Source: Trueperaceae bacterium
Lineage (GTDB): Bacteria > Deinococcota > Deinococci > Deinococcales > Trueperaceae
Length of the DNA stretch: 64,000 bases
Assembly (NCBI GenBank): GCA_030147925.1
Contig: JASBUK010000109.1
Location: 1-64,000, forward strand
Reading direction: 5' to 3'
In this document: positions 1 to 64,000 of the stretch, piece after piece
Layout: every line of letters begins with the position of its first letter
Numbering within the stretch: position 1 is the first letter of the stretch
Notes under the pieces: generated by a model
What the model was told of the DNA's origin: nothing
The model's input: the letters and a program-made list of their open reading frames with translations, nothing else
Database searches by the model: none
Program-made: the position numbers and the translations under genes

Positions 1-179
1 CCAAGAACAGTTTGACGCAAACACCCACTAAGGGGTCATAATAAAGCAACTTGCGTCGCTACGCTCCGAGGTCTCGCTTTACTTTTATGAGCGACTTGCT
101 TAGCTTTAAATCTCTTTCTTGAATTGTGTGAATTACGCAAAGGGCACAGTGTGCCCTTAAAACAGCACTTTGGTATAAG
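1..179. repeat. Small inverted-repeat element, family 3, cut by the left edge
   Basis: The right end matches the ends of the elements at 3850-3958 and 27250-27399. It has a 19-base palindrome (AAGGGCACAGTGTGCCCTT, 140-158), then AAAACAGCACTTTGG and the terminal GGTA, followed by TAA (177-179). The window opens with CCAAG, which would fit the inside of the left inverted repeat TACCAAG, so most of the element may lie in view. TATAAG at 174-179, preceded by TGG, resembles an extended -10 box pointing at hemW 9 bases downstream. The rest of 1-139 shows no gene. Confidence 0.6.
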
Positions 180-188
180 CTAAGAAGC

Positions 189-1295
189 GTGCCCAGCTCG
201 CTTTATTTGCATGTGCCTTTTTGTCCCAAAGTCTGCCCCTATTGTGACTTTCATAAGATGCGCCGTCACGAAGGCTTGGTGGCCGGCTATCTAAAAAAGC
301 TCGAGCAAGACATTCCCGCACTTTACGCCGACTATCCTGGCCCACTAAAAACCATTTATTTCGGCGGCGGTACTCCCTCGCAACTCAGTAATAAAGAACT
401 GGCGCGGATTATCGGGGCTTTGGCGGCAAGCTGGGGTTGGCCTGCTAGCCTAGAAACCACCTTGGAAGCCGACCCCAAAACCTTTGATAAATCCCGCCTT
501 GAGACCTTTAGAGAACTGGGTTTTACACGCTTGTCAATCGGCCTGCAATCTACCCAGGATAAGGTGCTGGCGTTTTTAGGGCGACAACACAGTGGCAGCG
601 AGGGCTTAAGGGCGGTAGAGATGGCTCTAGAAGCCGGTTTTGAGGTATCCGCCGATCTTATTACCGCCGTGCCGGGGCAAGACACGGCTAAGGATTTAGA
701 GCAACTGGTGGCCACGGGTGTTAAGCATCTCGGCGTTTATAACCTGACTATCGAACCTTATACGCCCTTTGCACGGCGCGGTATTCGCGTAGACGAAAAT
801 AAAGATGTCGCTGACTATCTGCTTACCAGCGAAACCTTGATCAAACACGGTTTTGTGCGCTATGAGGTTTCAAATTACGCCAAAGCAGGACACGAATCAC
901 AGCACAATCAGGTCTACTGGCATGGTGAGTATTTTTTGGCCCTCGGCCCTTCGGCTGCCGACTTTGTGCCGGTAGCTGACGCAATCGGCGAGCGGCGCAG
1001 CAACCGTATGATCAAAGACTGGCTTAAAGGTGCAGCGCCGGAAGTACTTAAAATCGGTCCGCGGGAATATATCGAAGACCTGCTGATGACCGGGCTGCGC
1101 ACCCGCCACGGTGTAGATATTGAGGCAGTAAAACAGAAAACTGGTCTAGACATCTTTAAGTTGTACCACCCTCTGATAAAGCGCTACGAAGAACAGGGCT
1201 GGCTTAAGCCCAGTAATCAGTTCTTGCGCGTAAGTGATGCGGGCTTATTAAAACTAAACGGCATCTTGCAGGGCTTTTTTAACGCCAGGGTTTGA
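189..1295 (+). CDS. hemW: HemW-type radical SAM heme chaperone
   Basis: Radical SAM protein of the HemW family (long annotated as oxygen-independent coproporphyrinogen oxidase), thought to deliver heme to membrane cytochromes. The cluster-binding motif is Cys12-x3-Cys16-x2-Cys19 within HVPFCPKVCPYCDFH. A glycine-rich SAM segment (YFGGGTPS) and the HemW-type motif GQDT followed by YNLTIEPYTPF are present. The length of 368 residues is normal for HemW and shorter than HemN. The start is GTG at 189; no strong Shine-Dalgarno (SD) sequence precedes it, but a TATAAG box supplied by an inverted-repeat element lies just upstream. A role in heme trafficking is family knowledge; separation from HemN rests on length and the CPYCDF motif. 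Confidence 0.88.
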   Translation: MPSSLYLHVPFCPKVCPYCDFHKMRRHEGLVAGYLKKLEQDIPALYADYPGPLKTIYFGGGTPSQLSNKELARIIGALAASWGWPASLETTLEADPKTFDKSRLETFRELGFTRLSIGLQSTQDKVLAFLGRQHSGSEGLRAVEMALEAGFEVSADLITAVPGQDTAKDLEQLVATGVKHLGVYNLTIEPYTPFARRGIRVDENKDVADYLLTSETLIKHGFVRYEVSNYAKAGHESQHNQVYWHGEYFLALGPSAADFVPVADAIGERRSNRMIKDWLKGAAPEVLKIGPREYIEDLLMTGLRTRHGVDIEAVKQKTGLDIFKLYHPLIKRYEEQGWLKPSNQFLRVSDAGLLKLNGILQGFFNARV

Positions 1296-1313
1296 TAAAC
1301 AAAGCAGCAAATC

Positions 1314-1357
1314 TTGACAAATTAAGTTTTTAACTTTATAGTTGGAATCGATTCCAA
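1314..1357 (+). promoter_or_regulatory. Promoter and LacI-type palindromic operator
   Basis: TTGACA at 1314-1319 and TATAGT at 1337-1342 are spaced by 17 bases, a good sigma-70 promoter. It abuts TTGGAATCGATTCCAA (1342-1357), a perfect 16-bp palindrome with a central CG, the form typical of LacI-family operators. It sits at the transcription start of the lacI-like gene, so repression would be autoregulatory and would cover any co-transcribed downstream genes. No second copy was seen before the binding-protein gene. Confidence 0.85.
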
Positions 1358-1376
1358 AAATGAATAGGAAATCCAG

Positions 1377-2396
1377 ATGGATTCAAAGAGATACACAATT
1401 CAAGATATAGCCCGTGAGGCCAAAGTTGGCGTGGGTACAGTGTCTCGAGTCCTAAATAACGACCCCAATGTAAAAGAAGCAACCCGGCTTAAGGTCAAGC
1501 AAGTCATCAAACGCTTAGGTTATCAACCCAGTTTTACCGCCCGCAGTTTGCGCACTCAAAAGTCACAAACTATTGGTTTTATTGCCGATAACGTGGCCAC
1601 TACCCCCTTTGCCGTCAACCTTATCAAAGGCGCCCAAGATGCCGCCAGGCGGCATGGTAAACTCCTGTTAATTGTAGACGCTGGCAATGATCCACAACTC
1701 CGTGAACGCGCTCTTAAGAGCATGCTCGAGCGCGAAGTCGAAGGCATTGTTTACGCTGCTATGTTTCACCAGGAGGTTGTGCTATCAGCAGAGTTTAGAT
1801 CTGTCCCCACAGTTTTGGTTGACTGCTACACCAGAGATAAAAGTCATCCTTCAAGCGTACCTGATGAAGTGCAAGGTGGCAAAGATGCCACTGAAGAGCT
1901 CATTAAAAACAAGCACAAACGCATTGCTATTATTCTCAATTCCGAGCTAAGCTCGCCCCATCCTGCCGCTAAGGGCCGCTACCAGGGTTATTGCGAGGCT
2001 CTAGAAGAAGCAAACATCGAGCTGGATCCCAAGCTTGTCCGCACAGGCGATGGCGACTCGGCACTGAGCTTTAAGATAACGCTCGAGCTTATGAGCTTAG
2101 CCAAGCCACCCACCGCGATTTTTTGCTGTACCGACCGCATGGCTATGGGCACATACGACGCTCTCAAAAGCTTGGGCCTCAGCATTCCCCAAGATGTATC
2201 GATTATTGGCTTTGATAATCAAGAAGTGATCGCAGAACAATTGCATCCACCCTTATCCACCATGGCCCTGCCCCACGAAAAAATGGGGCGTTGGTCTATT
2301 GACTACTTGCTGGATAAGTCACAGACATCAACTGAACAGCACGTTTTTCCCTGTCCTTTGATTAAAAGGGCGTCCATTAAGGATTTAGGGGCATGA
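1377..2396 (+). CDS. LacI-family transcriptional regulator of the sugar operon
   Basis: The N-terminal helix-turn-helix is classic for the family (YTIQDIAREAKVGVGTVSRV, residues about 6-25), followed by the hinge region (RLGYQPSFTARSLRT) and a periplasmic-binding-protein-like effector domain with FCCTDRMAMG and SIIGFDN motifs. The length of 339 residues is normal. It is first in line with a binding protein, two permeases and a glycosidase on the same strand, so it most likely represses sugar uptake and releases DNA when the imported sugar binds. The palindrome at 1342-1357 just upstream is its probable operator. The effector sugar cannot be read from the sequence. Confidence 0.92.
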   Translation: MDSKRYTIQDIAREAKVGVGTVSRVLNNDPNVKEATRLKVKQVIKRLGYQPSFTARSLRTQKSQTIGFIADNVATTPFAVNLIKGAQDAARRHGKLLLIVDAGNDPQLRERALKSMLEREVEGIVYAAMFHQEVVLSAEFRSVPTVLVDCYTRDKSHPSSVPDEVQGGKDATEELIKNKHKRIAIILNSELSSPHPAAKGRYQGYCEALEEANIELDPKLVRTGDGDSALSFKITLELMSLAKPPTAIFCCTDRMAMGTYDALKSLGLSIPQDVSIIGFDNQEVIAEQLHPPLSTMALPHEKMGRWSIDYLLDKSQTSTEQHVFPCPLIKRASIKDLGA

Positions 2397-2511
2397 CGCC
2401 TGGAGTTATTTTCCGGTGCCGCCCCAGTTATAGAAAGGAGGCTTCTTTGCCAAGCAACTTGTCCGCTGCTTTTAAACACCATCAGTTAATAACTACTTTT
2501 TAGGAGAAAAG

Positions 2512-3762
2512 ATGAAGAAATTGCTAGGCCTTTTAACCGCCCTGCTTATTTTCACGGTAGCCGGCGCCCAAACAGAATTAAGCATGTGGTACCACGGCGC
2601 AGGTAACGCGGCTGAACGCGACACTCTGCTCATGATTATTGAGGATTTCAACAACTCACAAAGTGATTGGGTCATCAACTTAGAGGAGTTTCCGCAAGAG
2701 TCCTACAATGAATCCATTGTTGCCGCCGCCCTCTCAGGCAACCTGCCCGACATCATCGATGTAGACGGTCCGGTGATGCCAAACTGGGCCTGGTCGGGCT
2801 ACATGCAGCCCCTTAACCTATCAGAAGGTGCACTCGATGACTTCTTACCTGGCGCTGTCGGCGTATGGAATGGCGAAGTCTACTCGGTTGGCCTTTGGGA
2901 CGCCGCTATAGCGATGTTCGCCCGCCGCTCCGTGCTCGAGGCCAATGGCATTCGCATCCCGACACTCGAACAGCCCTGGACCTTAGAAGAATTTGATGCG
3001 GCCCTAGAAACCCTGCAAGCAAGCGGTGAATTTGAATTTGCTTTTGACCCTGGCATGGCCTGGACGGGTGAATGGTATCCCTACGCCTTCTCGCCCTTCT
3101 TGCAGAGTTTTGGCGGCGACATGATTGACCGCTCGACTTTCCTCACAGCTGAGGGCGCACTTAACGGCGAAGAAGCCCTGGCCTTTGGCAACTGGTGGCA
3201 AAGCCTGTTTGAAAGAGACTTGGCACCCGGCACCTCTCAAGACGGCGCCGACCGCGAAACTGGTTTTATTGATGGTAAATATGCCCTGCAGTGGAACGGC
3301 AACTGGGCAGCTTTGGCAGCCTTAGACGCCTACGGCGACGACCTGCTGTTTTTACCCGCGCCAGACTTTGGCAACGGCCCCATTATTGGCGCTGCCTCCT
3401 GGCAGTTTGGTGTTGCTGCCAGCAGCGAAAACCCTGAGGGTGCAAATGCCTTTATTGAATTTGCCATTCAAGATGAATACCTGGCAGCCTTCTCACAGGC
3501 AACGGGCTTAATCCCGGCAACACAAAGCGCCGCAGCGATAACCCCAAATTACGCGGCTGGCGGCCCTTTAGAAGTCTTCTTTGAGCTGAGCAACGAGCAA
3601 TCTCTTATTCGCCCACCCACCCCGGGCTACGTGGTCATGGCGCTTGTCTTTGAAAAAGCCCTGGCCGACATTGCCAACGGCGCAGATGTTCAGGACACGC
3701 TGGATGCCGCCGTAGACGAAATTAACGCCGATATCGAAAACAACAACGGTTACGGTTTCTAA
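2512..3762 (+). CDS. ABC transporter sugar-binding protein (family 1)
   Basis: Extracytoplasmic solute-binding protein of the MalE/UgpB type, 416 residues. It starts with a signal peptide (MKKLLGLLTALLIFTVAGAQ) with probable cleavage after AGA and no lipobox cysteine, so it should be a free periplasmic protein rather than a lipoprotein. Fold signatures are NLPDIIDVDGP near residue 80 and a late PTPGY segment. The start is supported by TAGGAG seven bases before ATG 2512. A hairpin follows directly at 3785-3810, a usual arrangement for making more binding protein than permease. The ligand is unknown; the glycosidase at the end of the cluster suggests an oligosaccharide, possibly fructose-containing. 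Confidence 0.9.
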   Translation: MKKLLGLLTALLIFTVAGAQTELSMWYHGAGNAAERDTLLMIIEDFNNSQSDWVINLEEFPQESYNESIVAAALSGNLPDIIDVDGPVMPNWAWSGYMQPLNLSEGALDDFLPGAVGVWNGEVYSVGLWDAAIAMFARRSVLEANGIRIPTLEQPWTLEEFDAALETLQASGEFEFAFDPGMAWTGEWYPYAFSPFLQSFGGDMIDRSTFLTAEGALNGEEALAFGNWWQSLFERDLAPGTSQDGADRETGFIDGKYALQWNGNWAALAALDAYGDDLLFLPAPDFGNGPIIGAASWQFGVAASSENPEGANAFIEFAIQDEYLAAFSQATGLIPATQSAAAITPNYAAGGPLEVFFELSNEQSLIRPPTPGYVVMALVFEKALADIANGADVQDTLDAAVDEINADIENNNGYGF

Positions 3763-3784
3763 AGTTCAAACTTGAACATATAGC

Positions 3785-3810
3785 GGGGTTGTGGGCATAT
3801 CCACAACCCC
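3785..3810 (+). terminator. Hairpin after the binding-protein gene
   Basis: A perfect 10-bp stem GGGGTTGTGG / CCACAACCCC with loop GCATAT lies 22 bases after the stop codon and is followed by an A/T-rich stretch without a clean T run. It probably acts as a partial terminator or as a 3' stabiliser between the binding protein and the permeases. Confidence 0.7.
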
Positions 3811-3849
3811 TTATTAAAAAATATTTAATCTCATTACTCTTTATCCACA

Positions 3850-3958
3850 CTAATGCCAAACCGATTTAATGATGGCGCAATATCCACCGTCCCAGGTTAC
3901 ACTCTCGCGAGTGGTTTTAATGGCACAGTGTGCCATTAAAACAGCACCTTGGTATAAG
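3850..3958. repeat. Small inverted-repeat element, family 3, 103 bp plus TAA repeats
   Basis: The element core runs from TGCCAAACC to CACCTTGGTA and is flanked by TAA on both sides (3851-3853 and 3956-3958). Inside lies a perfect 27-base palindrome: TTTTAATGGCACA (3915-3927), G, and its complement (3929-3941). Most of its left third (ATGATGGCGCAATATCCA) recurs in reverse orientation at 27250-27399. The right end forms TGGTATAAG, an extended -10 box 34 bases before the permease start. It separates the binding-protein gene from the permease genes. Confidence 0.8.
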
Positions 3959-3992
3959 AATCTGAATTTGCTTAAAAAGGAGGATTAAGTTT

Positions 3993-5117
3993 ATGTTTGA
4001 CGCGCGCACTAAAGCAACGCTGTCGTCTGCTCCCAAAACCTCAAGAGGCAATCGAAAAAACAAAGAGGCATTCGCAGGTTGGCTTATGGCTGCGCCCGCT
4101 ATCATCCTCTTACTCACCTTTTTGATTGTTCCTTTTATCTTTGCCTTTGGTCTTTCATTGACCAATCAGCGACTCATCTCGCCAAATCCAACTGAGTATG
4201 TAGGGTTGCGTAACTACAAACGCCTGCTCAACGTGCGCTTCTTTACACTTAAGCCCCTAGTCGATGCCGAGGGCAACCCCGTCTTGGATGAAGAAGGTCA
4301 GATAAGTTATCCACGCCTGCGCAACTTTACACGCAACAACCCCGATTATCCTCAGCTAAACGGCCTGCGTGAATTTAAGTCTTGGCAGGTGGGTAAAAAC
4401 CGGCTGGTTCTGCTTGCAAGTGACGCCGTGTTTTTTAGGGCGCTACTTAACACCATCATTTTTGTCATTGTCGTGGCACCACTCCAGGCGGGTTTTGCAC
4501 TTCTTTTAGCGCTTTTAGTCAATCAACGCCTAAGAGGGGTTAATGTCTTCCGCATGATTTATTTCATGCCCGTCGTTATTTCCATGGTCGTTGTCTCCAT
4601 GCTCTGGCGCTTCATTTATGATGGCAATGACGGCCTGTTGAATTCTCTGCTGAGCGCCGTTAGTTTTGGAGCCTTTCAGCCGGTCGACTGGTTGGGCAGT
4701 CCCCAAACCGCGCTTGGCTCTATTATTGCCATGTCGGTCTGGCAGGGTGTGGGTTTCCACATGGTTATCTGGCTCTCGGGTTTACAAACCATTCCCTTTG
4801 TGCTCTATGAGGCTGCTTCGATAGCGGGAGCAAACGGCTGGCAAAAGCTGAGGTATGTCACCTGGCCCGGTCTACGCAATACCGCCGTACTCATCTTAAT
4901 TGTCATCACCATGCAGTCTTTCAGCCTCTATACGCAAGTGCAGGTTATGACCAGGGGCGGACCTTTGGACTCGACCCAAGCCATTGTTTTTCAGGCGGTT
5001 CAGCGAGGCTTTGAGAAACAAGACATTGCCGGGGGCTCCGCCATTTCTGTTTTGCTCTTTTTGATAGTTTTATTCATTTCCATCATGCAGAGCTACTTGA
5101 CCAGGGAGAAAAGATAA
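3993..5117 (+). CDS. ABC sugar permease, MalF/UgpA type
   Basis: Inner-membrane subunit with an N-terminal transmembrane helix (residues about 30-55), a roughly 65-residue polar insertion (about 75-140, containing PNPTEYVGLRNYKRLL and PLVDAEGNPV), then five more helices. The EAA loop that contacts the ATPase is EAASIAGANGWQKLRYVTWPGL. AAGGAGG lies upstream of ATG 3993. The stop overlaps the next gene's start as TAATG, so the permeases are translationally coupled. The insertion between the first two helices recalls the large P2 loop of MalF. No ATPase gene is adjacent; a shared MsmK-like ATPase elsewhere is likely. Confidence 0.92.
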   Translation: MFDARTKATLSSAPKTSRGNRKNKEAFAGWLMAAPAIILLLTFLIVPFIFAFGLSLTNQRLISPNPTEYVGLRNYKRLLNVRFFTLKPLVDAEGNPVLDEEGQISYPRLRNFTRNNPDYPQLNGLREFKSWQVGKNRLVLLASDAVFFRALLNTIIFVIVVAPLQAGFALLLALLVNQRLRGVNVFRMIYFMPVVISMVVVSMLWRFIYDGNDGLLNSLLSAVSFGAFQPVDWLGSPQTALGSIIAMSVWQGVGFHMVIWLSGLQTIPFVLYEAASIAGANGWQKLRYVTWPGLRNTAVLILIVITMQSFSLYTQVQVMTRGGPLDSTQAIVFQAVQRGFEKQDIAGGSAISVLLFLIVLFISIMQSYLTREKR

Positions 5118-6001
5118 TGCAAGCGAAAAACGTGCGAGGTCGCAACTATAGGCTAGGCATCTATGCCCGCTACGCCACCCTAATCTTAATAGGACTTATC
5201 TTCATCTTCCCCATCGTCTTTATGATCGTGTCCTCTTTTAAGCCCGACTTACAGCTACTCAGAGACACCTCTTCGCTAAGAGCCTTCTTGCCCGTGGGCG
5301 ACATTTCTGTAGATAACTACATCGAGGCCTTTGAACGGGCACCCATAGGGCGTTTTATCTTCAACTCGGTCTTTATTACCGCTGTCTCCGTGGGGCTTGG
5401 TTTATTTTTAAATTCACTTGCCGGTTTTTCGTTTGCGGTCTTGGAATGGCCCGGGAAAACCATTGTTCTTGCCGTCATCATCGCCACACTCATCATTCCT
5501 TTTGAAACCATCGCCATCCCTTTGCTACTGATCGTTAATTTCTTGCCCTGGTTTGGGCTCGAGGGCTTTACTCAGGGCTGGCTGGACTCTTATCAAGTGC
5601 AGATAATCCCGTTTATCGCCGATGCGCTGTCCGTTTTTTTGTTCACGCAATTTTTTAGGGATTTACCCAAAGAAATTATCGAAGCAGCCCGCATCGATGG
5701 CGCCAGCTGGTGGCAGATTTACCAGCGCGTGCTCGTGCCTATCTCCGGCCCTGTCTTCGCCACTGCGGCAATTCTGAAATTTTTGGCCATGTACAACCAA
5801 TTCTTATGGCCACTTATGGTCGCACAATCTGAAGAATTTAGACCCGTCATGGTAGGTTTGCAATACTTCTTTCAACTCAATGTCGCCTGGGGTGAAATTA
5901 TGGCTTATTTGACCATCATCACCGTGCCCGTGCTGATTTTCTACCTGGCTTTACAGCGTGCCTTTATTGAGAGCATTGCCTCATCAGGGGTGAAAGGCTA
6001 A
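5117..6001 (+). CDS. ABC sugar permease, MalG/UgpE type
   Basis: Six-helix inner-membrane permease of 294 residues, partner of the preceding MalF-like subunit. The EAA motif is EAARIDGASWWQIYQRVLVP, followed by GPVFATAAILKFL. The N-terminal helix and the SSFKP segment typical of MalG proteins are present. It starts inside the previous stop codon and its own TAATG stop overlaps the next start, so three genes are coupled. The two permeases would form the channel fed by the binding protein encoded at 2512-3762. Confidence 0.92.
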   Translation: MQAKNVRGRNYRLGIYARYATLILIGLIFIFPIVFMIVSSFKPDLQLLRDTSSLRAFLPVGDISVDNYIEAFERAPIGRFIFNSVFITAVSVGLGLFLNSLAGFSFAVLEWPGKTIVLAVIIATLIIPFETIAIPLLLIVNFLPWFGLEGFTQGWLDSYQVQIIPFIADALSVFLFTQFFRDLPKEIIEAARIDGASWWQIYQRVLVPISGPVFATAAILKFLAMYNQFLWPLMVAQSEEFRPVMVGLQYFFQLNVAWGEIMAYLTIITVPVLIFYLALQRAFIESIASSGVKG

Positions 6002-6978
6002 TGGGCTTAAAACTAGCAGATAAATGGCTTTGGGATTTCTGGTTTGTGCGTGAACGTGAAAACTACCATGTCTTTTACTTACAAGCCCCAAATTCGCTCG
6101 AGCACGAATCACAACGGCATTTCAACGTCTCTATTGGTCACGCGGTCTCGCCGGATTTAAGAAACTGGAAAGTACTGCCTGACGCCCTGCAACCAAGCGA
6201 TGCTAACAGTCAAGCGCTCGATAACTACACCACCTGGACCGGCAGCATTATTGAGCATGAGGGCTTATGGCACATGCTCTACACGGGCTCGAGCCACGCC
6301 GAGAACGGGCTTGTGCAAAGAATTTTCTTAGCGACCTCCAAAGATTTACTAAACTGGGAAAAACACGGCCAGCCGGTGATTGAAGCCGACCCAAGATGGT
6401 ACGAAAAGCTCGATCTTGATGTCTGGTTTGACGAAGCCTGGCGTGATCCTTGGGTGTTTAAAGATGAAACTGGACTTTTTCACGCCCTTATTACTGCCAG
6501 GGCCAAAGACGGCCCCGCCGATGCCCGAGGCGTGATTGCTCAGGCTAGTTCAAAAGATTTAATAAATTGGGAAGTTATGCCACCTGTTACGGAAACCGGG
6601 GAATTTGGCTATCTGGAAGTTCCGCAAATTATTGAATTAAATGGACTTTACTACCTGCTTTTTTCCGTAACTAAAGATATTTTTTCAGATAACCGTAAAA
6701 AGAGATCAGAGCTTGAAACAGGCACGCATTATCTGCTAGCAGATAATCCCCTTGGGCCTTACAAACTTAGCCGGGATAAGTTTATGGCGGGCGATGAGCA
6801 CGGCAGCCTTTACTCGGGCAAGCTCATTAAAAACCCGCAAGGTGACTGGATGTTTATGGCGTTTAAGAACTTTACCCCCACAGGTGAGTTTATCGGTGAA
6901 CTCAGCGATCCTTACCTGGTCTTGCTTGACCAGGAGGGTAACTTGAGCCTTGGCTTGCCAGAATTGGCTGAGGTTTAA
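6001..6978 (+). CDS. Beta-propeller glycosidase, GH32/GH68/GH43-like
   Basis: A 325-residue protein without signal peptide, so cytoplasmic. It carries the landmarks of five-bladed beta-propeller glycosidases: an early WDFWF with Asp12 (candidate nucleophile), WTGS (residues 79-82), the Arg148-Asp149-Pro150 motif in WRDPWVF, and Glu206 in LEVPQ as candidate acid. RDP and WTGS-like motifs point to beta-fructosidases (clan GH-J), but the usual NDPNG motif and C-terminal beta-sandwich are missing, so a divergent subfamily is possible. As the last gene of the transporter operon it probably cleaves the imported oligosaccharide. Family assignment is good; substrate is inference. Confidence 0.75.
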   Translation: MGLKLADKWLWDFWFVRERENYHVFYLQAPNSLEHESQRHFNVSIGHAVSPDLRNWKVLPDALQPSDANSQALDNYTTWTGSIIEHEGLWHMLYTGSSHAENGLVQRIFLATSKDLLNWEKHGQPVIEADPRWYEKLDLDVWFDEAWRDPWVFKDETGLFHALITARAKDGPADARGVIAQASSKDLINWEVMPPVTETGEFGYLEVPQIIELNGLYYLLFSVTKDIFSDNRKKRSELETGTHYLLADNPLGPYKLSRDKFMAGDEHGSLYSGKLIKNPQGDWMFMAFKNFTPTGEFIGELSDPYLVLLDQEGNLSLGLPELAEV

Positions 6979-7038
6979 ATGGCTCAGACTATGTGGCAAT
7001 TTCGTGCCAAAAGCCACCAGAGCAAACCAGCCACTCAT

Positions 7039-7068
7039 GCAAACAAGGGGTTGCAACCCCTTGTTTGC
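7039..7068. terminator. Long perfect hairpin after the sugar operon
   Basis: The 13-base arms GCAAACAAGGGGT and ACCCCTTGTTTGC around loop TGCA form a perfect hairpin 60 bases after the glycosidase stop. A T run is missing downstream on either strand, so termination may be Rho-assisted. It sits between convergent genes and could serve both. Confidence 0.65.
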
Positions 7069-7264
7069 GCTGTGATTTGTTATCGAATTGTTATCGAACG
7101 GAAAATTTGCCGCCTGCCCTAGTCCAGCAACGTCCAGGACACCACCCCATAGATCAGGGATGGTGAAATCGCCACGACCTCATCCACAATAAAAGTCTCT
7201 AAATCACCTGTAATAACATCTGCACTGGTGGGGTATAAATTGCCTCTGTTTGCGTTATAGACCG
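7069..7264 (-). other. Gene-free stretch with a possible coding remnant
   Basis: On the minus strand, directly after the dehydrogenase stop and in another frame, about 55 codons stay open to a TAG at about 7122 (reading VYNANRGNLYPTSADVITGD and onward). There is no start codon or SD sequence. It may be a decayed gene end or chance. Nothing else is seen here. Confidence 0.2.
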
Positions 7265-10200
7265 TTAAACCGCCTTGGCCTGTCTGGCCTTATAAGCAAT
7301 CTGCAAAAGCAGTCTCGCCAGCACGCCGCCGCTGGCCAAACTCAGGCTGTCATTTTCCTTAATTTCAGTGAGTGCTTGATCGTAGCGTTCAAGCAGGCGC
7401 GGATGTTCGGCTAAAAAAGCTTCCGGGCTTAAGGCGTCGTTGGCCTTACGGGCCTTGCAGTATTCCGCTCCTAGCTGGCGCTGTGCCCGGCGCAAATCCA
7501 TAATCAGGCCACCCAAGGCAATTTTCTCCCATTTGTCTTCATGAGCGTGCTCGAGCAAATTGTCACGCAGCCAGCCCAGCTCGAGCCTTTCACCCAGTGC
7601 ATAAAACGAAGTTCCGGCTTCTTCTAAGCTCACCTCGGCAATACGACTGACATCAATCACGCCAACTCCGCTAGGCAGATAATCCAAGCTGGCAATCTCC
7701 TGAGCCAATTCCACCGGTACGCCACTGTGGCTAAAGGCCTCAAAGCCCAGTTCGTAGCGGTTGCGCTCGCCTGTCGGCAACAAATCCTTAAGCTCCCGGC
7801 GCAACTGCGCTAAGGGCTCGCAATAGGCCGCCACGAAATCAGCTACCGGTTCGACCTTGAGGTCATTTAGCAAAATCCAGTTGACAATGCCCTCAACCGC
7901 ACGAACCAGGTCGTCAAGAGCATTGTACTGCGTCCGGGTGGAAATCTGCTGATCGAGCGCAAAAATGCGTTCCAAAAAGGGTCCCACCGCCAGGATCTCC
8001 AGCGCGACCAGCGCCGCCCGGATCACTTCTACGGGGCTTGCGCCGGTATCGCGGATACCGCGGTGGACAAAAGTGATGCCGAGCAAATCCACTACCTTAT
8101 TGGTGAATTGCGTGGCAATAATTTCCCGACGCAAAGGGTGATTTTTTATGGTCTCCGGGAAGCGCTCTTGCAAAACCTTGGGAAAGTAATCGAAAAGATA
8201 GTGCTGGAAATAAGGTTTGTTGGGAAAGTCGGTCTCTAGTAAACGGCGATAGATACCCATCTTGGTATAGGCCAGCAAAATGGCCAGCTCGGGTCGTGAC
8301 AAACCCTCACCTGCCCGGTGGCGATCTTCATAATCCTTGTGTCCGGGTAAATATTCTACTTTTGGCTTTAAGTCTCCACGACTCCGGTGATAGTCCTGGA
8401 GCGATTCAAACAGCAAGACGTCTTCACAACTACGGCGCTCGGCCAGCGAGAGACAGAGCGACTGCATGTAGTTATCACTTAGAACCAGCTTACTCACATC
8501 ATCGGTCATCTCCTTGAGTAGACGGTTGCGCTGCACAAAAGACAAGTCGCCACTGCTTAAAAGCGGCTGTAAGAGAATCTTGATATTAACCTCATGGTCG
8601 GACATATCCACACCGGCTGAATTGTCAATGGCATCGGTGTTGATGCGCCCACCGGCTCGAGCATAGTCGATGCGGGCAAGCTGGGTGAGGCCTAAGTTGC
8701 CACCTTCACCCACCACCTGCGCCTGTAAGTCATCGGCATCAATGCGCACCTCATCATTGTTTGAGTCACCCACGTCGGTGTTGCGCTCATGAGCAGATTT
8801 GACATAAGTGCCGATGCCGCCATTCCACAACAGGTCAACCGGCATCTTCAAAACGGCCTTTATCAAGTCCTGACCGCTTAAAGCCTCGTCACTAACGCCC
8901 AACATGGCCTTTAGTTGCGCACTTAAGGGAATAGATTTGGCATGTCGGGAATAAATACCACCCCCCTTGCTGATGAGCTTTTTGTTGTAATCCTCCCAGC
9001 TCGAGCGGGGCAGCTCAAAGAGCCGCTTTCTTTCCTTAAAGCTCTTTTCTAAGTCGGGGTCGGGGTCAAGAAATATATGCAGATGGTTAAAAGCCGCCTG
9101 CAACTTGATCTTGCGGCTGTATAGCATGCCGTTACCAAAGACATCGCCCGACATATCGCCAATAGCGACAACCGTAAAACTCTGCTCCATGACATCGATG
9201 CCGATTTCCCGAAAATGCCGCGCCACGCATTCCCAGGCGCCCCGGGCGGTGATGCCTTCTTTCTTATGGTCATAGCCATAAGAACCCCCAGAAGCAAAAG
9301 CGTCACCTAACCAAAAGTCATACTCGGCAGCCGTTTCGTTGGCCAAATCACTGAAGGTGGCCGTACCTTTATCTGCTGCTACTACCAGATAGGGATCGGG
9401 GTCGTCATAGACGACCAAGCCCTGCGGCTGCACCGTCTGACCGTCTTTTATGTTATCGGTTAAGTCGAGCAAACCGCGAATAAAACTGGTGTATTGCTGC
9501 TTGACATAATCTCTTAAGGACTCACGTTCAGTGGGCGCGTTTTTGATCACAAAACCGCCTTTAGAACCCACCGGTACGATGACGGCATTTTTGGTCATTT
9601 GCGTCTTCATCAGACCCAGCACTTCGGTGCGAAAGTCATCCGGGCGGTCACTCCAGCGGATGCCACCACGCGCCACCTTGCCTCCACGCAAATGTGTACC
9701 CTCAACACCCGGCCCGGTAACAGCAATCTCGTAAACCGGTTTGGGTTCAGGCATACCTATTACCGTACCCGAATCGAGCTTAAAGGAGATAATATCTTTA
9801 TCCAGGAAAAAATTGCTGCGCACCGTGGCGTCGATTAAGTTAAGTAGACCGCGCAAAGAACTATCTCCCGGCAAAGAGGACACCTGACTAAGGCTCTCTA
9901 AAAACCGCTCTTTGATCTGCTGCAACTGCTGCTCGCGGACCTTTTCCGGCGGCAAGTCCGGAGCGAACTTTGCGGCGAAGTAGCTGTAAAGAAGACCGGC
10001 AACCCGGGGGTGTTTGAGCAGGGTGTCATTAATAAAGCGACGGCTGGTCACCGCGCTTAACTGCGCGTAGTACATCTGGTAGCCGCGCAAGAGCGCCACC
10101 TGTCGAATGCTGAGCTCGCCATAAAGCACCAGGCGGTTTAAGCGATCATTTTCGGCGTTGCCAAGTAGCAAGGCCTCTAAGGCTTCGACCAATCTTGCTC

Positions 10201-12094
10201 CGTGCGAGCGCACATCCAGCAATCGCCCAGCTTCGTCCTGCACCCGAAAAATATCTAACCCCCGGACAACTATGTCCTCGCCATTAGGCACATGGGCAAA
10301 GTATGATATCTGCTCGAGCACTTTAAAACCCAGATTCTCCAAAACCGGCAATATCTGGCTCAAGATCAAGGCGCGCTGGTGATGATAAATCTTGACGTGA
10401 CTGGCGCCTTCACCGCGGCGGTCTTCCAGCGGATTGATGATATCTACTAAAAACAGCGTGTCGGCAAGTTTTTCGATGTGCTCAATGTCACGCAGCGCCA
10501 CCGCAGTCGAGGTATCGGCCTGGTAGAGTTTATCAAACGCCCCGGCGTAACGTTCGGCTAAGCGACGGCCCACGACCTCGCCTTTGGTGGCAACGAGGCG
10601 CTCGAGCAAATGATCTTGCCAGGTGCGGGTAAGCTCGGTTACCTCGGCCTCTAAACCCGGCATATCGATTTCAGCATAGCTGGTATCGGTAATAAAAAAG
10701 AAGTGAAAACGCACCTGCGCTTCGTCTTCACCCATAGCCAGTTGGTAATCGACATGCTTAGCCGATAATTTCTGACCCAAAAGCTGTTGGATTCTGCGGC
10801 GCACTTCGGTATTAAAGCGATCACGTGGCATAATCACCATGGCCGCCAAGCCTCTATCTAAGGGATCAGGGCGCAATGTTAAGCGCACTCCGCGGTCCTG
10901 CTCGAGCCCCATGATAGTGCGAATATCCTTATGCAACCTTTCCGAGTCGCTCCAGAACAACTCCTCACGCGGCATCGAGTTAAAGATGGCGACAATTTGC
11001 TTGTAGTCGTGAGATTCGGGTACGGCTTTGTCCAGCTCGATAACCTGACGCAACTTAAGCCTTAAAATAGGTATCTCCTCGACCGGGGTAGACAACGCCT
11101 TGGAGGTAAAAAGACCCACAAAACGCTGCTCACCACGCACTTGCCAGTTATCGCTCAACTTTTTAAGCCCGATATAATCCATCCTTACCGGGCGATGTAT
11201 CGTTGATTCGGCGTTGGTCTTGGTGACAATTAACAGTCTGCCGCCGGTGACGCGCTCGCGCAGACCCTCAGGAATTTCCGAGATCGGCACCGGCTGGCGA
11301 TAGCCGCTGTCCTCCATTTTGCGTAAAATACCCTGACCGGAACCGGCGTCCACCTGTAACATGGGGCCTTGTTTAGAGTCAAAAATATCGTATTCCCGAT
11401 AACCCAAAAAGATGAAGTTGTCATTGTCAAGCCAGTCCATGAAAGCGGCGTATTCTTCTAACTCCTCGGCACGGTTGCGGTAATAACCCTGAGCGCTAAC
11501 CTCGTGCAAATGCCTTAGGTAGTCGCGTAATTCAGCGGACTTAGCACGCATAGCCTGATAGTCGTCGGTAGCCAAGACCACGTCGGCCAGCACTGTTTCG
11601 ATAAGCTCTTTAAGCTCAGCAAGCTTTTTAGGATCATCTTCGCGGTCAATCAAGTAAAGCTCATAGGCTTCCTGCACACCCTGACCGCGGCTTCTGATCT
11701 GGCTAATAAGGCCCGCCTCATCACGCTCGAGCGAAAAAACCGGGTGGAGCAGGTGATAGAGTTCATAGCCCTCTCGGCGCAAGGCCATACGCACCGAATC
11801 CACAATAAAGGGCCGGTCAGCCAAGCAGAGCTCGAGCACCGTATGGGGCGCTTCCCAGCCATCGGCCTGATATGAAGGATTATAGACACGCACCTTGGCG
11901 TCCCCGGGCGCTTTTTCCTGAATGAATTTAAAGGCTTCTAAAGCGATTGCCAACAGGCTCTCGTCATCAAACTCATTAAAGAATTCGGGGCCAGCTTTGC
12001 TGAAAAGCATTTCTGAGAACTGCTCTAAGAGTGCCGCATCTTTGTCCTGAATGGATTTTATACGTTTTTGCAACTGCTCCAGTGTAGTGGTCAC
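7265..12094 (-). CDS. gdhB: NAD-specific glutamate dehydrogenase, large (GDH-180) type
   Basis: Very large NAD-dependent glutamate dehydrogenase that deaminates glutamate to 2-oxoglutarate. At about 1609 residues it matches the 180-kDa class known from Streptomyces and Pseudomonas. The long N-terminal regulatory half includes ACT-like segments. The catalytic half has RGGKVARGGIRWSDR, VPVGSKGGFV and the dinucleotide-binding part GDMSGDVFGNGML. GTG at 12109 also opens the frame, but GGAAAGGA lies five bases before GTG 12092-12094, which I take as the start. The gene stands alone; the 252-base gap to lspA holds both divergent promoters. Confidence 0.93.
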   Translation of the reverse strand: MTTTLEQLQKRIKSIQDKDAALLEQFSEMLFSKAGPEFFNEFDDESLLAIALEAFKFIQEKAPGDAKVRVYNPSYQADGWEAPHTVLELCLADRPFIVDSVRMALRREGYELYHLLHPVFSLERDEAGLISQIRSRGQGVQEAYELYLIDREDDPKKLAELKELIETVLADVVLATDDYQAMRAKSAELRDYLRHLHEVSAQGYYRNRAEELEEYAAFMDWLDNDNFIFLGYREYDIFDSKQGPMLQVDAGSGQGILRKMEDSGYRQPVPISEIPEGLRERVTGGRLLIVTKTNAESTIHRPVRMDYIGLKKLSDNWQVRGEQRFVGLFTSKALSTPVEEIPILRLKLRQVIELDKAVPESHDYKQIVAIFNSMPREELFWSDSERLHKDIRTIMGLEQDRGVRLTLRPDPLDRGLAAMVIMPRDRFNTEVRRRIQQLLGQKLSAKHVDYQLAMGEDEAQVRFHFFFITDTSYAEIDMPGLEAEVTELTRTWQDHLLERLVATKGEVVGRRLAERYAGAFDKLYQADTSTAVALRDIEHIEKLADTLFLVDIINPLEDRRGEGASHVKIYHHQRALILSQILPVLENLGFKVLEQISYFAHVPNGEDIVVRGLDIFRVQDEAGRLLDVRSHGARLVEALEALLLGNAENDRLNRLVLYGELSIRQVALLRGYQMYYAQLSAVTSRRFINDTLLKHPRVAGLLYSYFAAKFAPDLPPEKVREQQLQQIKERFLESLSQVSSLPGDSSLRGLLNLIDATVRSNFFLDKDIISFKLDSGTVIGMPEPKPVYEIAVTGPGVEGTHLRGGKVARGGIRWSDRPDDFRTEVLGLMKTQMTKNAVIVPVGSKGGFVIKNAPTERESLRDYVKQQYTSFIRGLLDLTDNIKDGQTVQPQGLVVYDDPDPYLVVAADKGTATFSDLANETAAEYDFWLGDAFASGGSYGYDHKKEGITARGAWECVARHFREIGIDVMEQSFTVVAIGDMSGDVFGNGMLYSRKIKLQAAFNHLHIFLDPDPDLEKSFKERKRLFELPRSSWEDYNKKLISKGGGIYSRHAKSIPLSAQLKAMLGVSDEALSGQDLIKAVLKMPVDLLWNGGIGTYVKSAHERNTDVGDSNNDEVRIDADDLQAQVVGEGGNLGLTQLARIDYARAGGRINTDAIDNSAGVDMSDHEVNIKILLQPLLSSGDLSFVQRNRLLKEMTDDVSKLVLSDNYMQSLCLSLAERRSCEDVLLFESLQDYHRSRGDLKPKVEYLPGHKDYEDRHRAGEGLSRPELAILLAYTKMGIYRRLLETDFPNKPYFQHYLFDYFPKVLQERFPETIKNHPLRREIIATQFTNKVVDLLGITFVHRGIRDTGASPVEVIRAALVALEILAVGPFLERIFALDQQISTRTQYNALDDLVRAVEGIVNWILLNDLKVEPVADFVAAYCEPLAQLRRELKDLLPTGERNRYELGFEAFSHSGVPVELAQEIASLDYLPSGVGVIDVSRIAEVSLEEAGTSFYALGERLELGWLRDNLLEHAHEDKWEKIALGGLIMDLRRAQRQLGAEYCKARKANDALSPEAFLAEHPRLLERYDQALTEIKENDSLSLASGGVLARLLLQIAYKARQAKAV

Positions 12095-12349
12095 GGAGGT
12101 CCTTTCCACCAGCAGCGGCGACGGTCAAAACCAGGGCGTCCCCGACTGGCTGGTATCAACTGTCTAAAGCAACTGGCAACCTATCCTGAGGAAACATCAA
12201 AAACCAGAACCCAGACAAAAGTGCTAGATAACCAAAGGTCGATAGCCGCTGTATATGCCAGAGTATACTCGAAACTTTCATCTTAAATACACCAAATTAC
12301 ACAACCCGGACCTGCCGTATAGACAGCCTGTAGTGCGGTAGTTTACGCT

Positions 12350-12355
12350 TATACT
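12350..12355 (+). promoter_or_regulatory. -10 box for leaderless lspA
   Basis: TATACT lies six bases before the lspA ATG with no SD sequence between, so transcription should begin at or next to the start codon. No clear -35 hexamer is seen. Confidence 0.65.
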
Positions 12356-12361
12356 GGTTTT

Positions 12362-12940
12362 ATGTACCTGCTTGTTGCCGCGTTTCTTATCCTGGCCGAT
12401 CAACTCAGTAAAATTTGGGCAGTCAACACCTTTACCTTAGGTAGACCCGAAAGCTATATCGGCCTGGGTTTTTATTTCACTTACATACAAAATACCGGGG
12501 CTGCCTTTGGCATCTTACAAGGCGGCGCTCTGTTGCTAGGGTTATTATCGGCTAGCGTGGCGCTAGTTATTCTCATCTATCTGCTGCGCAATGTTCGCAC
12601 GCTTCCTAGCTTGCAAGTTTTCGCACTAACACTGATTTTTAGTGGTGCAGTTGGCAATATGATTGATCGCCTCTGGCTTGGCTATGTACGTGATTTCATC
12701 CACTTCATGTTGCCCAATTTTAACTTTGCGGTCTTTAACTTAGCGGACAGCTATGTGGTCATCGGAGCCGGGCTGCTGCTGATCGGCAGCTTTATTCACC
12801 CCGCGGAAAAAGCTGCCGAGGTCACAGAAAAACGGCATGAACCCTTAAGCGATCCAGAGTTTTTCCAGCACGCTGATATATCCGCTGAGACAGCTCATGA
12901 AACACAGCATGACCCGTCCAAGAGTTCTGATAAGTCTTAA
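12362..12940 (+). CDS. lspA: Lipoprotein signal peptidase (signal peptidase II)
   Basis: Inner-membrane aspartyl protease that cleaves the signal peptide of diacylglyceryl-modified prolipoproteins. Four transmembrane helices are visible, and the family residues are all in place: Asp13, Asn44 in QNTGAAFG, the catalytic Asp111 in YVRDF and Asp129 in FNLADS. At 192 residues it is longer than usual because of a charged C-terminal tail of about 35 residues. The mRNA is probably leaderless. The end overlaps the convergent prmC by four bases. The binding protein at 2512 lacks a lipobox, so its substrates are encoded elsewhere. Confidence 0.95.
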   Translation: MYLLVAAFLILADQLSKIWAVNTFTLGRPESYIGLGFYFTYIQNTGAAFGILQGGALLLGLLSASVALVILIYLLRNVRTLPSLQVFALTLIFSGAVGNMIDRLWLGYVRDFIHFMLPNFNFAVFNLADSYVVIGAGLLLIGSFIHPAEKAAEVTEKRHEPLSDPEFFQHADISAETAHETQHDPSKSSDKS

Positions 12941-13776
12941 CGCTTAAGATATAAAAAGCGCTCTCGCCCGAGCAAATCCTTAAGCAGACGCCGCTGCGGC
13001 CAACGCTCGGCAAGTGCCAGAGCTTTGTGGCTGTTGCGGGGGTCAAGCTCGAGCACGAAGATAGCTCTCTTTTTAAGAATTCCAAACGCCGCTTGCTCGA
13101 GCCTTTTGAAATGCTCGAGCCCCTCGGCGCCGGAATACAGTGAGCTAAGCGGTTCGGCCTGTACTTCCGGACTGAGCAGCTCAATATCCGTTTGGGGTAA
13201 GTACGGCGGGTTGGATATCAGCAAATCCGCCTCACGGGCAAAATTTCTTAACTCGGGCTGGTCGAGCAGGTCGGCTTGTTTCAAACGGAGCTTAAGCCCA
13301 AGCCGCCGGGCATTTTCCCATGCTAGTTCTAGCGCCGCTGCTGAAATATCGCTGGCCATAACCACCGCATCAGGGCGCTCGTGTTTTATAGCCAGGGCAA
13401 TAGCACCACTACCTGTACCGATATCGAGCACCTTTGCTGCAGCAATTTCGCGTATGGCTTTCAGGGCTATTTCGACCAGAGTTTCGGTCTCGGGCCGGGG
13501 AATAAGCACCGCTGGCGAGACAAGCAGTTCCAAACCATAGAAATGAGCCTTGCCCAGGATATGCTGCAAGGGCTCCCGGCGACAACGACGTCTTAGCCAA
13601 TCTTGCAGAGTTTGCTTTTGCTGAACCGTTAGGCTCTGATCTCGTTTAAGCAATACGTCCACCCGCGAAAGTCCCGTAAGCTCCCCAAGCAGCAACATGG
13701 CCTCGGCCTCGAAGCTGTCGATACCGGCTTTTTTGAGACGTTTCTGGCTGTTTTTTAGGGCTTCAGCTACCGTCAT
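12937..13776 (-). CDS. prmC: Peptide chain release factor N5-glutamine methyltransferase
   Basis: Methylates the glutamine of the GGQ motif in release factors RF1 and RF2, improving termination. The SAM-binding motif is VLDIGTGSGAIALA (residues about 117-130) and the catalytic NPPY is at 189-192. The N-terminal helical domain that contacts the release factor is present, and 279 residues is the usual length. The start is ATG 13776. It lies 32 bases after the queuosine-salvage gene on the same strand, and its end overlaps lspA. Confidence 0.95.
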   Translation of the reverse strand: MTVAEALKNSQKRLKKAGIDSFEAEAMLLLGELTGLSRVDVLLKRDQSLTVQQKQTLQDWLRRRCRREPLQHILGKAHFYGLELLVSPAVLIPRPETETLVEIALKAIREIAAAKVLDIGTGSGAIALAIKHERPDAVVMASDISAAALELAWENARRLGLKLRLKQADLLDQPELRNFAREADLLISNPPYLPQTDIELLSPEVQAEPLSSLYSGAEGLEHFKRLEQAAFGILKKRAIFVLELDPRNSHKALALAERWPQRRLLKDLLGRERFLYLKR

Positions 13777-13808
13777 GAGTAATTCTTATCGGCCTGGGGC
13801 TTCTTCGA

Positions 13809-14768
13809 TCAGTAAAACACCGTCTGCGTGCGGTGACGCGCTAAGGCCTTGTAACGATTTGCCTGCCCTCGATTCCAGAGCAGCACGTCAAGCTGCTGCG
13901 CCGTTACTTTATGACCGGCCCTCTGCAAAGCCGCCACCAAGAGTTCCACGGCATGAAGGGTCACGGCGCGAAGCTCAATTTCCTCTAAAGACCCGGCAGG
14001 GATAAGCTCACCGGCATCAATGCGGGATATCAGCGCCGGATCATAGCCAAGAAGACCATCTAGGCGCAGGACGTGTGGTAGCAGATTGTCGGCAAAAATC
14101 GTCAGTTGCTCAAGGTCGTCAAATTGCCCATAACCCTGCCCGGCAAAGGCCAGGGCTAAATCCGAGGCGGTGATCTGCGCACGTTTATAAAGCGGCACCT
14201 CCAGCCCGTCATAATCCGCCACGTCCTGAAAATAGGGCATTTTGGCAAGCAGGCGCAGCAGTCGTTCTGCCGACTGCTGCGCAGAAGCAATTAAGTCTAC
14301 AAAGCTACCGTCAAACTCTCTAAGCAGATATTCGCCCAGCTCATTAAGGGCCTGGGTGAACAGCGCCATCAGCTCGGCCCGGACGACATCGTCTAGGTTC
14401 TGAGCAAATATCCCGGCGCAATCTTCAAGACTCAGTGACTCTAGCTCCGGGGCCGAAAGCGGACCGCGTGATTCAAAATAATCCTTTAAACGTGAGGCCA
14501 CCGTAAAGTAGCCCGACATCGAGTGTCGTTTTTGCAACCACGGAAAGTAACCGGAACCAAAGTTGATGGTATCTAAGGTGAGGATATAGGCCAGGGTGTC
14601 TTCTGCCGAACCTAAAAAGTGATGCTTAAGGTCATAGCTTGGCGCTATGGTCGCCTCCTGGGCCAATGACTGGGCGTAGGCGTCAATCTTGTCGTTATTT
14701 AGCTTTACATAACGCGCCCGCTTAGCAAGTCCGGCACAGGCTTGACGAATGGCGGTTAAGGTATTCAT
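13809..14768 (-). CDS. Queuosine salvage protein (Qng1/DUF2419 family)
   Basis: About 319 residues similar to the DUF2419 family, whose members release queuine from queuosine 5'-phosphate (Qng1) or act in queuosine salvage. Recognisable segments are LDTINFGSGYFPWL near the start, a central LYKRAQITASDL, FADNLLPHVLRLDGLLGYDPAL and the C-terminal HRTQTVFY. I place the start at ATG 14768 (MNTLTAIRQACAGLAKRARYVKLN); the frame is open further upstream but through repeat sequence. No transporter or tgt gene is nearby. It probably shares a transcript with prmC. Family assignment from motif memory is good; activity is inferred. Confidence 0.8.
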   Translation of the reverse strand: MNTLTAIRQACAGLAKRARYVKLNNDKIDAYAQSLAQEATIAPSYDLKHHFLGSAEDTLAYILTLDTINFGSGYFPWLQKRHSMSGYFTVASRLKDYFESRGPLSAPELESLSLEDCAGIFAQNLDDVVRAELMALFTQALNELGEYLLREFDGSFVDLIASAQQSAERLLRLLAKMPYFQDVADYDGLEVPLYKRAQITASDLALAFAGQGYGQFDDLEQLTIFADNLLPHVLRLDGLLGYDPALISRIDAGELIPAGSLEEIELRAVTLHAVELLVAALQRAGHKVTAQQLDVLLWNRGQANRYKALARHRTQTVFY

Positions 14769-15168
14769 AGCATTTTTAGAAAGTATTCCTCCAAAGTGAG
14801 GGATGGGGTGTGAGGCATGAGGTGCAAGTGGCCAAGGCAATTCTGATTGTGATCATGTTGACTATCATAAGCTCTTAATATTGATTCCGCTAAAAAGCCG
14901 AAAAGAGGTGAGTGGTTAGTAGTCGGTAGTTGGTGGTGGGTGGTTTGTAGGGAGGGGTGGGTAGGAATGGCGTTTCTAGAAAGCCCCTCACCGAGTTCAT
15001 TTTAGATGTTTGCGGCTGGCTGATAAATTCCCGTTGCCTGATTTTGCCACCTCTAAAAGACCCCGAGTTTCTACCTCCTACTAACCACTTTCCACTGATC
15101 ACTTTTTGCTTTCCATCCAAAATAGGAAATGCCCCAAAGCCCCAACGCAGCCTTACTCTGGGCAAGAC
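14769..15168. repeat. Intergenic repeat block: family 1 copy plus a family 2 end
   Basis: This 400-base gap holds no gene. 14769-14822 is a module (TTTTTAGAAAGTATTCCTCC on the minus-gene side, then a GTGAGG-rich stretch) that recurs at about 61540-61590. TAA (14876-14878) is followed by TATTGATTCCG and AAAAAGCCGAAAAG, an end of the family 2 element. From about 14905 to 15120 lies a family 1 repeat: a G/T-rich arm (GAGTGGTTAGTAGTCGGTAG), a core with GAGTTCATTTTAGATG and AAATTCCCGTTGCCTGA, and a pyrimidine-rich arm (TTTCTACCTCCTACTAACCA) partly complementary to the first. Confidence 0.75.
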
Positions 15169-15765
15169 TTAACTGGGCTTGACTACCACCCGGCGATTAC
15201 GCCCTTCACCGGCCGACTCGCTGACAACCGAGGCGTCGTCGGCCAATTCCATGTGAATCACCCGGCGCTCTGCTGCGCTCATGGGCTCGAGCTCGGCGGC
15301 AAAGCCGGTCTTGCGCACGCGACTGGCGGCCTTGCGCGCAGTGCCGCGCAGACGTTCGTCGCGACGACGCTTATAACCCCCGACATCGATATTGATGCGC
15401 TTGCGTGGGCCAAGTTCCTCGCGGTTGACCACCGCATTGGTCAGATACTCAAGCGCCGCCAGCGTTCGCCCGTTACGACCAATTATCTTGCCCGGATCGC
15501 CACCAAAGATATCGACATTAAGCTCCTCTTCTGCCGAGCTGATTTCCACGGCATAAGCGGGGTCGAAATTTAGCAGCAGATGCACCAGAAAAGACTCGCA
15601 ACGTTCCTCTATACTCCCCTTTAATGCCGCAGCCGGAGCTATGGCTACGTTTAGGCTCTGCTCCTGAGCCACCGGCAGATCGGGCAAAGCAGGCTCGAGC
15701 CCTTCGTCTTCGCTGGTGCTGATACCGATATCTTCGAGATATTTATCCAAATCGTTATCTGCCAT
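15169..15765 (-). CDS. jag: Jag/KhpB-type RNA-binding protein
   Basis: RNA-binding protein of the SpoIIIJ-associated Jag/EloR/KhpB family. The KH domain shows IIGRNGRTLAALEYL (residues about 95-110) and the R3H domain shows MSAAERRVIHMEL near residue 165. The short acidic N-terminus of about 45 residues replaces the longer Jag-N domain of Bacillus. It follows yidC in the same direction with a 60-base gap, the normal neighbourhood for this gene. Its ends are strongly basic, as expected for an RNA binder. Roles in cell elongation and sRNA binding are known for relatives only. Confidence 0.92.
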   Translation of the reverse strand: MADNDLDKYLEDIGISTSEDEGLEPALPDLPVAQEQSLNVAIAPAAALKGSIEERCESFLVHLLLNFDPAYAVEISSAEEELNVDIFGGDPGKIIGRNGRTLAALEYLTNAVVNREELGPRKRINIDVGGYKRRRDERLRGTARKAASRVRKTGFAAELEPMSAAERRVIHMELADDASVVSESAGEGRNRRVVVKPS

Positions 15766-15824
15766 GAGTCAACATCCTTTATTTTAAGCGGCCCACAGCT
15801 TCCATAATAACGGAAAACATCGCG

Positions 15825-17369
15825 CTAAGCCGCTTTCGCAGGACTTGGATACCTGCGCTGGATTAAGTATTGCTGCGCAATCTGCACAAGCATCGATGCC
15901 ACCCAGTATAAGGTGACTCCTGCCGGAAAGTTAATGATGAAAAAGACAAAGACCACATTGATTAGCAGTTGCTGACGTAGCGACTGCGGGTTGCCTTTAG
16001 CCATCAGGAAAGACTGACCCACCATAACGCCCACATAGAGAATTGGCAGAATATAGGTCGGGTCGGCTAAACCCAAATCGGGAATCCACAAAAACCCCTG
16101 ATTGAATTCGTAGTTGAGAAACACTCGCCACAAAATGATAAAGATCGGCATTTGAATCAGGATGGGCAAACAACCCCCCGCCGGATTTACCCCGGCCTCC
16201 TGATAGAGCTTCATCGTTTCCTGGGTGAGTTTTTCGCGGTTATCCTTGTATTTTTTCTGCAGTTCCTGCAACTTGGGCTGAATTTGCTGCATGCCCACCA
16301 TAGACTTGGTCTGCGTGGTCATGAGCGGCCAGATAATCACGCGGAAAAGCAGGGTCAGTATGATAATCGATAGACCCCAACTACCCACTACTCCCTGGAT
16401 TGCCTCGAGCACCAGGATGACCCCAACCGATAAACGACCTAAAATGTTGGCGTTAAAAAGACCAGCTAAGTCACGGTAGCCTTCTTGGTAATAAGTTACC
16501 AGTTCGTTGCGACCTGTATAAACACGCAGATCAAACTCGACAGAGTCCGCTTGAACAGACAGACTCTTTTGCATGCTGATGATATTGGGAGGCAGAAAAA
16601 GCGCTTGCATTGCTTCAGCCGACACATCGGCAGCTGGACGCAAGATCATGGCAAAACCGGTATTGCGGTTGTTGTTTTGTATAGAGATATAGCTGGGATT
16701 ATCCACCGGCTGCGACAGCGGATTTAAGGTGAAGTTTTCACCCTGCCCAATCTTGACCGTCGGCGCTTCCTGACGGGCAATGCCGGGCATTGCAAGTTGC
16801 ACATTGACGTCACCCGCATCCTCGGCGGCCACAACACGGCTTAGCTTTAAAGACAGATCAAAGTTGATACGAACACCGCTTAATGTGAGTAACTTTTCTA
16901 CTTGGTAGTCTCCCAAACGATAGCTAAATTCCCCGCGATAATCGGTATCGTTGACACGAGTCCAGGTGCTGCTTGCCTCTGTAGGCTGCAAATACTGACC
17001 GTCAATAAGCACAGCCAGCCCCGGGATATTAGCCGTATAGGGAATAAGGTTCTGATTGGCATCAATGTTGTAGTTGCCGTTTAAATCCTGACCTTTTTGT
17101 TGTTTAGCATAGACCGCCACCAACTGCCCAGCTGCGTCAAAAAGGAAATCATTGCTTTTGGTGGTTATCAGCTGTAAGTCTGCATCACGCAGTTCACACC
17201 AAAAAGACGTCGAGGCCGGTAGGCTACAAAGTTCGTCGACCTTGTCCATATTGCGAAAGTCAGCGGCATTAAAATCAACCAGTGAAAACTCAACTCGTGC
17301 AAATGCCGTTGACAGTAGCGTCAAAACTGAAATAACTGTCAGTAAAATACTTAGGGTCTTGCCTCTCAA
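15825..17369 (-). CDS. yidC: Membrane protein insertase YidC
   Basis: Inserts and folds inner-membrane proteins, alone or with SecYEG. It has an N-terminal signal-anchor helix (residues 1-24), a large periplasmic beta-domain of about 270 residues as in Gram-negative YidC, then the conserved five-helix core beginning [21 protein letters not shown] with [13 protein letters not shown] and the [19 protein letters not shown] segment. There is no lipobox, unlike Bacillus SpoIIIJ. The large periplasmic domain supports a diderm host. It overlaps yidD by four bases and lies inside the rpmH-rnpA-yidD-yidC-jag cluster. Confidence 0.96.
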
Positions 17370-17629
17370 GATTCCTCCGTAACCGGTGCTCTCTTGGCCT
17401 TTGGTGGGACAGGATCAAAGCCTCCGGGGTGTAAGGGATGACATTTCAGGATGCGTCTTAAGGCCAGCCACAGGCCTTTTATAGCGCCGTGTTGACTGAC
17501 CGCCTCGACTGCATAAGCACTACAAGTAGGATGAAAGCGGCAGCTTGGCTGTGCTTTTAAAGGAGATAAAAAACGGCGATAAAAGTGTACCGGCGCAAGC
17601 ACCAAGCGCTGGGCAAGAGATAACTTCAT
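17366..17629 (-). CDS. yidD: Membrane protein insertion efficiency factor YidD
   Basis: Small 87-residue protein that assists YidC-dependent insertion. The family signature is intact: [14 protein letters not shown] [26 protein letters not shown], and [16 protein letters not shown] at the end. The ATG overlaps the rnpA stop as ATGA and its stop overlaps the yidC start, so translation of three genes is coupled. An amphipathic N-terminal helix suggests peripheral attachment to the inner membrane. Confidence 0.95.
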
Positions 17630-17997
17630 GCCAGTACCCGCGCTTTTTTCAGCGCCTGATAGAGCGCCGCTTTAAGCTGCCAATAATCGGCCAAGGCAGC
17701 TTCGGGGCGAGCAATCACCAACAAATCAAACGACGCCTCTCCCCTTTGCTTGGCCGAATCACTCAGCTCGGCGTCACTAAGGATGGCTTTTAGCGCTTCG
17801 CGCAGGCGTCGGCGCACTCGGTTTCTCACCACCGCCTTACCCACTTTCTTACTGACCACGATGCCGACCCGAACCTGCCGATCACGCTGCGCCCGCCAGC
17901 GAAGGCTGAGCAGCCCTGCACTACCGGCGCGCCCACGACGCATCCGCTGAAAGGGGCGATCACCTTTCAGCGAATGGATTAGCGGCGTCGCGATCAA
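17626..17997 (-). CDS. rnpA: Ribonuclease P protein component
   Basis: Protein subunit of RNase P, which trims the 5' leader of tRNA precursors. It is 123 residues long and very basic, with the family core [26 protein letters not shown] containing the RNR motif. The likely start is TTG 17995-17997 ([16 protein letters not shown]), 11 bases after the rpmH stop. An internal ATG at FQRMRRG would remove the first strand and is unlikely. It is the second gene of the rpmH operon. Confidence 0.95.
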
Positions 17998-18008
17998 ATG
18001 GCTACAGT

Positions 18009-18152
18009 CTACTCGTCGGATACAGACAGGCGCTGACGGCCCTTGGCCCGGCGGCGCTTAAGAATATTACGACCCGCACTGGTCGCCATGCGAGAACGAA
18101 AACCGTGCGTCTTGGCGCGCTTGCGCCGATTAGGTTGATAGGTGCGTTTCAT
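18009..18152 (-). CDS. rpmH: Ribosomal protein bL34
   Basis: A 47-residue, arginine- and lysine-rich ribosomal protein of the large subunit. It starts [18 protein letters not shown] and continues with [20 protein letters not shown], the standard L34 pattern. The start is ATG 18152 and the stop is TAG at 18009-18011. It is the first gene of the rpmH-rnpA-yidD-yidC-jag cluster. In many bacteria dnaA lies divergently upstream; here the neighbour is gatA. Confidence 0.97.
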
Positions 18153-18379
18153 CGTCTAGACTCCCTTCTTGGTTTGCTTGTATTTAGAGTCTTTAAGCTA
18201 GGATATTATATGTAGCTCTGATCACATCGCATTAGGCTGTGACCAAGCCCGAACAAGCCGTAAAATCATAGCACATGAGCCAGCGCCACGACTAGATATG
18301 AATTGACGGCATATCGGCCAGTAAAACCGGGCTAATACGGGATCTCTTTAGCGGCTAAAGCAAAGTGAGGCGTGAGGCG
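18153..18379. other. Gap between rpmH and gatA
   Basis: About 227 bases with the presumed promoter of the rpmH operon on the minus strand (AT-rich around 18190-18215) and the end of gatA. A GTGAGGCGTGAGGCG stretch at about 18365 resembles part of the family 1 repeat modules. No DnaA-box cluster is seen. Confidence 0.5.
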
Positions 18380-19852
18380 TTAAAGGGGTGCTAAGGGGGC
18401 AAAAGCCTCACCGTCATGAGCTTCTAGCACCGCTGTGAGCTTAACTAAGCGTTCGTCTTGTAAAACCGGGGCAGAAAACTGTACGCCACAGGGCAACTCA
18501 TTCTCGGCTTTGCCCGCAGGCACACTGATTGCCCCAAGACCCACTAAGTTGGCCAGGACCGTGTCAACATCATCTAAGTACATTGACAGGGGATCAGCGG
18601 ACTTTTCTCCCAGTGGGTAGGCCGTGCCGGGGCTGGTCGGCGTCATGAGCAGATCGAAGTTTTCAAAGGCTCGAGCAAAATCATTAGCAATCAAGCGGCG
18701 CACTTTTAATGCTTTGCCATAGTAAGCGTCGTAATAACCGGCGGAAAGAGCATAACTGCCCATCAGCACCCGACGACGCACTTCCGGCCCAAAACCCTCG
18801 CCCCGAGAGCGCATCATCACTTCTAGCTGCCCCAAACCGTTATCGCCCGAGCGTTCGCTGTAGATCATGCCGTCATAACGCGCTAAGTTGCTACTGGCCT
18901 CGGCGGTGGCCACCAGATAATAGCTGGCGATACCGTAAGGAGCATGGGGCAGTGAGACTTCACCCACACTAGCCCCAAGAGTTGTCAGCTTGTCAACTGT
19001 TCGCTTTAAGGCTGCGAGCACTCCCGGACTATTGCCCTGCTCAGAAAGTTCACTGATTAGTCCGATACGCAAACCGCGCAAGTCGGTTGCTTGCTTAAGT
19101 GCTGCGCCAAACATTGGTTTATCCGTCGCCAGGCTGGTCGCGTCCATAGCATCATGTCCGGCCATCACATCCATAGCCAGGGCCAAATCCCGACTGCTGC
19201 GACAGAGCACCCCCACCTGATCGAGTGAGCTGGCAAAAGCAATCACCCCGTAGCGCGACAGCCGTCCGTAAGTAGGCTTAAAACCGATAATGCCGTTAAA
19301 ACCCGCCGGCTGGCGCACCGAACCGCCGGTGTCTGTGCCCAGGGCCAAGGGTGCCACGCCAGTAGCTACCGCCACCGCCGAACCGCCCGAGGAGCCGCCG
19401 GGAACCCGCGAACTATCCCAGGGATTAAGTGTCGGACCAAAGGCCGAATTTTCGTTGCTGCCACCCATGCCAAACTCGTCTAGGTTAGCCTTGGCAATCA
19501 CAATGGCTCCGGCTTGCTCAAGCCTCTGCACCACCGTGGCGCTATAAGGCGGTACAAACTCACTAAGGATTTTTGAACCTGCCGTGGCGCGAATATCCTT
19601 GGTGCAGATATTGTCCTTAACAACCACCGGCACTCCGGCCAGTACACCCACGTCTTCACCGGCCCTAATGCGTGCATCCAGGGCTCGAGCCCACTTTAGC
19701 GCTTCTTCTGTCGCAATGGTGACAAAGGCGTTTAAGTTTTGCTGCACCACCCCGGCTCGAGCCAGAGCCGTCTGCACCACCGCTTCGGCACTAGTCGTTT
19801 GCGCCCTGACCTCCTCGGCAATCTGATAGGCAAACTTCATGTCGAGCAGCAT
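18380..19852 (-). CDS. gatA: Glutamyl-tRNA(Gln) amidotransferase subunit A
   Basis: Amidase subunit of GatCAB, which converts misacylated Glu-tRNA(Gln) or Asp-tRNA(Asn) to the correct product with ammonia from glutamine. With ATG 19852 as start (GGGAG eight bases before), the Ser-Ser-Lys triad falls at Lys79 (VVKDN), Ser154 (GGSSGGS) and Ser178 (TDTGGS), matching the family numbering exactly. The product is 490 residues. The frame extends further upstream but without an SD sequence. No gatB or gatC is adjacent. Confidence 0.96.
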   Translation of the reverse strand: MLLDMKFAYQIAEEVRAQTTSAEAVVQTALARAGVVQQNLNAFVTIATEEALKWARALDARIRAGEDVGVLAGVPVVVKDNICTKDIRATAGSKILSEFVPPYSATVVQRLEQAGAIVIAKANLDEFGMGGSNENSAFGPTLNPWDSSRVPGGSSGGSAVAVATGVAPLALGTDTGGSVRQPAGFNGIIGFKPTYGRLSRYGVIAFASSLDQVGVLCRSSRDLALAMDVMAGHDAMDATSLATDKPMFGAALKQATDLRGLRIGLISELSEQGNSPGVLAALKRTVDKLTTLGASVGEVSLPHAPYGIASYYLVATAEASSNLARYDGMIYSERSGDNGLGQLEVMMRSRGEGFGPEVRRRVLMGSYALSAGYYDAYYGKALKVRRLIANDFARAFENFDLLMTPTSPGTAYPLGEKSADPLSMYLDDVDTVLANLVGLGAISVPAGKAENELPCGVQFSAPVLQDERLVKLTAVLEAHDGEAFAPLAPL

Positions 19853-19940
19853 ACCCCATTCTCCCAAAACAAGCGTTGCTGGCGGCTGCCGCCGACTTCT
19901 CCTAAAAAGGTACTCCCGGTAGTTTTGCCTCAGGTTTGGC

Positions 19941-20025
19941 GGTGTACCACAAATTGTGTATTTTGGTTTGTAAATTATGTCGGGAACGCTAGCTGGCAGT
20001 TTCAGTACACACAATTTGGGACACC
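19941..20025. promoter_or_regulatory. Paired imperfect inverted repeats between gatA and the phosphatase gene
   Basis: GGTGTACCACAAATTGTGTA (19941-19960) has an inverted near-copy at 20005-20025 (reverse complement GGTGTCCCAAATTGTGTGTA). The two 20-base arms are separated by about 44 bases in the gap between divergent genes. They could be paired binding sites for a regulator or the ends of a small element. Confidence 0.45.
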
Positions 20026-20060
20026 TTCCAGGTTTAGCTAAAAACCCGCCTGAATACCCC

Positions 20061-20066
20061 TATAAT
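20061..20066 (+). promoter_or_regulatory. -10 box for the PP2C gene
   Basis: A perfect TATAAT eight bases before ATG 20075. The short interval implies a leaderless transcript or one of only one or two bases. Confidence 0.65.
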
Positions 20067-20074
20067 AGGAAGTC

Positions 20075-21052
20075 ATGGGATTAGAAAGTCCTGTTGCTAA
20101 ACAAGCTGGAACGCAAATTCACGCTGCCGGGGCCAGCGAAGCAGGACGCGTGCGGGCAATCAATCAGGACAGCTACTTCGTGGGTGAAATCCCCGCTCAG
20201 GGCTTTTTGGCCGTGGTAGCCGATGGCATGGGCGGCCACCAAACCGGCGAGATAGCCAGCCAGAAAGCCGTAAGCATCATCCGCCGGGAGCTTGAAAGAG
20301 CCAAAAGTCATCCTCCAGGGGCCATTGCCAAAGCGGTGCAGACAGCCAACTTAGAAATCTATAATTACGCCGCCGAAAATCCGGAACATTTTGGCATGGG
20401 TACTACCCTCACCACGTTATTTATCGACGATCAGGTAGGCTTGCTCGGACACATTGGCGACTCTCGTGCTTACCTGGTTCGTAACGGTGAGATTCGTCAG
20501 CTAAGCCAGGATCACAGTTGGGTAGCGGACAGGGTGCGGCAGGGCCTTTTGAGCGAGGGCGAGGCCAAACGCCATCGCTGGCGCAATGTCATAACCAACG
20601 CTCTGGGCGCCAGCCCGGAAATCAAACTGGACATCCTGCATATGCAACTGCAAGTCGGTGACCGCTTGCTGCTGTGCAGCGACGGCATCAGCATGCTGCT
20701 GCGCGATGAAACACTGCTGCACGTAATTAGCGAAAAGTCCCCGGGAGAAGCTTGCGCAGAACTAATCCGGCTTGCCAACGAACGCGGCAGCCCCGATAAC
20801 ATCACCGCCATTGTGCTGCATGTCGCAGAACTGGCGCATAAAAACAAAAATTACGCCCTGCCGCCCGATGCCCAAGAACTTAAATCCGTTCACATCAGCG
20901 CCACCCAAAGCGGCATTCACGCCGTCGAGGAAGTGTTCCCGCGCCAGGATTTCTTCTCTAAGTTGCACCGCCACCCCCTGTATCCGTACCGCTTCTGGCT
21001 GCTGGGTTCTTTGGTGCTCACGCTGCTCTTTCTGCTCTTTAGTCTGGGTTAG
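20075..21052 (+). CDS. PP2C-type serine/threonine protein phosphatase, membrane-anchored
   Basis: Metal-dependent phosphatase of the PPM family, 325 residues. Motifs are QDSYF near the start, VADGMGGHQTGEIAS with the metal-binding Asp, GMGTTLTTL, GHIGDSRAYLVRNGEI, LCSDGIS and DNITAIVLH. A C-terminal hydrophobic segment (FWLLGSLVLTLLFLLFSLG) after a basic linker should anchor it to the inner membrane with the catalytic domain in the cytoplasm. It would reverse phosphorylation by Hanks-type kinases, but no kinase gene is adjacent. Confidence 0.93.
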   Translation: MGLESPVAKQAGTQIHAAGASEAGRVRAINQDSYFVGEIPAQGFLAVVADGMGGHQTGEIASQKAVSIIRRELERAKSHPPGAIAKAVQTANLEIYNYAAENPEHFGMGTTLTTLFIDDQVGLLGHIGDSRAYLVRNGEIRQLSQDHSWVADRVRQGLLSEGEAKRHRWRNVITNALGASPEIKLDILHMQLQVGDRLLLCSDGISMLLRDETLLHVISEKSPGEACAELIRLANERGSPDNITAIVLHVAELAHKNKNYALPPDAQELKSVHISATQSGIHAVEEVFPRQDFFSKLHRHPLYPYRFWLLGSLVLTLLFLLFSLG

Positions 21053-21106
21053 CTTAAAATTATCAGAGAAAGTTTAGTCAATGCTGCATCATTTTAAGGG
21101 AGGAAA

Positions 21107-21487
21107 ATGAAAGCCATCGTTTCTAGCAATAAAGCCCCCGCCGCTATCGGTCCTTATTCACAGGCTGTTCGCGCCAATAACATGCTTTTTAGCTCTGGGC
21201 AAATCCCCTTAAAACCCGATGGGGAATTGGTCGAACGAGAAATTAAAGCGCAAACCCGGCAAGTGCTGCTTAACTTATCAGCCGTGTTAGAAGCAGGTGG
21301 CTCGAGCCTTGATAACGTCGTTAAATGCACCTGCTTTTTACAGGACATGAATCACTTTGACCAGATGAATGGGGTCTATGCAGAATTTTTTGGAGATGCG
21401 CCCCCGGCAAGAAGCGCCGTCGAAGTGGCTCGCTTACCCAAAGACGTTCTGATTGAAATTGAGGCGATTGCGCTTATTGACAGCTAG
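21107..21487 (+). CDS. ridA: RidA family enamine/imine deaminase
   Basis: Hydrolyses reactive 2-aminoacrylate and related enamines formed by PLP enzymes. The 126-residue sequence has [15 protein letters not shown], the substrate-binding Arg102 in [13 protein letters not shown] and Glu118 in IEIEAIA. GGGAGG precedes ATG 21107. The stop overlaps the convergent exchanger gene by four bases. It probably follows the phosphatase gene on one transcript. Confidence 0.95.
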
Positions 21488-22407
21488 GCAAAAAGGTAGG
21501 CGATATAAGCAACATAAGCCAAAAGCAAAAAGCTGCCGCCGCGACGACCCATACGGTAACCCCGCAACATCAGGGGCGCGACAAGCAAACTAAGCCCCAA
21601 CATCACCCAGAGGTCTGAGCTAACGCTGGCATAGCTCACCTCAAGAGGATAAAAAATCGAGGTAGTGCCTAAAATTGCCAGCACATTAAAGATATTTGAG
21701 CCTACGATATTGCCGAGAATAATATCCGTCTCGCGCTTAAAGGCCGCCACCATACTGCTGGCCAACTCGGGCAGGCTGGTACCCAGAGCGACGAGCGAAA
21801 GGCCTATTACACGCTCGGCAACACCAAAACTCCTGGCAATATCCACCGCCCCCTCCACCAATGCCCGCGCCCCAAGCACTAAAAAAAACACTCCAAGCAC
21901 CACACCGGCAAGCGTCCGCCAGAGGGGAATGGCCACATCATCCGCCTCAGCAAATTCATCCAGTACTTCAGAATCGTTTTTAACGAGGAAAATTAGAAAT
22001 CCACCTAACAGCAGCAGCAGTATGACGCCTTCGTAGCGCTCGATAGCTCCGCTCCACAAACCCAGGAACAACAAAAGCTCCACACCGATCATGATGGGCA
22101 ACTCCCGCCGAAAAAAGCTCTTCCGGGTACTAAGGGGATAGATCAAGGCGGTAAAACCAAGAATCAGGCCAATGTTGGCGATATTAGAGCCAATCACATT
22201 ACCCATCGCCACTGCGGGAATCCCCTGCCAGGCAGAAACCAGGGTGGCGGCCAACTCCGGGCTCGAGGTACCAAAGGCCACCACCGTTAGGCCAATCACC
22301 AGCGGACTGATGCCCAAACTCCGCGCTAAGCGGCTGGAATTACGAACCAAAAATTCCCCACCCAAATAAAGCAAAATAATCCCTAAGAGGACAAGAATAT
22401 AACTCAC
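21484..22407 (-). CDS. Calcium/sodium antiporter, YrbG-like
   Basis: Inner-membrane cation exchanger of the CaCA superfamily, 307 residues with about ten helices. The two alpha repeats are antiparallel duplicates: [18 protein letters not shown] followed by [16 protein letters not shown] in the first half, and [17 protein letters not shown] with [16 protein letters not shown] in the second. An acidic loop ([14 protein letters not shown]) joins the halves. The start is GTG 22405-22407. It probably exports Ca2+ in exchange for Na+ or H+; ion specificity is inferred from the family. Confidence 0.92.
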
Positions 22408-22450
22408 CGGATAAGGGTAACAGATTTTTTTAATGAACTATGAACAGAAG

Positions 22451-24244
22451 CTAATTGGGCACAGACACCATATCCGGGGCGTAAAGGCGCTGGTAAATCT
22501 CATAGCTGAGCAGCACCTTTTGCAAATACTCCCTTGTCTCCGGCTTATCAATAAAGCGATAGAACTCCATCTTGTTTTCATTTACCGGAGCCGACTCATA
22601 AAGCCGTCTTATATATCCTTGCCCGCCATTGTAAGAGGGCACTACCCGCTCGATATCATCAGCAAAGTAATCCAGCAACCAACGCAGATAAAAGGCCCCA
22701 TAGCGAATGCTATCTACCGGTTTAAAAGGTTCCCCGGGAGATTCTTTGAGCAGCTCTGCTACCCAATCCCAGGTGCTGGGGATAAATTGCATCAGGCCTT
22801 TAGCATTGGAGCGGGAAACGGCCTTAGGGTAAAAACGCGATTCCTCGCGCATGATCGCCCAGATAAGGGCAGGTTCAAGATCCTGTTCACCGGCCTGCGT
22901 TCTGACCAAGTCGGCATAGGCTTGCGGATAGGCCAAGCGCCAGGTGCGCAGGTCCTGGCTACCCGCACGCAGATAGGCCTCAGCAGCACGTTGGCTCTGG
23001 CGGAATTCGCCCAAACGCTGCAGGGCTTCGGCCAGATTTATGGCTGTGGTTTCATCTTTAGCTTCGCGTAGGGCAAAGAGTAGTTCGCCAACGGCAGCTT
23101 CTAGGTCGTTGGCCCTAACTAGGGCATTGGCGAGCTTAAGCACCTCCGGTTCTTGCCAGGGCAACTCGGACTTGGTTGGTAAAGGCGGCGTCTTTCCCTG
23201 GCGCAGGCCAAAGTAAGAAAGTGACGGCAGCAGCTCGTAAGCGCGTTTAGCAGTTTCGGTATCATCAAGGCGCTGCGCTAATACCAGCGCCCGGTAGGCG
23301 GCGTCATCGGTATAGTTTGAATCCATTTGCGCCAGCTCAAGATAAAGCTTGCTGGCCTCGTTTAGCTTTCCTTGTTGCTCGAGCAATTCGGTGGCGTACC
23401 ACAGATACCGCGCTTCACCACTTTGCCGATAAAAGTCAACGGCCTGCGTGATATCACCCGCCCGACGCGCTAAAATCCCCCGGCCATACAGCGCCGACGC
23501 GCCACTCAGAGTGGCAAAAACGGCGTCTGCCGCTTCATTTTCACCCAGCGCTAAAAGCATCCAGGCCTGTCCATAGCGGGCGGTTTGACTGCCGGGTATT
23601 TCAATAAGCCAGCGCTCATAGGCGTCCAAGGCTTTTTGGGGTTCACCGAGTGCCTGATAAGCCGGAGCTTCGATAGAAGGTACTAAGCGACCATCTAAGG
23701 TCTCGATAGCCTCGCGGTACAACCTTGCCTGCAAGAATATGTTGGCTAAGCTTAGCGGTCGAGGCTCGAGCCTCTTAAGCCCTGCTATGGCTTCTTCCAG
23801 CGGTAGAGCCTGTCGGTAGGCTTCCTTAGCCTCGCTCAGTTGCCCGGCCTGCTCGGCAACAGCCGCGTATTCAAGCTGAAGCTGCCGGGTTTCAGCCCTG
23901 GCCAGCGGGTCTTCAATGCGAATTTCAAGCGCGGCCCGAAAATAAGCAGCCCGCTGCTTAGCGGCAATGCCAGGGTCTTGAGCCAAGCTAAGCAAGATGC
24001 GATATTCTAAAAAACTGCCCCGAACATTTTCCAGCAGATTTAAAAGAGCCTGCTTATCCTGACTTAAACTGGCCTCTCGAAATAAGCGGTAAGAGCTTAA
24101 AACTTCTTGGCTGTAAGGATCAAAAACTACCGTCTGGACCGCTGGCAAGGGTATGCGGCGCTCTGGCCTGGCGGCAAAAATCCCCAACCATAAAATACTG
24201 GCCGCAATCAGGCCGATGCTCAGAAAAAAACGCGGTCTAGGCAT
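22451..24244 (-). CDS. Soluble lytic transglycosylase with TPR-like superhelix
   Basis: A 597-residue Slt70-type peptidoglycan lytic transglycosylase. It has an N-terminal membrane-anchor or signal segment (FFLSIGLIAASILWLGIFA), about 400 residues of helical repeats, and a C-terminal SLT domain with MREESRFYPKAVSRSNAKGLMQF, in which the first or second Glu of REES is the catalytic acid, and the YNGGQGYIRR motif. It cleaves the MurNAc-GlcNAc bond with anhydro-ring formation. The start is ATG 24244, six bases after TAGAAT, so a leaderless transcript is likely. Confidence 0.93.
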   Translation of the reverse strand: MPRPRFFLSIGLIAASILWLGIFAARPERRIPLPAVQTVVFDPYSQEVLSSYRLFREASLSQDKQALLNLLENVRGSFLEYRILLSLAQDPGIAAKQRAAYFRAALEIRIEDPLARAETRQLQLEYAAVAEQAGQLSEAKEAYRQALPLEEAIAGLKRLEPRPLSLANIFLQARLYREAIETLDGRLVPSIEAPAYQALGEPQKALDAYERWLIEIPGSQTARYGQAWMLLALGENEAADAVFATLSGASALYGRGILARRAGDITQAVDFYRQSGEARYLWYATELLEQQGKLNEASKLYLELAQMDSNYTDDAAYRALVLAQRLDDTETAKRAYELLPSLSYFGLRQGKTPPLPTKSELPWQEPEVLKLANALVRANDLEAAVGELLFALREAKDETTAINLAEALQRLGEFRQSQRAAEAYLRAGSQDLRTWRLAYPQAYADLVRTQAGEQDLEPALIWAIMREESRFYPKAVSRSNAKGLMQFIPSTWDWVAELLKESPGEPFKPVDSIRYGAFYLRWLLDYFADDIERVVPSYNGGQGYIRRLYESAPVNENKMEFYRFIDKPETREYLQKVLLSYEIYQRLYAPDMVSVPN

Positions 24245-24250
24245 AGACCG

Positions 24251-24256
24251 ATTCTA
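24251..24256 (-). promoter_or_regulatory. -10 box for the transglycosylase gene
   Basis: TAGAAT on the minus strand, six bases before the ATG at 24244 and without an SD sequence. Confidence 0.6.
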
Positions 24257-24298
24257 TGACAGTAAATTAGAGATTGGCTGAGAAGCCCTCATAAAAAA

Positions 24299-24317
24299 GG
24301 GCGAGATTAACTCGCCC
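24299..24317 (-). terminator. Rho-independent terminator of hpf
   Basis: On the minus strand GGGCGAG, loop TTAAT, CTCGCCC is followed by TTTTTT, 38 bases after the hpf stop. It is the cleanest intrinsic terminator in the window. Confidence 0.9.
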
Positions 24318-24354
24318 TGAATTTAAGGTCATTTGCCCTCAGTATCAAAAAGCA

Positions 24355-24897
24355 TCAACCGGAAGGTTCAATCAGCCCATAATCACCATCAAGACGCAGG
24401 TAAATCACATTGACATCTTCGGTCTCAGCATTGCGAAAGACATAAAAGCTGTGACCCAAAGCCTCCATCTGCATGGCGGCGTCCTCGGGAGACATGGGAC
24501 GCAACACGTGGCGTTTGGTGCGCACAATGGCCGGTTCCTTAAACTGAGTTTCAGGTTCTTCGGGCTGCGGAGTCTCAACGCTGCGCCTGGCAATCATGCG
24601 ACTCTTAAAGCGCTTTAGCTGTCGCTCGAGCCGGTCCACTACCTTATCAATGGCCGCATAAGTATCCTGGCCGCTTTCTTCGGCACGCACAATGCCGTCA
24701 GGGACGTTGAGTTGCACTTCTACTTTGGCCGGTTCGGCGATTTTGTTGCCCGTGGCATAGGACATGACGACCTTGGCCGCGGCGTCCTCGTCAATCCGTC
24801 CCGAAAAACGATTCAGTTTGCTCAGCTTCTCTTCGGCATAGCTGCGCATGGCGTCAGTGATTTCGAGGTTGCGTCCGATCAACTTATAGATGTTCAT
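24355..24897 (-). CDS. hpf: Ribosome hibernation promoting factor, long form
   Basis: A 180-residue long-form HPF that dimerises ribosomes into inactive 100S particles in stationary phase. The N-terminal S30AE domain (residues 1-105) begins MNIYKLIGRNLEITDAMRSY, and the C-terminal dimerisation domain holds VRTKRHVLRPMSPEDAAMQME and FYVFRNAETEDVNVIYLRLDG. AAAGGAG before ATG 24897 sets the start; the frame is open for 29 more codons upstream without a start signal of similar strength. It ends in a strong terminator. Confidence 0.95.
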   Translation of the reverse strand: MNIYKLIGRNLEITDAMRSYAEEKLSKLNRFSGRIDEDAAAKVVMSYATGNKIAEPAKVEVQLNVPDGIVRAEESGQDTYAAIDKVVDRLERQLKRFKSRMIARRSVETPQPEEPETQFKEPAIVRTKRHVLRPMSPEDAAMQMEALGHSFYVFRNAETEDVNVIYLRLDGDYGLIEPSG

Positions 24898-25070
24898 AAC
24901 GCTCCTTTCACAAGTGACCTGTCGGCCACACAGTTTGACTACGGCATCAAGCTGAGTGAATTTTGAAGGTGACGAATCACCCACATGAATTTCTCTCCTT
25001 AATGCTTAGTTTATCACCTCAACCCAAACGGCAATAGGAATTACGCACCAACAAAATCGGGAAAAATGGG
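24898..25070. other. Gap upstream of hpf
   Basis: These 173 bases carry the promoter of hpf (minus strand). No further gene or repeat is seen. Confidence 0.4.
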
Positions 25071-25547
25071 TTAAAGTTCGGCCAAGAGCTGCGTGAGGTC
25101 AAGAGGCCGGGTAAACATCTGCAAATTGCCCTCGGCATCTTTAGGCCAGCTTTCCCGGGGTCTATCCACATAAAGTTCAATCCCGTTATCATCAGGATCA
25201 GCTAAATAAACAGCCTCAGACACGCCATGATCAGACGCTCCCTGTAGCGGATAGCGGGCGTCGAGCAACCGCTTGACCAAGCGGGCCAAAGACTGGCGAT
25301 CAGGCAAAAGTATGGCCACGTGATAAAGCCCGGTGTGACCCACCGGAGGGGGACTTGACCCCTGGCTGTGCCAGGTGTTCAAACCGATGTGATGATGGTA
25401 GCCTCCGGCTGAGAGAAAGACTGCCGAGTCGCCATAGTAGCTGGTGATTTCAAAGCCAAGAAGGTCACGGTAAAAGGCCAGAGACTTTTCTAGGTCAGCA
25501 ACTTTAAGATGCACATGGCCGATACGTGTTTCTGCCGGTAAAGTCAT
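25071..25547 (-). CDS. VOC (glyoxalase/extradiol dioxygenase fold) protein
   Basis: A 158-residue vicinal-oxygen-chelate protein with two beta-alpha-beta modules: IGHVHLKVADLEKSLAFYRDLLGF and, after residue 80, GLYHVAILLPDRQSLARLV. Metal-ligand candidates are His in GHVHLKV, His in GLYHVA and the late Glu in GIELYVDRP. YHHHIGLNTW is also seen. The layout resembles CatE/YfiE-type catechol 2,3-dioxygenases. It is divergent from an HxlR regulator with a conserved N-terminal Cys, which echoes CatR-catE regulation in Bacillus. Function in quinone or catechol detoxification is an inference. Confidence 0.8.
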   Translation of the reverse strand: MTLPAETRIGHVHLKVADLEKSLAFYRDLLGFEITSYYGDSAVFLSAGGYHHHIGLNTWHSQGSSPPPVGHTGLYHVAILLPDRQSLARLVKRLLDARYPLQGASDHGVSEAVYLADPDDNGIELYVDRPRESWPKDAEGNLQMFTRPLDLTQLLAEL

Positions 25548-25635
25548 AATCTTGTCCCTTTTAATCTATTTCACCCAAGCGCCGCTTCTCTTTTTGGCTA
25601 TGCTACGGCATCCGGGTCACACCAAAATAATACCA

Positions 25636-25669
25636 AGCACTATAAAAATTAAAGTGTAAGTGCTATACT
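25636..25669 (+). promoter_or_regulatory. Promoter of the HxlR gene with half-sites
   Basis: TATACT (25664-25669) lies six bases before ATG 25676 and implies a leaderless mRNA. Upstream, AGCACT (25635-25640) is mirrored by AGTGCT overlapping the -10 box, with another AGTG between. These half-sites in the divergent gap are candidates for autoregulation by HxlR and control of the VOC gene. Confidence 0.5.
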
Positions 25670-25675
25670 AAACGC

Positions 25676-26011
25676 ATGAAGGATGATGCTCTTAGCTGCC
25701 CCGCTTATGAGGCAATTCAGATTTTGCAGGAAAAGTGGGTGCTGCATATTATCAGCACGCTCTTAGAGGGGCCACGGGGCTTTAATGAATTAGGGCGGGA
25801 AATCGGTGGTTGCAATCCAACTACCTTAGCGCAACGGCTCGAGCGCTTAGAAGCACTGGGTTTGGTCAGCAAAACAGTTTGCTCGGTCATGCCGCCACGC
25901 AGCAGCTACGAACTAACAGACTCAGGTAAAGAGTTACGCAGCGTTATCGAGGCTATTCACAATTGGGGCAAAAAGCACTTAGTCGCCTTGCCGCTTGTGC
26001 AAATTGCTTAA
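25676..26011 (+). CDS. HxlR-family winged-helix regulator
   Basis: A 111-residue HxlR/DUF24 transcription factor. It starts MKDDALSCPAYEAIQIL, with Cys8 at the position used for redox or quinone sensing in YodB and CatR. The winged helix has EKWVLHIISTLLEGPRGFNEL, TTLAQRLERLEALGLV and a wing with SSYELTDSGKEL. It is divergent from the VOC gene at 25071 and is its likely regulator. A second Cys (TVCSVMPP) could take part in disulfide switching. The transcript is likely leaderless. Its stop is followed directly by a repeat. Confidence 0.9.
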   Translation: MKDDALSCPAYEAIQILQEKWVLHIISTLLEGPRGFNELGREIGGCNPTTLAQRLERLEALGLVSKTVCSVMPPRSSYELTDSGKELRSVIEAIHNWGKKHLVALPLVQIA

Positions 26012-26363
26012 TTGGTAGTGGGTAGTTAGTGGTTGGTAGTTTGTGGTGAGTGGGAACAACATTTTTATAAAGCCCTCTCAACTGAGTTCATTTTTAGCAT
26101 TAGCGCTTATACTGAGTCCGATTAATTCCTTAAGTGTTATGAAAGGCGCTTGGTTCGATCCTTCTCAGGCTATCGTTCTCGCTACGCTCGGACCCACTCG
26201 CCTAAAAAAGCCGAAATTAATTCGGCTTTTAAACGGAATCGGTATTAAGGGTTGATAAATTCCAATTATCTGATTCTTGCCCCTGGAAAACTCCTGGCCT
26301 CTGCTTATTACACTTAGCCAGTGTCAAAATGCTTTAGCAGCAACAATTCTCTCAATAGTGCCG
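26012..26363. repeat. Family 1 intergenic repeat interrupted by a family 2 element
   Basis: It begins right after the hxlR stop: a G/T-rich arm (GTAGTGGGTAGTTAGTGG), then GAGTTCATTTTTAGC and GCGCTTA. After a 135-bp insertion (26110-26244) the repeat resumes with GATAAATTCCAATTATCTGA and CCCCTGGAAAACTCC to about 26310. Uninterrupted copies at 28850 and 61620 read GCGCTTAACTGACAAATTCC across this point. The repeat lies between convergent genes. Confidence 0.8.
26110..26244. repeat. Small inverted-repeat element, family 2, carrying a bidirectional terminator
   Basis: The ends are TACTGAGTCCG (26110-26120) and CGGAATCGGTA (26234-26244), inverted relative to each other and flanked by TTA on both sides (26107-26109 and 26245-26247). 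Inside, AAAAAGCCGAA and TTCGGCTTTT (26205-26230) form a hairpin with A and T tracts that could terminate transcription from both sides. The left part (CCGATTAATTCC, GTTATGAAAGGC) recurs inverted at 46669-46778. It is inserted in a family 1 repeat, so it is the younger of the two. Confidence 0.85.
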
Positions 26364-26630
26364 TCAACTGGTTCGTCGGTTAAAAAGCCCGCGAGGTTTT
26401 TCCAGCAGTTCTGTTTTGCGATCGAGCTCGGCTAATAGATAGCGGTTACGTTTTTTTAGCTCCGCGATTTTTTGTGCCTGCGCTTCAGTTTGCGTGCGCA
26501 GCTCTTCTAATTCTTCAGATGTGGGTGTCATTACCGTGTTGGCTTTTTTAAGATGGGCTATTTCGGCCTGCAAGCTTTCTTTCTCGCGCTCCAAAGCCTC
26601 GATTCTAGCCTCCAGCGAAACATCAGTCAT
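26364..26630 (-). CDS. Small coiled-coil protein next to a receiver protein
   Basis: An 88-residue, highly charged protein that I do not recognise. Heptad-like spacing of Leu and Ile over residues 5-78 (EARIEALEREKESLQAEIAH and KIAELKKRNRYLLAELDRKT) predicts one long coiled coil; the C-terminus is short and basic. It has no signal peptide. Its ATG overlaps the stop of the response-regulator-like gene as ATGA, so the two are co-translated and may interact. It resembles small coiled-coil partners of single-domain receivers, but no specific function can be claimed. Confidence 0.65.
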   Translation of the reverse strand: MTDVSLEARIEALEREKESLQAEIAHLKKANTVMTPTSEELEELRTQTEAQAQKIAELKKRNRYLLAELDRKTELLEKPRGLFNRRTS

Positions 26631-27109
26631 ATTTCAGCACCTTCAAGCTTTCGCAGGGTCTCTTCGATCACTTGGGTATCACCAGTCGGGTTTTCACTGG
26701 CAGTATCATCCTGAGGGCTAAGCAAGCGACTCAGCCGCTCACGTACGTTTTTATCCCCCAAGGGTTTGTGCAGCATCAGATCGGCTTTGACAAATTTGGC
26801 AAACTCAAGAGTTTTGTCATCCTGGTCTAAGTTATCGTGTGGCGGTAGGGTAAGAACAACGGGCACTTGGGCCAAACGCTTGATACTTTTCATCTTGCTG
26901 CAAATATCCGCCCCGCTAACCAAGGGTAAATCGGCGGCTAAGATAGTGGCTTCCGGCGTGTTGTGGCGCAAATACTCGAGCACTTGCCTGCCATCACCAA
27001 ACATCACCAACTGATAATCGTCAGGCGAGAGCAACATATCGATGAGATCACGGTGCAAAGGCTCGTTATCAGCGACAAGAATAGTCGGGTTAACTGACAT
27101 CGATCTCAT
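26627..27109 (-). CDS. Single-domain response regulator (CheY-like receiver)
   Basis: A 160-residue protein with one receiver domain (residues about 8-125) and a 35-residue acidic tail, without an output domain. ILVADNEPLHRDLI holds the acidic pocket (Asp plus Glu after Asn), ILAADLPLVSGADIC contains the likely phospho-acceptor Asp, and MLHKPLGDKN provides the conserved Lys-Pro. The switch Thr is in VVLTLPP. ATG 27109 with GGAG seven bases upstream is preferred over the TTG two codons earlier. No histidine kinase is adjacent. It is coupled to the coiled-coil gene. Confidence 0.82.
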   Translation of the reverse strand: MRSMSVNPTILVADNEPLHRDLIDMLLSPDDYQLVMFGDGRQVLEYLRHNTPEATILAADLPLVSGADICSKMKSIKRLAQVPVVLTLPPHDNLDQDDKTLEFAKFVKADLMLHKPLGDKNVRERLSRLLSPQDDTASENPTGDTQVIEETLRKLEGAEI

Positions 27110-27249
27110 AATCAAACTCCATAAGTCAATCTAACGGATAAGTTCTAACAGAATTCTGACAAAGTTTAGAAAATAGTTAATTTAATGCGTCATAAGCCGC
27201 CTTATGCTTGTTTCGCCACGCTCTTTAGTTGTTCTCGTGACTTGATAAA
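27110..27249. other. Upstream region of the receiver gene
   Basis: This AT-rich stretch should hold the minus-strand promoter of the receiver gene. No gene is seen. Confidence 0.4.
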
Positions 27250-27399
27250 CTAATATCAAAGCGCTGTTTTAATGCCGCAGTGTGCCATTAAAACCACTCG
27301 TGTTCAGGATGCCGCGTAGCGTAACGGTTTCCGAACTGAAGGCGAGAACGCTCAGCTTAAACGATGGATATTGCGCCATCATTACAAGTTTGTTATAAG
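27250..27399. repeat. Small inverted-repeat element, family 3, longest copy
   Basis: In reverse orientation relative to 3850-3958. It is bounded by TAA (27251-27253 and 27397-27399), with ends TATCAAAGC and TTTGTTA. It shares TTTTAATGCCGCAGTGTGCC (an imperfect version of the 27-base palindrome) and GGATATTGCGCCATCATTAC with the other copy, plus about 40 bp of extra middle sequence (GAACTGAAGGCGAGAACGC). It lies 41 bases upstream of trmFO; TTGTTATAAG at its end may act as a weak -10 box. Confidence 0.8.
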
Positions 27400-27440
27400 C
27401 AGTGGCTGATCCAAACTAGCCCAGTGAAAGTGACCCCCTT

Positions 27441-28772
27441 ATGACCATTAAACCACAAGCCAAAATCACCGTCATTGGCGCAGGTCTAGCCGGCAGCGAC
27501 GCCGCTTTGGCCGCCGCTAATCTAGGCGTGCAAGTAGAGCTTTTTGAAATGCGCCCCAAAAAGATGACACCGGCACACCACACGGATAAGTTTGCCGAAC
27601 TTGTCTGCTCGAACAGTCTTGGCGGCGAGAGCGAAACTAATGCCAAAGGACTGCTGCAAGCCGAGATGCTAGCCGCCGGTGGGCTGGTAATGAACACCGC
27701 TAAAGCCTCGCGGGTACCGGCGGGCGGAGCACTGGCAGTCGATCGCGAGGCCTTTGGACAGCAAATCACCACGACCTTGGAAAGTCATCCCAATATCACG
27801 ATCCACCGCGAAGAGCTGACCGAAATCCCCTCAGGCATAGTCGTTATTGCCTCGGGGCCTCTGACCTCAGACGCGCTGGTCGCGGCTATCCGTTACAAGG
27901 TCGGCATGGAATTTTTGGGTTTTTATGACGCGGCCTCTCCCGTTATCAGCTATGAATCCATCAATCTGGACATTGCCTACCGCAAGGGCAGATACGAACA
28001 GGGAGCGGATTATCTCAATTTGCCTCTTAACAAAGAGCAATACGATAACTGGTTTAATACCTTGTCACAAGCCCGTAAACATGTGCCACATGATTGGGAA
28101 AAATTAGAATTTTTCGAGGGCTGCATGCCCATTGAGGAATTGGCGCGCCGCGGCTATGACACGCCGCGTTTTGGCCCCTTAAAGCCCGTTGGGCTTAGAC
28201 ATCCAGAAACAGACGAATCCTTTTATGCGGTAGCGCAACTGCGCCAAGAGGATTTACGCGGGCAAATGTGGAGCCTTGTCGGCTTTCAGACCGGTTTGAA
28301 ATGGGGCGACCAAAAAGAAGTGATTCGCAGCCTACCGGGTCTGGAACAAGCCGAGATCATCCGCTACGGAGTCATGCACCGCAACACCTATCTAAACGCC
28401 CCTAAGCTCTTAAACCCCGAGCTTAATTTGCGCGAGCATCCCAAGCTGTTTGTCGCTGGCGTGCTGGCCGGCACCGAAGGCTATTTAGAATCTTCGGCTA
28501 CCGGCTGGTTGGCAGGTAGTAACGCCGCCAGACAAGCCCTTGGCCTGGCGCCTTTACTGCCCCCGGAGACAACTATGCTGGGCGGGCTGCTGCGCTTTTT
28601 AGCCAGCGCCAATCCGGATAATTTCCAACCGATGAACGCCAACTGGGGGCTAGTGCCGACAATCAAAAAAGAAAAGGGCGTTGGCCGGGCCGAGCGCCGT
28701 CGCAAGATGTATCAGCGTGGGCTAGGCGCTTTTAGAGATTGGCTCGAGCAGTCTAATGCTGTGAGTTTTTAG
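27441..28772 (+). CDS. trmFO: Folate/FAD-dependent tRNA m5U54 methyltransferase TrmFO
   Basis: Makes 5-methyluridine at position 54 of the tRNA T-loop with methylenetetrahydrofolate and FADH2. The FAD-binding motif is VIGAGLAGSDAALAAANLGV (residues about 11-30), followed by the family signature LVCSNSLGG, whose Cys is catalytic. GCMPIEELARRG and GTEGYLESSATGWLAG are also present. The length of 443 residues is normal. The start ATG 27441 has only a weak SD-like GTGAAAG upstream. It is followed by a family 1 repeat. Confidence 0.96.
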   Translation: MTIKPQAKITVIGAGLAGSDAALAAANLGVQVELFEMRPKKMTPAHHTDKFAELVCSNSLGGESETNAKGLLQAEMLAAGGLVMNTAKASRVPAGGALAVDREAFGQQITTTLESHPNITIHREELTEIPSGIVVIASGPLTSDALVAAIRYKVGMEFLGFYDAASPVISYESINLDIAYRKGRYEQGADYLNLPLNKEQYDNWFNTLSQARKHVPHDWEKLEFFEGCMPIEELARRGYDTPRFGPLKPVGLRHPETDESFYAVAQLRQEDLRGQMWSLVGFQTGLKWGDQKEVIRSLPGLEQAEIIRYGVMHRNTYLNAPKLLNPELNLREHPKLFVAGVLAGTEGYLESSATGWLAGSNAARQALGLAPLLPPETTMLGGLLRFLASANPDNFQPMNANWGLVPTIKKEKGVGRAERRRKMYQRGLGAFRDWLEQSNAVSF

Positions 28773-29071
28773 CTTGTCTTTGGGCGTTGCTACCGTACAA
28801 TGCAAATAAATGATGCTTCTTCTCCTAATTGAAGGGCGGTGTAGCACAAGTAGTCGGTGGTAGGTGGTGAGTGGTTGGTGGTAGGTAGGAAAGGCGTTTT
28901 TAGAAGGTTCCTCATCGAGTTCATTTTAGACGTTTGCGCTTAACTGACAAATTCCCTTTGCCTGAATGCCACCGCCAAAAAATCCCTGGCTTCTACTTCC
29001 TACTAACCACTTTCTACTTACTTTCTACTTTTCACTTTTTTCTTCCCACTCTCTGAAAGGCAAGGCTTAAG
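28773..29071. repeat. Gap holding a complete family 1 repeat
   Basis: About 300 bases without a gene. From 28850 to 29045 lies an uninterrupted family 1 copy: G/T-rich arm (GTCGGTGGTAGGTGGTGAG), core (GGCGTTTTTAGAAGG, GAGTTCATTTTAGACG, CGCTTAACTGACAAATTCCC, GCCACCGCC) and pyrimidine arm (TTCTACTTCCTACTAACCAC). The arms could pair into a long imperfect hairpin. GAAAGG just before ATG 29072 is the ribosome site of the next gene. Confidence 0.75.
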
Positions 29072-30037
29072 ATGAAAATTTTGGTTACCGGGGCAGCAGG
29101 TTTTATCGGCGGGCATGTCGCCGAGGCGCTGGCCAAACGCGGCGACGAGGTTGTGGGGTTGGATAACTTTAATGATTATTACGACCCTGCGAAAAAACGC
29201 CGCAATGCTCAGCGCTTAAAAAAGTATCCGAATTTTAGGTTAGCCGAGGCCGACATTCGCAACCGTGAACAAATGTTTGCGCTTTTTGCCGAGGAAAAAT
29301 TTGTGGCGGTGGCCCATATTGCCGCCATGGCCGGCGTGCGCAATGCAGTGGCTAAACCCGCGCTCTACGTAAATGTCAATTTAAACGGCAGCCAGAACCT
29401 CATGGACGCTGCGCTGGCCGCCGGTGGGCTTGAGAACTTTGTCTGCGCCTCCACCTCCTCGATTTACGGCAACACCAAGACCTTGCCCTTTGTAGAATCC
29501 GACCCCTGTGATCGCCCCATTCAGCCTTATGCCGCTTCTAAGCGGGCTGCCGAGATGCTTGGTTACAGCTATCATTATCTTTATAAGCTGAATTTTACCG
29601 CGCTGCGTTTTTTTACCGTCTACGGCCCCCATGGCCGCCCCGATATGATGCCCTATCTCTTGGCGGAAAGCATTTATAAAGGCGTGCAAATTCCCCTTTA
29701 TGAAGGCGACATGCGCCGCGACTGGACTTATGTTGAGGATACCGTTAAGGGTGTGGTGACCGCGATAGATCGCCCTCTTGGTTATGAGATTATCAACTTA
29801 GGCCGTGGCGAGCCGGTGGCTTTAGCAGATTTTATCGATAAGCTCGAGCACCTCGCCGGACGCAAGGCCAACTTAATCAGCAAACCCAAATTAGCCGCCG
29901 ATATGTATGTGACCTACGCCGATATCAGCAAGGCCCGCCGACTGCTGGATTTTAAGCCCAGCATCTCCGTCGATGAAGGCGTTAAGAGATTTTGGGACTG
30001 GTATCAAAAAGAACAAGCGGAATTAGCCAGCGGCTAA
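29072..30037 (+). CDS. NAD-dependent sugar epimerase, UDP-glucuronate 4-epimerase-like
   Basis: A 321-residue short-chain dehydrogenase of the extended type. The Rossmann motif is [16 protein letters not shown] (residues 4-19). [19 protein letters not shown] is characteristic of CapI-type UDP-glucuronate epimerases. The catalytic part has Ser-Thr-Ser followed by YAASKRAAE (Tyr-x3-Lys), then [15 protein letters not shown] and [12 protein letters not shown]. It would supply UDP-galacturonate or a related sugar for surface polysaccharides. The exact substrate is not certain. It is the first gene of a run with threonine aldolase and aroE. Confidence 0.85.
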
Positions 30038-30071
30038 GACAAAAAATAAGCTGGGTGGGTTAGGATATTCC

Positions 30072-31100
30072 ATGCGCGTTATTGACCTAAGGTCCGACAC
30101 CGTAACCAAGCCCACCTCTGCCATGCTTAAGGCTATGGCGGCAGCCGAAGTCGGTGACGATGTCTATGCCGAAGACCCAACGGTAAACCGTTTGCAAGAC
30201 ATGCTGGCAGAAATGACCGGTCTTGAGGCGGGTCTGTTTATGCCCTCGGGCAGCATGAGCAATCAGGTGGCGCTGGCCGTGCATACCCAGCGTGGTCAGG
30301 AAGTAATTGCCCCCGAGGGGGCACATATCTATGAGTACGAGCCGGGCTCTATGGCGGTCATCAGTGGCCTCATGCCGCGCCTTGTCCCCACCGTTTTGGG
30401 CGTCCCCGAGGCTAAAGATATTCGGGTAGCTATTCACCGCAGCGTCCACCAGGCGCCCGCCGGTTTAATCGTTGTGGAAAATACCCATAACAAAGCCGGC
30501 GGGACGGTAGTGCCCTTAGCCCGCTGTCAAGAAATCTCGGGGCTTGCCAAAGAAGAAGGTTTGCCGCTACATCTTGATGGGGCTCGAGCTTTCAATGCCG
30601 CTACCGTTCTGGGAGTTGAAATCAGCGATCTTTGTGCGCCCTTTGATTCGGTATCCATTTGTTTGTCCAAGGGTTTAGCCGCGCCGGTTGGCTCGGTACT
30701 CCTGGGTTCTAAAGACTTTATCAGGCAAGCGCACCGCTACCGCAAGCTCTTAGGCGGCGGGATGCGCCAGGCGGGTGTTATTGCCGCTGCCGGTATAGTC
30801 GCTTTGCAAACCATGACCGAACGCTTGGCCGAAGATCATGCTCGAGCCCGGGCCTTAGCCGAAACTCTGGCAACTCTTCCTAACATCAGCCTCGATTTAA
30901 CAGCGGTGCAAAGCAATATGGTTTATTTTCAGGTAAATGAAGCTCCGGCACTGGCTGAGCGTCTGGCTGCACGCGGCGTCAAATGCAACGCCCTGGGGCC
31001 TAAGAGCATTCGCCTGGTCACGCATTATCAGATCAGCGATGAAGACGTACAAATGGCGCTAAGGGTGATAACAGAGGAGCTCGAGCTAATACCCGCGTGA
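30072..31100 (+). CDS. ltaE: Low-specificity L-threonine aldolase
   Basis: PLP enzyme splitting L-threonine or L-allo-threonine into glycine and acetaldehyde, 342 residues. The N-terminus [18 protein letters not shown] and [15 protein letters not shown] are diagnostic. PLP-stacking and binding residues lie in [10 protein letters not shown] and [10 protein letters not shown], and the Schiff-base Lys is in [19 protein letters not shown] 30072 follows TTAGGATATTCC, which may serve as an SD sequence or as a -10 box. The end overlaps the aroE start as GTGA. Confidence 0.94.
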
Positions 31101-31939
31101 AAAAGGTCTTCTTATTGGCCCACCCTGCTGGGCACTCGCTGAGCCCGGCTATGCACAATGCCGCCTTTGCGCACCTGGGTCTGGCGGCAGATTATCAAGC
31201 GCTAGACGTCCTGCCGCAGCAGCTTCAAACTACGCTTGAGATGCTGCGTAAAACCGAGGTTTACGGAGCCAACGTCACCATTCCACACAAGCTAGCCGTG
31301 ATGCCGCTGCTTGACGAATTGAGCGATACCGCTAAAGCCATTGGCGCAGTCAACACCATCATCAATAATGACGGCTGGCTGCTCGGGCACAACACCGATG
31401 CCGCCGGTTTTTTACGAGCGCTTAGCGAGGATGCCGGTTTTGACCCCCAAGGCCAAACAGCCTTGATGATCGGGGCGGGCGGGGCAGCTCGAGCCGTGGC
31501 CTATGCCCTGCTTAAAGCAGGGGTGGGCAAACTCATGATTTACAACCGCAGCCAAGCAAGAGCGCAAGCCTTAGCAAACGATTTTTCTGAGCTAGGACAA
31601 ATTTTTGTACTTGCTAAAACGGAGCTTTCAGATAGGGCTAAGTCTGCCGACCTGCTTGTCAACTGCAGTTCAGTCGGAATGGCAAAAGAGGGTTGCGACC
31701 CCAACATCTCCCCGCTGCCCGCCACCGCCTTGCCCCGCACGGGACTGGTCTGCGACATCATCTACCGCCCAGCCCAAACCAAACTCCTGCGCGACGCTAG
31801 TTCGCAAGGACTAAAAACTCAAAACGGCTTGGCCATGTTGGTCTATCAGGGAGCCGAGTCCTTTAAGGCCTGGACCGGCCTAAGCGCCCCGGTAGCGGTC
31901 ATGAGAGCCGCAGCCCAGACAGAGCTTAATCACTCGTAG
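31097..31939 (+). CDS. aroE: Shikimate dehydrogenase
   Basis: Reduces 3-dehydroshikimate to shikimate with NADPH in aromatic amino acid synthesis. The 280-residue sequence has [16 protein letters not shown] (substrate binding), GANVTIPHK with the catalytic Lys, GHNTDAAGF with the catalytic Asp, and [15 protein letters not shown] as dinucleotide motif, followed by YNRS for NADP selection. The start is GTG 31097 overlapping the aldolase stop. Its end overlaps the convergent permease gene by 10 bases. Confidence 0.95.
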
Positions 31940-33126
31940 CGCAAAGCCTCGATAGGGCTTAAGTTAGCCGCACGATTGGCAGGCCACACCCCAAAAATAA
32001 TGCCAGTGGCCACACTCACAGCAAAAGCCAACAGGATAACCAAGGGATTTATCACTACGCTTTCCAAAAAAGGCACCAGCGCCACAATCAGATAAAGGCT
32101 ACCCACAGAAAACAAAACACCGACCAAACCGCCCAGCATGGTCAGCACCACGGCCTCAATTAAAAACTGCTGCAAGATGGTGCTTTTCTTAGCGCCCAAA
32201 GCTTTCCTCAGACCAATTTCCCGCGTTCGCTCCGTGACCGAGACCAGCATGATATTCAAAATACCAATCCCACCCACCAGCAAACTGATAGCACCAATCC
32301 CGCCCAACACCGCCTGCAAAATCACAGTGATGGTGTTAAACAAACCCAAGGCGCCCTCGATGGTCTGAATGAGATAGGTGTCGTCCCCACGGCGGCGATC
32401 CAAAATAGCGCGTACCTGCTCTTCGATGTCTTTGGCATTTACATCCAGGTCAATAGTGATGGGGAAAAAGGGGTATTCGCCGCGACTGACAAAAGGAAAG
32501 TTGGTATAGAGCGTCTCGAGCGGGACATCCCCGCTGATATCATTAGCAAAAGCACCTAAAGCGCCACCGATGCGTTCCTTAACGCCAATGACGGTATAAA
32601 AGGTGCGCGAGCCCCGCACATTTACGCTGACTTCCTGACCGATAGGGTTGTCGATATCAGGAAAGAAATCCTCGGCGGCATCGGCGGAAAGAACGATGAC
32701 CGGGGCCGCCCGGTTGTACTCGGTTTCACTAAAATAACGCCCTCGGGCAAGCTCTAAGCTGCGGTCTACCGTCACGGCATTGGCAGTCTGGCCGTTTAGG
32801 GTGATATTGCCTTCCTCGCTGCCGGCTCGTCCCTGGCCACTCACCGAGCGGCTGCGCAGGATGTCGATGGGTAAACGCGACAAAGCCCCGATGTCTTCAT
32901 CGCTAAACGGCAGCGCTTGTGGGTTGTCCTGATCAACGACGACAAAGAGCGATTGTGAGCCAAAGCTCTGCAACTCATTGGTAATGCCCGCCGTGGCTAT
33001 TTCACCCATGCTGATGGTCGTGGTAACGGCAAAAACACCAATAACCACTCCGAGCAAGGTCAGCAGAGAACGCAGGCGGTTGCTAAACAGGGCTTCAAAC
33101 GCGGTGCTGATATTTTCAAAAAACAT
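31930..33126 (-). CDS. ABC transporter permease, MacB/FtsX type
   Basis: Inner-membrane subunit of 398 residues with four helices: one near the N-terminus (LLTLLGVVIGVFAVTTTISM), a periplasmic MacB-PCD domain of about 220 residues, and three C-terminal helices of the FtsX domain with VSVTERTREIGLRKALGAKKSTILQQF. It is the last gene of a five-gene efflux operon. The ATPase is a separate gene, unlike in E. coli MacB. Typical functions are export of macrolides, toxins or envelope lipids; the substrate is not evident. Confidence 0.92.
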   Translation of the reverse strand: MFFENISTAFEALFSNRLRSLLTLLGVVIGVFAVTTTISMGEIATAGITNELQSFGSQSLFVVVDQDNPQALPFSDEDIGALSRLPIDILRSRSVSGQGRAGSEEGNITLNGQTANAVTVDRSLELARGRYFSETEYNRAAPVIVLSADAAEDFFPDIDNPIGQEVSVNVRGSRTFYTVIGVKERIGGALGAFANDISGDVPLETLYTNFPFVSRGEYPFFPITIDLDVNAKDIEEQVRAILDRRRGDDTYLIQTIEGALGLFNTITVILQAVLGGIGAISLLVGGIGILNIMLVSVTERTREIGLRKALGAKKSTILQQFLIEAVVLTMLGGLVGVLFSVGSLYLIVALVPFLESVVINPLVILLAFAVSVATGIIFGVWPANRAANLSPIEALRYE

Positions 33127-33189
33127 CTGCGCCTCCCTGCCTGGTTCTTATCTGCTTAGCATAAGCTTGAGCGTAATCTTGCTGCTTTT

Positions 33190-33939
33190 TCATGATATCA
33201 AGCCCGTGAAAGCGGCCTGGCGGCGCTCTTTAATCTCTTCAATGCTCTCAACGGCTCCATCGCGAATATGAATGATGATCTTGCAGTGTTCGGCTACTTC
33301 TTTCTCATGCGTCACCATCAAAATGGTACGTCCTTCTTCATGTAGCTCCTGGAAAAGCCCCAGGATTTCCGTGCCGGTCTTGCTGTCTAAGTTACCGGTG
33401 GGCTCATCGGCCAGCAAAATATCCGGGTCGGTTGCCAGCGCCCGGGCAATGGCGACCCGCTGCTTTTGCCCACCGGAAAGCTGGTTGGGGCGGTGATCCA
33501 AACGATCACTCAAACCGACGCGATCCAGCGCTTCTTTGGCCCTCTTAATGCGTTCTTTGCCCGATAGCCCTCGATACATCAGCGGCAGCGCCACATTATG
33601 CAGGGCGTCGGCGCGGGGCAAGAGATTATAGGCCTGAAAGATAAAGCCTATGCGCCGGTTGCGAATCTCGGAGAGTTCGTCCTCACTCAGAGCAGATACT
33701 TCCTGGTCAGCAAGCTTATAAGAGCCGCTGGTGGGCGGATCAAGACAGCCGATGATTTGCAGCAAGGTGGATTTACCCGAGCCAGACGGCCCCATGATGG
33801 CCGCGTATTGCCCGTAATTAACCGTCAAATCGAGACCGCGCAAGGCATGCACCTCCAGACCCCCATCGAGACGATAAATCTTGCGCAAGTCTTTGGCCTC
33901 AATCACATTAGCGCTATTAGGGGCGTCAATCTTTGCCAT
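33190..33939 (-). CDS. ABC transporter ATPase, MacB/LolD type
   Basis: A 249-residue nucleotide-binding protein with Walker [11 protein letters not shown]-loop QAYNLLP, signature [15 protein letters not shown], Walker [14 protein letters not shown] and H-loop [18 protein letters not shown] is typical of the LolD/MacB/FtsE group. It starts three bases after the adaptor gene and precedes the permease by 63 bases. It powers the tripartite pump encoded by this operon. Confidence 0.95.
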
Positions 33940-33942
33940 AAG

Positions 33943-35292
33943 CTAGGGTGTTTCCTCGGTCTCGTCAATCGGCGTGTACTCCACCGCTTCGCCATCTGCA
34001 ATCTCATCTATATTTATCAGGGCAATCAAATCTCCGGCGCTAAGCTCGCTACTTTCGGCTGCGGCTACTGTGGCATTGCGGTCAAGAATATTGATATCCG
34101 TGCGCTCAGCCGTGCCACCACCCGGCTCGAGCTCGCTGACGCGGTAAACCCAACTGCCTTCATTTGTTTCGGTTATAGCCTCAAGAGGTATCAGCAAAAC
34201 ATCATCCAGACTGTTAACCGTGACGCGAGCCGTCACGGTATAGCCGGGTTTGATCAGGCCCTGGGCAATATCCTGTTGGGCGGATTCGCCAAAGTCGATA
34301 TCGGCACCCAGTTGGGCGGCGCTACCCTCGCGCAGTGCCACCGGATTCACCCGCGTAACCACAGCCTCAAGCTCGCGGGTAGTATCGGCATCGGGGATGA
34401 TTCTTGCACTCTGAGCAGGGCTTAGCTCGAGCGCCCGGTTTTCGTCAAAGCGGGCTTTGACGGTAAGCCGGGAAGTATCCACCAGTCGCACAGTGTCAGC
34501 CGGACTCACCGTATCCCCTAAATCAAAGTTTATTGCGGCGACCACTCCAGCAAAGGGCGCCAAGAGTTCGGCCTCGTCAAGGCGCTCTTGCAAGTTAGCA
34601 ATAGACGTTTCCAGTGAGGCGATATTGGCTTCGGCGCTGGCTTGTTGAGCCGCCGCCAGCTGGTTGAACGAGGCTTCCCGGGTACGGGTGCTTTGCAGGG
34701 CAATCTCTGCTTGGTTAGCACGTCGCTGCATAGTGGCAAAGGCATCTTGAGCAGCCTGTAGTTCATTGCGGGAAGCCGCACCGCTGGCAAAAAGTTGTTC
34801 GGTCACAGCCAGTTCATCCTGAGCGTCGCTTAGGCTCTGTTGCGCGTTGGCCAGGCTGTCTTCGGCGCTGGCAATACTGCTGCGCAAATCCAACTGGTCG
34901 ATTTGCTGCTGCGCCAGGATGCGCTGCAAATCGGCTCGAGCTGATTGCAAGCTGGTCTGGTTTGAAGCTAGCTCGCGCTGCAATGACGCTGTTTCTAGTT
35001 TGGCCAGCAAAGTCCCCGCTTCTACAGCTTGCCCTTCTGTAACTAAAATCTCGGCCACGATACCGCTGCTCTTAAAGCTTAGATTGCGCTCCCGAGAAGC
35101 TTCTACTGTGCCGGTGCCGGAGACTTCGCGCACAAACAGGCCTTGCTCGAGCCTTTCAACTAAGGTGCGCTGCTCGGCTCCGCTATTGCGTCGGCGCAAG
35201 ATGCCGAAGGCTGCCACGGCCACGGCCACAACCAGCAGCACCAGTATTATCCAGCGTCCTATACGGCGTCTTCTTGGCTGTGCCAGGCTCAC
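33943..35292 (-). CDS. Periplasmic adaptor (membrane fusion protein), MacA/HlyD type
   Basis: A 449-residue adaptor linking the ABC pump to an outer-membrane channel. After an N-terminal anchor helix (WIILVLLVVAVAVAAFGIL), a lipoyl half-motif precedes a long alpha-hairpin (residues about 105-245, rich in Ala, Gln and Leu), and the second lipoyl half (LLAPFAGVVAAINFDLGDTV) is followed by beta-barrel segments. GTG 35292 overlaps the stop of the outer-membrane-factor gene. The presence of an adaptor and TolC homologues supports a two-membrane envelope. Confidence 0.93.
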   Translation of the reverse strand: MSLAQPRRRRIGRWIILVLLVVAVAVAAFGILRRRNSGAEQRTLVERLEQGLFVREVSGTGTVEASRERNLSFKSSGIVAEILVTEGQAVEAGTLLAKLETASLQRELASNQTSLQSARADLQRILAQQQIDQLDLRSSIASAEDSLANAQQSLSDAQDELAVTEQLFASGAASRNELQAAQDAFATMQRRANQAEIALQSTRTREASFNQLAAAQQASAEANIASLETSIANLQERLDEAELLAPFAGVVAAINFDLGDTVSPADTVRLVDTSRLTVKARFDENRALELSPAQSARIIPDADTTRELEAVVTRVNPVALREGSAAQLGADIDFGESAQQDIAQGLIKPGYTVTARVTVNSLDDVLLIPLEAITETNEGSWVYRVSELEPGGGTAERTDINILDRNATVAAAESSELSAGDLIALINIDEIADGEAVEYTPIDETEETP

Positions 35293-36302
35293 GGTAGGTT
35301 TGCTCCCTTGGCGCTGCGTTTAAGCTGCGTGAGAGCCTGAGCCAGGTCATAACGGGCCGAGTTGGCCTGAGCCACGATGTTAGCGTGATCGAGCTTGGCC
35401 TGCTCATAAGCTAGCAGCGAAATGCTGCCCGCTTCAAAACGCAAGCGCTGAGCCTCTAAGTTTTCAGCCGAGGTAGCCGCATTAGCATTGGCATTTTCCA
35501 GGCGACCCTGGGCGGCCAGCAGCAGATTATAGCTCTGCCGAATACTAAGCTCTAGGCTACGCCGGGTATCTGCTAAGCGAATCTCAGCGTTTTGCAAGGC
35601 GTCGCGAGCGGTTTCGATTTCGGCTTGGGCGCTAAAAGCATTATCCACTGACTCCAGTTGAATACGGGCAATCTCCACTGTCTGTTCGGCTCTGCGCAAC
35701 TGGCTGTTATTAGCCAAGTCCGAGAGAGCTTCTGCCAAGCTGGGAATATCGTCAAGAGCAAAGTCAGTGCTCAAAATAAAGTCGTTATCGGCCTTGCCGA
35801 TTAAGCTGGCCAACTCGCTGTAGGCCAGATTTTTGCTTTGTCTGGCGTCCTGGCTGCTGCGCTCTGCCGCCAGCAGATCATTTTGGGCACGCTCGAGCTC
35901 GAGCTCTGTGGCTGCCCCGGCCTCATAGCGAATCTGGGTGGCCTCCAGACTGGTCGCGGCAATCGCCTGGCGCATCTCGGCCAAGATCAGGACTTCATCG
36001 GCCTCAAGGGCTACGTAATAAGCATCGGATACGGTGGCTCGAGCCGCAAGCAAAGCATTGTCCAAATCACCCTGGGCATTGGCAAGCGCCTGCTGCGCTT
36101 GCACCAAAGGCAAACGCAAAGCCAGCGGATCGGCCTCGGTTCGCGCCAGTTCACGCTCGGCTGCTGCTAAGTCAGCCCGCGCCGAGATCACCTCGACATC
36201 AAACTCCGGCGCCAATGCGATAGCCTCTGTCAGTGACATGGGGGCCGGTTGCGCCAGGGCAAAAAAAGTTAAAGCTGAAAAAAGAAATAAAATGTGACGC
36301 AC
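35289..36302 (-). CDS. TolC-like outer membrane efflux protein, shorter paralog
   Basis: A 337-residue protein with a signal peptide (HILFLFSALTFFALAQPA) and extended Ala/Leu/Glu-rich helices typical of the TolC tunnel, including two internal helical-hairpin repeats (MSLTEAIALAPEF and later QSYNLLLAAQGRLENANAN). It is shorter than a classical TolC of about 430 residues or more, so it may lack part of the beta-barrel or function together with its larger neighbour. GTG 36302 follows the stop of the first paralog with no gap. It overlaps the adaptor start by four bases. Confidence 0.82.
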   Translation of the reverse strand: MRHILFLFSALTFFALAQPAPMSLTEAIALAPEFDVEVISARADLAAAERELARTEADPLALRLPLVQAQQALANAQGDLDNALLAARATVSDAYYVALEADEVLILAEMRQAIAATSLEATQIRYEAGAATELELERAQNDLLAAERSSQDARQSKNLAYSELASLIGKADNDFILSTDFALDDIPSLAEALSDLANNSQLRRAEQTVEIARIQLESVDNAFSAQAEIETARDALQNAEIRLADTRRSLELSIRQSYNLLLAAQGRLENANANAATSAENLEAQRLRFEAGSISLLAYEQAKLDHANIVAQANSARYDLAQALTQLKRSAKGANLP

Positions 36303-37673
36303 TTAAAACACCTCAAAAGGATTCATTGCCAGGGCTTTAGCAAGCTGCAAGCGCGCCAGCAGCACGATGTCGCGGCTTCGGTCATAATTAAGGGCGGCCT
36401 CAGCAGCGCTAAGCTCAGCCCGTTTTAGGTCCAGCACGGTTGTCAGCCCCAGTTCAAAACGCTGCTCGGCATCCTTTGCGGCCTGTTCGCTTTGTGTCAG
36501 CAATTTCTGCGCCAGGGCCAGGCCAGCCTCCGCCGCTTGCAGACTGCTTTGCTGATTGTCGATGTCCAGCTTGGCCAGTTCCAGCGTTTGCGCCTCACGT
36601 TGTTGGCTCTGTTCAACAGACAGGCGGGCCGCGGCAAGCGCATCGGACAGCGCGACATCAAGGGGAATACGCAAACCCAAACGCAGACTTAAGCTCTGTG
36701 AGCTGGCCTCAGGCGGCGCGCCCGGATTTTCATAGTCAAAATCAAGACCTGACGATAGCGACGGCTGAAAACTGCGCGTATCAAAGCCAGCCCCCAAACT
36801 AAAACTCTGAGTGTCGCTACTGCTGACGTAATCTATATTAAACGATCCGCTGGGCAGATTTTCACGCAGAGTACTCGCCGCGTTAAGCTCGGCTTCGGCA
36901 ACGGCCAGCCGAGCGTTTATAACATCACTGCGCCTATCCAGCGCCAACTCGGTGCTCAGTTCGGGTGTCTTGCTTGTCGGTGGCTCCCCAGCCACGGCGC
37001 TCAGCGGCATGCCCAAGGCCAGCGACAGCGAAGCCAACACTTGCACACTTTCCCGCCGCGCCGTGGCCAGGTCGTTTTCCGCTTGGCTTAAGGCAATCTC
37101 GGCTTGTAAGACCTGCGCTTCATTGGCCGCACCCACCTCAAGACGTGCACTTACCGCCTCAAGCTCTAGTAGGGCAAGCTCGACATTAAGAGCCTCAACA
37201 TCCTCTTCTTGGCGAGCACGTAGCGCGGTTAAATAGCGCTGCGTCACATCGATAACGGCGTTGGTTCGTTCATCTTCTAAGGTTTTTTGGGCCTGCGTAA
37301 GCCCATAGCGCGCCCGCTGAATCCGCTCGTAATTAGGACCAAAGGGAATAACGTTCAGCGTGGCATTTAGGGTAAGCGGGTCAAAGCCGCTGTCGTCCAA
37401 ACTTTGTGGCTCGCTTAGGCTCGGGGCGTTAAGCTCTCCCCAGCTTGCGCTATAACCCGCCGAGATTTCGGCGGAGATCAGCGAACTTGCCACGGCCAAC
37501 TGACGCTTGGCCAATTCAAGTTGGCTCTGGGCCAATATCACATTAGGACTTTTTAGTGCCTGGCTCAGCGCATCCTCAAAAGACAGCGGAGCCTCTTGCG
37601 CAAAAGCCATAGGCCACAGCAACAAGCCGACAAAAGCAATAGCGATATAACGTATATTTATAGTCCGTTTCAT
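36303..37673 (-). CDS. TolC-like outer membrane efflux protein, longer paralog
   Basis: About 456 residues from ATG 37673 (MKRTINIRYIAIAFVGLLLWPMAFAQ, a good signal peptide). The frame is open for about 50 codons further upstream across the palindrome at 37724, but that stretch looks regulatory. The protein consists of long helices with the outer-membrane-efflux repeats PLSFEDALSQALKSPNVILAQ and a second set after residue 290. It is the first gene of the efflux operon, so two channel proteins are made for one pump. No SD sequence is evident before the ATG. Confidence 0.88.
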   Translation of the reverse strand: MKRTINIRYIAIAFVGLLLWPMAFAQEAPLSFEDALSQALKSPNVILAQSQLELAKRQLAVASSLISAEISAGYSASWGELNAPSLSEPQSLDDSGFDPLTLNATLNVIPFGPNYERIQRARYGLTQAQKTLEDERTNAVIDVTQRYLTALRARQEEDVEALNVELALLELEAVSARLEVGAANEAQVLQAEIALSQAENDLATARRESVQVLASLSLALGMPLSAVAGEPPTSKTPELSTELALDRRSDVINARLAVAEAELNAASTLRENLPSGSFNIDYVSSSDTQSFSLGAGFDTRSFQPSLSSGLDFDYENPGAPPEASSQSLSLRLGLRIPLDVALSDALAAARLSVEQSQQREAQTLELAKLDIDNQQSSLQAAEAGLALAQKLLTQSEQAAKDAEQRFELGLTTVLDLKRAELSAAEAALNYDRSRDIVLLARLQLAKALAMNPFEVF

Positions 37674-37723
37674 TCTGGTTGACAGTGGATTGACTGCCTT
37701 TATTTCTACTCGCGCTGCTCGGA

Positions 37724-37747
37724 TGGCATTGACAGCTGTCAATGCCA
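37724..37747. promoter_or_regulatory. Perfect 24-bp palindrome before the efflux operon
   Basis: TGGCATTGACAG (37724-37735) is followed at once by its exact reverse complement (37736-37747). It is 50 bases upstream of the first efflux gene. TTGACTG and CTGTCAA half-sites lie nearby at 37679-37697. The size and symmetry fit a TetR-family or similar dimeric repressor; no regulator gene is adjacent. Confidence 0.8.
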
Positions 37748-37947
37748 CCGAGACACTCTTTACATAGCTTAAGATAATGCTTCCTCCTAAAACGTTCTCC
37801 AGCCTAGGGAGACTGAGCCCAGAAAACAAAGTCGGGCGTTACATTAAAGGCTGTCTAAAAGTTTCCTGGCGCGCAGCTTATACCAAATTGATTTAACGGT
37901 TTCACAGTTAGAATCATTTGAGGATACGCTCTTAAGAGCGTTTGGTA
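37748..37947. other. Upstream region of the efflux operon
   Basis: The gap between the palindrome and the Yip1 gene end. It holds AGGAGGAAGCATTATC-like purine-rich sequence on the minus strand near 37785 and the family 3 element at 37877-37951. No gene is seen. Confidence 0.4.
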
Positions 37948-37951
37948 TTAG
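37877..37951. repeat. Small inverted-repeat element, family 3, short copy at a stop codon
   Basis: The ends are TACCAAA and TTTGGTA, flanked by TTA on both sides (37878-37880 and 37948-37950). The right TTA is, on the minus strand, the TAA stop codon of the Yip1 gene. The internal sequence (ATTGATTTAACGG and ACGCTCTTAAGAGCGT, a 16-base palindrome) differs from that of the long copies. Confidence 0.8.
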
Positions 37952-38592
37952 CGCAAATTGCCAAACAACCAGGGGCCAAGCAAGAAGGCCGCATAAACAA
38001 CTCCAATGAGCACGGTGCCACGAATAGCTTTAGCGGCGTCCTTGCTGGTTTCCCGCAGGCCAAGATAAATCAAAAACAACCACCAGGCGGCGCTGACATA
38101 GCTCAGAATCATACTGCTGCGCCCGTAGATGCTGCTTTGAATTTCTTGCGTTAGGCGGGCACTGGCCTCGCGAATAGCCTCGACGTCGCTAAAATCGGCG
38201 ATGATCGGCGTCACCTTAACGGGAAAGAGAACCGCAATGATAATTATCAGCGTGCTGATAAGCAATTGTGGCGACATGGCGTAGCCCACCACCGCCCAGG
38301 GTTTTACATTCATACCGGCAGCAATCCTTGCCAACAAGCCAAATATCAGCCAGCTCAGCAGGCTAAACAAAGAAGCAATGATTACTGCGGCAATCACGGC
38401 AAAGCCAGCAATGGGGCTATCCGGGCCAAAAGCATCGGCCTGGGGCAAGGTAGCAAAATAGGCACTCACCGCCGATAAAACCACCACTAAAAGCACGACC
38501 CAAAAGGCTCCTCCGGCCTTTTTCTCATCTTCGGCTAAATCTGTAAAAAAGCCCAACGGGCTGGTAATCACGCGGGCAATAGCGTCAAGCAT
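37948..38592 (-). CDS. Yip1-domain integral membrane protein
   Basis: A 214-residue membrane protein with five predicted helices and the Yip1-like pattern: SPLGFFTDLAEDEKKAGGAFWVVLL at the N-terminus, then IFGLLARIAAGMNVKPWAVVGYAMSPQLL and a late YVSAAWWLFLIYLGLRETSKDAAKA. The start is ATG 38592, preceded by GGGGAG. Function is unknown in bacteria; such genes often lie near efflux or envelope operons, as here. Its stop codon lies in the target duplication of an inverted-repeat element. Confidence 0.82.
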   Translation of the reverse strand: MLDAIARVITSPLGFFTDLAEDEKKAGGAFWVVLLVVVLSAVSAYFATLPQADAFGPDSPIAGFAVIAAVIIASLFSLLSWLIFGLLARIAAGMNVKPWAVVGYAMSPQLLISTLIIIIAVLFPVKVTPIIADFSDVEAIREASARLTQEIQSSIYGRSSMILSYVSAAWWLFLIYLGLRETSKDAAKAIRGTVLIGVVYAAFLLGPWLFGNLR

Positions 38593-38927
38593 AATTCTCC
38601 CCTTTCTTAAGAGCGGCAACTCCCAATAATCCCTTTTTAAAATCAATTTGTTTTCCTAAGCCATTGTTGCCGCTACGTTACTAAGTCATTTTTATAGTCG
38701 TTGACCCCCTCACATTTACAGCCAACAGCGCTAACTATAGCGCCAAAGCCGAGCTTTGGCTACAGGCATATGTCCTTATTTTCTGGACGAGCCAAAGAAC
38801 CATCACCCCAAATCATAATCTTAAGGCAAAATCAAGTTTCTGTGACAGCGCCATATAGTCATAGCAGCTCACCCCCATCTGCGCACCTCACTTTCGATTA
38901 AGGGGCTAGCTGTTAGACTAAGCTATC
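38593..38927. other. Gap between the Yip1 and phosphoesterase genes
   Basis: A 335-base gap with a GCCAAAGC / GCTTTGGC hairpin at 38742-38760 and no T run. TAGACT (38914-38919) eight bases before the phosphoesterase TTG is a candidate -10 box. Nothing else is recognisable. Confidence 0.5.
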
Positions 38928-39791
38928 TTGAGACTGGCAATCATAGCGGATATTCACGGCAATTTACCAGCGCTGGAGGCGGTGCTGGCTGATACAGCAA
39001 AACAAGGGGTAGACCAGCTTATCGTCAACGGCGACCTGGTCAACCGCGGCCCCGCTAATGTCGCGGTGATGGAGCGCCTGATAAAACCGGATATCGTGGT
39101 CACACTGGGCAACCACGACGACCTGATGCGCAAATGGATTGACCGTTCGCCGGATATCCCTGGTCAGTGGTTTGATGATCCCTTTTGGCAGGCCATGGCC
39201 TGGACGGCCCGGCAACTTGCCGAAGCCGGCTGGATCGACGCCTTGCGCACACTGCCCATGACCCACCGGGTGGCAGTAAATGGCGCGCCAAGCCTGCTCA
39301 TTTCCCATGGCAGTCCCCGTCATTACCGTGAGGGCTATGGCAAATATCTAAGCGATGAAGCCATCTCAGAAATCGTGCAGGATTTTCCGGCGGATATCCT
39401 CATCGGTTCGCATACGCACTATCCTCTTAAGCGCCGTTGGGGCAGACATCAGGTGCTCAATACCGGCGCGGTCGGCACACCTTTTAACCACGACCCTCGG
39501 GCGCAGTATCTCTTGATGACGCTTAAGCAAGATGGCTGGCAAGCGGAATTCCGGGCTTTGGATTATGACCGCGAAGCGGCTCTGCAGGCTTTTGAAGCTC
39601 TGGGTTATATACCTGCAGGGGGTTTAAGCGCTTATATCTTCCATGAGGAACTCAGGTGCGCTCGAGCCCTCCATGTCCCGTTTTGGATGTGGACCGAAGA
39701 GCAGGATAAAGCCAGAGACTGGGCCAGCTGGGAGCTATTCCGCCAGAGCTTCCCTGATAAGTTTTTAGAGCCAAGTAGAGACCTGACCTAA
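38928..39791 (+). CDS. Calcineurin-like metallophosphoesterase
   Basis: A 287-residue phosphoesterase with the five metal-binding blocks: IIADIHGNLPALEAVL (Asp-x-His), VNGDLVNRGP (GD-x2), TLGNHDDLM (GNHD), LLISHGSPRHYRE (GH-like His) and LIGSHTHYPLKR (GHTH-like). N-GAVGTPFNHDPRAQYLL closes the family pattern. It resembles YfcE or ApaH-like predicted phosphodiesterases. The start TTG 38928 gives MRLAIIADIHG, the normal N-terminus; TAGACT eight bases before makes a leaderless TTG start possible. Substrate unknown. Confidence 0.88.
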   Translation: MRLAIIADIHGNLPALEAVLADTAKQGVDQLIVNGDLVNRGPANVAVMERLIKPDIVVTLGNHDDLMRKWIDRSPDIPGQWFDDPFWQAMAWTARQLAEAGWIDALRTLPMTHRVAVNGAPSLLISHGSPRHYREGYGKYLSDEAISEIVQDFPADILIGSHTHYPLKRRWGRHQVLNTGAVGTPFNHDPRAQYLLMTLKQDGWQAEFRALDYDREAALQAFEALGYIPAGGLSAYIFHEELRCARALHVPFWMWTEEQDKARDWASWELFRQSFPDKFLEPSRDLT

Positions 39792-39854
39792 AAACTGCAA
39801 GCACCCTTCTTCATCTAATCTTCATCCGAGAGTCAATTACTTACACATCGTGTG

Positions 39855-39860
39855 TATAAT
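39855..39860 (+). promoter_or_regulatory. -10 box of the alpha-2-macroglobulin operon
   Basis: A perfect TATAAT. No good -35 box lies 17 bases upstream (GTCAAT). Two TTCATC half-sites 11 bases apart (39811-39827) are placed where an activator of the OmpR type could bind. The 5' UTR would be about 40 bases long, with GGAGG before GTG 39906. Confidence 0.5.
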
Positions 39861-39905
39861 AGGTTTACAAAAAGCAACAGACCCGCACGAAATGGAGGTT
39901 TTAAC

Positions 39906-40373
39906 GTGTGGCGATGGTGGCCGGTACTGTTCATCCTGTTAGGCAATCTAACGCTGGCAAACCCCGCGCTGGACAGCGATGCTGATGGCTACCCCGACGC
40001 CACCGAAATCAGCTCGGCGGCAGACCGCGCCGCTTTTTTGGACTGGTTCGCCAGCATTGCCGAAGCCCAATATACCGCCATTGCTGATGATTGGGACCCT
40101 CGTTATCGGGATTGTTCCGGTCTCCTGCGCTACGCCTTTGTCGAGGCGCTAAAAACCAAAGATACCGCCTGGTTTGCCAAGTTTCCCTTTCTGCCCAAAG
40201 TTGATATTCCACCGCTGCGAGGCCTCAGCTATCCCATGCCTGAGATCAGCCGCAGTGTCTTCCGTATCGCTCCCGGCGCCTTTAGCCATAACGATGTTGA
40301 GCTTGGCAAAATGGTGGGTCTGTCCACCGCCACCGAGCTTATGAATTACGCTACCGTCCCAGCGGGACGGTAG
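39906..40373 (+). pseudogene. DUF1175 (YfaT-like) cysteine hydrolase, 5' part of a split gene
   Basis: This 155-residue reading frame starts at GTG 39906 after GGAGG (TRWW-like VWRWWPVLFILLGNLTLANP signal peptide). A DSDADGYPDATEI segment resembles a calcium-binding loop. Cys70 in RYRDCSGLLRYAF is the NlpC/P60-type catalytic Cys. The frame stops at TAG 40371-40373, before the expected catalytic His, which is in the next frame. The pair corresponds to one DUF1175 protein of E. coli YfaT type, also beside an alpha-2-macroglobulin gene. It may be a frameshifted gene, a frameshift-translated gene or a two-part protein. Confidence 0.75.
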
Positions 40374-40374
40374 C
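40350..40374. repeat. Perfect 25-base hairpin at the split of the DUF1175 gene
   Basis: GCTACCGTCCC (40350-40360), loop AGC, and the exact complement GGGACGGTAGC (40364-40374). The right arm contains the TAG stop of the first half, and GTG 40375 of the second half follows at once. Confidence 0.9.
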
Positions 40375-40623
40375 GTGGATAGGGCGCGACGCGGTGATTT
40401 ACTCTTTTTTGTCCACCCGCTGGCCGAGGGCTCGAGCTATCACAGCATGGTCTATCTGGGTGAAAACAAGGTGGTTTATCACACGGGTTTAAGCCCCGAA
40501 CAAGGGGGTGAAGTGCGCCTGCTCAGCCTGGAGACCCTAAATAAACATCCCGACCCGAGCTGGCGTCCGGTTCCGGAAAATCCGAACTTTTTGGGTTTTT
40601 ATCGCTGGAAGATCGTCGACTAA
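40375..40623 (+). pseudogene. DUF1175 (YfaT-like), 3' part of a split gene
   Basis: An 82-residue frame from GTG 40375 ([20 protein letters not shown]). RRGDLLFF and YHSMVYLG match the second half of NlpC/P60-like folds, with His23 of SYHSMVY as the candidate catalytic His missing from the upstream frame. It ends [10 protein letters not shown], a natural C-terminus. It is one base downstream of the first frame's stop, so re-initiation is possible, with GGACGG as a poor SD sequence. See the upstream part for the joint interpretation. Confidence 0.75.
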
Positions 40624-40703
40624 CGGTTCTTTTGGCGCGGGTTATTGCATTCGTCGTCTGCTTGCCAAAAATGTCAACAGCAAGATCAAGGAGGCACCAG
40701 CAC

Positions 40704-43700
40704 ATGCTTAATCACAGAGTTATCACAAAGCAGCGCGGCATTTATAAACTGGTAATATTGCTGCTGCTTTTGCCCTTGCTCCTTAGCAGTGCGGCACAAA
40801 GCCGCTTCTGGCTCTACGGGGGTGGAAGCTATACACCTAATGAAGCTATAACCTTGGAATATTATCTGCCAGTCGGGCAAACTGTGGGCTTCCAGCTTTA
40901 CCGCGTTGACAACCCCGAAAAGGTGCTTGAGCTGGGCGGACCGCGGGGCTTTAGCGGCAGCGAGGAGCTTGACCTAAGCCCCTTGCGCCGCTTTGAGTTG
41001 CGGCAACAGGAAAACTACTATGGTCAGCTTAATCTAGGTCGCTTGAGCCGCGGGCTTTACTTTGCACAATTGGGTTCCGGGCCCAACGCCACCGCCACCC
41101 TGATTCTGGTCACCGACCTTAGTCTGGTGGTCAAATCCGATCAGGACAGCATACTAAGCTACACTGCGATGAGCGACTCGGGAGAACCGCGCCGGGCCAA
41201 GATCTATCTGCTGCGCGGCGACACACTCTATGCCGAAGGTTTAGCTGGCGAGGGCGGCCTGACCGAATTTAACACCGAGAACAACCGCGCTGACTTAGTG
41301 GTGGCGGCTAAGTACGGTGACTCCTGGGCTTTTAGCGGTTCATACTGGCGACGCTGGAGCCTAGAAAAAGCGCGGGTCTACGTCTTTAGTGATCGTCCGG
41401 TCTACCGCCCCGGACAAATCGTTTACTTTAAGGGCACCGCCCGCTCGCCCGCCGGTTTGACTCCGCTCAGCGACCACAGCGTAGAGCTCAGCATCATTGC
41501 GGCAGACAACAGCGAAATTTTCCGCCAGAGCTATAACACCGATGCCTACGGCAGCTTTAGTGGCGAGCTAAGCTTAGGGCTCGAGCCACCACTGGGCAGC
41601 TATCGCATCGAGACCAGGGTTCTGGGCCAGAGCAGTTACAGCAGTTTTGAGGTGCAAGAATACCAGAAGCCCGAATACCGCGTTACGGTCACGCCGGACA
41701 GTGCCGTGAGCGTTCAAGGCGAAACTGCCCGCTTTACCATCAAGGCCGACTACCTCTTTGGCGGTGCGGTAGCCGGTGGCAAGGTCAATTACGTCTTGTT
41801 CAAGCAACCCTTTTACCGCTACCGCTACAGCTCGCGTTTTGCCTTTTACGAAGAGACTTCCTATATCAGCCCCTACGGCGGTGAGATAGTTCAGCGTGGC
41901 GAAGGCGTGCTAAACGATGAGGGTGAGTTGGTGCTTGCATATGCGCTGCCTCAAGACGAACAGGCCTACCAACTGACCTTACAAGCCGGTGTCACCGACG
42001 AGGCGCGGCGCGAAATCAGCGGCAACGGCAAGCTGGTGGCATACCGCTCGAGCCTTACGCTCAATATCAGTGTCGACCGCTACGCCTACCGCACCGGAGA
42101 AGAACTGCGCGTCACTGTGCAAGCTGAAGATTTAGAAGGCAAGCCCGTTAGTGTGCCGCTAACTGTCAGCGCCGAGCGTTATAGCTGGCAGCGCAGTGAA
42201 GGCAGACAGGTAGAAACGCTACGCGACTGGTCACTACAAACCAACGAAGACGGCACGGCCAGCTTCTCTACTTCACTTTCCGAGCAGGGCAGCTACGGCT
42301 TCATTGTCAGTGCTCAGGACGGCAAAGGACGCAAAACTTCTGCACGCGACAGCGTCTGGGTAACTGATGGTTCGCGCTGGTACTGGGCCTATGACGGTCT
42401 CAATATCACAGCGGACAAACCCGAATACGAGCTTGGCGACACCGCCCGTTTTGTCATCCAATCACCCGTTGCCGATGCCTATGCGCTAATCACGCGCGAA
42501 GGCCAGGAGCTTTATTCCTACGAAGTTATTAAGCTAAACGGCTCCGTGCTCACCTATGAACTGCCCATTACCGAGGCGATGACACCCAACGGCTATCTCT
42601 CGGTAGTGATTGTCGGCAACGGCAATACCTACAGCGAAACCGTTGGCTTTCGGGTGCCACCGGCGGATAAATTCTTAAATGTTGAGATCAACTCGGACTC
42701 GGACAGCTACCAACCGGGCGAAAGCGGCAATTTTGCCCTGCGCATTTCGGATGCCAGTGGCCAGGGTGTGCGGGCGCAGGTCGCGCTGGGTCTGGTCGAT
42801 GAAGCCATCTATCTGCTGCGCCCGGACAACAGTCCGGACATTCGCGGCTTCTTCTATGCCCTTAAAGGCAATTTGGTCGGCACGCAACTGAGCAATTGGT
42901 ATTACTTTGGACGTGCCGAGCCCTTAGCCTTAGAATCGGCACCCATAGCGGAGCGTGAAGCCATGAGCGATGCGGTCTTTGGACAAGGCAAGGCGGATTT
43001 TGCCGAGCCGGATATTCGCGAGGATTTTCGTGACACCATCCTCTGGCTACCCATGTTAGAAACCGATGAAGACGGCCTGGCTACGGTTTCGGTCACCTTC
43101 CCGGACAATTTGACCGAGTGGCGGCTCACGGCTAAGGCCATTACCTTAGACGACAAGGTCGGTCAGAACAACTATCAGGTGAAAACCACCTTGCCGGTGA
43201 TTGCCCGCTTAGCCGCGCCCCGCTTTTTTATTCGTGGTGACGACGCCTCGCTGCGAGTCATTGGTCAAAACAATCTGAGCAACGTTCAGACGGGTGAACT
43301 GCGTTTAGAAGCAGACGGCCTGGTGCTTGCTAATCCAGCGCCGCAGGCAGTCAGCTTGGCCGCCGGTGGTAGCGCCAGCGCCAACTTTGCAGTGCAGGCT
43401 ACCCAAAGCGGCACGGCCACCCTTACGGCCAGCGCCCTGACTCCGGCAGCCAGCGACGCCCTTAGACTCCCTATTCCCATTTTACCTCACGGCATCCGCG
43501 AGGAAATCGGCTGGGCTGGCAGCGGCTCGAGCAACTGGCGTTTTAGCCTACCGAACAGTGTATCTCTGGAAAATACCCAAGGGACGCTCTATCTCACTCC
43601 TTCACTGGCTGCGGCGGTTTCACCGGCACTTTCTTATCTGGCCGGTTATCCCTATGGCTGCACCGAGCAGACCATGAGCCGCTTTTTACCCAGCGTCTTA

Positions 43701-45110
43701 GCGGCCCAGGCGGGTGAGTTGGCCCAACTACCCGAAGAAATTGCTAACAAACTCGATGACATTGTGCAAGCCGGTCTTAAACGCATTTACGACTTCCAGC
43801 ATGAAGACGGCGGTTGGGGTTTTTGGCAATATGACGCGTCCAGCCCCTTTATCAGCGCCTATGTGCTCAGCGGCTTGCTGCAAGCCCAGGAAGCCGGTTA
43901 CCGCGTGCGCGACAGCGTCTTGGAGCGAGGTCTTAACTATCTCGAAGAGCTGATTAAGACCACGTCCTTTGCCGACTACCGGGTAGTTGATGCCGACGGC
44001 AAGGCCTACGCCTACTATGCGCTGGCTCGAGCCGGGCGCAATATTGACGGCTTAGCAGGCTTGGCTGGTGCCAAGGAAATGTCGGCCTATGGCCTGGCTT
44101 TAAGCGTACTGGCCTTTGAGCAGGCGGGTCGCCGCATCGAGGCTGAACTCTATTTGGACGAACTCTTAAGTCAGGTAAGCGAGCGCGAACGGGTGGCCTA
44201 CTGGGAAACAAATGCTCCACGCTACTATTGGAATGATGACCGCATAGAGGCTACCGCCTATGCCCTAGAAGCCTTGGTTAGGCTCCGTCCGGACGACGCG
44301 ATTATCAGCAAGGTGGTCAATTGGCTGCTGCTCGAGCGCCAGGGGGCACGCTGGGTCGCCACCAAGGATACCGCCGCTGTGATTCGGGCCGCGCTCACCT
44401 TGGCCGAAGTCCGCAATGAAGCCGACATCGACTATCAGATTAGCGCCAGCTTAAATGGTGCGGTTCTCGACTCCAGGCGTATTAAGGGCCAGAGCACGGC
44501 CAGCTTTGAACTGCCGCTGGTCGGCTTTAGGGCGGGAGCAAACGAGCTCGAGCTCTTCATAGAGGGTAGCGGCACGCTTTATGCCAGTGCGGCAGTAAGC
44601 TTTTTCAGCGAGCGTGACTACCTCAACCCCGAGACGGAATTTATGACGGTGACGCGTACATACGAAGCCTTAAGTCCTCAGTTTATGGAACCAGAGCAGC
44701 GTTATATTTACCAGCGCAGCCCCCTCAGCGGCCAAAGCACCGTCGGTGACTATGTCTTGGTCACAGTGACCATAGAACCACAAGGGCGTTACCGTTACGT
44801 GTTGGTCAACGAACCGCTTCCCGCTGGCTATAGGGTAGTAGAAAACGACCTGGCTTTCCGCATCAGTGGGCTTAACCCCCGTTATGGTTATGGCTATTAC
44901 GGCTGGAACTACTGGTACGACGGACGTGACATCCGCGATGAACGCGTGGATTATTACTTCAGCAGCTTAGGCGATCCGGTGACATTCAGCTATATCCTGC
45001 GCGCCGAAACACCCGGCAATTTTAACGCGCTGCCCACGCAAGCCTGGCTGATGTACGAACCAGAAGTGCGTGGTGTAGGCGTGCAAGCTACACTGACGGT
45101 AACAGAATAA
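40704..45110 (+). CDS. Bacterial alpha-2-macroglobulin (YfaS-like)
   Basis: A 1468-residue periplasmic or surface protein that would trap proteases. ATG 40704 follows AAGGAGG by nine bases; the frame is open 24 codons earlier but without a signal. It starts with a signal peptide (LVILLLLLPLLLSSAAQS, no lipobox). MG domains include FSDRPVYRPGQIVYFKGTAR (MG2) and DNLTEWRLTAKAITLDD. The thioester motif is intact: GCTEQ with Cys986 and Gln989, followed by the alpha-helical TED domain (EDGGWGFWQYD). The lack of a lipobox differs from E. coli YfhM. It lies between DUF1175 and metallopeptidase genes. Confidence 0.94.
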   Translation: MLNHRVITKQRGIYKLVILLLLLPLLLSSAAQSRFWLYGGGSYTPNEAITLEYYLPVGQTVGFQLYRVDNPEKVLELGGPRGFSGSEELDLSPLRRFELRQQENYYGQLNLGRLSRGLYFAQLGSGPNATATLILVTDLSLVVKSDQDSILSYTAMSDSGEPRRAKIYLLRGDTLYAEGLAGEGGLTEFNTENNRADLVVAAKYGDSWAFSGSYWRRWSLEKARVYVFSDRPVYRPGQIVYFKGTARSPAGLTPLSDHSVELSIIAADNSEIFRQSYNTDAYGSFSGELSLGLEPPLGSYRIETRVLGQSSYSSFEVQEYQKPEYRVTVTPDSAVSVQGETARFTIKADYLFGGAVAGGKVNYVLFKQPFYRYRYSSRFAFYEETSYISPYGGEIVQRGEGVLNDEGELVLAYALPQDEQAYQLTLQAGVTDEARREISGNGKLVAYRSSLTLNISVDRYAYRTGEELRVTVQAEDLEGKPVSVPLTVSAERYSWQRSEGRQVETLRDWSLQTNEDGTASFSTSLSEQGSYGFIVSAQDGKGRKTSARDSVWVTDGSRWYWAYDGLNITADKPEYELGDTARFVIQSPVADAYALITREGQELYSYEVIKLNGSVLTYELPITEAMTPNGYLSVVIVGNGNTYSETVGFRVPPADKFLNVEINSDSDSYQPGESGNFALRISDASGQGVRAQVALGLVDEAIYLLRPDNSPDIRGFFYALKGNLVGTQLSNWYYFGRAEPLALESAPIAEREAMSDAVFGQGKADFAEPDIREDFRDTILWLPMLETDEDGLATVSVTFPDNLTEWRLTAKAITLDDKVGQNNYQVKTTLPVIARLAAPRFFIRGDDASLRVIGQNNLSNVQTGELRLEADGLVLANPAPQAVSLAAGGSASANFAVQATQSGTATLTASALTPAASDALRLPIPILPHGIREEIGWAGSGSSNWRFSLPNSVSLENTQGTLYLTPSLAAAVSPALSYLAGYPYGCTEQTMSRFLPSVLAAQAGELAQLPEEIANKLDDIVQAGLKRIYDFQHEDGGWGFWQYDASSPFISAYVLSGLLQAQEAGYRVRDSVLERGLNYLEELIKTTSFADYRVVDADGKAYAYYALARAGRNIDGLAGLAGAKEMSAYGLALSVLAFEQAGRRIEAELYLDELLSQVSERERVAYWETNAPRYYWNDDRIEATAYALEALVRLRPDDAIISKVVNWLLLERQGARWVATKDTAAVIRAALTLAEVRNEADIDYQISASLNGAVLDSRRIKGQSTASFELPLVGFRAGANELELFIEGSGTLYASAAVSFFSERDYLNPETEFMTVTRTYEALSPQFMEPEQRYIYQRSPLSGQSTVGDYVLVTVTIEPQGRYRYVLVNEPLPAGYRVVENDLAFRISGLNPRYGYGYYGWNYWYDGRDIRDERVDYYFSSLGDPVTFSYILRAETPGNFNALPTQAWLMYEPEVRGVGVQATLTVTE

Positions 45111-45119
45111 AGGTGGGGG

Positions 45120-45713
45120 ATGCGAACTTGTGCTAAACTCTTGGCCCTGTTGCTGGCGCTGGCTTCGCCAGCCTTAGCACAGGACTGGTCAAGCGCTAAC
45201 GACGGGCAATTTGTAGTGCTGAGTGCTTCGGCGCAAGACGAAAGTTATCTGCCGCAGGTCTTTGAGTTGTTGCAACAAGCCAAACGCGATCTGCGTAATG
45301 ACTGGAGGCTCGAGCTGCCCCCAAAAGTCACCCTGGTCATCCACCCCGACTTAGCTTCCTTTGAACAAGCCACCGGAGCGCCCTGGCACCTTGCTGGACT
45401 AGCTAACCGGGAGCGGCAAAAAATCGATGTCCAAAGGCTGCGCATACTCTTAGAACGCGGCAGTTTAAAAACCACCTTGCGCCACGAGGTCTTTCACCTC
45501 GCCCAACCACAAGACTGGCCGCGTTGGCTGGCCGAGGGTGCAGCGATGCTCTTTGCCGGTGAACAAGCCCAGGCAACGCCGCTAATTGAGCTAAGCGACG
45601 CCGAGTTAAATGCCTTACTGAGCAAAGCAGACTCAAGAGAACTGCATTTGCAGGCCGCCGCCACGGCTCTGAGCCGAGCGCAGCAATACTTTGATAAGCT
45701 CCCAAAGGAATAG
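45120..45713 (+). CDS. Secreted zinc metallopeptidase (gluzincin-like)
   Basis: A 197-residue protein with a signal peptide (LLALLLALASPALAQ). The zinc motif is HEVFH with His122, Glu123 and His126, and Glu139 in WLAEGAA is the likely third ligand, as in peptidase-MA-like gluzincins. AAGGTGGGGG precedes ATG 45120, nine bases after the alpha-2-macroglobulin stop, so the two are co-translated. It may process or cooperate with the macroglobulin in the periplasm; this is an inference from the operon. Confidence 0.8.
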   Translation: MRTCAKLLALLLALASPALAQDWSSANDGQFVVLSASAQDESYLPQVFELLQQAKRDLRNDWRLELPPKVTLVIHPDLASFEQATGAPWHLAGLANRERQKIDVQRLRILLERGSLKTTLRHEVFHLAQPQDWPRWLAEGAAMLFAGEQAQATPLIELSDAELNALLSKADSRELHLQAAATALSRAQQYFDKLPKE

Positions 45714-45809
45714 GTGAGCGTTTCATTAAACAGTTGTAGGCTAAAGCCGTAGTAACATAAGTAGTAATATAAACAGGATAAAAGTTTTGCGAAAGAAAGG
45801 GGAAACAAT

Positions 45810-46292
45810 ATGAAATCAAGATTTGTCGTGATCTTCGCCCTGGTGGCCGGTCTGGTATTTGGCTTAGCCAGTGCGCAAGAGTTTGACTGGCAAGAACTGG
45901 GCGAGCAAACCTATGCCAACTGCGCGGCTTGCCATCAAGCCACCGGTCAGGGCATCCCCGCAGCCTTCCCTCCCCTAGCCGGGAATCTGCCACAACTTTA
46001 CGCTGCCGAAGGCGGGCGCAGCTATCTTATCAACGTATTGCTTTATGGCCTGCAAGGGCAAATCGAAGTGCTGGACGCCAGCTACAACAGCGTTATGCCT
46101 CCCTGGAGCCAGCTGAGCAACGAGCAACTTGCCGCCGTGCTGAATTTTTCGCTGACCTCCTGGGATAACAGCGAAATGTTACCCGAAGACTTTAGTCCCA
46201 TCCTACCCGACGAAGTTGCCGCCCAGCGCGATCAGGGTCTTAGCTCCGCCGATGTGCTTAATATCCGCTCGGAGCTGGTATTCGGCGAATAA
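45810..46292 (+). CDS. Periplasmic mono-heme cytochrome c
   Basis: A 160-residue class I cytochrome c with a signal peptide (FVVIFALVAGLVFGLASAQ). The heme site is Cys38-Ala-Ala-Cys41-His42 and the axial Met is Met96 in NSVMPPW. The 50-residue C-terminal tail after the fold is acidic and unassigned. AAAGGGG precedes ATG 45810. It is an electron carrier of the respiratory chain or a sulfur or nitrogen oxidation system; no oxidase gene is adjacent. Its TAA stop is followed directly by TACTGATTCCG, an end of the family 2 element. Confidence 0.88.
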   Translation: MKSRFVVIFALVAGLVFGLASAQEFDWQELGEQTYANCAACHQATGQGIPAAFPPLAGNLPQLYAAEGGRSYLINVLLYGLQGQIEVLDASYNSVMPPWSQLSNEQLAAVLNFSLTSWDNSEMLPEDFSPILPDEVAAQRDQGLSSADVLNIRSELVFGE

Positions 46293-46314
46293 TACTGATT
46301 CCGTTCATAAGGTA

Positions 46315-46339
46315 CCCCCCGGCAGCCGCAACCGGGGGG
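46315..46339 (+). terminator. Intrinsic terminator of the cytochrome c gene
   Basis: CCCCCCGG, a nine-base loop and CCGGGGGG followed by TTTTC, 22 bases after the stop codon. Confidence 0.85.
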
Positions 46340-46668
46340 TTTTCGTTGATGACGCAAAAGAGATAAAAGACGTTTGGCAGGACAGATAATAACGGCAAGG
46401 GGTAAACCGTTGGTGATGCGGCGAAGAAAATCCAACCTGCCAGATAAGTATAAGCACTGCTTTCTGACAAAATTCTTACGTGGATGCATTATCAGCTAGG
46501 TTTGAGGAGGCTCACTTTATACTTGCAGCTAAACCCGGTGTCCACCAAACCCGGGAGCGAGGAACTTGGAGTGGGGAACCAATCTCACTCTTGTCCTCTA
46601 CCCCCGTTCCGCCTTCCCTATTCCCCGTTCACCTCACGCCTCAGTTTTGCTTCATAATTTGGTGATTA
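46340..46668. other. Gap between cytochrome c and the family 2 element
   Basis: No gene is seen. Around 46550-46645, pyrimidine-rich sequence with CACCTCACGCCTCAG is the reverse complement of the GTGAGGCGTGAGG stretches in other intergenic repeats, so this is probably decayed repeat material. TACTGATTCCG at 46293-46303 is a solitary family 2 end. Confidence 0.5.
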
Positions 46669-46778
46669 TACCCATTCCGTTAAAAAGCCGAATTAACTTC
46701 GGCTTTTTAATGCGAGTAGAACGAGTAGAATCGAATCGAGTGCCTTTCATAACATTCAGGAATTAATCGGATTCAGTA
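46669..46778. repeat. Small inverted-repeat element, family 2, with bidirectional terminator
   Basis: The ends TACCCATTCCG (46669-46679) and CGGATTCAGTA (46768-46778) are inverted and flanked by TTA on both sides (46666-46668 and 46779-46781). AAAAAGCCGAA and TTCGGCTTTTT (46682-46708) form a hairpin with A and T tracts on either side. GCCTTTCATAACATTCAGG and GGAATTAATCGG match the 26110 copy in reverse orientation. It lies between the convergent cytochrome c and dsbB genes. Confidence 0.85.
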
Positions 46779-46800
46779 TTAAAGTATCAAGATTTGTGAT

Positions 46801-47220
46801 TTAGCGCTTGGCTCGAGCCACCCCAATAAGCAGCAAGCTAATCAAGACAAAAGCCGTTAATGATAAAAACGGGATGGTGATAAAACCAAGCCAGTTTATC
46901 CACTGCACATTACAAGGCACACCCACACTGCAAATTTCCGGCACGCCAACCCCGGGGATTTTCTGTTCCAGATAGTGATAAAGAGCAATGCCACCACCCA
47001 GCAGGCTCATGGGCAAGACATAGACTACGATATTTTTGTCGTGCCGGTAGCTGGCGATACCCAGCAAAATGACCAGCGGATACATGAGGATACGCTGATA
47101 CCAGCACAGCGTACAGGGGATGAACTTGCGCACCTCGCTAAAGTAAAGACTGCCGGAAGTGGCTACAATGGCAATTATCCAGGCCAGATAAAGCCCGTAA
47201 TTTTTTAGAAAACGCTTCAT
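46801..47220 (-). CDS. Disulfide bond formation protein, DsbB/BdbC type
   Basis: A 139-residue inner-membrane protein with four helices that re-oxidises the DsbA-like thiol oxidase with quinone. The first Cys pair is in IPCTLCWYQR and the second pair in the loop EICSVGVPCNVQW. The small size and PCTLCWYQR motif are closer to BdbC than to E. coli DsbB. Its ATG overlaps the stop of the dsbA-like gene as ATGA, so the oxidase and its oxidant are made together. Confidence 0.93.
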   Translation of the reverse strand: MKRFLKNYGLYLAWIIAIVATSGSLYFSEVRKFIPCTLCWYQRILMYPLVILLGIASYRHDKNIVVYVLPMSLLGGGIALYHYLEQKIPGVGVPEICSVGVPCNVQWINWLGFITIPFLSLTAFVLISLLLIGVARAKR

Positions 47221-47879
47221 TGCGCTTCGCTTAAAGCCTGTTCAATAGCCGTCCGGATTGCCCCATAGCTGGGCGAAGCCACCTTTTCACCGTTTACGAA
47301 AACACTGGGCGTGCTATTTACCCCCAAGCGCTCACCCATTGCGCGGTCTTCCGACACAGCGTCACTGTAGCGGCGCTCACTCAAGCAGCTTGACAATTCT
47401 GTGGCGTCAAGCTCAGGCACATAAGTCTGAGCAATTTCAACAAGACGTGTCGGGGTGGCCCATTCGCGGCTTTCTGGTTCCTGTGAACGGTAGATAAAGG
47501 TCTTGTAATCCCAAAAGGCGCTCTCGCTTTGCGCGTAGGCGCACTCGCTGGCAATTCCGGCGCTAACAGCGTCCGGGCCTAAAAACTGGAAGTTGATAAA
47601 AAACAACTGCACTTTACCGCTGTCCACGTAGTCGCGCTCGAGCCTGGGCAAAATATTCTCATCAAAACTAGCGCAAGCCGGGCATTTGAAGTCTTCAAAA
47701 AGAGCCACTTTAACCGGGGCGTTAACAGCGCCTTTTGCCGGTTGACCTTCATAGATAAGCTCAGTCGCCCCGTTGCTTGTTCCGGTTCTGGGTAGCTGCA
47801 CATAGACGATGACGGCTATGATGGCGAGAATCAGGGCTATGGCGGTGTAAAGAGTTATTTTTTGTGATGATGCTTTCAC
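47217..47879 (-). CDS. Thiol-disulfide oxidoreductase, DsbA/BdbD type
   Basis: A 220-residue membrane-anchored periplasmic oxidase with an N-terminal helix (LYTAIALILAIIAVIVYV). The active site is Cys66-Pro-Ala-Cys69 in FEDFKCPACASF, and the cis-Pro is in STPSVFVNG. Two further cysteines in the helical insertion (ASECAYA and SSCLSER) may form a structural disulfide. The start is GTG 47879 with AAAGGAG upstream. It is paired with the DsbB-like gene and would oxidise secreted proteins such as the cytochrome and the macroglobulin. Confidence 0.92.
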   Translation of the reverse strand: MKASSQKITLYTAIALILAIIAVIVYVQLPRTGTSNGATELIYEGQPAKGAVNAPVKVALFEDFKCPACASFDENILPRLERDYVDSGKVQLFFINFQFLGPDAVSAGIASECAYAQSESAFWDYKTFIYRSQEPESREWATPTRLVEIAQTYVPELDATELSSCLSERRYSDAVSEDRAMGERLGVNSTPSVFVNGEKVASPSYGAIRTAIEQALSEAQ

Positions 47880-48106
47880 GTTTGACTCCTTTTATAGCTC
47901 GCTGCCGCGCTATTTTATCTGGCAGTTTATAAGCCCACCAAGCCTTCTGCCAGAGCGGAATGTCCCAATTTATCAAGTGCAATCTTGCTTTCGGCAGGAC
48001 TTATGGCCGTTATTAAGTTAAAGGGGTGTACGAGAAAAAATAAATATCACAATCAGGGCGGCAAAGGCCAACCGTTATGATGAATAAAACTAAGGAGGTA
48101 TCCATA
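47880..48106. other. Divergent gap between dsbA and the AcuI-like gene
   Basis: A 227-base region that should hold both promoters; an AT-rich stretch lies at 48005-48050 and AAGGAGG at 48092-48098 serves the plus-strand gene. No repeat is seen. Confidence 0.4.
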
Positions 48107-49105
48107 ATGCCGCAAAGCTTCTGGGCATACCGGGTGGAAAAAACCGCAGAGGGGTTTAAGCGCTCGCTGCAAACCTTAGACCTGGACAGCCTGCCCCCGG
48201 GTCAGGTGCTCATTGAGGTTAATTATTCGTCGCTGAATTATAAAGATGCCCTATCTGCCAGCGGCCACCGGGGGGTTAGCAAAAATTTTCCGCACACGCC
48301 CGGCATAGACGCCGCCGGGGTGGTGAGAGCCTCTGACGATGAGCGCTTTAAGATTGGCGACGAAGTGATAGTCACCAGCTATGACTTAGGGATGGATACC
48401 CCCGGCGGTTTCGGTCAGATGATTCGTGTGCCAGCGGACTGGGTAGTGCCTTTGCCTTCGGGGCTTAGTCTGCGCGAGGCGATGATTTTAGGCACTGCTG
48501 GTTTTACCGCTGCCCTTTGTGTAGATGCCCTGCTTGTTAACGGGCTCGAGCCCAAGCAAGGTCCGGTGCTAGTTACAGGCGCCAGCGGCGGGGTCGGCAG
48601 TCTGGCAATAGCCCTGCTTAGCAAGCTGGGTTTTGAGGTAGCAGCCAGTACCGGTACTGTCAAAGCACATCAATTGCTAAGAACTCTGGGAGCTAAAGAA
48701 ATTATTGACCGTCATGAGCTGGCTATCCCCTCACCAAAACCTATGCTCTCAGCGCGCTGGGCTGCCGCTATCGACACGGTGGGCGGCAGCACGCTTGACA
48801 ATATCGTTAAATCCCTGAGCTATGGCGCTTCGGTAGCCGCCTGTGGACTGGTTGGCGGAGTGGAGCTGACACTGACGGTATATCCTTTTATCCTGCGCGG
48901 GGTGCGGCTTTTAGGCATCGATTCGGCTGAATGCTCTATGTCCAAACGCCAGGAAATCTGGCGCAAACTGGCCGATCCCTGGAAACTGGATAATTTAAAT
49001 GAGCTGACCACCGAAATCAATCTTGAAGGGCTGGACACGGCTATTGACGACATCTTACAAGGCAAAACCTTGGGGCGTACGCTGCTTAAAGTAAGTGGAA
49101 GGTAG
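48107..49105 (+). CDS. YhdH/YhfP-family oxidoreductase (AcuI-like acrylyl-CoA reductase)
   Basis: A 332-residue MDR-superfamily quinone oxidoreductase-like enzyme. ATG 48107 after AAGGAGG is preferred over ATG 48077. NYSSLNYKDALSASG, HTPGIDAAGVV, GWGxG-type QMIRVPADWVVPLP, ILGTAGFTAALCVDAL and VTGASGGVGSLAIALLSKLGF are the marks of the YhdH/AcuI subgroup, which reduces acrylyl-CoA to propionyl-CoA with NADPH. No catalytic zinc ligands are present. It stands alone and is followed by a family 1 repeat. Confidence 0.9.
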   Translation: MPQSFWAYRVEKTAEGFKRSLQTLDLDSLPPGQVLIEVNYSSLNYKDALSASGHRGVSKNFPHTPGIDAAGVVRASDDERFKIGDEVIVTSYDLGMDTPGGFGQMIRVPADWVVPLPSGLSLREAMILGTAGFTAALCVDALLVNGLEPKQGPVLVTGASGGVGSLAIALLSKLGFEVAASTGTVKAHQLLRTLGAKEIIDRHELAIPSPKPMLSARWAAAIDTVGGSTLDNIVKSLSYGASVAACGLVGGVELTLTVYPFILRGVRLLGIDSAECSMSKRQEIWRKLADPWKLDNLNELTTEINLEGLDTAIDDILQGKTLGRTLLKVSGR

Positions 49106-49255
49106 TTAGTAGGAGGTAGAAACTGAGAAGACAGTGAAAAGTAAAAAGAGGAAAGTGGGGGTTTTCCAGAGGTGGCAAAATCAGACAGTTGGAATTTGTT
49201 CCTACCTACCACCAACCACTCACCACCTACCATTAACCACCGACTACTTACTACC
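49106..49255 (-). repeat. Family 1 intergenic repeat, internally deleted, reverse orientation
   Basis: Read on the minus strand it shows the G/T-rich arm (GTAGGTGGTGAGTGGTTGG), then jumps directly from GGTAGGAA to ACAAATTCCAACTGTCTGA, lacking about 70 bp of the core present in other copies, and ends in the pyrimidine arm (TTTCTACCTCCTACTAACTA). It lies between convergent genes and provides the last residues and stop codon of the rhomboid gene. Confidence 0.75.
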
Positions 49256-49903
49256 CCCTTTTGCTCGAGCCAAAATCCGCACGCTAAGCGCCCCAAAGGC
49301 AAAGCCGCCTAAGTGCGCCCACCAGGCGACGTTGCTCAAAGCATCCGCTTGAGCAAGGCCTCCGGCTGCTTCTATGAGCTGAATCAGCGCCCAGTAACCA
49401 AGATAAATCCAGGCAGGCAACCAAAAGAGAAAAAACGGCGGCACAAAGGTCAGCACCCGCTGTCTGGGGAAGAGCACGATATAAGCGCCCAAAACCGCAC
49501 TAACCGCGCCGGAAGCGCCAATCAGCGGTGTGGCCGCAGCCGGAGAAAAAAGGCCATGCGCCAAGGTCGCCATCACGCCACCTATTAGATAAAACAGCAA
49601 AAATCCCAGATGACCCAGGCGATCCTCGATATTATCGCCAAAAACCCAGAGAAAAAACATGTTGCCAGCAATATGCGCTAGACCCCCATGTAAAAAGATA
49701 TTGCTAAAAAGGCGGTAAAAGTTTGCTCCAGGAGCCTCAAAAAAGGCCTGCGGCACAAAGCTGTAAGTATAGATAAAGGCCAGCGCCTCGCGTTCGCTAT
49801 TAAAACTCAGGCCATAAAAAAAGACCAGCACATTGGCCAGCACCAACAGCCACACAACAATGGGTGGACGGTGACGGGGATTGGCGTCGCGCAGCGGGAA
49901 CAT
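49244..49903 (-). CDS. Rhomboid-family intramembrane serine protease
   Basis: A 219-residue, six-helix membrane protein. The catalytic Ser is in LIGASGAVSAVLGAY and the His in WWAHLGGFAFGAL; NIFLHGGLAHIAGNMFFLWVFG holds the conserved HxxxN region. It cleaves single-pass membrane proteins within the bilayer; the substrate is unknown. It starts 14 bases after the stop of the beta-helix gene. Its final codons (KGGSK) and stop run into a family 1 repeat, so the C-terminus may have been altered by that insertion. Confidence 0.92.
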   Translation of the reverse strand: MFPLRDANPRHRPPIVVWLLVLANVLVFFYGLSFNSEREALAFIYTYSFVPQAFFEAPGANFYRLFSNIFLHGGLAHIAGNMFFLWVFGDNIEDRLGHLGFLLFYLIGGVMATLAHGLFSPAAATPLIGASGAVSAVLGAYIVLFPRQRVLTFVPPFFLFWLPAWIYLGYWALIQLIEAAGGLAQADALSNVAWWAHLGGFAFGALSVRILARAKGGSK

Positions 49904-49917
49904 GGTTTAAGTCTGCG

Positions 49918-50580
49918 TTAGTGGCGAGGGGTTTGCTCGAGCCCTTGCCGCAACTTAACCACCGTATCAGCCGGATAACAACCTTTGAGCATGGCACCGT
50001 TGTAAACCACCGTGCGCGGCCCAATGATGGTACCGGGCGACAACACCGCATTACAGCCAATTGACACCTCGTCACCAATTGCCGCACTGAATTTTCTTAA
50101 GCCGGTGTCAACGCCCTCGACTTTCACAGCGTGACCAAAGGTATTTAGGTTGGCCAGCTTTACGCCCGCACCCAAGTTGGCGAAGCGACCAATAACGGCA
50201 TCACCCACATAGTTAAAATGCGGCGCTTTAGCGCCTTCTAAGAGCAGGGAATGTTTGACTTCCGTGCTGTGGCCCACCTTGGCCTTGGGGCCAAGTACCA
50301 CGCCCCCGCGCAGATAAGCACTATGCCCCAGTTCGGCGCCCGGACCAATCCAGGTCGGCCCTTGCACCAGAGCATGCGGGCCAATCACCGCATCCGCCGC
50401 TAAATAAACCTCACCCTCCACAACCGCCGTTACATGGATATGCCCTAGTCGCTCATCTTTGATATTAGCCACAAACTCGTCAAGTTTAGCCAAAATCTGC
50501 CAGGGGAGTTCAACCTGTAATAGTTCGTCTAAAGGCGTGCCCACAGAACTTAAAGCAAATAGTTCGTTGGTTATTAACAT
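49918..50580 (-). CDS. Left-handed beta-helix transferase-like protein (GlmU C-domain-like)
   Basis: A 220-residue protein made of hexapeptide repeats such as VIGPHALVQGPTWIGPGAELGHSAYLRGGVVLGPKA (in parts), as in the acetyltransferase domain of GlmU and related sugar-nucleotide enzymes. KHSLLLEGAKAPHFNYVGDA resembles the GlmU segment that ends in HxxYxGD. It lacks the N-terminal uridylyltransferase domain. Leaderless start: TAGAAT (50587-50592) lies six bases before the ATG. It may work with a separate pyrophosphorylase such as that at 59965. Activity is not certain. Confidence 0.78.
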   Translation of the reverse strand: MLITNELFALSSVGTPLDELLQVELPWQILAKLDEFVANIKDERLGHIHVTAVVEGEVYLAADAVIGPHALVQGPTWIGPGAELGHSAYLRGGVVLGPKAKVGHSTEVKHSLLLEGAKAPHFNYVGDAVIGRFANLGAGVKLANLNTFGHAVKVEGVDTGLRKFSAAIGDEVSIGCNAVLSPGTIIGPRTVVYNGAMLKGCYPADTVVKLRQGLEQTPRH

Positions 50581-50650
50581 AGCTGGATTCTAACGCGCTA
50601 CTAAGCAAGCAGGTGAGAACGTGTCACCAAACACGATAGGATGTAACGTC

Positions 50651-51526
50651 ATGTTTCATCTCATCGTCAACCCCATAGCCGGACGTGGCCGCGCTAAAAG
50701 AGCAATCACACAAGTTCAAGAACATTTCGCCACTCATCAACTGCCACTAACAGTCCACCTGACCCAACAGCAGGGACACGCTACTCAGCTAGCAGCCTCC
50801 TTAGCCCCTGACGCCAAAATTCTCGCGCTTGGCGGCGACGGTACCTTACACGAAGTCGCGGCTGCCTGCATCGGCACTGAGCGCACCGTCGGCGTGCTTC
50901 CTGGCGGCTCGGGTGATGATTTCGCCTTTGCACTGGGTATCGACCGCCGCAACTTAAAACAAGCCCTAAAGGTTATCACCGATGGTCGGGTGCGCATAGT
51001 GGATACCGCGCTGGTCAACGGCGCGCCATTTATCAACTCACTGGGTACCGGCTTTGACGCTGAGGTCGGACACACCATGCTCCGCGCCCCCAGGATATTC
51101 AAAGAACGCTCGGCCTATCTCTACGCCGTTATCCGGACGCTAAGCACTCTGGAAAACATCCCGGTTGAGGTGATGGTAGATAACAAGCTCTTTTACAGCG
51201 GCCCGGCGCTGCTGGTTTCGGTACAAAACGGCCCCCGCACCGGCGGCAGCTTCTTGTTTTGCCCAGATGCAAAATTAGACGATGGCTTACTTGATTTAGT
51301 GGTGGCCGCCCGCCTTGGTCGCCGCGGCACTTTAGGCATACTGCCCAAAGTTATGAAGGGCAAGCATTTGGGCCACCCACAGGTCTTTATCACTACCGGC
51401 AAACAGTTCTGCATACGCTGGCAAAAGCCCCGGGTCGGTCACATGGAAGGCGAGTTTTTAGCGGCTGAGCCCAGCTTTGAGATAACTGTGCAGCCCAAAT
51501 CCTTAAGGGTTTTTGCTCCGGTTTAG
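50651..51526 (+). CDS. Diacylglycerol/lipid kinase family protein (DgkB/YegS-like)
   Basis: About 291 residues from ATG 50651 (MFHLIVNPIAGRGRAK, the normal N-terminus). The catalytic lipid kinase motifs are LALGGDGTLHEVA, LPGGSGDDFAFALG and FINSLGTGFDAEV. It phosphorylates diacylglycerol or a similar lipid in membrane turnover. The start is preceded by TAGGAT (50637-50642), which could be a -10 box eight bases before the ATG or part of a weak SD sequence; the frame is also open from GTG 50621. It ends in a bidirectional terminator. Confidence 0.9.
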   Translation: MFHLIVNPIAGRGRAKRAITQVQEHFATHQLPLTVHLTQQQGHATQLAASLAPDAKILALGGDGTLHEVAAACIGTERTVGVLPGGSGDDFAFALGIDRRNLKQALKVITDGRVRIVDTALVNGAPFINSLGTGFDAEVGHTMLRAPRIFKERSAYLYAVIRTLSTLENIPVEVMVDNKLFYSGPALLVSVQNGPRTGGSFLFCPDAKLDDGLLDLVVAARLGRRGTLGILPKVMKGKHLGHPQVFITTGKQFCIRWQKPRVGHMEGEFLAAEPSFEITVQPKSLRVFAPV

Positions 51527-51537
51527 ATAATAAAAAA

Positions 51538-51555
51538 GCCCCGCGTACGCGGGGC
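51538..51555. terminator. Bidirectional terminator between lipid kinase and slpA
   Basis: GCCCCGCG, TA, CGCGGGGC with AAAAAA before and TTTT after. It lies between the convergent lipid kinase and slpA genes and can serve both. Confidence 0.92.
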
Positions 51556-51579
51556 TTTTAGCCTAACAGTTAGCTTGGT

Positions 51580-54411
51580 TTAGAAGTTAACCGTGTAGGA
51601 AATCGAGAAGGACTGGCCACCGGTGGTGCTTACACCATTGTTGCTGTTGTAAGCGCCATAGGCGAACTCGAGGTCGTAGTAGTTCCAGACCACTTCGTAA
51701 CCGTCACCACTCTGGGTGAGACCGTTGTTCTCATCACCAGCGGAGATATCCGTGGCACTGTCACCAGCACCGTTGGTATTGGTGTCATCCTGGATGTTCG
51801 TACCAGTCCAGCTGGCGTAGCGAACACTCAGGGTGCTGTTGTCAAAGAGGAATTCGTTGAGCACAACGCCAACGCCCCACTGGAGCTCACTAGCGGTGTA
51901 GGTGTCTGCATCGCTGTGATCAGTGTTGCGGTAGTTCACGTTAGCAACCAGGCTAGGCATGGTGAAGATATTGAGAGGAGTCGTTTCAAGACCAGTACCA
52001 AACTTGAGGGTCACGGTATCGTCGGTGCCAGCATCACTGTCGTTGACATTCTCGTAGCTAGCGTAAGGGGTCAGCGTGAGGATAGAAACGCTCAGCTCAT
52101 AGTCAGCTTCGGCCAAGATGGTGGTTTCACTGTAGTCAGCTTCCATTTGCTTGTACTCGAAGTTGAGGTTGAGGTTATCAATCAGGGCGTTATCAGCAGC
52201 ACCGTCATGGGCAAGACCCACACCAAAGCCGGTTTCATAGTTGGTGTTGCGGTTCATACCGGCAACCACAAGGGCTTCATTTGCATCAATACCACTGCTG
52301 AGATCGTCAACAACCGTACCGTTAACGGAAGCTTGGTTAAAGAAACCACTGAGGGCAAAGCCTGCAAAGAGATCGGCAGAAACATCTACACCAAAGGCAC
52401 TGGCACTGTCTCCAGCATCCACGCTGTAGCTGTCAAAGTAGGCGTTTATGTCGAGGATAAAGAGGCCAAGACCAGCATTGACGCCAAAACCATTCTGATC
52501 AAGTTCCCAAGGATAGTCACCGGAATCTTCAAAGATGCCTTCCCAGGCAACCGGCATGCTGCGGTAGTTAGCAGAGAGGCTGTTTAAGATCGGCAACGAG
52601 GCAGCGTCTACATCAAGTTCAACATAGAACAGCGAGCTGTCAGAACCAAGCACAGCACTGGTGGGTGCAGGCGTGGTGATAGTGCCGCTGCTGCTGGCGT
52701 ATTCAGCATTGAGCGTAAAGATGCTCATGCTTATGCTACCGTCAACACCCCAAACAGTAATGGTTTGGTTGTCAGCTGCTGCGTCGGCATTTTCGCGGGC
52801 ATAGGCAGAGAGTTGCGCGAACGAGCCACCCAGCGAAACGCCCTCTAAGGGGTTAAGAGTGAGGCGGGCACCACGGTAGTAGGTGTCAGCAAGATCATCG
52901 TCGTTTTCGGGATCAGTGTCACCATCTTGATCGACAGCACTATTTAGATCTGCATCTACTTCACCGTAAGCAATGGTCAGGGTAGGAGCAAGGAAGGCCA
53001 GGAAGTCAGGACCACCAGCAGTAGCTACGAAACCATCACCGTTAGATGCAAAGACATAGGGGGTGAAAGAAGCACTTGGGTCTTCACCGAATTGGAAGGT
53101 GAGCGGTGCAGCACCGATAGGATCAAAGGTGGTGGTGAAATCTGAGACTCTGAAAACGTAACCGTCAAAGGGGCTACTGCCATTGTTCAAGCCAACGGCT
53201 TTTTCCATATCGAGTTCGATAACCGTTGAGAAGGTGTTTAAGGCATTGGGGTCACCGGTGCCATCACGCTGAGTGTTAAAGGCAATGTTGAGCGTAAGAC
53301 CAACACCAGTTTCGCCTTCGACAAAGTCAATGTCTTGACGATCCTGGGCAACTTCACCAACGTCAGTGCTGTCACCATCACCATTGAGGTTACTAGAACC
53401 AGTGCTAAACGCCGAGGCGTCAAGTTCGCGGTCCATGCCAACACCAAAGAGGCGGTCAACATCAAAAGGAACTTCGGCGCCGCTCAAGCGACCTACTTCG
53501 TAGCTGAGGCTGATGCTACCAGAGACGATCAACAGGTTGTCTTCGACTTCGGTTAAGCGGGCTTCTAAGTCAGCAATAGCGGCAGCCTGCTCTTCGTCAG
53601 CGGCTTCTAAGCCAGCAACGCGGTCGCGCAAGGCAACCTGGTCACGGCGCAGCAAGATGACGAATTCGCGGATGTTGGCGATATCGCTGGCATTGCGGGC
53701 GACACCACTTAGAAGATCAGGATCAATATCAACTCCACCAAGACCAGCAACTGCGTCCTGTAAAGCGGTAACGTCCTGGTTGAGCAAAGCAACCAGATCG
53801 TTAAGGGCTTTAACGCCAGCGGCATTGCGTTCGATGCGGGCATCAAGAGCGCTTACTTGATCAAGAGCATCGTTGGCGAGAGCTTCGGCAGCTTCGGCTC
53901 GAGCCTGAGCGGTATCCACAGCAACGCGCAACGAGGCGAGTTGGTTTTGCAGATCGCGCAGTACAGCCGGATCGATGCCACCAGCGTTGGCAATCGCTTC
54001 TTCTAAGGCTTCGATGCGAGCCGTGTTGGCTACGACATCATCGGCAATAGTAGCGACAGCGGCTTCGGCAGCCGATAGACGAACGCCCTGGGCGGCAACG
54101 TCAGAGGCAAGCTCTTGCAAGGCGTTGCGCAACGAGGCGATGTCTTCGTCGCTCATGGCTTTGGCAGCCGCAATGTTGCTGTTGACAACATCAAGAAGGC
54201 GGCTGATAACTAGGGCCGCCTGGTAGCGCGTGAAGCTTTCGTTGCCACGGAAGGTGCCATCGGGGAAACCGATAACAATACCTAGATCCGCGATGCGCGA
54301 AACAGCGTCACCCGCCCAGTGGCCCGCAGGGATGTCCGGGAAGGCCGGAGCTTGGGCAAAGGCACCATTCACCATAAAGACGGCAAGAATGGCAATGAGT
54401 AGTTTTTTCAT
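51580..54411 (-). CDS. slpA: SLH-domain outer-membrane anchor and porin (SlpA-type)
   Basis: A 943-residue envelope protein of the SlpA/OmpM type, tethering the outer membrane to the cell wall. The signal peptide ends at VNGAFAQ. One SLH domain (PAFPDIPAGHWAGDAVSRIA and GFPDGTFRGNESFTRYQAAL, residues about 22-75) binds a wall polymer. Residues about 80-300 are a coiled coil rich in heptads (IARNASDIANIREFVILLRR). The last 620 residues alternate in beta-strand pattern and end SISYTVNF, with the terminal Phe used by outer-membrane assembly machinery. GC and codon use are even, as in highly expressed genes. The region upstream holds a strong promoter and a long leader. Confidence 0.95.
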   Translation of the reverse strand: MKKLLIAILAVFMVNGAFAQAPAFPDIPAGHWAGDAVSRIADLGIVIGFPDGTFRGNESFTRYQAALVISRLLDVVNSNIAAAKAMSDEDIASLRNALQELASDVAAQGVRLSAAEAAVATIADDVVANTARIEALEEAIANAGGIDPAVLRDLQNQLASLRVAVDTAQARAEAAEALANDALDQVSALDARIERNAAGVKALNDLVALLNQDVTALQDAVAGLGGVDIDPDLLSGVARNASDIANIREFVILLRRDQVALRDRVAGLEAADEEQAAAIADLEARLTEVEDNLLIVSGSISLSYEVGRLSGAEVPFDVDRLFGVGMDRELDASAFSTGSSNLNGDGDSTDVGEVAQDRQDIDFVEGETGVGLTLNIAFNTQRDGTGDPNALNTFSTVIELDMEKAVGLNNGSSPFDGYVFRVSDFTTTFDPIGAAPLTFQFGEDPSASFTPYVFASNGDGFVATAGGPDFLAFLAPTLTIAYGEVDADLNSAVDQDGDTDPENDDDLADTYYRGARLTLNPLEGVSLGGSFAQLSAYARENADAAADNQTITVWGVDGSISMSIFTLNAEYASSSGTITTPAPTSAVLGSDSSLFYVELDVDAASLPILNSLSANYRSMPVAWEGIFEDSGDYPWELDQNGFGVNAGLGLFILDINAYFDSYSVDAGDSASAFGVDVSADLFAGFALSGFFNQASVNGTVVDDLSSGIDANEALVVAGMNRNTNYETGFGVGLAHDGAADNALIDNLNLNFEYKQMEADYSETTILAEADYELSVSILTLTPYASYENVNDSDAGTDDTVTLKFGTGLETTPLNIFTMPSLVANVNYRNTDHSDADTYTASELQWGVGVVLNEFLFDNSTLSVRYASWTGTNIQDDTNTNGAGDSATDISAGDENNGLTQSGDGYEVVWNYYDLEFAYGAYNSNNGVSTTGGQSFSISYTVNF

Positions 54412-54636
54412 AGTGTTTATACCCCTTGAATCTTAAAAGTTTCTTAGCAATTCAGTGGGTCTTTTTGCTCGATGAGGGTTGGAGTGTCCGTGTTTCCTCA
54501 CGCCCATAGCACGACTCGACTCACTGGGATCTGCACCCGATCGAGGCCGGTTCAAGTGATTACACCTCCTTCCTCCTGCGGCCAAGCGGCACACAAATCC
54601 AGTGAGAAGTATTCCATAATTAGTGTGTTCTGTCAA
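54412..54636 (-). promoter_or_regulatory. slpA promoter and about 190-base leader
   Basis: On the minus strand TTGACA (54631-54636) and AATACT (54608-54613) are spaced by 17 bases. The transcript would have a leader of about 190 bases. Within it a purine stretch (GCAGGAGGAAGGAGG) is a much stronger SD sequence than AAGGGG next to the slpA ATG. Nine bases after it a TTG opens a frame of 40 codons ending at 54433, so a leader peptide or a standby ribosome site is possible. Long regulatory leaders are known for Thermus slpA. Confidence 0.7.
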
Positions 54637-54776
54637 TAGAATGAACGGCTTATGAGAGTAAAAAATTAAGCTTCTGGATTAAAAAAGTGTTAATTGTGAA
54701 TTATAGCACTCATCTATTTTTCATAAAAACGGCCTTGATGAGAAAGTCGTCCTGCTTCCGCCCGGTTCGTGGGCGT

Positions 54777-54782
54777 TAGAAT
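54777..54782 (+). promoter_or_regulatory. -10 box for leaderless thyX
   Basis: TAGAAT lies seven bases before ATG 54790 without an SD sequence. Confidence 0.6.
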
Positions 54783-54789
54783 AAGCGCC

Positions 54790-55662
54790 ATGGCTCATAT
54801 CACGGTAGCAGCAGCAGAGGCAATCATCGATCAGGGATTCAAGGTGTTGGACCAGGGCTTTGTGCGCTTGGTTGACTATTTGGGTGGTGACGCCCGCATC
54901 GTGCAAGCGGCGCGCGTTTCCTATGGCGAGGGCACCAAAACACTGCGCGAAGACAAAGCGCTTATTGACTATTTGCTGCGCCAGCGGCACACCAGCCCCT
55001 TCGAGCAGGTCATTTTTACCTTTCACGTCAAAATGCCCATCTTTGTGGCCAGGCAGTGGATCAGACACCGTACCGCACGCCTAAATGAAATTTCGGGTCG
55101 CTACAGTGTGATGCGTGACGAATTTTATCTACCCAGCCCTAAGGAGCTGCGCTATCAGTCTAAACGCAGTAAGCAGGGTCGCAGCGAGGAGAGTATCCCG
55201 GCAGATTTACAAGAAAAGATCATAGCGCTGCTAAAACAGGACCAGGGAGATGTCTACGGGCACTATCAGGAGCTTTTGGAAGATGGCCTGGCCAGGGAGC
55301 TGGCCCGCATCAACCTGCCACTGAGCCTTTATACCGAAATGTACTGGCAGATTGACTTAAACAACCTCTTTCACTTTTTGCGCCTGCGCTTAGACTGGCA
55401 TGCCCAATACGAAATTCGCGCTTACGGCGACGCCATAGCCAAAATCGTGCAGGCCGTAGCGCCTTTGGCTTATGAGGCCTTTGAGGAACATATTTTGCAT
55501 GGCCGTAACTTTTCCCGCAGTGAAATTGCTGCACTAAAGCAGGCACTGGACCCTAAAAAGCTGGCCGAGGCTATTGCCGAAAGCGGCATGCGCAAGAGCA
55601 GACAAGCAGAGTTTTTAGCCAAGCTCGAGCTTAATGCCCCAACCCCAGAAACGGAAAGCTAG
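54790..55662 (+). CDS. thyX: Flavin-dependent thymidylate synthase
   Basis: Makes dTMP from dUMP with FAD and methylenetetrahydrofolate. The ThyX signature is complete: WIRHRTARLNEISGRYS. The N-terminus has the VRLVDYLGGDARIVQAARVSYG segment typical of longer ThyX proteins, and HLRLRLDWHAQYEIR-like FLRLRLDWHAQYEIRAYG lies near the C-terminal third. I place the start at ATG 54790 (MAHITVAAAEAI), not at GTG 54769. The 290-residue protein is followed by rlmH after three bases. Confidence 0.96.
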   Translation: MAHITVAAAEAIIDQGFKVLDQGFVRLVDYLGGDARIVQAARVSYGEGTKTLREDKALIDYLLRQRHTSPFEQVIFTFHVKMPIFVARQWIRHRTARLNEISGRYSVMRDEFYLPSPKELRYQSKRSKQGRSEESIPADLQEKIIALLKQDQGDVYGHYQELLEDGLARELARINLPLSLYTEMYWQIDLNNLFHFLRLRLDWHAQYEIRAYGDAIAKIVQAVAPLAYEAFEEHILHGRNFSRSEIAALKQALDPKKLAEAIAESGMRKSRQAEFLAKLELNAPTPETES

Positions 55663-55665
55663 CGC

Positions 55666-56124
55666 TTGCGCTACAGCGTCATAGCCATAGGCGGTCTAAA
55701 GCGGGGTTTTTACCAAGAGGGCTGTCAGCACTTTTTAGGACGTTTATCGGCCTATGCCAAAATTGAGCTGCTCGAGCTCAAAGAAGGCAAGGGGCGAACC
55801 CCCGAACAGGTCAAAGAACAAGAGGGCAAGGCCCTGCTAAAAGCAGCGGACGGCTATTTGATTTGCCTGGATGAAAAAGGTCGGCAGCTAGGTTCAGAGC
55901 AACTGGCAAGCAAGATAAGCCTGCTGGAAAACCGCGCCATCAGCCACATAAGCCTGCTAATCGGCGGCGCCGAAGGTTTGAGCGAAACGGTAAAAAAAGC
56001 CGTCAGCGATTCCTGGAGCCTATCAAAGCTGACCCTGCCACACGAACTGGCTCGCTTGTTGCTGCTCGAGCAACTTTATCGCGCCGAGACGATTCGTGCG
56101 GGGCATCCTTATCATCGAGAATAA
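55666..56124 (+). CDS. rlmH: 23S rRNA pseudouridine-1915 N3-methyltransferase
   Basis: A 152-residue SPOUT methyltransferase that modifies helix 69 of 23S rRNA. The knotted SAM site is LLIGGAEGLSETVKKA and the C-terminus reads LSKLTLPHELARLLLLEQLYRAETIRAGHPYHRE, the RlmH signature with the terminal YH. The start is TTG 55666, three bases after the thyX stop and within the same transcript. The YFQEG-like YQEGCQHFLGRL is also normal for the family. Confidence 0.96.
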   Translation: MRYSVIAIGGLKRGFYQEGCQHFLGRLSAYAKIELLELKEGKGRTPEQVKEQEGKALLKAADGYLICLDEKGRQLGSEQLASKISLLENRAISHISLLIGGAEGLSETVKKAVSDSWSLSKLTLPHELARLLLLEQLYRAETIRAGHPYHRE

Positions 56125-56167
56125 ACTCGCTTGAGATCAAATGTTCAGTCAAGGAAGTTGCCCCCGT

Positions 56168-56476
56168 TTATGGTGTTGGGGGACGGTAAACTGCCACCTC
56201 TTGCTCGAGCATAGAACCTAGTGCTTCCTCTGCCCGCTCGAGCTCATAACGACCCTGAAGATTCATCCAAAACTGCGGCTCAACGCCAAAAAATCGCCCG
56301 AGTCGCAAAGCTGTATCTGCGGTAATGGCGCGTTTACCGCGCACAATCTCACTAATGCGTATCTGCGGAACGTTGATGGCTTTGGCAAGTTGATATTGTG
56401 AGATGTGCATTGGCACTAGAAATTCTTCCAGCAAAATTTCGCCCGGATGAATCGGAGAGATGTCCCGTTTGTTCAT
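56168..56476 (-). CDS. higA: HigA-type antitoxin (XRE helix-turn-helix)
   Basis: A 102-residue antitoxin of the HigA/VapI family. MNKRDISPIHPGEILLEEFLVPMHISQYQLAKAINVPQIRISEIVRGKRAIT is the standard N-terminus, with the helix-turn-helix at about residues 25-48, and RLGRFFGVEPQFWMNLQGRYELE completes the fold. ATG 56476 follows GGGAGG; the frame is open for 21 more codons into the toxin gene without a signal. It neutralises the toxin encoded just upstream and should repress the pair by binding the promoter. Confidence 0.95.
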   Translation of the reverse strand: MNKRDISPIHPGEILLEEFLVPMHISQYQLAKAINVPQIRISEIVRGKRAITADTALRLGRFFGVEPQFWMNLQGRYELERAEEALGSMLEQEVAVYRPPTP

Positions 56477-56486
56477 ATTTACCTCC

Positions 56487-56768
56487 CTAATGGTAGTCCG
56501 TGATTTCCACAGCAAAGGCGTCGCCGTCTTGCCAGACAAAACATATCCGCCACTGGTCGTTTATGCGAATGCTATGTTGTCCTTCACGATCACCGGAGAG
56601 CTTTTCAAGGTGGTTGCTAGGTGGAACGCGTAAGGTGTTAAGGCTAAGAGCGGCATCTAGAATGTTTAGCTTTACTTTGGCCCGGCGTTGAATCTGAATA
56701 GGAAGACGGCGTGAATGCTTACCCCTGAAAATGCTTTCTGTCTCCCTGTCCGCAAACGACTTAATCAC
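56487..56768 (-). CDS. higB: HigB-type toxin (RelE superfamily)
   Basis: A 93-residue ribosome-dependent mRNA interferase of the HigB group. The sequence reads MIKSFADRETESIFRGKHSRRLP and later HLEKLSGDREGQHSIRINDQWRICFVW, both family marks, with the basic patch RRAKVKL. GTG 56768 is preferred: it gives the standard N-terminus MIKSF and lies seven bases after a TATATT box, so the mRNA is probably leaderless. Toxin before antitoxin is the normal order in higBA. The pair appears intact. Confidence 0.92.
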   Translation of the reverse strand: MIKSFADRETESIFRGKHSRRLPIQIQRRAKVKLNILDAALSLNTLRVPPSNHLEKLSGDREGQHSIRINDQWRICFVWQDGDAFAVEITDYH

Positions 56769-56775
56769 CACCATC

Positions 56776-56804
56776 AATATAACGCTATGCGATAGTATTG
56801 TAAA
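56776..56804 (-). promoter_or_regulatory. higBA promoter
   Basis: On the minus strand TTTACA (56799-56804) and TATATT (56776-56781) are spaced by 17 bases. CTAT-CGC-ATAG between them is a small symmetric site for HigA binding. GTG 56768 follows after seven bases. Confidence 0.6.
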
Positions 56805-56848
56805 GCGTTAAGGGAGAAACTAAGTTGTTGTCAAGATAGGATGTAAAC

Positions 56849-57358
56849 ATGAACATTTTACCGCTTGACAGCTCGGCTCCGGATTTTGCCGCCACCGCTT
56901 TATCAGGCAAGGCACTAGTGCTAACAGAAGCCCTGCAAAAATCTCCTGTACTGCTTTGCTTTGCCCTGCCGCAAATTCACGCCAGCCGCTTGGTCGTAGG
57001 TTATTTGCGCCGCCTCAAAGCCAATGTACCCGACGCAGAAGTCTGGATTATCTTGCAAGGCAAAGAGACTGATGTTCGCAGCTACGCCGAAGGTTATCTT
57101 GACAGCCTAGAAGTAATTGCCGACAGAGAGCTGAATATCAGCAAACTTTATAAAGTCAGCCACGTCCCCAGCACCTACTATCTTAGTTCAGAGGAAGCAA
57201 AAATAGCCTTGGCTTTCACCGGCTTTAACCGCCCGGCTTTAAACAAGCTGGCCAATCTTGCCGCCGAAGCAACTGGAGCCAAAGCCAAAGAGCTTATCAG
57301 CGCTATGGATAACAAAGGCGATTACGAACTTGCCGAAAAGGCCCTTTCGGCAGATTAG
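56849..57358 (+). CDS. Thioredoxin-fold protein without the redox Cys pair
   Basis: A 169-residue cytoplasmic protein resembling AhpC/TSA or TlpA-like domains: SSAPDFAATALSGKALVLTEALQKSPVLLCFALP, then VWIILQGKETDV, VIADRELNISKLYKVSHVPSTYYL with the cis-Pro. The expected CxxC or peroxidatic Cys is absent; the loop reads CFALPQIHASR, with Cys37 one strand early. An alpha-helical C-terminal 40 residues (NKLANLAAEATGAKAKEL) is added. It may have a non-redox role. TAGGAT lies six bases before ATG 56849. It is convergent with the next gene, overlapping by four bases. Confidence 0.7.
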   Translation: MNILPLDSSAPDFAATALSGKALVLTEALQKSPVLLCFALPQIHASRLVVGYLRRLKANVPDAEVWIILQGKETDVRSYAEGYLDSLEVIADRELNISKLYKVSHVPSTYYLSSEEAKIALAFTGFNRPALNKLANLAAEATGAKAKELISAMDNKGDYELAEKALSAD

Positions 57359-57960
57359 TCCGCAAAGGAAAACGCCGCGTAAAGACTCAACAGATCACTC
57401 GACAGGCTCTCAAGCACGCCCAATGCCGTAGGCTCAACGTTGCGATTAGAAAGCAGCATATGATGCTCGCCTAGTAAAAACGTCGGCGTGACGTTGCGTT
57501 TACAAAGAGCACGCAGTAGCGCGTCTTTTACCGCACGATTCAGCAGACGGCTGGCTGCCGCTTCACGGGCATAGACGGTAACCTGCTCTGCAAACTCCGG
57601 GTCATCAAGGTCAAGCCGCTGACTGCCCGTAGCCGAAGCGTTTAAGGATTCTAAGGCTTTATGCAGCTTGCGCGAAGCCCGTAAAGACAGTGTCGACAAA
57701 ATCTTACGGCTGCTTAACAAACAGACCGTCACCGTCTGCGGAGTGACGCCTTGTAAGCGCTCCTGGTAATCAAAAAGATAAAGCCGCTCGGTCTCGGCCA
57801 GTTGCAAAGAATATATGGGTCCAACCTGAACATCGGCTTCGAGGTTGAGTAGCCCCCGCAGCATCCTTTCGCTGTCTGCAGCATCGATTAGCTCGAGCTT
57901 TTTTGCCAGCTCGAGCCAATCATCGGCACGGCTAGGGGATTTTGGCCGACGAAAAAACAT
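57355..57960 (-). CDS. Hypothetical soluble protein, 201 residues
   Basis: I do not recognise this family. The sequence has no signal peptide or membrane segment. It has an alpha-helical N-terminus (SPSRADDWLELAKKLELIDA), a central part with alternating strands (QTVTVCLLSSRKIL), and a basic, helical C-terminal half. The context gives no clear function: it ends overlapping the thioredoxin-fold gene (convergent) and is preceded by a repeat. TATACT (57968-57973 on the minus strand) lies seven bases before its ATG, so it is probably transcribed as a leaderless mRNA. Confidence 0.7.
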   Translation of the reverse strand: MFFRRPKSPSRADDWLELAKKLELIDAADSERMLRGLLNLEADVQVGPIYSLQLAETERLYLFDYQERLQGVTPQTVTVCLLSSRKILSTLSLRASRKLHKALESLNASATGSQRLDLDDPEFAEQVTVYAREAAASRLLNRAVKDALLRALCKRNVTPTFLLGEHHMLLSNRNVEPTALGVLESLSSDLLSLYAAFSFAD

Positions 57961-58114
57961 GCCCTAAAGTATAGCGTTGTGAGGCGTGAGGAGCGAGGCG
58001 TGAAGCGAGCGGGGAAAGTGGGAGTTAGATTTTCCCACAAACTACCGACCACCTACCACAAACCGCCAACTCCTCAGTTCTTTTCGGCTTGTAAACAGAA
58101 TAAGTGTTAAAAGC
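57961..58114. repeat. Partial family 1 repeat with a family 2-like end
   Basis: After the -10 box of the 57960 gene, GAGGCGTGAGGAGCGAGG modules precede ACAAACTACCGACCACCTAC, the G/T-rich arm of family 1 in reverse. TTTTCGGCTTGTAAACAGAAT (58080-58100), followed by AAGTG and TTA, resembles a family 2 end. The core of family 1 is missing. Confidence 0.6.
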
Positions 58115-58459
58115 TTATATGTTAAAACCAAACATGCGCATTTGCTTTTTGCCGTCCTCGGACATCTTAGCAGGCGTCCAGGGGGGCGACCAGACAAATT
58201 CCACGTTTACCTTTTTGACCCCCGGCACCTTCATGCAGGCTAGTTCGGCATCTGCCTGAATCATGTCCTGCACCGGACAACCCATACTGGTTAAGGTCAT
58301 CTCGACATCCACTTCACCGCCCTCTTTGACCTCAAGATTATAAATAAGCCCCAAATCCACCACGTTGACCGGGATTTCCGGGTCTCTAACAATCTTTAGG
58401 GCTTCGTAAAGCTCTTCTTTGCTGGGTAATTCAATATCTGTATCTCTTGCTTCGCTCAT
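58115..58459 (-). CDS. sufT: SufT/MIP18-type iron-sulfur assembly factor (DUF59)
   Basis: A 114-residue MIP18-family protein. EALKIVRDPEIPVNVVDLGLIYNLEV is the standard N-terminal half. TLTSMGCPVQDMI holds the conserved Cys, and VNVEFVWSPPWTPAKMSEDGKKQMRMFG the C-terminal half. Such proteins help to mature Fe-S proteins. No suf gene cluster is adjacent. The gene is between a repeat and the LapA-like gene on the same strand, and may be co-transcribed with the latter. Confidence 0.92.
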   Translation of the reverse strand: MSEARDTDIELPSKEELYEALKIVRDPEIPVNVVDLGLIYNLEVKEGGEVDVEMTLTSMGCPVQDMIQADAELACMKVPGVKKVNVEFVWSPPWTPAKMSEDGKKQMRMFGFNI

Positions 58460-58503
58460 AATAACTAAGCCTAACAGATGCCGGGGTGGCCTAAAGTAAT
58501 CCG

Positions 58504-59040
58504 TTAAAGCTCTTCAGTGGGTGTCTGCCCGGTCAGCATCAGCTCTCTTAAAGCGTCTTCAACCTGGGCTATATCCGCCGCCAGTTCGTCACGCAACAGC
58601 AGCACTCGTTGCTCGAGCTGCTCTGCTTGCTCACGTCTACGCTCCCCGCCTGCTGCTAAGCCATCAAGCAGAGCGGTTCTGCCCTCTGTTACAGCACTGC
58701 TGAGCTTTTGTTCTGCCGCTTCCAAACGCTCGATAATGTTTTGCTCCAGCGTGGCAAACTCGCTCAAACGCCGCTTTTCTAACTGTCCGCGCAATGTCTC
58801 TAGCTGGCGCTCGAGCTGGGTAATCTGCCGCAGTTGCCCGGCCCGCTCGAGCAAAGAAAGCAGAAAAAACAGCAGGCTGACGACCACAATGAGGCCAAGT
58901 AAAGTCAGTGCCAACGGTATCTCAATACGAAACAGCAAAAAGTTGACCGATAAGCTGGTGACCAAGGCCTGCCAGTTAAAAACCGCAAAAATAGCCGCCA
59001 GCAGAACCACCAGGGTGACCAGCGTTCCCCTTAAACGCAT
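58504..59040 (-). CDS. LapA-domain membrane protein with coiled coil
   Basis: A 178-residue protein with two N-terminal transmembrane helices (TLVTLVVLLAAIFAVFNW and IPLALTLLGLIVVVSLLFFLLSLL) of the LapA/DUF1049 type, followed by a cytoplasmic coiled coil of about 110 residues (ITQLERQLETLRGQLEKRRL). The function is unknown; LapA in E. coli takes part in lipopolysaccharide assembly. AAGGAGG at the start of its ribosome site is joined to the TATAAG of an inverted-repeat element just upstream, which may act as its promoter. Confidence 0.8.
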   Translation of the reverse strand: MRLRGTLVTLVVLLAAIFAVFNWQALVTSLSVNFLLFRIEIPLALTLLGLIVVVSLLFFLLSLLERAGQLRQITQLERQLETLRGQLEKRRLSEFATLEQNIIERLEAAEQKLSSAVTEGRTALLDGLAAGGERRREQAEQLEQRVLLLRDELAADIAQVEDALRELMLTGQTPTEEL

Positions 59041-59051
59041 AAAAAGACCTC

Positions 59052-59078
59052 CTTATACCAAAAACACTCTGGTATTAG
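59052..59078. repeat. Minimal inverted-repeat element, family 3 (27 bp with flanks)
   Basis: TTA, TACCAA, a short centre, TGGTA and TTA: both terminal repeats and both target repeats are present with almost no interior. The right TTA (59075-59077) is the TAA stop codon of the quinone reductase gene on the minus strand. The left end supplies TGGTATAAG and part of AAGGAGG for the downstream LapA-like gene. Confidence 0.75.
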
Positions 59079-59704
59079 CCTTTATACCAATTTGCGGGTT
59101 GAGGGATGAGCCCTGACCAAGCCGCGTCTTGTGCAAATTGATCCCGCACCAACACTCGCACATCACTTAACCACTGCCGACGCTGTTCAGGGCTGCTGCT
59201 AAGCACCGGGCTGAATAAGTGGCGCTCGGTTCTGTCAAGACCCGCCGGCTCAAGAATGCACTGCCGCCACAAGGTATCGAGTGGGTTACCCAAGCCCTGT
59301 TCTGGCTCGGCAGGGGTATTGGCGGTATTGAACACCAGGCCGCTACTTGCCTTTAACAACCCCACTATTTTGCCGTCCTGATAGCCATAGGCAATACCGG
59401 TGCGCAAGACGCGATCCACCCAGCCCTTTACCATTGCCGGAGGCTGAAAAAACCAGTTGGGGTGAATGATAATAACGCCGTGCGCAGCAACAATCTCGTC
59501 ACAGTGTTGCACCACTAAGGGATCAGTCGGCGGCAAAGCACCCTGCTCTTCTTCAGCCGTCATCACAGGGTCAAAGCCTTCTTGATAAAGGTCGTGAAAG
59601 GCCACATTGTGACCGTCTTCTTGCAAGGTCTCAAACGCGGTCTGAGCTATGGCGTGGTTAAAACTTCCTGGCCGGGGGTGTCCGAGAATTATGGATATGT
59701 TCAC
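59075..59704 (-). CDS. NAD(P)H quinone reductase, flavodoxin-like (MdaB/NQO1 family)
   Basis: A 209-residue flavodoxin-fold protein. The phosphate loop of the flavin site is ILGHPRPGSFNHAIAQ and IIIHPNWFFQPPAMVKGWVDRVLRTGIAYG is the conserved second block. These enzymes reduce quinones by two electrons. The start is GTG 59704 with AGGAG upstream at an unusually long distance. The terminal codons Tyr-Lys-Gly and the TAA stop lie at the junction with an inverted-repeat element; the frame is intact. Confidence 0.92.
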   Translation of the reverse strand: MNISIILGHPRPGSFNHAIAQTAFETLQEDGHNVAFHDLYQEGFDPVMTAEEEQGALPPTDPLVVQHCDEIVAAHGVIIIHPNWFFQPPAMVKGWVDRVLRTGIAYGYQDGKIVGLLKASSGLVFNTANTPAEPEQGLGNPLDTLWRQCILEPAGLDRTERHLFSPVLSSSPEQRRQWLSDVRVLVRDQFAQDAAWSGLIPQPANWYKG

Positions 59705-59964
59705 GCTAAGTAATTTCTCCTAAACTTGCTATGCAAGGAAATGAGGTAGGTAGTTTGTGGTCGGTAGGAAAAGCATTGCTAAAAAGTCCCTCACTGAGTT
59801 CATTTTGGATGTTTGCGGTCAATTAACAAATTCCAGTTGTCTGATTTTGCCACCGCTGGAAAATCCTTAGTTTCTACCTCCTACTAACTGCTAACCACTT
59901 TCTATTTTCAATACCTTCTCTTACGCCAACAGCTTGACATGTTCTTGCCAGGACAGGTGTCCTG
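59705..59964. repeat. Gap with a family 1 repeat
   Basis: From about 59738 to 59915 lies an uninterrupted family 1 copy: short G/T-rich arm (GAGGTAGGTAGTTTGTGG), core (GAGTTCATTTTGGATG, AACAAATTCCAGTTGTCTGA, TTGCCACCGCTGGAAAATCC), and pyrimidine arm (TTTCTACCTCCTACTAAC). 59916-59964 has nothing recognisable. Confidence 0.75.
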
Positions 59965-61401
59965 CTACAACACCAGTTTACTACCCGGTTCAATTTTCTG
60001 CGGTAAGTCCAAGCCACTTAAGTCAGCGGGCTCGAGCGCGGTCAAATGGCTCAGCTCAATTATCGCCTCGACCTCACCAGCGGTATTAAAAGGCAGGTCT
60101 ACACCCTGCTGCATCAACCAGCGGGCCGCCCTTTGACTTTGTAGCTGCTTGCTGGTGGCCGGAGAATCGTTACCTTCAGCATTTTTTATGGGTGCAAATT
60201 CCTCTACCCGGTCGGTTTCTAAAATGATGCTTGTTTTGGCGAGGGGTAGAGCGTCAAAAACAAAAGCCTCCAGCTTAATGGCGTTGGGTTTTTCCGGGTC
60301 GATATGAGTGGCGCTAGTTATATCCAAATAGGGCACTTTCTTGCGGGCGCGGTGAAAGGGCAGGGCAAAACGGCCTCCGGCACTCTCGTTGAGCGAACGC
60401 ACAAAATCAACGGCAATCACATGAATGGCAATCGAACCGGCATTGAATTTTAGCGAACCGTCGGCAGCTCGAGCCTCCGCTAATTGAGCGGGCATATCGG
60501 AATACTCGATCACGCCAACGCGACCATCTAATAGGCAAAAATTGCCGACTCTTTCCTGAGCGTGCGCCTTGGGTAGCATCTTCGAGGACATCTGCGCACT
60601 ATCCAGCGCATGCAAGCCGATAAAAAGCGGGTCAACGCATTTAACATTGGGATTATCCACCTGAAAATAGCTAATCTGCTCCACGCCGCGCCGCGCCATG
60701 TCCTCTAGCGCCCCGCTAAGATAAAGTGCCCTGAGGCTGCCGCCGTGTCCATCAGGATTGACTGCCAGCTTATCCTTGTCGGCTAAAAGCAATTTCCCGT
60801 CCAGACCAAGACTGGGCATAGTGCCTTGTGGAAAGAGTGTAACGTTGGCGGGGTCCAAGCCAAAGAACTTGTGTTGCTCAAAAAACTCGCGGCTGGAACC
60901 ATCATTTATAGGGCTGGTCATGATATACCAGGGTATTGTCGCCCGATACTTTTCTTGCGTTTTAAGAATAAACTCGGCAAAGACTTCAAAAAGCGACTTG
61001 CCCTTAATGGGCGTCGCTGGAAAGGTTCCTTTAGGGCCATTCCAGCCAAGACGCGTTCCCTGTCCACCGGCTACGGTAAAAGCCGCCACCTTGCCCTCGG
61101 TAATAAGGGTTTCGCCCAGGGCTCGAGCCTTGCGGTATTTGTCCTGTAAATCTGCTGTTGGCAGCAGCGGATAATAAGGCGCCGGTTGAATATCTTGCGC
61201 CAGGGTCATTTCGGGCGTATGCAAAACATGAGAGTCAATAAGCTCCATTATTTGCGGCCAATCCTGAGATTCCAATTGTTGCAACAGAGCATCCTGGCGG
61301 TCTGTGCTCAAATCCTCATAAAAGCTGAGCAAGTGCTCTTGTCCATAGCGCTTAAGGGTTTGCTTGACCTGCTGATAGCGTTGATCTGGTGATAGTGTCA
61401 T
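59965..61401 (-). CDS. UDP-N-acetylhexosamine pyrophosphorylase, eukaryote-type (AGX/UDPGP family)
   Basis: A 478-residue UDPGP-family enzyme that makes UDP-GlcNAc or a related UDP-sugar from the sugar-1-phosphate and UTP. The nucleotide motif is TVAGGQGTRLGWNGPKGTFPATPI. NPDGHGGSLRAL, YFQVDNPNVKCVDPLFIG and GVIEYSDM match the eukaryotic UAP1/AGX line rather than bacterial GlmU. The N-terminal helical region (QVKQTLKRYGQEHLLSFYEDL) is also AGX-like. Such homologues occur in some bacteria. A stand-alone GlmU-like beta-helix gene is at 49918, so sugar-nucleotide synthesis may be split between proteins here. Confidence 0.9.
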   Translation of the reverse strand: MTLSPDQRYQQVKQTLKRYGQEHLLSFYEDLSTDRQDALLQQLESQDWPQIMELIDSHVLHTPEMTLAQDIQPAPYYPLLPTADLQDKYRKARALGETLITEGKVAAFTVAGGQGTRLGWNGPKGTFPATPIKGKSLFEVFAEFILKTQEKYRATIPWYIMTSPINDGSSREFFEQHKFFGLDPANVTLFPQGTMPSLGLDGKLLLADKDKLAVNPDGHGGSLRALYLSGALEDMARRGVEQISYFQVDNPNVKCVDPLFIGLHALDSAQMSSKMLPKAHAQERVGNFCLLDGRVGVIEYSDMPAQLAEARAADGSLKFNAGSIAIHVIAVDFVRSLNESAGGRFALPFHRARKKVPYLDITSATHIDPEKPNAIKLEAFVFDALPLAKTSIILETDRVEEFAPIKNAEGNDSPATSKQLQSQRAARWLMQQGVDLPFNTAGEVEAIIELSHLTALEPADLSGLDLPQKIEPGSKLVL

Positions 61402-61852
61402 CTTTTTTTCCTCATCGACAGCCGAAAATTATGCCTTCCGAGCTTTGGGCTGAGCTAAAGTTACAAAACTACTCTTAAGTTTAACTCTTAATGTCAGATA
61501 ATGTCCGGTCTTTAAGGAGTTGCGAGCATCATTATTGCGTTTTTAGAAAGCATTCCTACAAAGTTAGGTGTGAAGTGTTAGGCGTGAGGATTTAGACCAA
61601 TTTTGTTAGTGGGGGGTGGTAAGTAGTAGGTGGAAAAAACCTTTTTAGAAGGTCTTTCCAACGGAGTTCTTTTTGGGCGTCAGCGCTTAACTGACAAATT
61701 CCCGTTGCCTGACTTTGCCACCGCCAGAAAACCCCACTTTCCGCTTTTTACTTTCCACTTTTTACTGTTTCTTTACTTTCCACTTTTTACTGTCCTCATT
61801 ACTTTCCACTAACCACTTTCTACTTTGCCCTTTTCCCCTTAAACTTAAAGAC
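61402..61852. repeat. Gap with a family 1 repeat and the ArsR promoter
   Basis: About 450 bases without a gene. 61535-61595 holds the module GCGTTTTTAGAAAGCATTCC plus GTGAGG-type sequence shared with 14769-14822. 61605-61830 is a family 1 copy: G/T-rich arm, core (GAGTTCTTTTTGGGCG, CGCTTAACTGACAAATTCCC, TTGCCACCGCCAGAAAACCC) and an extended pyrimidine tract with repeated TTTCCACTTTTTACTGT. TAAACT (61840-61845) lies seven bases before the ArsR ATG and is its likely -10 box. Confidence 0.75.
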
Positions 61853-62188
61853 ATGGAATCCTGTATCCCTAAAGCGGAAACGCTCGAGCTCTTACCCGAC
61901 GATCGTCTTTTAGAGGCAACGGTTTTGCTGCTAAAAGGCTTTGGCGATAACACCCGGCTAAAAATTTTGAGCCTGTTAAGGGGCGGGGAAATTTGTGTAC
62001 ACGAGATTGTGGAAGCGCTCAGCATAAGCCAGTCGGCTATCAGCCACCAGTTGCGCATCCTGCGCAATGTCCGGCTGGTAAGCAGCCGCAGGCAAGGCCG
62101 TCACGTCTATTACCGCCTGGCCGACGAACATGTTCTCAATCTATTGGAAAGTGCCTTGTCCCACGGCGCCGAGGCCTTTAACGGCTAA
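61853..62188 (+). CDS. ArsR/SmtB-family metal-sensing repressor
   Basis: A 111-residue winged-helix repressor. I take ATG 61853 as start; the frame is open upstream through repeat sequence. GFGDNTRLKILSLLRGGEICVHEIVEAL and SQSAISHQLRILRNVRLVSSRRQGRHVYYRL are the family core. The C-terminal helix carries Asp91-x-His93-x10-His104-x2-Glu107, exactly the alpha-5 zinc site of SmtB/CzrA, while the ELCVCD arsenic-type site is replaced by EICVHE. It should therefore sense Zn, Co or Ni. No metal transporter gene is adjacent. The mRNA is probably leaderless. Confidence 0.92.
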   Translation: MESCIPKAETLELLPDDRLLEATVLLLKGFGDNTRLKILSLLRGGEICVHEIVEALSISQSAISHQLRILRNVRLVSSRRQGRHVYYRLADEHVLNLLESALSHGAEAFNG

Positions 62189-62472
62189 TCGTCGAGTAAG
62201 CGCGTCGGCACTACTCCCGGCGGGTTCGATACCGCATGGCGCGCTTCAGCCCAGGCTTCTTTGATAGCCTGCTCTTCGGGGCTCAGATAATCGCTTTTGC
62301 TGTCGGCGTATTTCTCCACCTCTTCGGCCTTGGCCTTGAGCAGATTGTTAAGCACGACATGCAGCGAATCGCGCACGGCCAGTCCTTCGCGCAAAAGGTC
62401 CTGCATTTCCAGCACCCTGTTTACCAGATCAGCATGTGACATCTGCTCGAGCTCTGCTTTTGTGCGCTGCAC
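62185..62472 (-). CDS. Small hydrophilic protein, 95 residues
   Basis: I do not recognise this protein. It is highly charged and helical (AELEQMSHADLVNRVLEMQDLLREGL, residues about 6-31) with an acidic middle (KAEEVEKYADSKSDYLSPEEQ) and a proline-containing end. There is no signal peptide or membrane segment. The codon composition agrees with neighbours, so I consider it a real gene. A GGAGG-type sequence (AAGGAGGCAGCC) precedes ATG 62472. Its end overlaps the convergent ArsR gene by four bases. It lies downstream of the Na/Pi cotransporter gene on the same strand. Confidence 0.65.
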   Translation of the reverse strand: MQRTKAELEQMSHADLVNRVLEMQDLLREGLAVRDSLHVVLNNLLKAKAEEVEKYADSKSDYLSPEEQAIKEAWAEARHAVSNPPGVVPTRLLDD

Positions 62473-62552
62473 GGCTGCCTCCTTATACTCCGACTTCTTG
62501 CCGTCAGTTTAATCAACATCATTTTATTACAAGCACTGCTTAGCCAATACTC

Positions 62553-64000
62553 CTATGCCGCTTGTGCAACCTCCATGTCTCCCTCTTCTTTATCGGGGTC
62601 TGTGCTCATCTCGACGATAACCTTGGCGATGCGCTTGGCAAAGTAGTAGAGGCGTTTTAGATATTCGTTCATATCGGTCTCCAAGCGGAACAGCGCCAAA
62701 CGACCAGCCTCATCAGCCACCAGCCGACGCGCCAAATGACCGTCCACTTCATCGGTCAAACGGTTTATCTCGTCTTTTGCAACAATCACTTCTTGGGCCA
62801 TAGCCTTATCGGCACTCAAAACGGCTGTTAGCGTGTGCTTAAGCGCCCAGCAAACCTTATCATGCAGTCTTACAAGCACTTCCTGGGTGAGCACGCTTAT
62901 CTGTACGTTGTGTTTAAACCGATCCCTGCCCGCATCGACTATATTGGTTTCGATGGTGTCGCCAATGTTTTCCAGATAGTTGGCTACCGCCATATAGTCA
63001 TAGAGCTGTTCCGATTGCCCCTTAAACAAATTTTCCTGAGAAAGCTTGCCCAGATAGGTCACGATTGCGCCTTGCAAAGCGTCTACGTCATCATCCATGT
63101 CGGCGAGTTTTTGCAAATCGGCTTCGCTGCCCTGAATCGCTGTAGGCAACGACTTTTGCACCATACGCAAAACGTATTCGCCAAGTCTACCCAGCTCGAG
63201 CCGGACGCGATCAAGAGCCAATGGCGGTGTTTCTAAGAGCATGTCATCTAGGTATTTTGGCTCTACGGAAACTACCCCGACCTCGGGGCGTTCGGGGATG
63301 ATGCGATTTAACAACCACACCAGTGGGGTGATAAACCAGAGAAAGATAAAGGTGTTGACCACATTAAACAGCGTGTGGGCGTTAGCAATCTGACGTGGTG
63401 TTTCCGCTGCCAGTCGGGCAGTGCCGCTGAGCCCTTCGGCCACCGGGGAAATTGCCCGCACCATAAAGGCAAGCTGGTCGATAAAAGCATACCAGAGCAG
63501 CACACCCACCACTTTGGTAAGTACGTGCGCCAAAGCAGCCCGCACCGCTTCGGGGGGTTTACCAATCGCGGCCAAGATGGCGGTGACGCTGGTGCCGATA
63601 TTGGCACCAAAGGTAAGGGCAATGCCTGCTTCTAAGTTGATAAAGCCCTGGCTAGCCAACACGATGATGATGCCGATAGCCGCCGAAGAACTCTGAATCA
63701 GGGCGGTAAAAAACGCCCCGACGAGGATGCCAAACAGTGGCCGACTCATTTGCTGCATCAGCTCGATAAAAGGCTGATAGCTTCTTAGTGGGCGGGTGGC
63801 CTCACTCATCAGTTCCATGCCAAAAAAGATCAGCCCCAAGCCCAAAAGCATCACGCCATATTGCCGCCAGCGTTCCTGCCTGATGAAAAAGGCCATGGTA
63901 AAACCAACGGCAATCATAATCAGGGCGTATCTGGTGATCTTAAAGGCGATGATTTGTGCGGTGATGGTAGTGCCGATGTCCGCACCCAAAATCACCCCCA
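62553..64000 (-). CDS. Na/Pi cotransporter with PhoU-like domain, N-terminus outside the window
   Basis: Sodium-phosphate symporter of the NptA/YjbB family, at least 480 residues and continuing past the right edge. The two inverted transport repeats are GADIGTTITAQ at the very beginning of the visible part and GANIGTSVTAILAAIG, with LIQSSSAAIGIIIVLASQG between; the QSSS motif is the phosphate and sodium site. After five or more helices, the C-terminal 220 residues are a helical PhoU-like domain (YMAVANYLENIGDTIETNIV). It would import phosphate. GTG 63995 is not the true start, since helices before the first repeat are missing. Confidence 0.9.
   Translation of the reverse strand, partial: GVILGADIGTTITAQIIAFKITRYALIMIAVGFTMAFFIRQERWRQYGVMLLGLGLIFFGMELMSEATRPLRSYQPFIELMQQMSRPLFGILVGAFFTALIQSSSAAIGIIIVLASQGFINLEAGIALTFGANIGTSVTAILAAIGKPPEAVRAALAHVLTKVVGVLLWYAFIDQLAFMVRAISPVAEGLSGTARLAAETPRQIANAHTLFNVVNTFIFLWFITPLVWLLNRIIPERPEVGVVSVEPKYLDDMLLETPPLALDRVRLELGRLGEYVLRMVQKSLPTAIQGSEADLQKLADMDDDVDALQGAIVTYLGKLSQENLFKGQSEQLYDYMAVANYLENIGDTIETNIVDAGRDRFKHNVQISVLTQEVLVRLHDKVCWALKHTLTAVLSADKAMAQEVIVAKDEINRLTDEVDGHLARRLVADEAGRLALFRLETDMNEYLKRLYYFAKRIAKVIVEMSTDPDKEEGDMEVAQAA

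What the first reader, a model, noticed from the sequence alone, without database searches (positions are those of the whole stretch)
299..63200. A HIP1-like palindrome: GCTCGAGC about 70 times in 64 kb
Reading the whole window I counted about 70 copies of GCTCGAGC (for example 1726, 6098, 13095, 13111, 30584, 30840, 35893 and 35899 overlapping, 56065, 58845). Chance predicts about one. They lie almost only in genes, on both strands and in all three frames: as Leu-Glu (CTC GAG) and, notably, as Ala-Arg-Ala (GCT CGA GCC), which uses the otherwise uncommon CGA codon, for example in threonine aldolase and aroE. Single-base variants (ACTCGAGC, CCTCGAGC, GCTCGAGG) are far rarer. None lies in the intergenic repeats. 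This parallels the cyanobacterial HIP1 octamer GCGATCGC and suggests selection or a mutational process at the DNA level, such as methylation, repair, chromosome organisation or uptake.
Basis: partly seen in the sequence, partly recalled or inferred. Interest (0 to 1): 0.85.

Follow-up and report, generated by a model that had tools for sequence, protein, structure and literature searches.

The report
HIP1-like iterated palindrome in Deinococcota
A bacterium of the Truepera family has scattered the eight-letter DNA palindrome GCTCGAGC about 2,600 times through its genome, roughly thirty times more often than expected, much as cyanobacteria do with a different palindrome; relatives that do the same usually carry a DNA-methylating enzyme that seems to read the core of that word, so a 30-year-old puzzle can be tested in a second phylum.

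Summary
Confirmed and extended. The window holds 71 copies of GCTCGAGC (chance 1-2); the 2.98-Mb genome holds 2,625, against 136 for the reversed word. Shuffling synonymous codons gives 15 copies where 347 are seen, and all three frames and intergenic DNA are enriched, so codon or codon-pair usage cannot explain it. Leu-Glu is written CTCGAG in 90% of cases when flanked by G and C, but in 1% without either flank. The word is iterated across much of the same order of Deinococcota, either as the octamer or, in two unnamed families, as the bare hexamer CTCGAG at 5-8 per kb. No C5 or N6/N4 (PF01555) methyltransferase was found in the genome. It has one solitary Eco57I/BseCI-type adenine methyltransferase ("A1", beside dnaG), present in most enriched Trueperaceae. 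All 18 Meiothermus genomes carry either A1 (14) or a PaeR7I-type (CTCGAG) methyltransferase (4), never both. This is a HIP-type system in a second phylum, most likely maintained through CTCGAG methylation coupled to a repair or strand-choice step. A1's specificity is inferred, the driving step is unproven, and some strongly enriched genomes lack both enzymes. New variant of a known kind.

The parts
299..306 (.). GCTCGAGC
1724..1731 (.). GCTCGAGC
2081..2088 (.). GCTCGAGC
6096..6103 (.). GCTCGAGC
6287..6294 (.). GCTCGAGC
7549..7556 (.). GCTCGAGC
7579..7586 (.). GCTCGAGC
8655..8662 (.). GCTCGAGC
8999..9006 (.). GCTCGAGC
10312..10319 (.). GCTCGAGC
10600..10607 (.). GCTCGAGC
10900..10907 (.). GCTCGAGC
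11725..11732 (.). GCTCGAGC
11830..11837 (.). GCTCGAGC
13047..13054 (.). GCTCGAGC
13095..13102 (.). GCTCGAGC
13113..13120 (.). GCTCGAGC
15285..15292 (.). GCTCGAGC
15693..15700 (.). GCTCGAGC
18669..18676 (.). GCTCGAGC
19683..19690 (.). GCTCGAGC
19755..19762 (.). GCTCGAGC
21300..21307 (.). GCTCGAGC
23377..23384 (.). GCTCGAGC
23764..23771 (.). GCTCGAGC
24624..24631 (.). GCTCGAGC
25837..25844 (.). GCTCGAGC
28742..28749 (.). GCTCGAGC
29842..29849 (.). GCTCGAGC
30582..30589 (.). GCTCGAGC
30840..30847 (.). GCTCGAGC
31079..31086 (.). GCTCGAGC
31487..31494 (.). GCTCGAGC
34125..34132 (.). GCTCGAGC
34425..34432 (.). GCTCGAGC
34934..34941 (.). GCTCGAGC
35145..35152 (.). GCTCGAGC
35891..35898 (.). GCTCGAGC (overlaps the next copy)
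35897..35904 (.). GCTCGAGC (overlaps the previous copy)
36037..36044 (.). GCTCGAGC
39660..39667 (.). GCTCGAGC
40430..40437 (.). GCTCGAGC
41579..41586 (.). GCTCGAGC
42046..42053 (.). GCTCGAGC
43525..43532 (.). GCTCGAGC
44025..44032 (.). GCTCGAGC
44330..44337 (.). GCTCGAGC
44546..44553 (.). GCTCGAGC
45308..45315 (.). GCTCGAGC
46811..46818 (.). GCTCGAGC
47636..47643 (.). GCTCGAGC
48544..48551 (.). GCTCGAGC
49263..49270 (.). GCTCGAGC
49935..49942 (.). GCTCGAGC
53897..53904 (.). GCTCGAGC
55623..55630 (.). GCTCGAGC
55770..55777 (.). GCTCGAGC
56064..56071 (.). GCTCGAGC
56203..56210 (.). GCTCGAGC
56236..56243 (.). GCTCGAGC
57891..57898 (.). GCTCGAGC
57909..57916 (.). GCTCGAGC
58611..58618 (.). GCTCGAGC
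58809..58816 (.). GCTCGAGC
58845..58852 (.). GCTCGAGC
60030..60037 (.). GCTCGAGC
60467..60474 (.). GCTCGAGC
61121..61128 (.). GCTCGAGC
61882..61889 (.). GCTCGAGC
62445..62452 (.). GCTCGAGC
63194..63201 (.). GCTCGAGC

Best explanation
GCTCGAGC is a highly iterated palindrome of the HIP1 type, created and kept at the DNA level across the whole genome. Shown: the excess, its independence from codon usage, its extension to eight bases, and its conservation between relatives. Inferred: the solitary N6-adenine methyltransferase A1 (outside the window, on contig C57 beside dnaG) methylates the core CTCGAG. Inferred and least certain: a post-replicative repair or strand-choice step that senses the methylated site in a G...C context resolves mismatches in favour of GCTCGAGC, so sites accumulate to about one per kilobase and are then protected. 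The octamer context is shared by genomes with different methyltransferases, so the G...C flanks are probably read by a second component and not by the methyltransferase.
For: Genome-wide excess. Synonymous shuffle 14.9 against 347 observed, all phases. P(CTCGAG | Leu-Glu) is 250/279 with both G...C flanks, 34/358 with one, 5/391 with none. CTCGAG outside the octamer is at chance level: 64 copies in 394 kb, where order 2 predicts about 80 for CTCGAG in all. One-off variants at the inner positions are below expectation. CTCGAG is conserved in 24 of 33 sites between G001 and G017, against 22% for other hexamers with four G/C, p=7e-10. The own genome (100% complete) has no PF00145 and no PF01555 gene and one PF02384/PF07669 gene, A1, with no restriction gene beside it. 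A1 was found in 23 of 111 genomes of the order. In Trueperaceae, 11 of 11 genomes with A1, B or C methyltransferases are enriched (ratio at least 1.29) against 3 of 26 without. In Meiothermus, 14 genomes have A1 and the other 4 have B, never both, p=3e-4 without correction for kinship, and all 18 are enriched. A1's best solved relative is M.BseCI, which reads ATCGAT, the same TCGA centre (own knowledge). Some genomes with distant A1-like restriction-modification systems avoid CTCGAG.
Against: Methylation was not observed. A1's specificity is inferred, and among its closest relatives outside the phylum CAGCTG is more depleted than CTCGAG. G008 and the families f5 and f2 (g24) are strongly enriched without A1 or a full B match, although G008 is 92% complete and f5/f2 carry other methyltransferases. 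The methyltransferase-bearing Trueperaceae form mostly one clade, so there are few independent events. Family C occurs in g28 genomes that show no octamer excess. An adenine methyltransferase does not fit Elhai's specific model, which needs methylated C after G. No MutH-like or octamer-reading protein was identified.
Confidence: 0.55

Rival explanations
1. Selection for a function of the octamer itself: it is a binding or recombination site for a chromosomal protein (nucleoid organisation, recombination or repair, replication), needed about once per kilobase; methylation is secondary.
For: Gaps between sites are slightly more regular than random: CV 0.87 against 0.97 (95% range 0.88-1.06). The octamer context is the same in genomes carrying A1 (G000, G001), B (G010) or neither (G008). 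Sites are strongly conserved.
Against: Two unnamed families iterate the bare hexamer at 5-8 per kb regardless of flanks, and within one genus G001 and G017 differ in flank strictness, which is odd for a fixed binding site. No candidate protein was found. The regularity is marginal.
Confidence: 0.25
2. DNA uptake or self-recognition signal in a naturally competent lineage.
For: Iterated words at about 1 per kb are typical of uptake sequences (PMC1939737). Competence is known in Thermus and Deinococcus (own knowledge).
Against: Known uptake sequences are longer and not palindromic, and their one-mismatch forms are also overrepresented; here inner one-off forms fall below expectation. The hexamer regime in f5/f2 is unlike any uptake signal.
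Confidence: 0.07
3. A purely mutational or repair bias independent of methylation, for example short-patch repair that converts near-misses of GCTCGAGC.
For: Inner one-off variants are below expectation, 30-47 observed against 48-75 expected per position. Intergenic DNA is enriched as much as genes. Some enriched genomes lack A1 and B.
Against: The association with A1 or B methyltransferases would be coincidence. The order-2 expectation is itself inflated a little by the octamer.
Confidence: 0.12
4. Codon, codon-pair or dipeptide usage.
For: Most copies encode Leu-Glu.
Against: Synonymous shuffle gives 14.9 against 347; codon choice depends on flanking bases; intergenic copies, 18 against 0.74 expected.
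Confidence: 0.01

Closest known systems
HIP1 (GCGATCGC) of cyanobacteria and its alternates (Elhai 2015, PMC4390886)
   Same: GC-rich octameric palindrome with GC...GC ends, about 1 per kb, in all frames and in non-coding DNA; the core hexamer is not in excess outside the octamer; deviations are fewest at inner positions; a methyltransferase that appears able to read the core is present; related lineages replace the word or the enzyme.
   Different: Different phylum and word (core CTCGAG/TCGA instead of CGATCG/GATC). The candidate enzyme is one N6-adenine methyltransferase, not a C5 CGATCG enzyme plus a GATC enzyme. Some relatives iterate the bare hexamer. HIP1 itself is avoided here (0 against 10.9 expected).
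PaeR7I/XhoI restriction-modification (CTCGAG)
   Same: Same core sequence; PaeR7I-type methyltransferases (family B) occur in Meiothermus, T. radiovictrix and G010.
   Different: No XhoI-family endonuclease in the own genome. Restriction normally leads to avoidance of sites, not iteration.
Orphan CTCGAG methyltransferase of Nocardia (Blow 2016, PMC4752239)
   Same: Orphan methyltransferase with the same hexamer.
   Different: There, sites cluster near the replication origin; genome-wide iteration is not reported in the passages read.
DNA uptake sequences (DUS/USS)
   Same: Short word iterated about once per kilobase.
   Different: Palindromic, shorter, tied to a methyltransferase, and no halo of over-represented near-matches.

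Membership tests
HIP1-type highly iterated palindrome | Octameric palindrome, the most over-represented 8-mer of the genome, 0.5-2.5 per kb | tested here: met
   Top 8-mer; 0.88 per kb genome-wide (2,625 sites), 0.94 per kb with O/E 32 in the 394-kb sample
HIP1-type highly iterated palindrome | Excess independent of reading frame and of codon usage, in non-coding DNA too | tested here: met
HIP1-type highly iterated palindrome | Core hexamer not in excess outside the octamer | tested here: met
   64 CTCGAG outside the octamer in 394 kb, against about 80 expected for CTCGAG in all
HIP1-type highly iterated palindrome | One-off forms avoid changes at inner positions | tested here: met
   Outer 53 observed/38 expected; inner positions 35/48, 30/68 and 47/75
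HIP1-type highly iterated palindrome | Methyltransferase specific for the core is encoded | tested here: inconclusive
   A1 present and solitary; specificity inferred from exclusion with PaeR7I-type B in Meiothermus, not measured
HIP1-type highly iterated palindrome | Second orphan methyltransferase for the inner tetramer (GATC in cyanobacteria; TCGA would be the analogue) | tested here: not met
   Only other hit in the families searched is a D12 methyltransferase next to a NotI-family endonuclease
HIP1 sensu stricto | Sequence GCGATCGC in a cyanobacterium | tested here: not met
   Word is GCTCGAGC; GCGATCGC 0 against 10.9 expected; genome lies in the family of T. radiovictrix
PaeR7I/XhoI restriction-modification | XhoI-family endonuclease gene | tested here: not met
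   No PF04555 match in the own genome
DNA uptake sequence | Preferential uptake of DNA carrying the word | not testable with these tools
   needs a transformation assay

The most novel reading that the evidence does not exclude
HIPs are the footprint of a widespread methyl-directed strand-choice system of bacteria without MutH: any lineage that adopts a solitary palindromic methyltransferase grows an iterated word, and a separate conserved factor reads the GC...GC ends. In Deinococcota the methyltransferase has been swapped (A1, PaeR7I-type B and possibly others) while the octamer stayed.
Probability: 0.25. Interest if true: 0.92.

Novelty: new variant of a known kind. Interest (0 to 1): 0.8.

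Why it matters
HIP1 has been unexplained since 1995, and the study read here (PMC4390886) considers cyanobacteria only, where phylogeny and methyltransferases are confounded. A second phylum with a different word and a different enzyme class is an independent test. It supports a link to methylation, argues that methylated C after G is not required if A1 acts on adenine, and offers culturable species (T. radiovictrix, Meiothermus) and natural experiments (A1 swapped for PaeR7I-type; octamer versus hexamer regimes within one genus) to find the driving step.

Tried and rejected
Maximal-order Markov model: no power, because the 7-mers occur almost only inside the octamer. C5 and N6/N4 (PF01555) methyltransferases as the cause in the own genome: none found. 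Adjacent endonuclease of A1-like systems as proof of CTCGAG specificity: the roughly 250-aa family has no Pfam or NCBIfam match and no significant similarity to a PaeR7I-family enzyme. Site avoidance around A1 relatives: supportive only in part. Residue conservation at octamer sites: mixed, with Leu and Glu less conserved but Ala and Ser more. Viral contigs carrying close pairs of the octamer: mostly GC-rich with unknown hosts, uninformative. Literature: no paper found that names GCTCGAGC as an iterated palindrome; only open-licence papers could be searched.
Full report
OBSERVATION. One to two are expected by chance. The genome (2,982,247 bases, 151 contigs, 100% complete) has 2,625 sites, against 136 for the same word read backwards. 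In 394 kb sampled from it (window plus 21 other stretches) there are 371 copies, 0.94 per kb, 32 times the order-2 expectation.

NOT CODON USAGE. Permuting synonymous codons within each gene, which keeps protein and codon usage, gives 14.9 copies (maximum 22 in 30 runs) against 347 observed. Every phase is enriched: 72 against 2.9, 31 against 3.2, 244 against 8.8. Leu-Glu is written CTCGAG in 250 of 279 cases when the base before is G and the base after is C, in 34 of 358 with one such flank, and in 5 of 391 with neither. Codon choice is therefore set by bases outside the codons. 72 of 115 Ala-Arg-Ala tripeptides are written as the octamer.

ANATOMY. CTCGAG outside the octamer is not in excess: 64 copies in 394 kb, with an expectation of about 80 for CTCGAG in all. 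One-off variants are mildly raised at the outer positions (53 against 38) and lowered at inner ones (30 against 68 at position 3); the expectation is slightly inflated by the octamer itself. Elhai reports the same pattern for HIP1 (PMC4390886). Gaps average 1,027 bases and are a little more regular than random placement (CV 0.87; null 0.97, 95% range 0.88-1.06).

RELATIVES. The window's genome belongs to the family that includes G012, which is Truepera radiovictrix by its genome length of 3,260,398 bases (own knowledge); G056 is Meiothermus ruber by the same reasoning. In 111 genomes of the order, the octamer is strongly in excess in one group of Trueperaceae, in Meiothermus and in families f5 and f2 (g24). 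It is at or below its control in most other Trueperaceae and in the 26 genomes of g20, taken to be Thermus. Two regimes exist. In the octamer regime (own, G008, G010, and less strictly G001 and G009), CTCGAG is used almost only with G...C flanks. In the hexamer regime (f5, and G045/G049 of f2), CTCGAG occurs 5-8 times per kb with any flank. GC-rich genomes without the candidate enzymes show no flank dependence (G007: 0.43, 0.40, 0.53). Between G001 and G017, of one genus, CTCGAG is conserved at 24 of 33 sites, against 22% for other hexamers with four G/C (p=7e-10), the highest of all hexamers with at least 12 occurrences.

THE METHYLTRANSFERASE. Five Pfam methyltransferase families were searched. 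The own genome has no C5 enzyme (PF00145) and no PF01555 enzyme, one D12 enzyme next to a NotI-family endonuclease, and one 558-aa gene, A1 (L002:4471-6147, contig C57), matching N6_Mtase and the M.Eco57I C-terminal domain with motif NPPF. It lies between dnaG and V-ATPase genes with no endonuclease beside it, and the same neighbours recur in relatives. Its nearest solved relative is M.BseCI, an ATCGAT enzyme with the same TCGA centre (own knowledge). A1 occurs in 23 of 111 genomes. In Trueperaceae 11 of 11 genomes with A1, B or C are enriched against 3 of 26 without (p=4e-7); the threshold was chosen after seeing the data, and a glutamate dehydrogenase tree shows that the carriers form mostly one clade, so this p-value overstates the evidence.

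THE BEST INDEPENDENT CLUE. Four of 18 Meiothermus genomes lack A1: G047, G056, G071 and G082. Exactly these four carry full-length family B; none has both and none has neither (p=3e-4 if independent). On a Paracoccus plasmid, B is the partner of a PaeR7I-family endonuclease, which cuts CTCGAG. In T. radiovictrix B stands beside a frame-shifted XhoI homologue, and no XhoI-family gene was found in the four Meiothermus genomes. The simplest reading is that A1 and B do the same job, methylation of CTCGAG, without restriction. A third family, C (PF01555), accompanies XhoI-family genes in G050, G061 and G062.

WEIGHING. Against a simple enzyme-makes-word rule: G008 and families f5/f2 are enriched without A1 or a full B. 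G010 uses B, G008 neither and the own genome A1, yet all share the strict octamer. I take this to mean that the flanks are read by something other than the methyltransferase, although G010 is only 67% and G008 92% complete. Elhai's GmC-dependent mismatch repair needs methyl-C after G; an adenine enzyme would not supply it, so that version is disfavoured here while the wider idea of methylation-guided repair stands. A site function for the octamer itself (rival 1) is not excluded.

LITERATURE. Elhai's survey of HIPs contains no mention of Deinococcus, Thermus or CTCGAG. An orphan CTCGAG methyltransferase is known in Nocardia, with motif clusters near the origin (PMC4752239). No report of GCTCGAGC iteration was found in the open-licence library; closed papers and REBASE could not be searched.

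VERDICT. The iteration is real, DNA-level and HIP-like (near certain). CTCGAG methylation by A1 is likely (about 0.7). That methylation-linked repair makes and keeps the sites is my best but unproven mechanism (0.55).

Noticed in passing
L003:6411-8179 (G000 contig C92): NotI-family endonuclease next to a D12 methyltransferase. The own genome avoids CGGCCG (14 against 146 expected) and GCGGCCGC (1 against 18.9 in the stretches outside the window), so an EagI/NotI-like system seems active. No GCTCGAGC lies in this 1.8-kb pair, as expected for recently acquired DNA. A DPPY-type D12 enzyme is an odd partner for a site without A.
   Followed up: partly
L151-L169 (families f5 and f2 of the same order): CTCGAG occurs 5-8 times per kb whatever its flanks, in genes and between them; 60-90% of Leu-Glu pairs are written CTCGAG. 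This may be an even stronger iteration than the octamer, and the methyltransferase responsible is unknown.
   Followed up: partly
L019:7605-8281 (T. radiovictrix): XhoI/PaeR7I endonuclease homologue split over two frames, directly after an intact PaeR7I-type methyltransferase: a restriction system that has lost its nuclease.
   Followed up: partly
L023:9578-10339, L030:9593-10339, L057:9619-10374 and about 40 other loci: A recurrent gene of about 250 aa beside A1-like methyltransferases in Planctomycetota, Acidobacteria, Proteobacteria and others, with no Pfam or NCBIfam match; looks like an undescribed restriction endonuclease family.
   Followed up: partly
G000, 394-kb sample: HIP1 itself (GCGATCGC) is absent, 0 against 10.9 expected, and CGATCG is depleted (15 against 52). 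GCTTAAGC is mildly over-represented (40 against 21).
   Followed up: no
G001 and G017 (same genus): One is close to the octamer regime and the other to the hexamer regime, although both carry A1: a natural experiment for what sets the flanks.
   Followed up: partly
L015, L016, L020 (G047, G056, G010): PaeR7I-type methyltransferases in genomes where no XhoI-family endonuclease was found, so apparently solitary.
   Followed up: partly

Follow-up and report, generated by a model that had tools for sequence, protein, structure and literature searches.

The DUF1175 gene (PF06672; MagC-like or YfaT-like) at positions 39906–40623 of the window, by which we mean the whole 64,000-nucleotide stretch of Trueperaceae DNA analysed here, is divided between two reading frames, as seen from its open reading frames and profile matches. 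It carries a net gain of one base relative to intact genes in other genomes of its class, and this gain lies within the 3′ arm of a perfect palindrome. From the sequence, we think it likely that the gain is a quasipalindrome-templated +1 frameshift which truncates a magC-like gene.

The two halves of the gene and its relatives

The 5′ part (39906–40373, forward strand) begins with a GTG at 39906, just downstream of a Shine-Dalgarno-like GGAGG, and its 465 coding bases end at a premature TAG (40371–40373). It matches positions 8–120 of the PF06672 profile (E 4e-17), contains the Cys motif DCSG within RDCSGLLRYA, and starts with a Sec-type signal peptide as judged by eye. The 3′ part (40372–40623, forward strand, +1 frame) matches profile positions 138–225, contains the motifs RGDLLFF, YHSM and YHTG, ends with a TAA at 40621–40623, and is 83% identical to the closest relative. 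Both halves exceed the PF06672 cut-off, and the frame changes at 40371; the gene is thus a DUF1175 member by descent, broken and not intact. These results bear out the initial annotation, which had described a DUF1175 gene split over two frames, a Cys half and a His half, with a TAG at the break and a GTG (40375) one base further on; the Cys sits in DCSG and the His in YHSM. It had also called the Cys and His catalytic. Both residues are present, one in each half, but the label is unproven, since DUF1175 appears in a survey of papain-like folds among the inactive families of the NlpC/P60 group, as one that binds peptidoglycan (PMC10318531).

Among solved structures the nearest is MagC of Pseudomonas aeruginosa (PDB 7BK8; E 5e-29 with a profile of the relatives), and alignment with its segment VGRDLNQARPGDLMFY places the break in the linker just before the GD-motif strand. 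The AlphaFold model of the closest relative was set aside for its low confidence (mean pLDDT 50).

A search of the class found DUF1175 in 20 other genomes, and all 20 genes were open frames of 237–544 aa through the match, with no internal stop. Nineteen of them were aligned, L009 being too divergent for the motif. None of the 19 shares the two-frame arrangement, all being fused, and none has a comparable hairpin at the same place. In every one of them the spacer from the V-P-like pair to RGDLLF ("VP...RGDLLF") counts 11 residues, and the spacer in the window is one base longer; since the spacer is constant, the lesion amounts to a net +1. Two ways of restoring a single frame had been put forward, the deletion of 13 bases and the removal of one base near the TAG. 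The second agrees with the comparison, while the first does not fit it, and an insertion of 13 palindromic bases is ruled out because the spacer would be four residues too short once such an insertion was taken out. The first frame of the window gene keeps the G-R pair (G-R or G-K in 19/19 relatives), and the second frame aligns from S/T-x-D/E onwards, including ARRGDLLFF, which puts the additional base at about 40368–40374, within the 3′ arm; it may be any one of the bases in this interval.

The Cys half departs from the relatives at 0 of 25 otherwise invariant positions, the His half at 1 of 43. Because neither half has decayed, a real break would be recent, and the same observation also fits an assembly error or continued expression.

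Directly downstream lies an intact alpha-2-macroglobulin (A2M) gene (40632–45110, forward strand) with the Pfam domains MG2, A2M_BRD, TED, A2M and bMG10 and a thioester motif, GCTEQ, at 43656. Its frame covers 1492 aa from the first TTG, the real start being likely further in. The intact DUF1175 product would be a partner of the A2M, associated with the cell wall. DUF1175 was found in 5 of 39 genomes of the family, the present one included, and all five have an A2M of about 1500 aa; this short-type A2M lies on the same contig, a few kb from DUF1175, in four of them (again including the present genome) and on another contig in the fifth. Two size classes of A2M were observed in the family, about 1500 aa with DUF1175 and about 1830 aa without it, and most other A2M-bearing genomes of the family lack DUF1175 and carry the larger type (about 1830 aa in complete genes).

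The palindrome at the frame change

The break falls in a perfect inverted repeat at 40348–40376 (forward strand), formed by the arms ACGCTACCGTCCC (40348–40360) and GGGACGGTAGCGT (40364–40376) around a loop of 3 nt, with the frame change inside the 3′ arm. A perfect hairpin across the break had already been recognized, and this stands; its arms are of 13 bp and not of 11 bp as first described. Such perfect 13-bp arms are the feature that associates the site with quasipalindrome-associated mutation. The folding energy of a 101-nt stretch was −42.5 kcal/mol, against a mean of −29.9 for shuffled sequences. An order-2 Markov simulation of 3.84 Mb produced no hairpin with arms of at least 13 bp and a loop of at most 3 nt. 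No second copy was found in the genome even when up to 3 mismatches were allowed, which rules out a mobile or repeated hairpin element.

Across 1.2 Mb of this genome, 77 perfect hairpins (arms of at least 11 bp, loops of up to 8) were counted, of which five, including the DUF1175 one, lie at a same-strand frame change. No other perfect hairpin at an intragenic frame change was present in this 1.2 Mb: those at frame changes in L057, L076, L094 and L099 are all intergenic or at gene starts, and L044 2995–3026, considered as a second hairpin-broken gene, is the gap between a catalase-like and a Fur/PerR-like gene (named by eye).

The genome also contains other palindromic repeats. GCTCGAGC, a palindromic octamer, was counted 1038 times in 1.198 Mb where about 20 occurrences are expected from base composition, a 52-fold over-representation, and its near variants with one outer base changed occur 15–39 times each; 70 sites lie in the window (for example at 39660, 40430 and 43525). 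It is thus a highly iterated palindrome of the HIP1-like kind, here in a member of the Deinococcota. Among sister genera, GGCTCGAGCC is abundant as well in G001, G008, G009, G010 and G017, while in others it stays close to the control level. A review of HIP sequences, which covers cyanobacteria, mentions neither GCTCGAGC nor Deinococcota (PMC4390886). A longer palindrome, GTTTTAATGxCAC(A) / (T)GTGxCATTAAAAC, recurs at 3914–3942 and 27266–27294 of the window and at L041 12681, L047 1352, L079 3086 and L103 4304, and is probably a shared operator or regulatory site. The perfect palindrome AACAAGGGGTTG|CAACCCCTTGTT is found at 7039–7068 of the window, L038 4953 and L045 3587. Another, around TATTGACA/TGTCAATA (or CATTGACAG|CTGTCAATG), has arms of up to 22 bp and occurs at 37724–37747 of the window, L038 2321, L034 9981, L089 673–716, L092 18923, and L093 111 and 5718; it resembles an operator or a pair of −35 elements.

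Origin of the extra base

Removal of any one base from the 3′ arm leaves 12 of the 13 pairs and one bulge, i.e., a quasipalindrome, and a precursor of this kind is implied by the present sequence. Before the change, the arms would probably have paired imperfectly, over about 12 bp, with a single base left unpaired. DNA polymerase pausing at the arms would have briefly copied the other arm, and this quasipalindrome-associated template switch would have added the missing base, giving both the perfect 13-bp palindrome and the premature TAG. The resulting allele would be a truncated or loss-of-function one of recent origin, with a Cys part that is made and exported and a His part that is not usefully made. 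The perfecting of imperfect repeats by mutations of this type, frameshifts included, is long established, with examples from E. coli, T4 and yeast (PMC7202029; PMC8794818), and a single template-switching step can produce a perfect hairpin (PMC8794818). In 367 kb, only 16 of 1,469,964 possible single-base insertions would complete a palindrome (at least 13 bp, loop of at most 8), that is 1.1e-5 or about 1 in 90,000, and a palindrome-linked cause is favoured because a random frameshift at such a site is this improbable. The initial annotation had listed a palindrome-templated insertion among four options. It is the best supported of them, in the form of a net +1 that perfects a quasipalindrome and not of 13 inserted bases. 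Other histories could lead to the same sequence: the palindrome could have been perfect beforehand, or more bases could have been rewritten simultaneously.

A palindrome-linked cause may also have acted outside the cell, as a palindrome can also cause template switching by the polymerases with which libraries are prepared or sequenced. The extra base would then be an error made at the hairpin during sequencing or assembly and the gene would be intact in the cell, a reading to which we give a minor but appreciable chance. It would account for the undecayed halves and for the presence of DUF1175 alongside short-type A2M in every genome of the family that has DUF1175; the assembly is moreover a draft (2.98 Mb, contamination 0.22%) of 151 contigs, many of them short, and the site would lie in a strong hairpin (−42 kcal/mol). 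However, completeness is 100%, and the rest of the examined sequence is nearly devoid of broken genes. Other perfect intragenic hairpins, such as L074 10192–10222 and 14253–14282 of the window, sit in open frames. A scan of coding frames over 367 kb found, besides the DUF1175 gene, one possible broken gene (L044, near 4228) and one remnant, of a LuxR-type gene (L031 5579–5771), too few for a generally indel-ridden assembly, which they argue against. The L044 case (about 4223–4275) concerns a protein predicted to be secreted and containing repeats; the frame may shift between copies of the repeat, through a deletion or a collapse of repeats in the assembly. The neighbouring genes of the operon are open, as first described, and so are the other large frames of the window, including those of 1614, 1492 and 943 aa.

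The two options that would keep the divided gene in use fare much worse. A programmed +1 frameshift at CGG-TAG-C, yielding a full-length protein, would suit the exact +1 shift, the conservation of both halves and the TAG followed by C, a weak termination context. We nevertheless hold it to be very improbable, as the arrangement occurs in 0 of 19 aligned relatives, the P-site tRNA would re-pair poorly on moving from CGG to GGT, and the sequence at CGG-TAG-C reads as having no slippery site and no Shine-Dalgarno-like stimulator at the usual spacing. Also, the hairpin is located upstream of the stop and spans it, and from these positions a ribosome at the TAG would already have opened it.

Termination at the TAG and re-initiation at the GTG at 40375 would produce two chains forming a working two-part protein, and the single base between the two codons lends itself to this. 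It seems still more doubtful, since no Shine-Dalgarno sequence precedes the GTG, no relative has a split gene, and the domain is interrupted immediately ahead of its RGDLLFF strand. The two chains would also end up in different compartments because only the Cys half has a signal peptide. We see equally little chance of a reversible switch, in which template switching between quasipalindrome and perfect palindrome would turn the gene off and on in a population, in the manner of a contingency locus.

Significance and comparison with known systems

With template switching as the preferred cause, the lesion looks like one of an ordinary and well-known kind, a copying error (or a sequencing error of like nature), and not like a new route of making protein; the finding gives no hint of a novel mode of gene expression. 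A real extra base would provide a clean natural example in Deinococcota of a palindrome-perfecting frameshift, useful for showing how genes are broken by mutations of this type, and would mean that a genome can lose magC and yet retain the macroglobulin gene.

The window gene is homologous to MagC (7BK8; PF06672; YfaT in E. coli) over most of its length, the Cys, GD and His motifs being aligned, and like magC it stands directly before an alpha-2-macroglobulin gene. It differs from MagC in its broken frame, and the adjacent A2M keeps the thioester motif GCTEQ, whereas MagD, the partner of MagC in P. aeruginosa, is thioester-less. With RF2-type programmed +1 frameshifting (prfB) it has in common a stop codon at a +1 frame change; unlike prfB, it has no slippery codon, no Shine-Dalgarno stimulator and no conservation of the arrangement, and the stop is UAG, not UGA.

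Template-switch mutations associated with quasipalindromes were reportedly described by Ripley in 1982, and Lovett is said to have worked on the thyA hotspot of E. coli and on lacZ reporters of quasipalindrome mutation. The window gene differs from these cases in that the end product alone is seen, in one genome, the event and the parental sequence being unobserved. What the window gene shares with quasipalindrome template-switch mutations is the outcome: a small change inside an inverted repeat, by which the repeat is perfected and the frame shifted.
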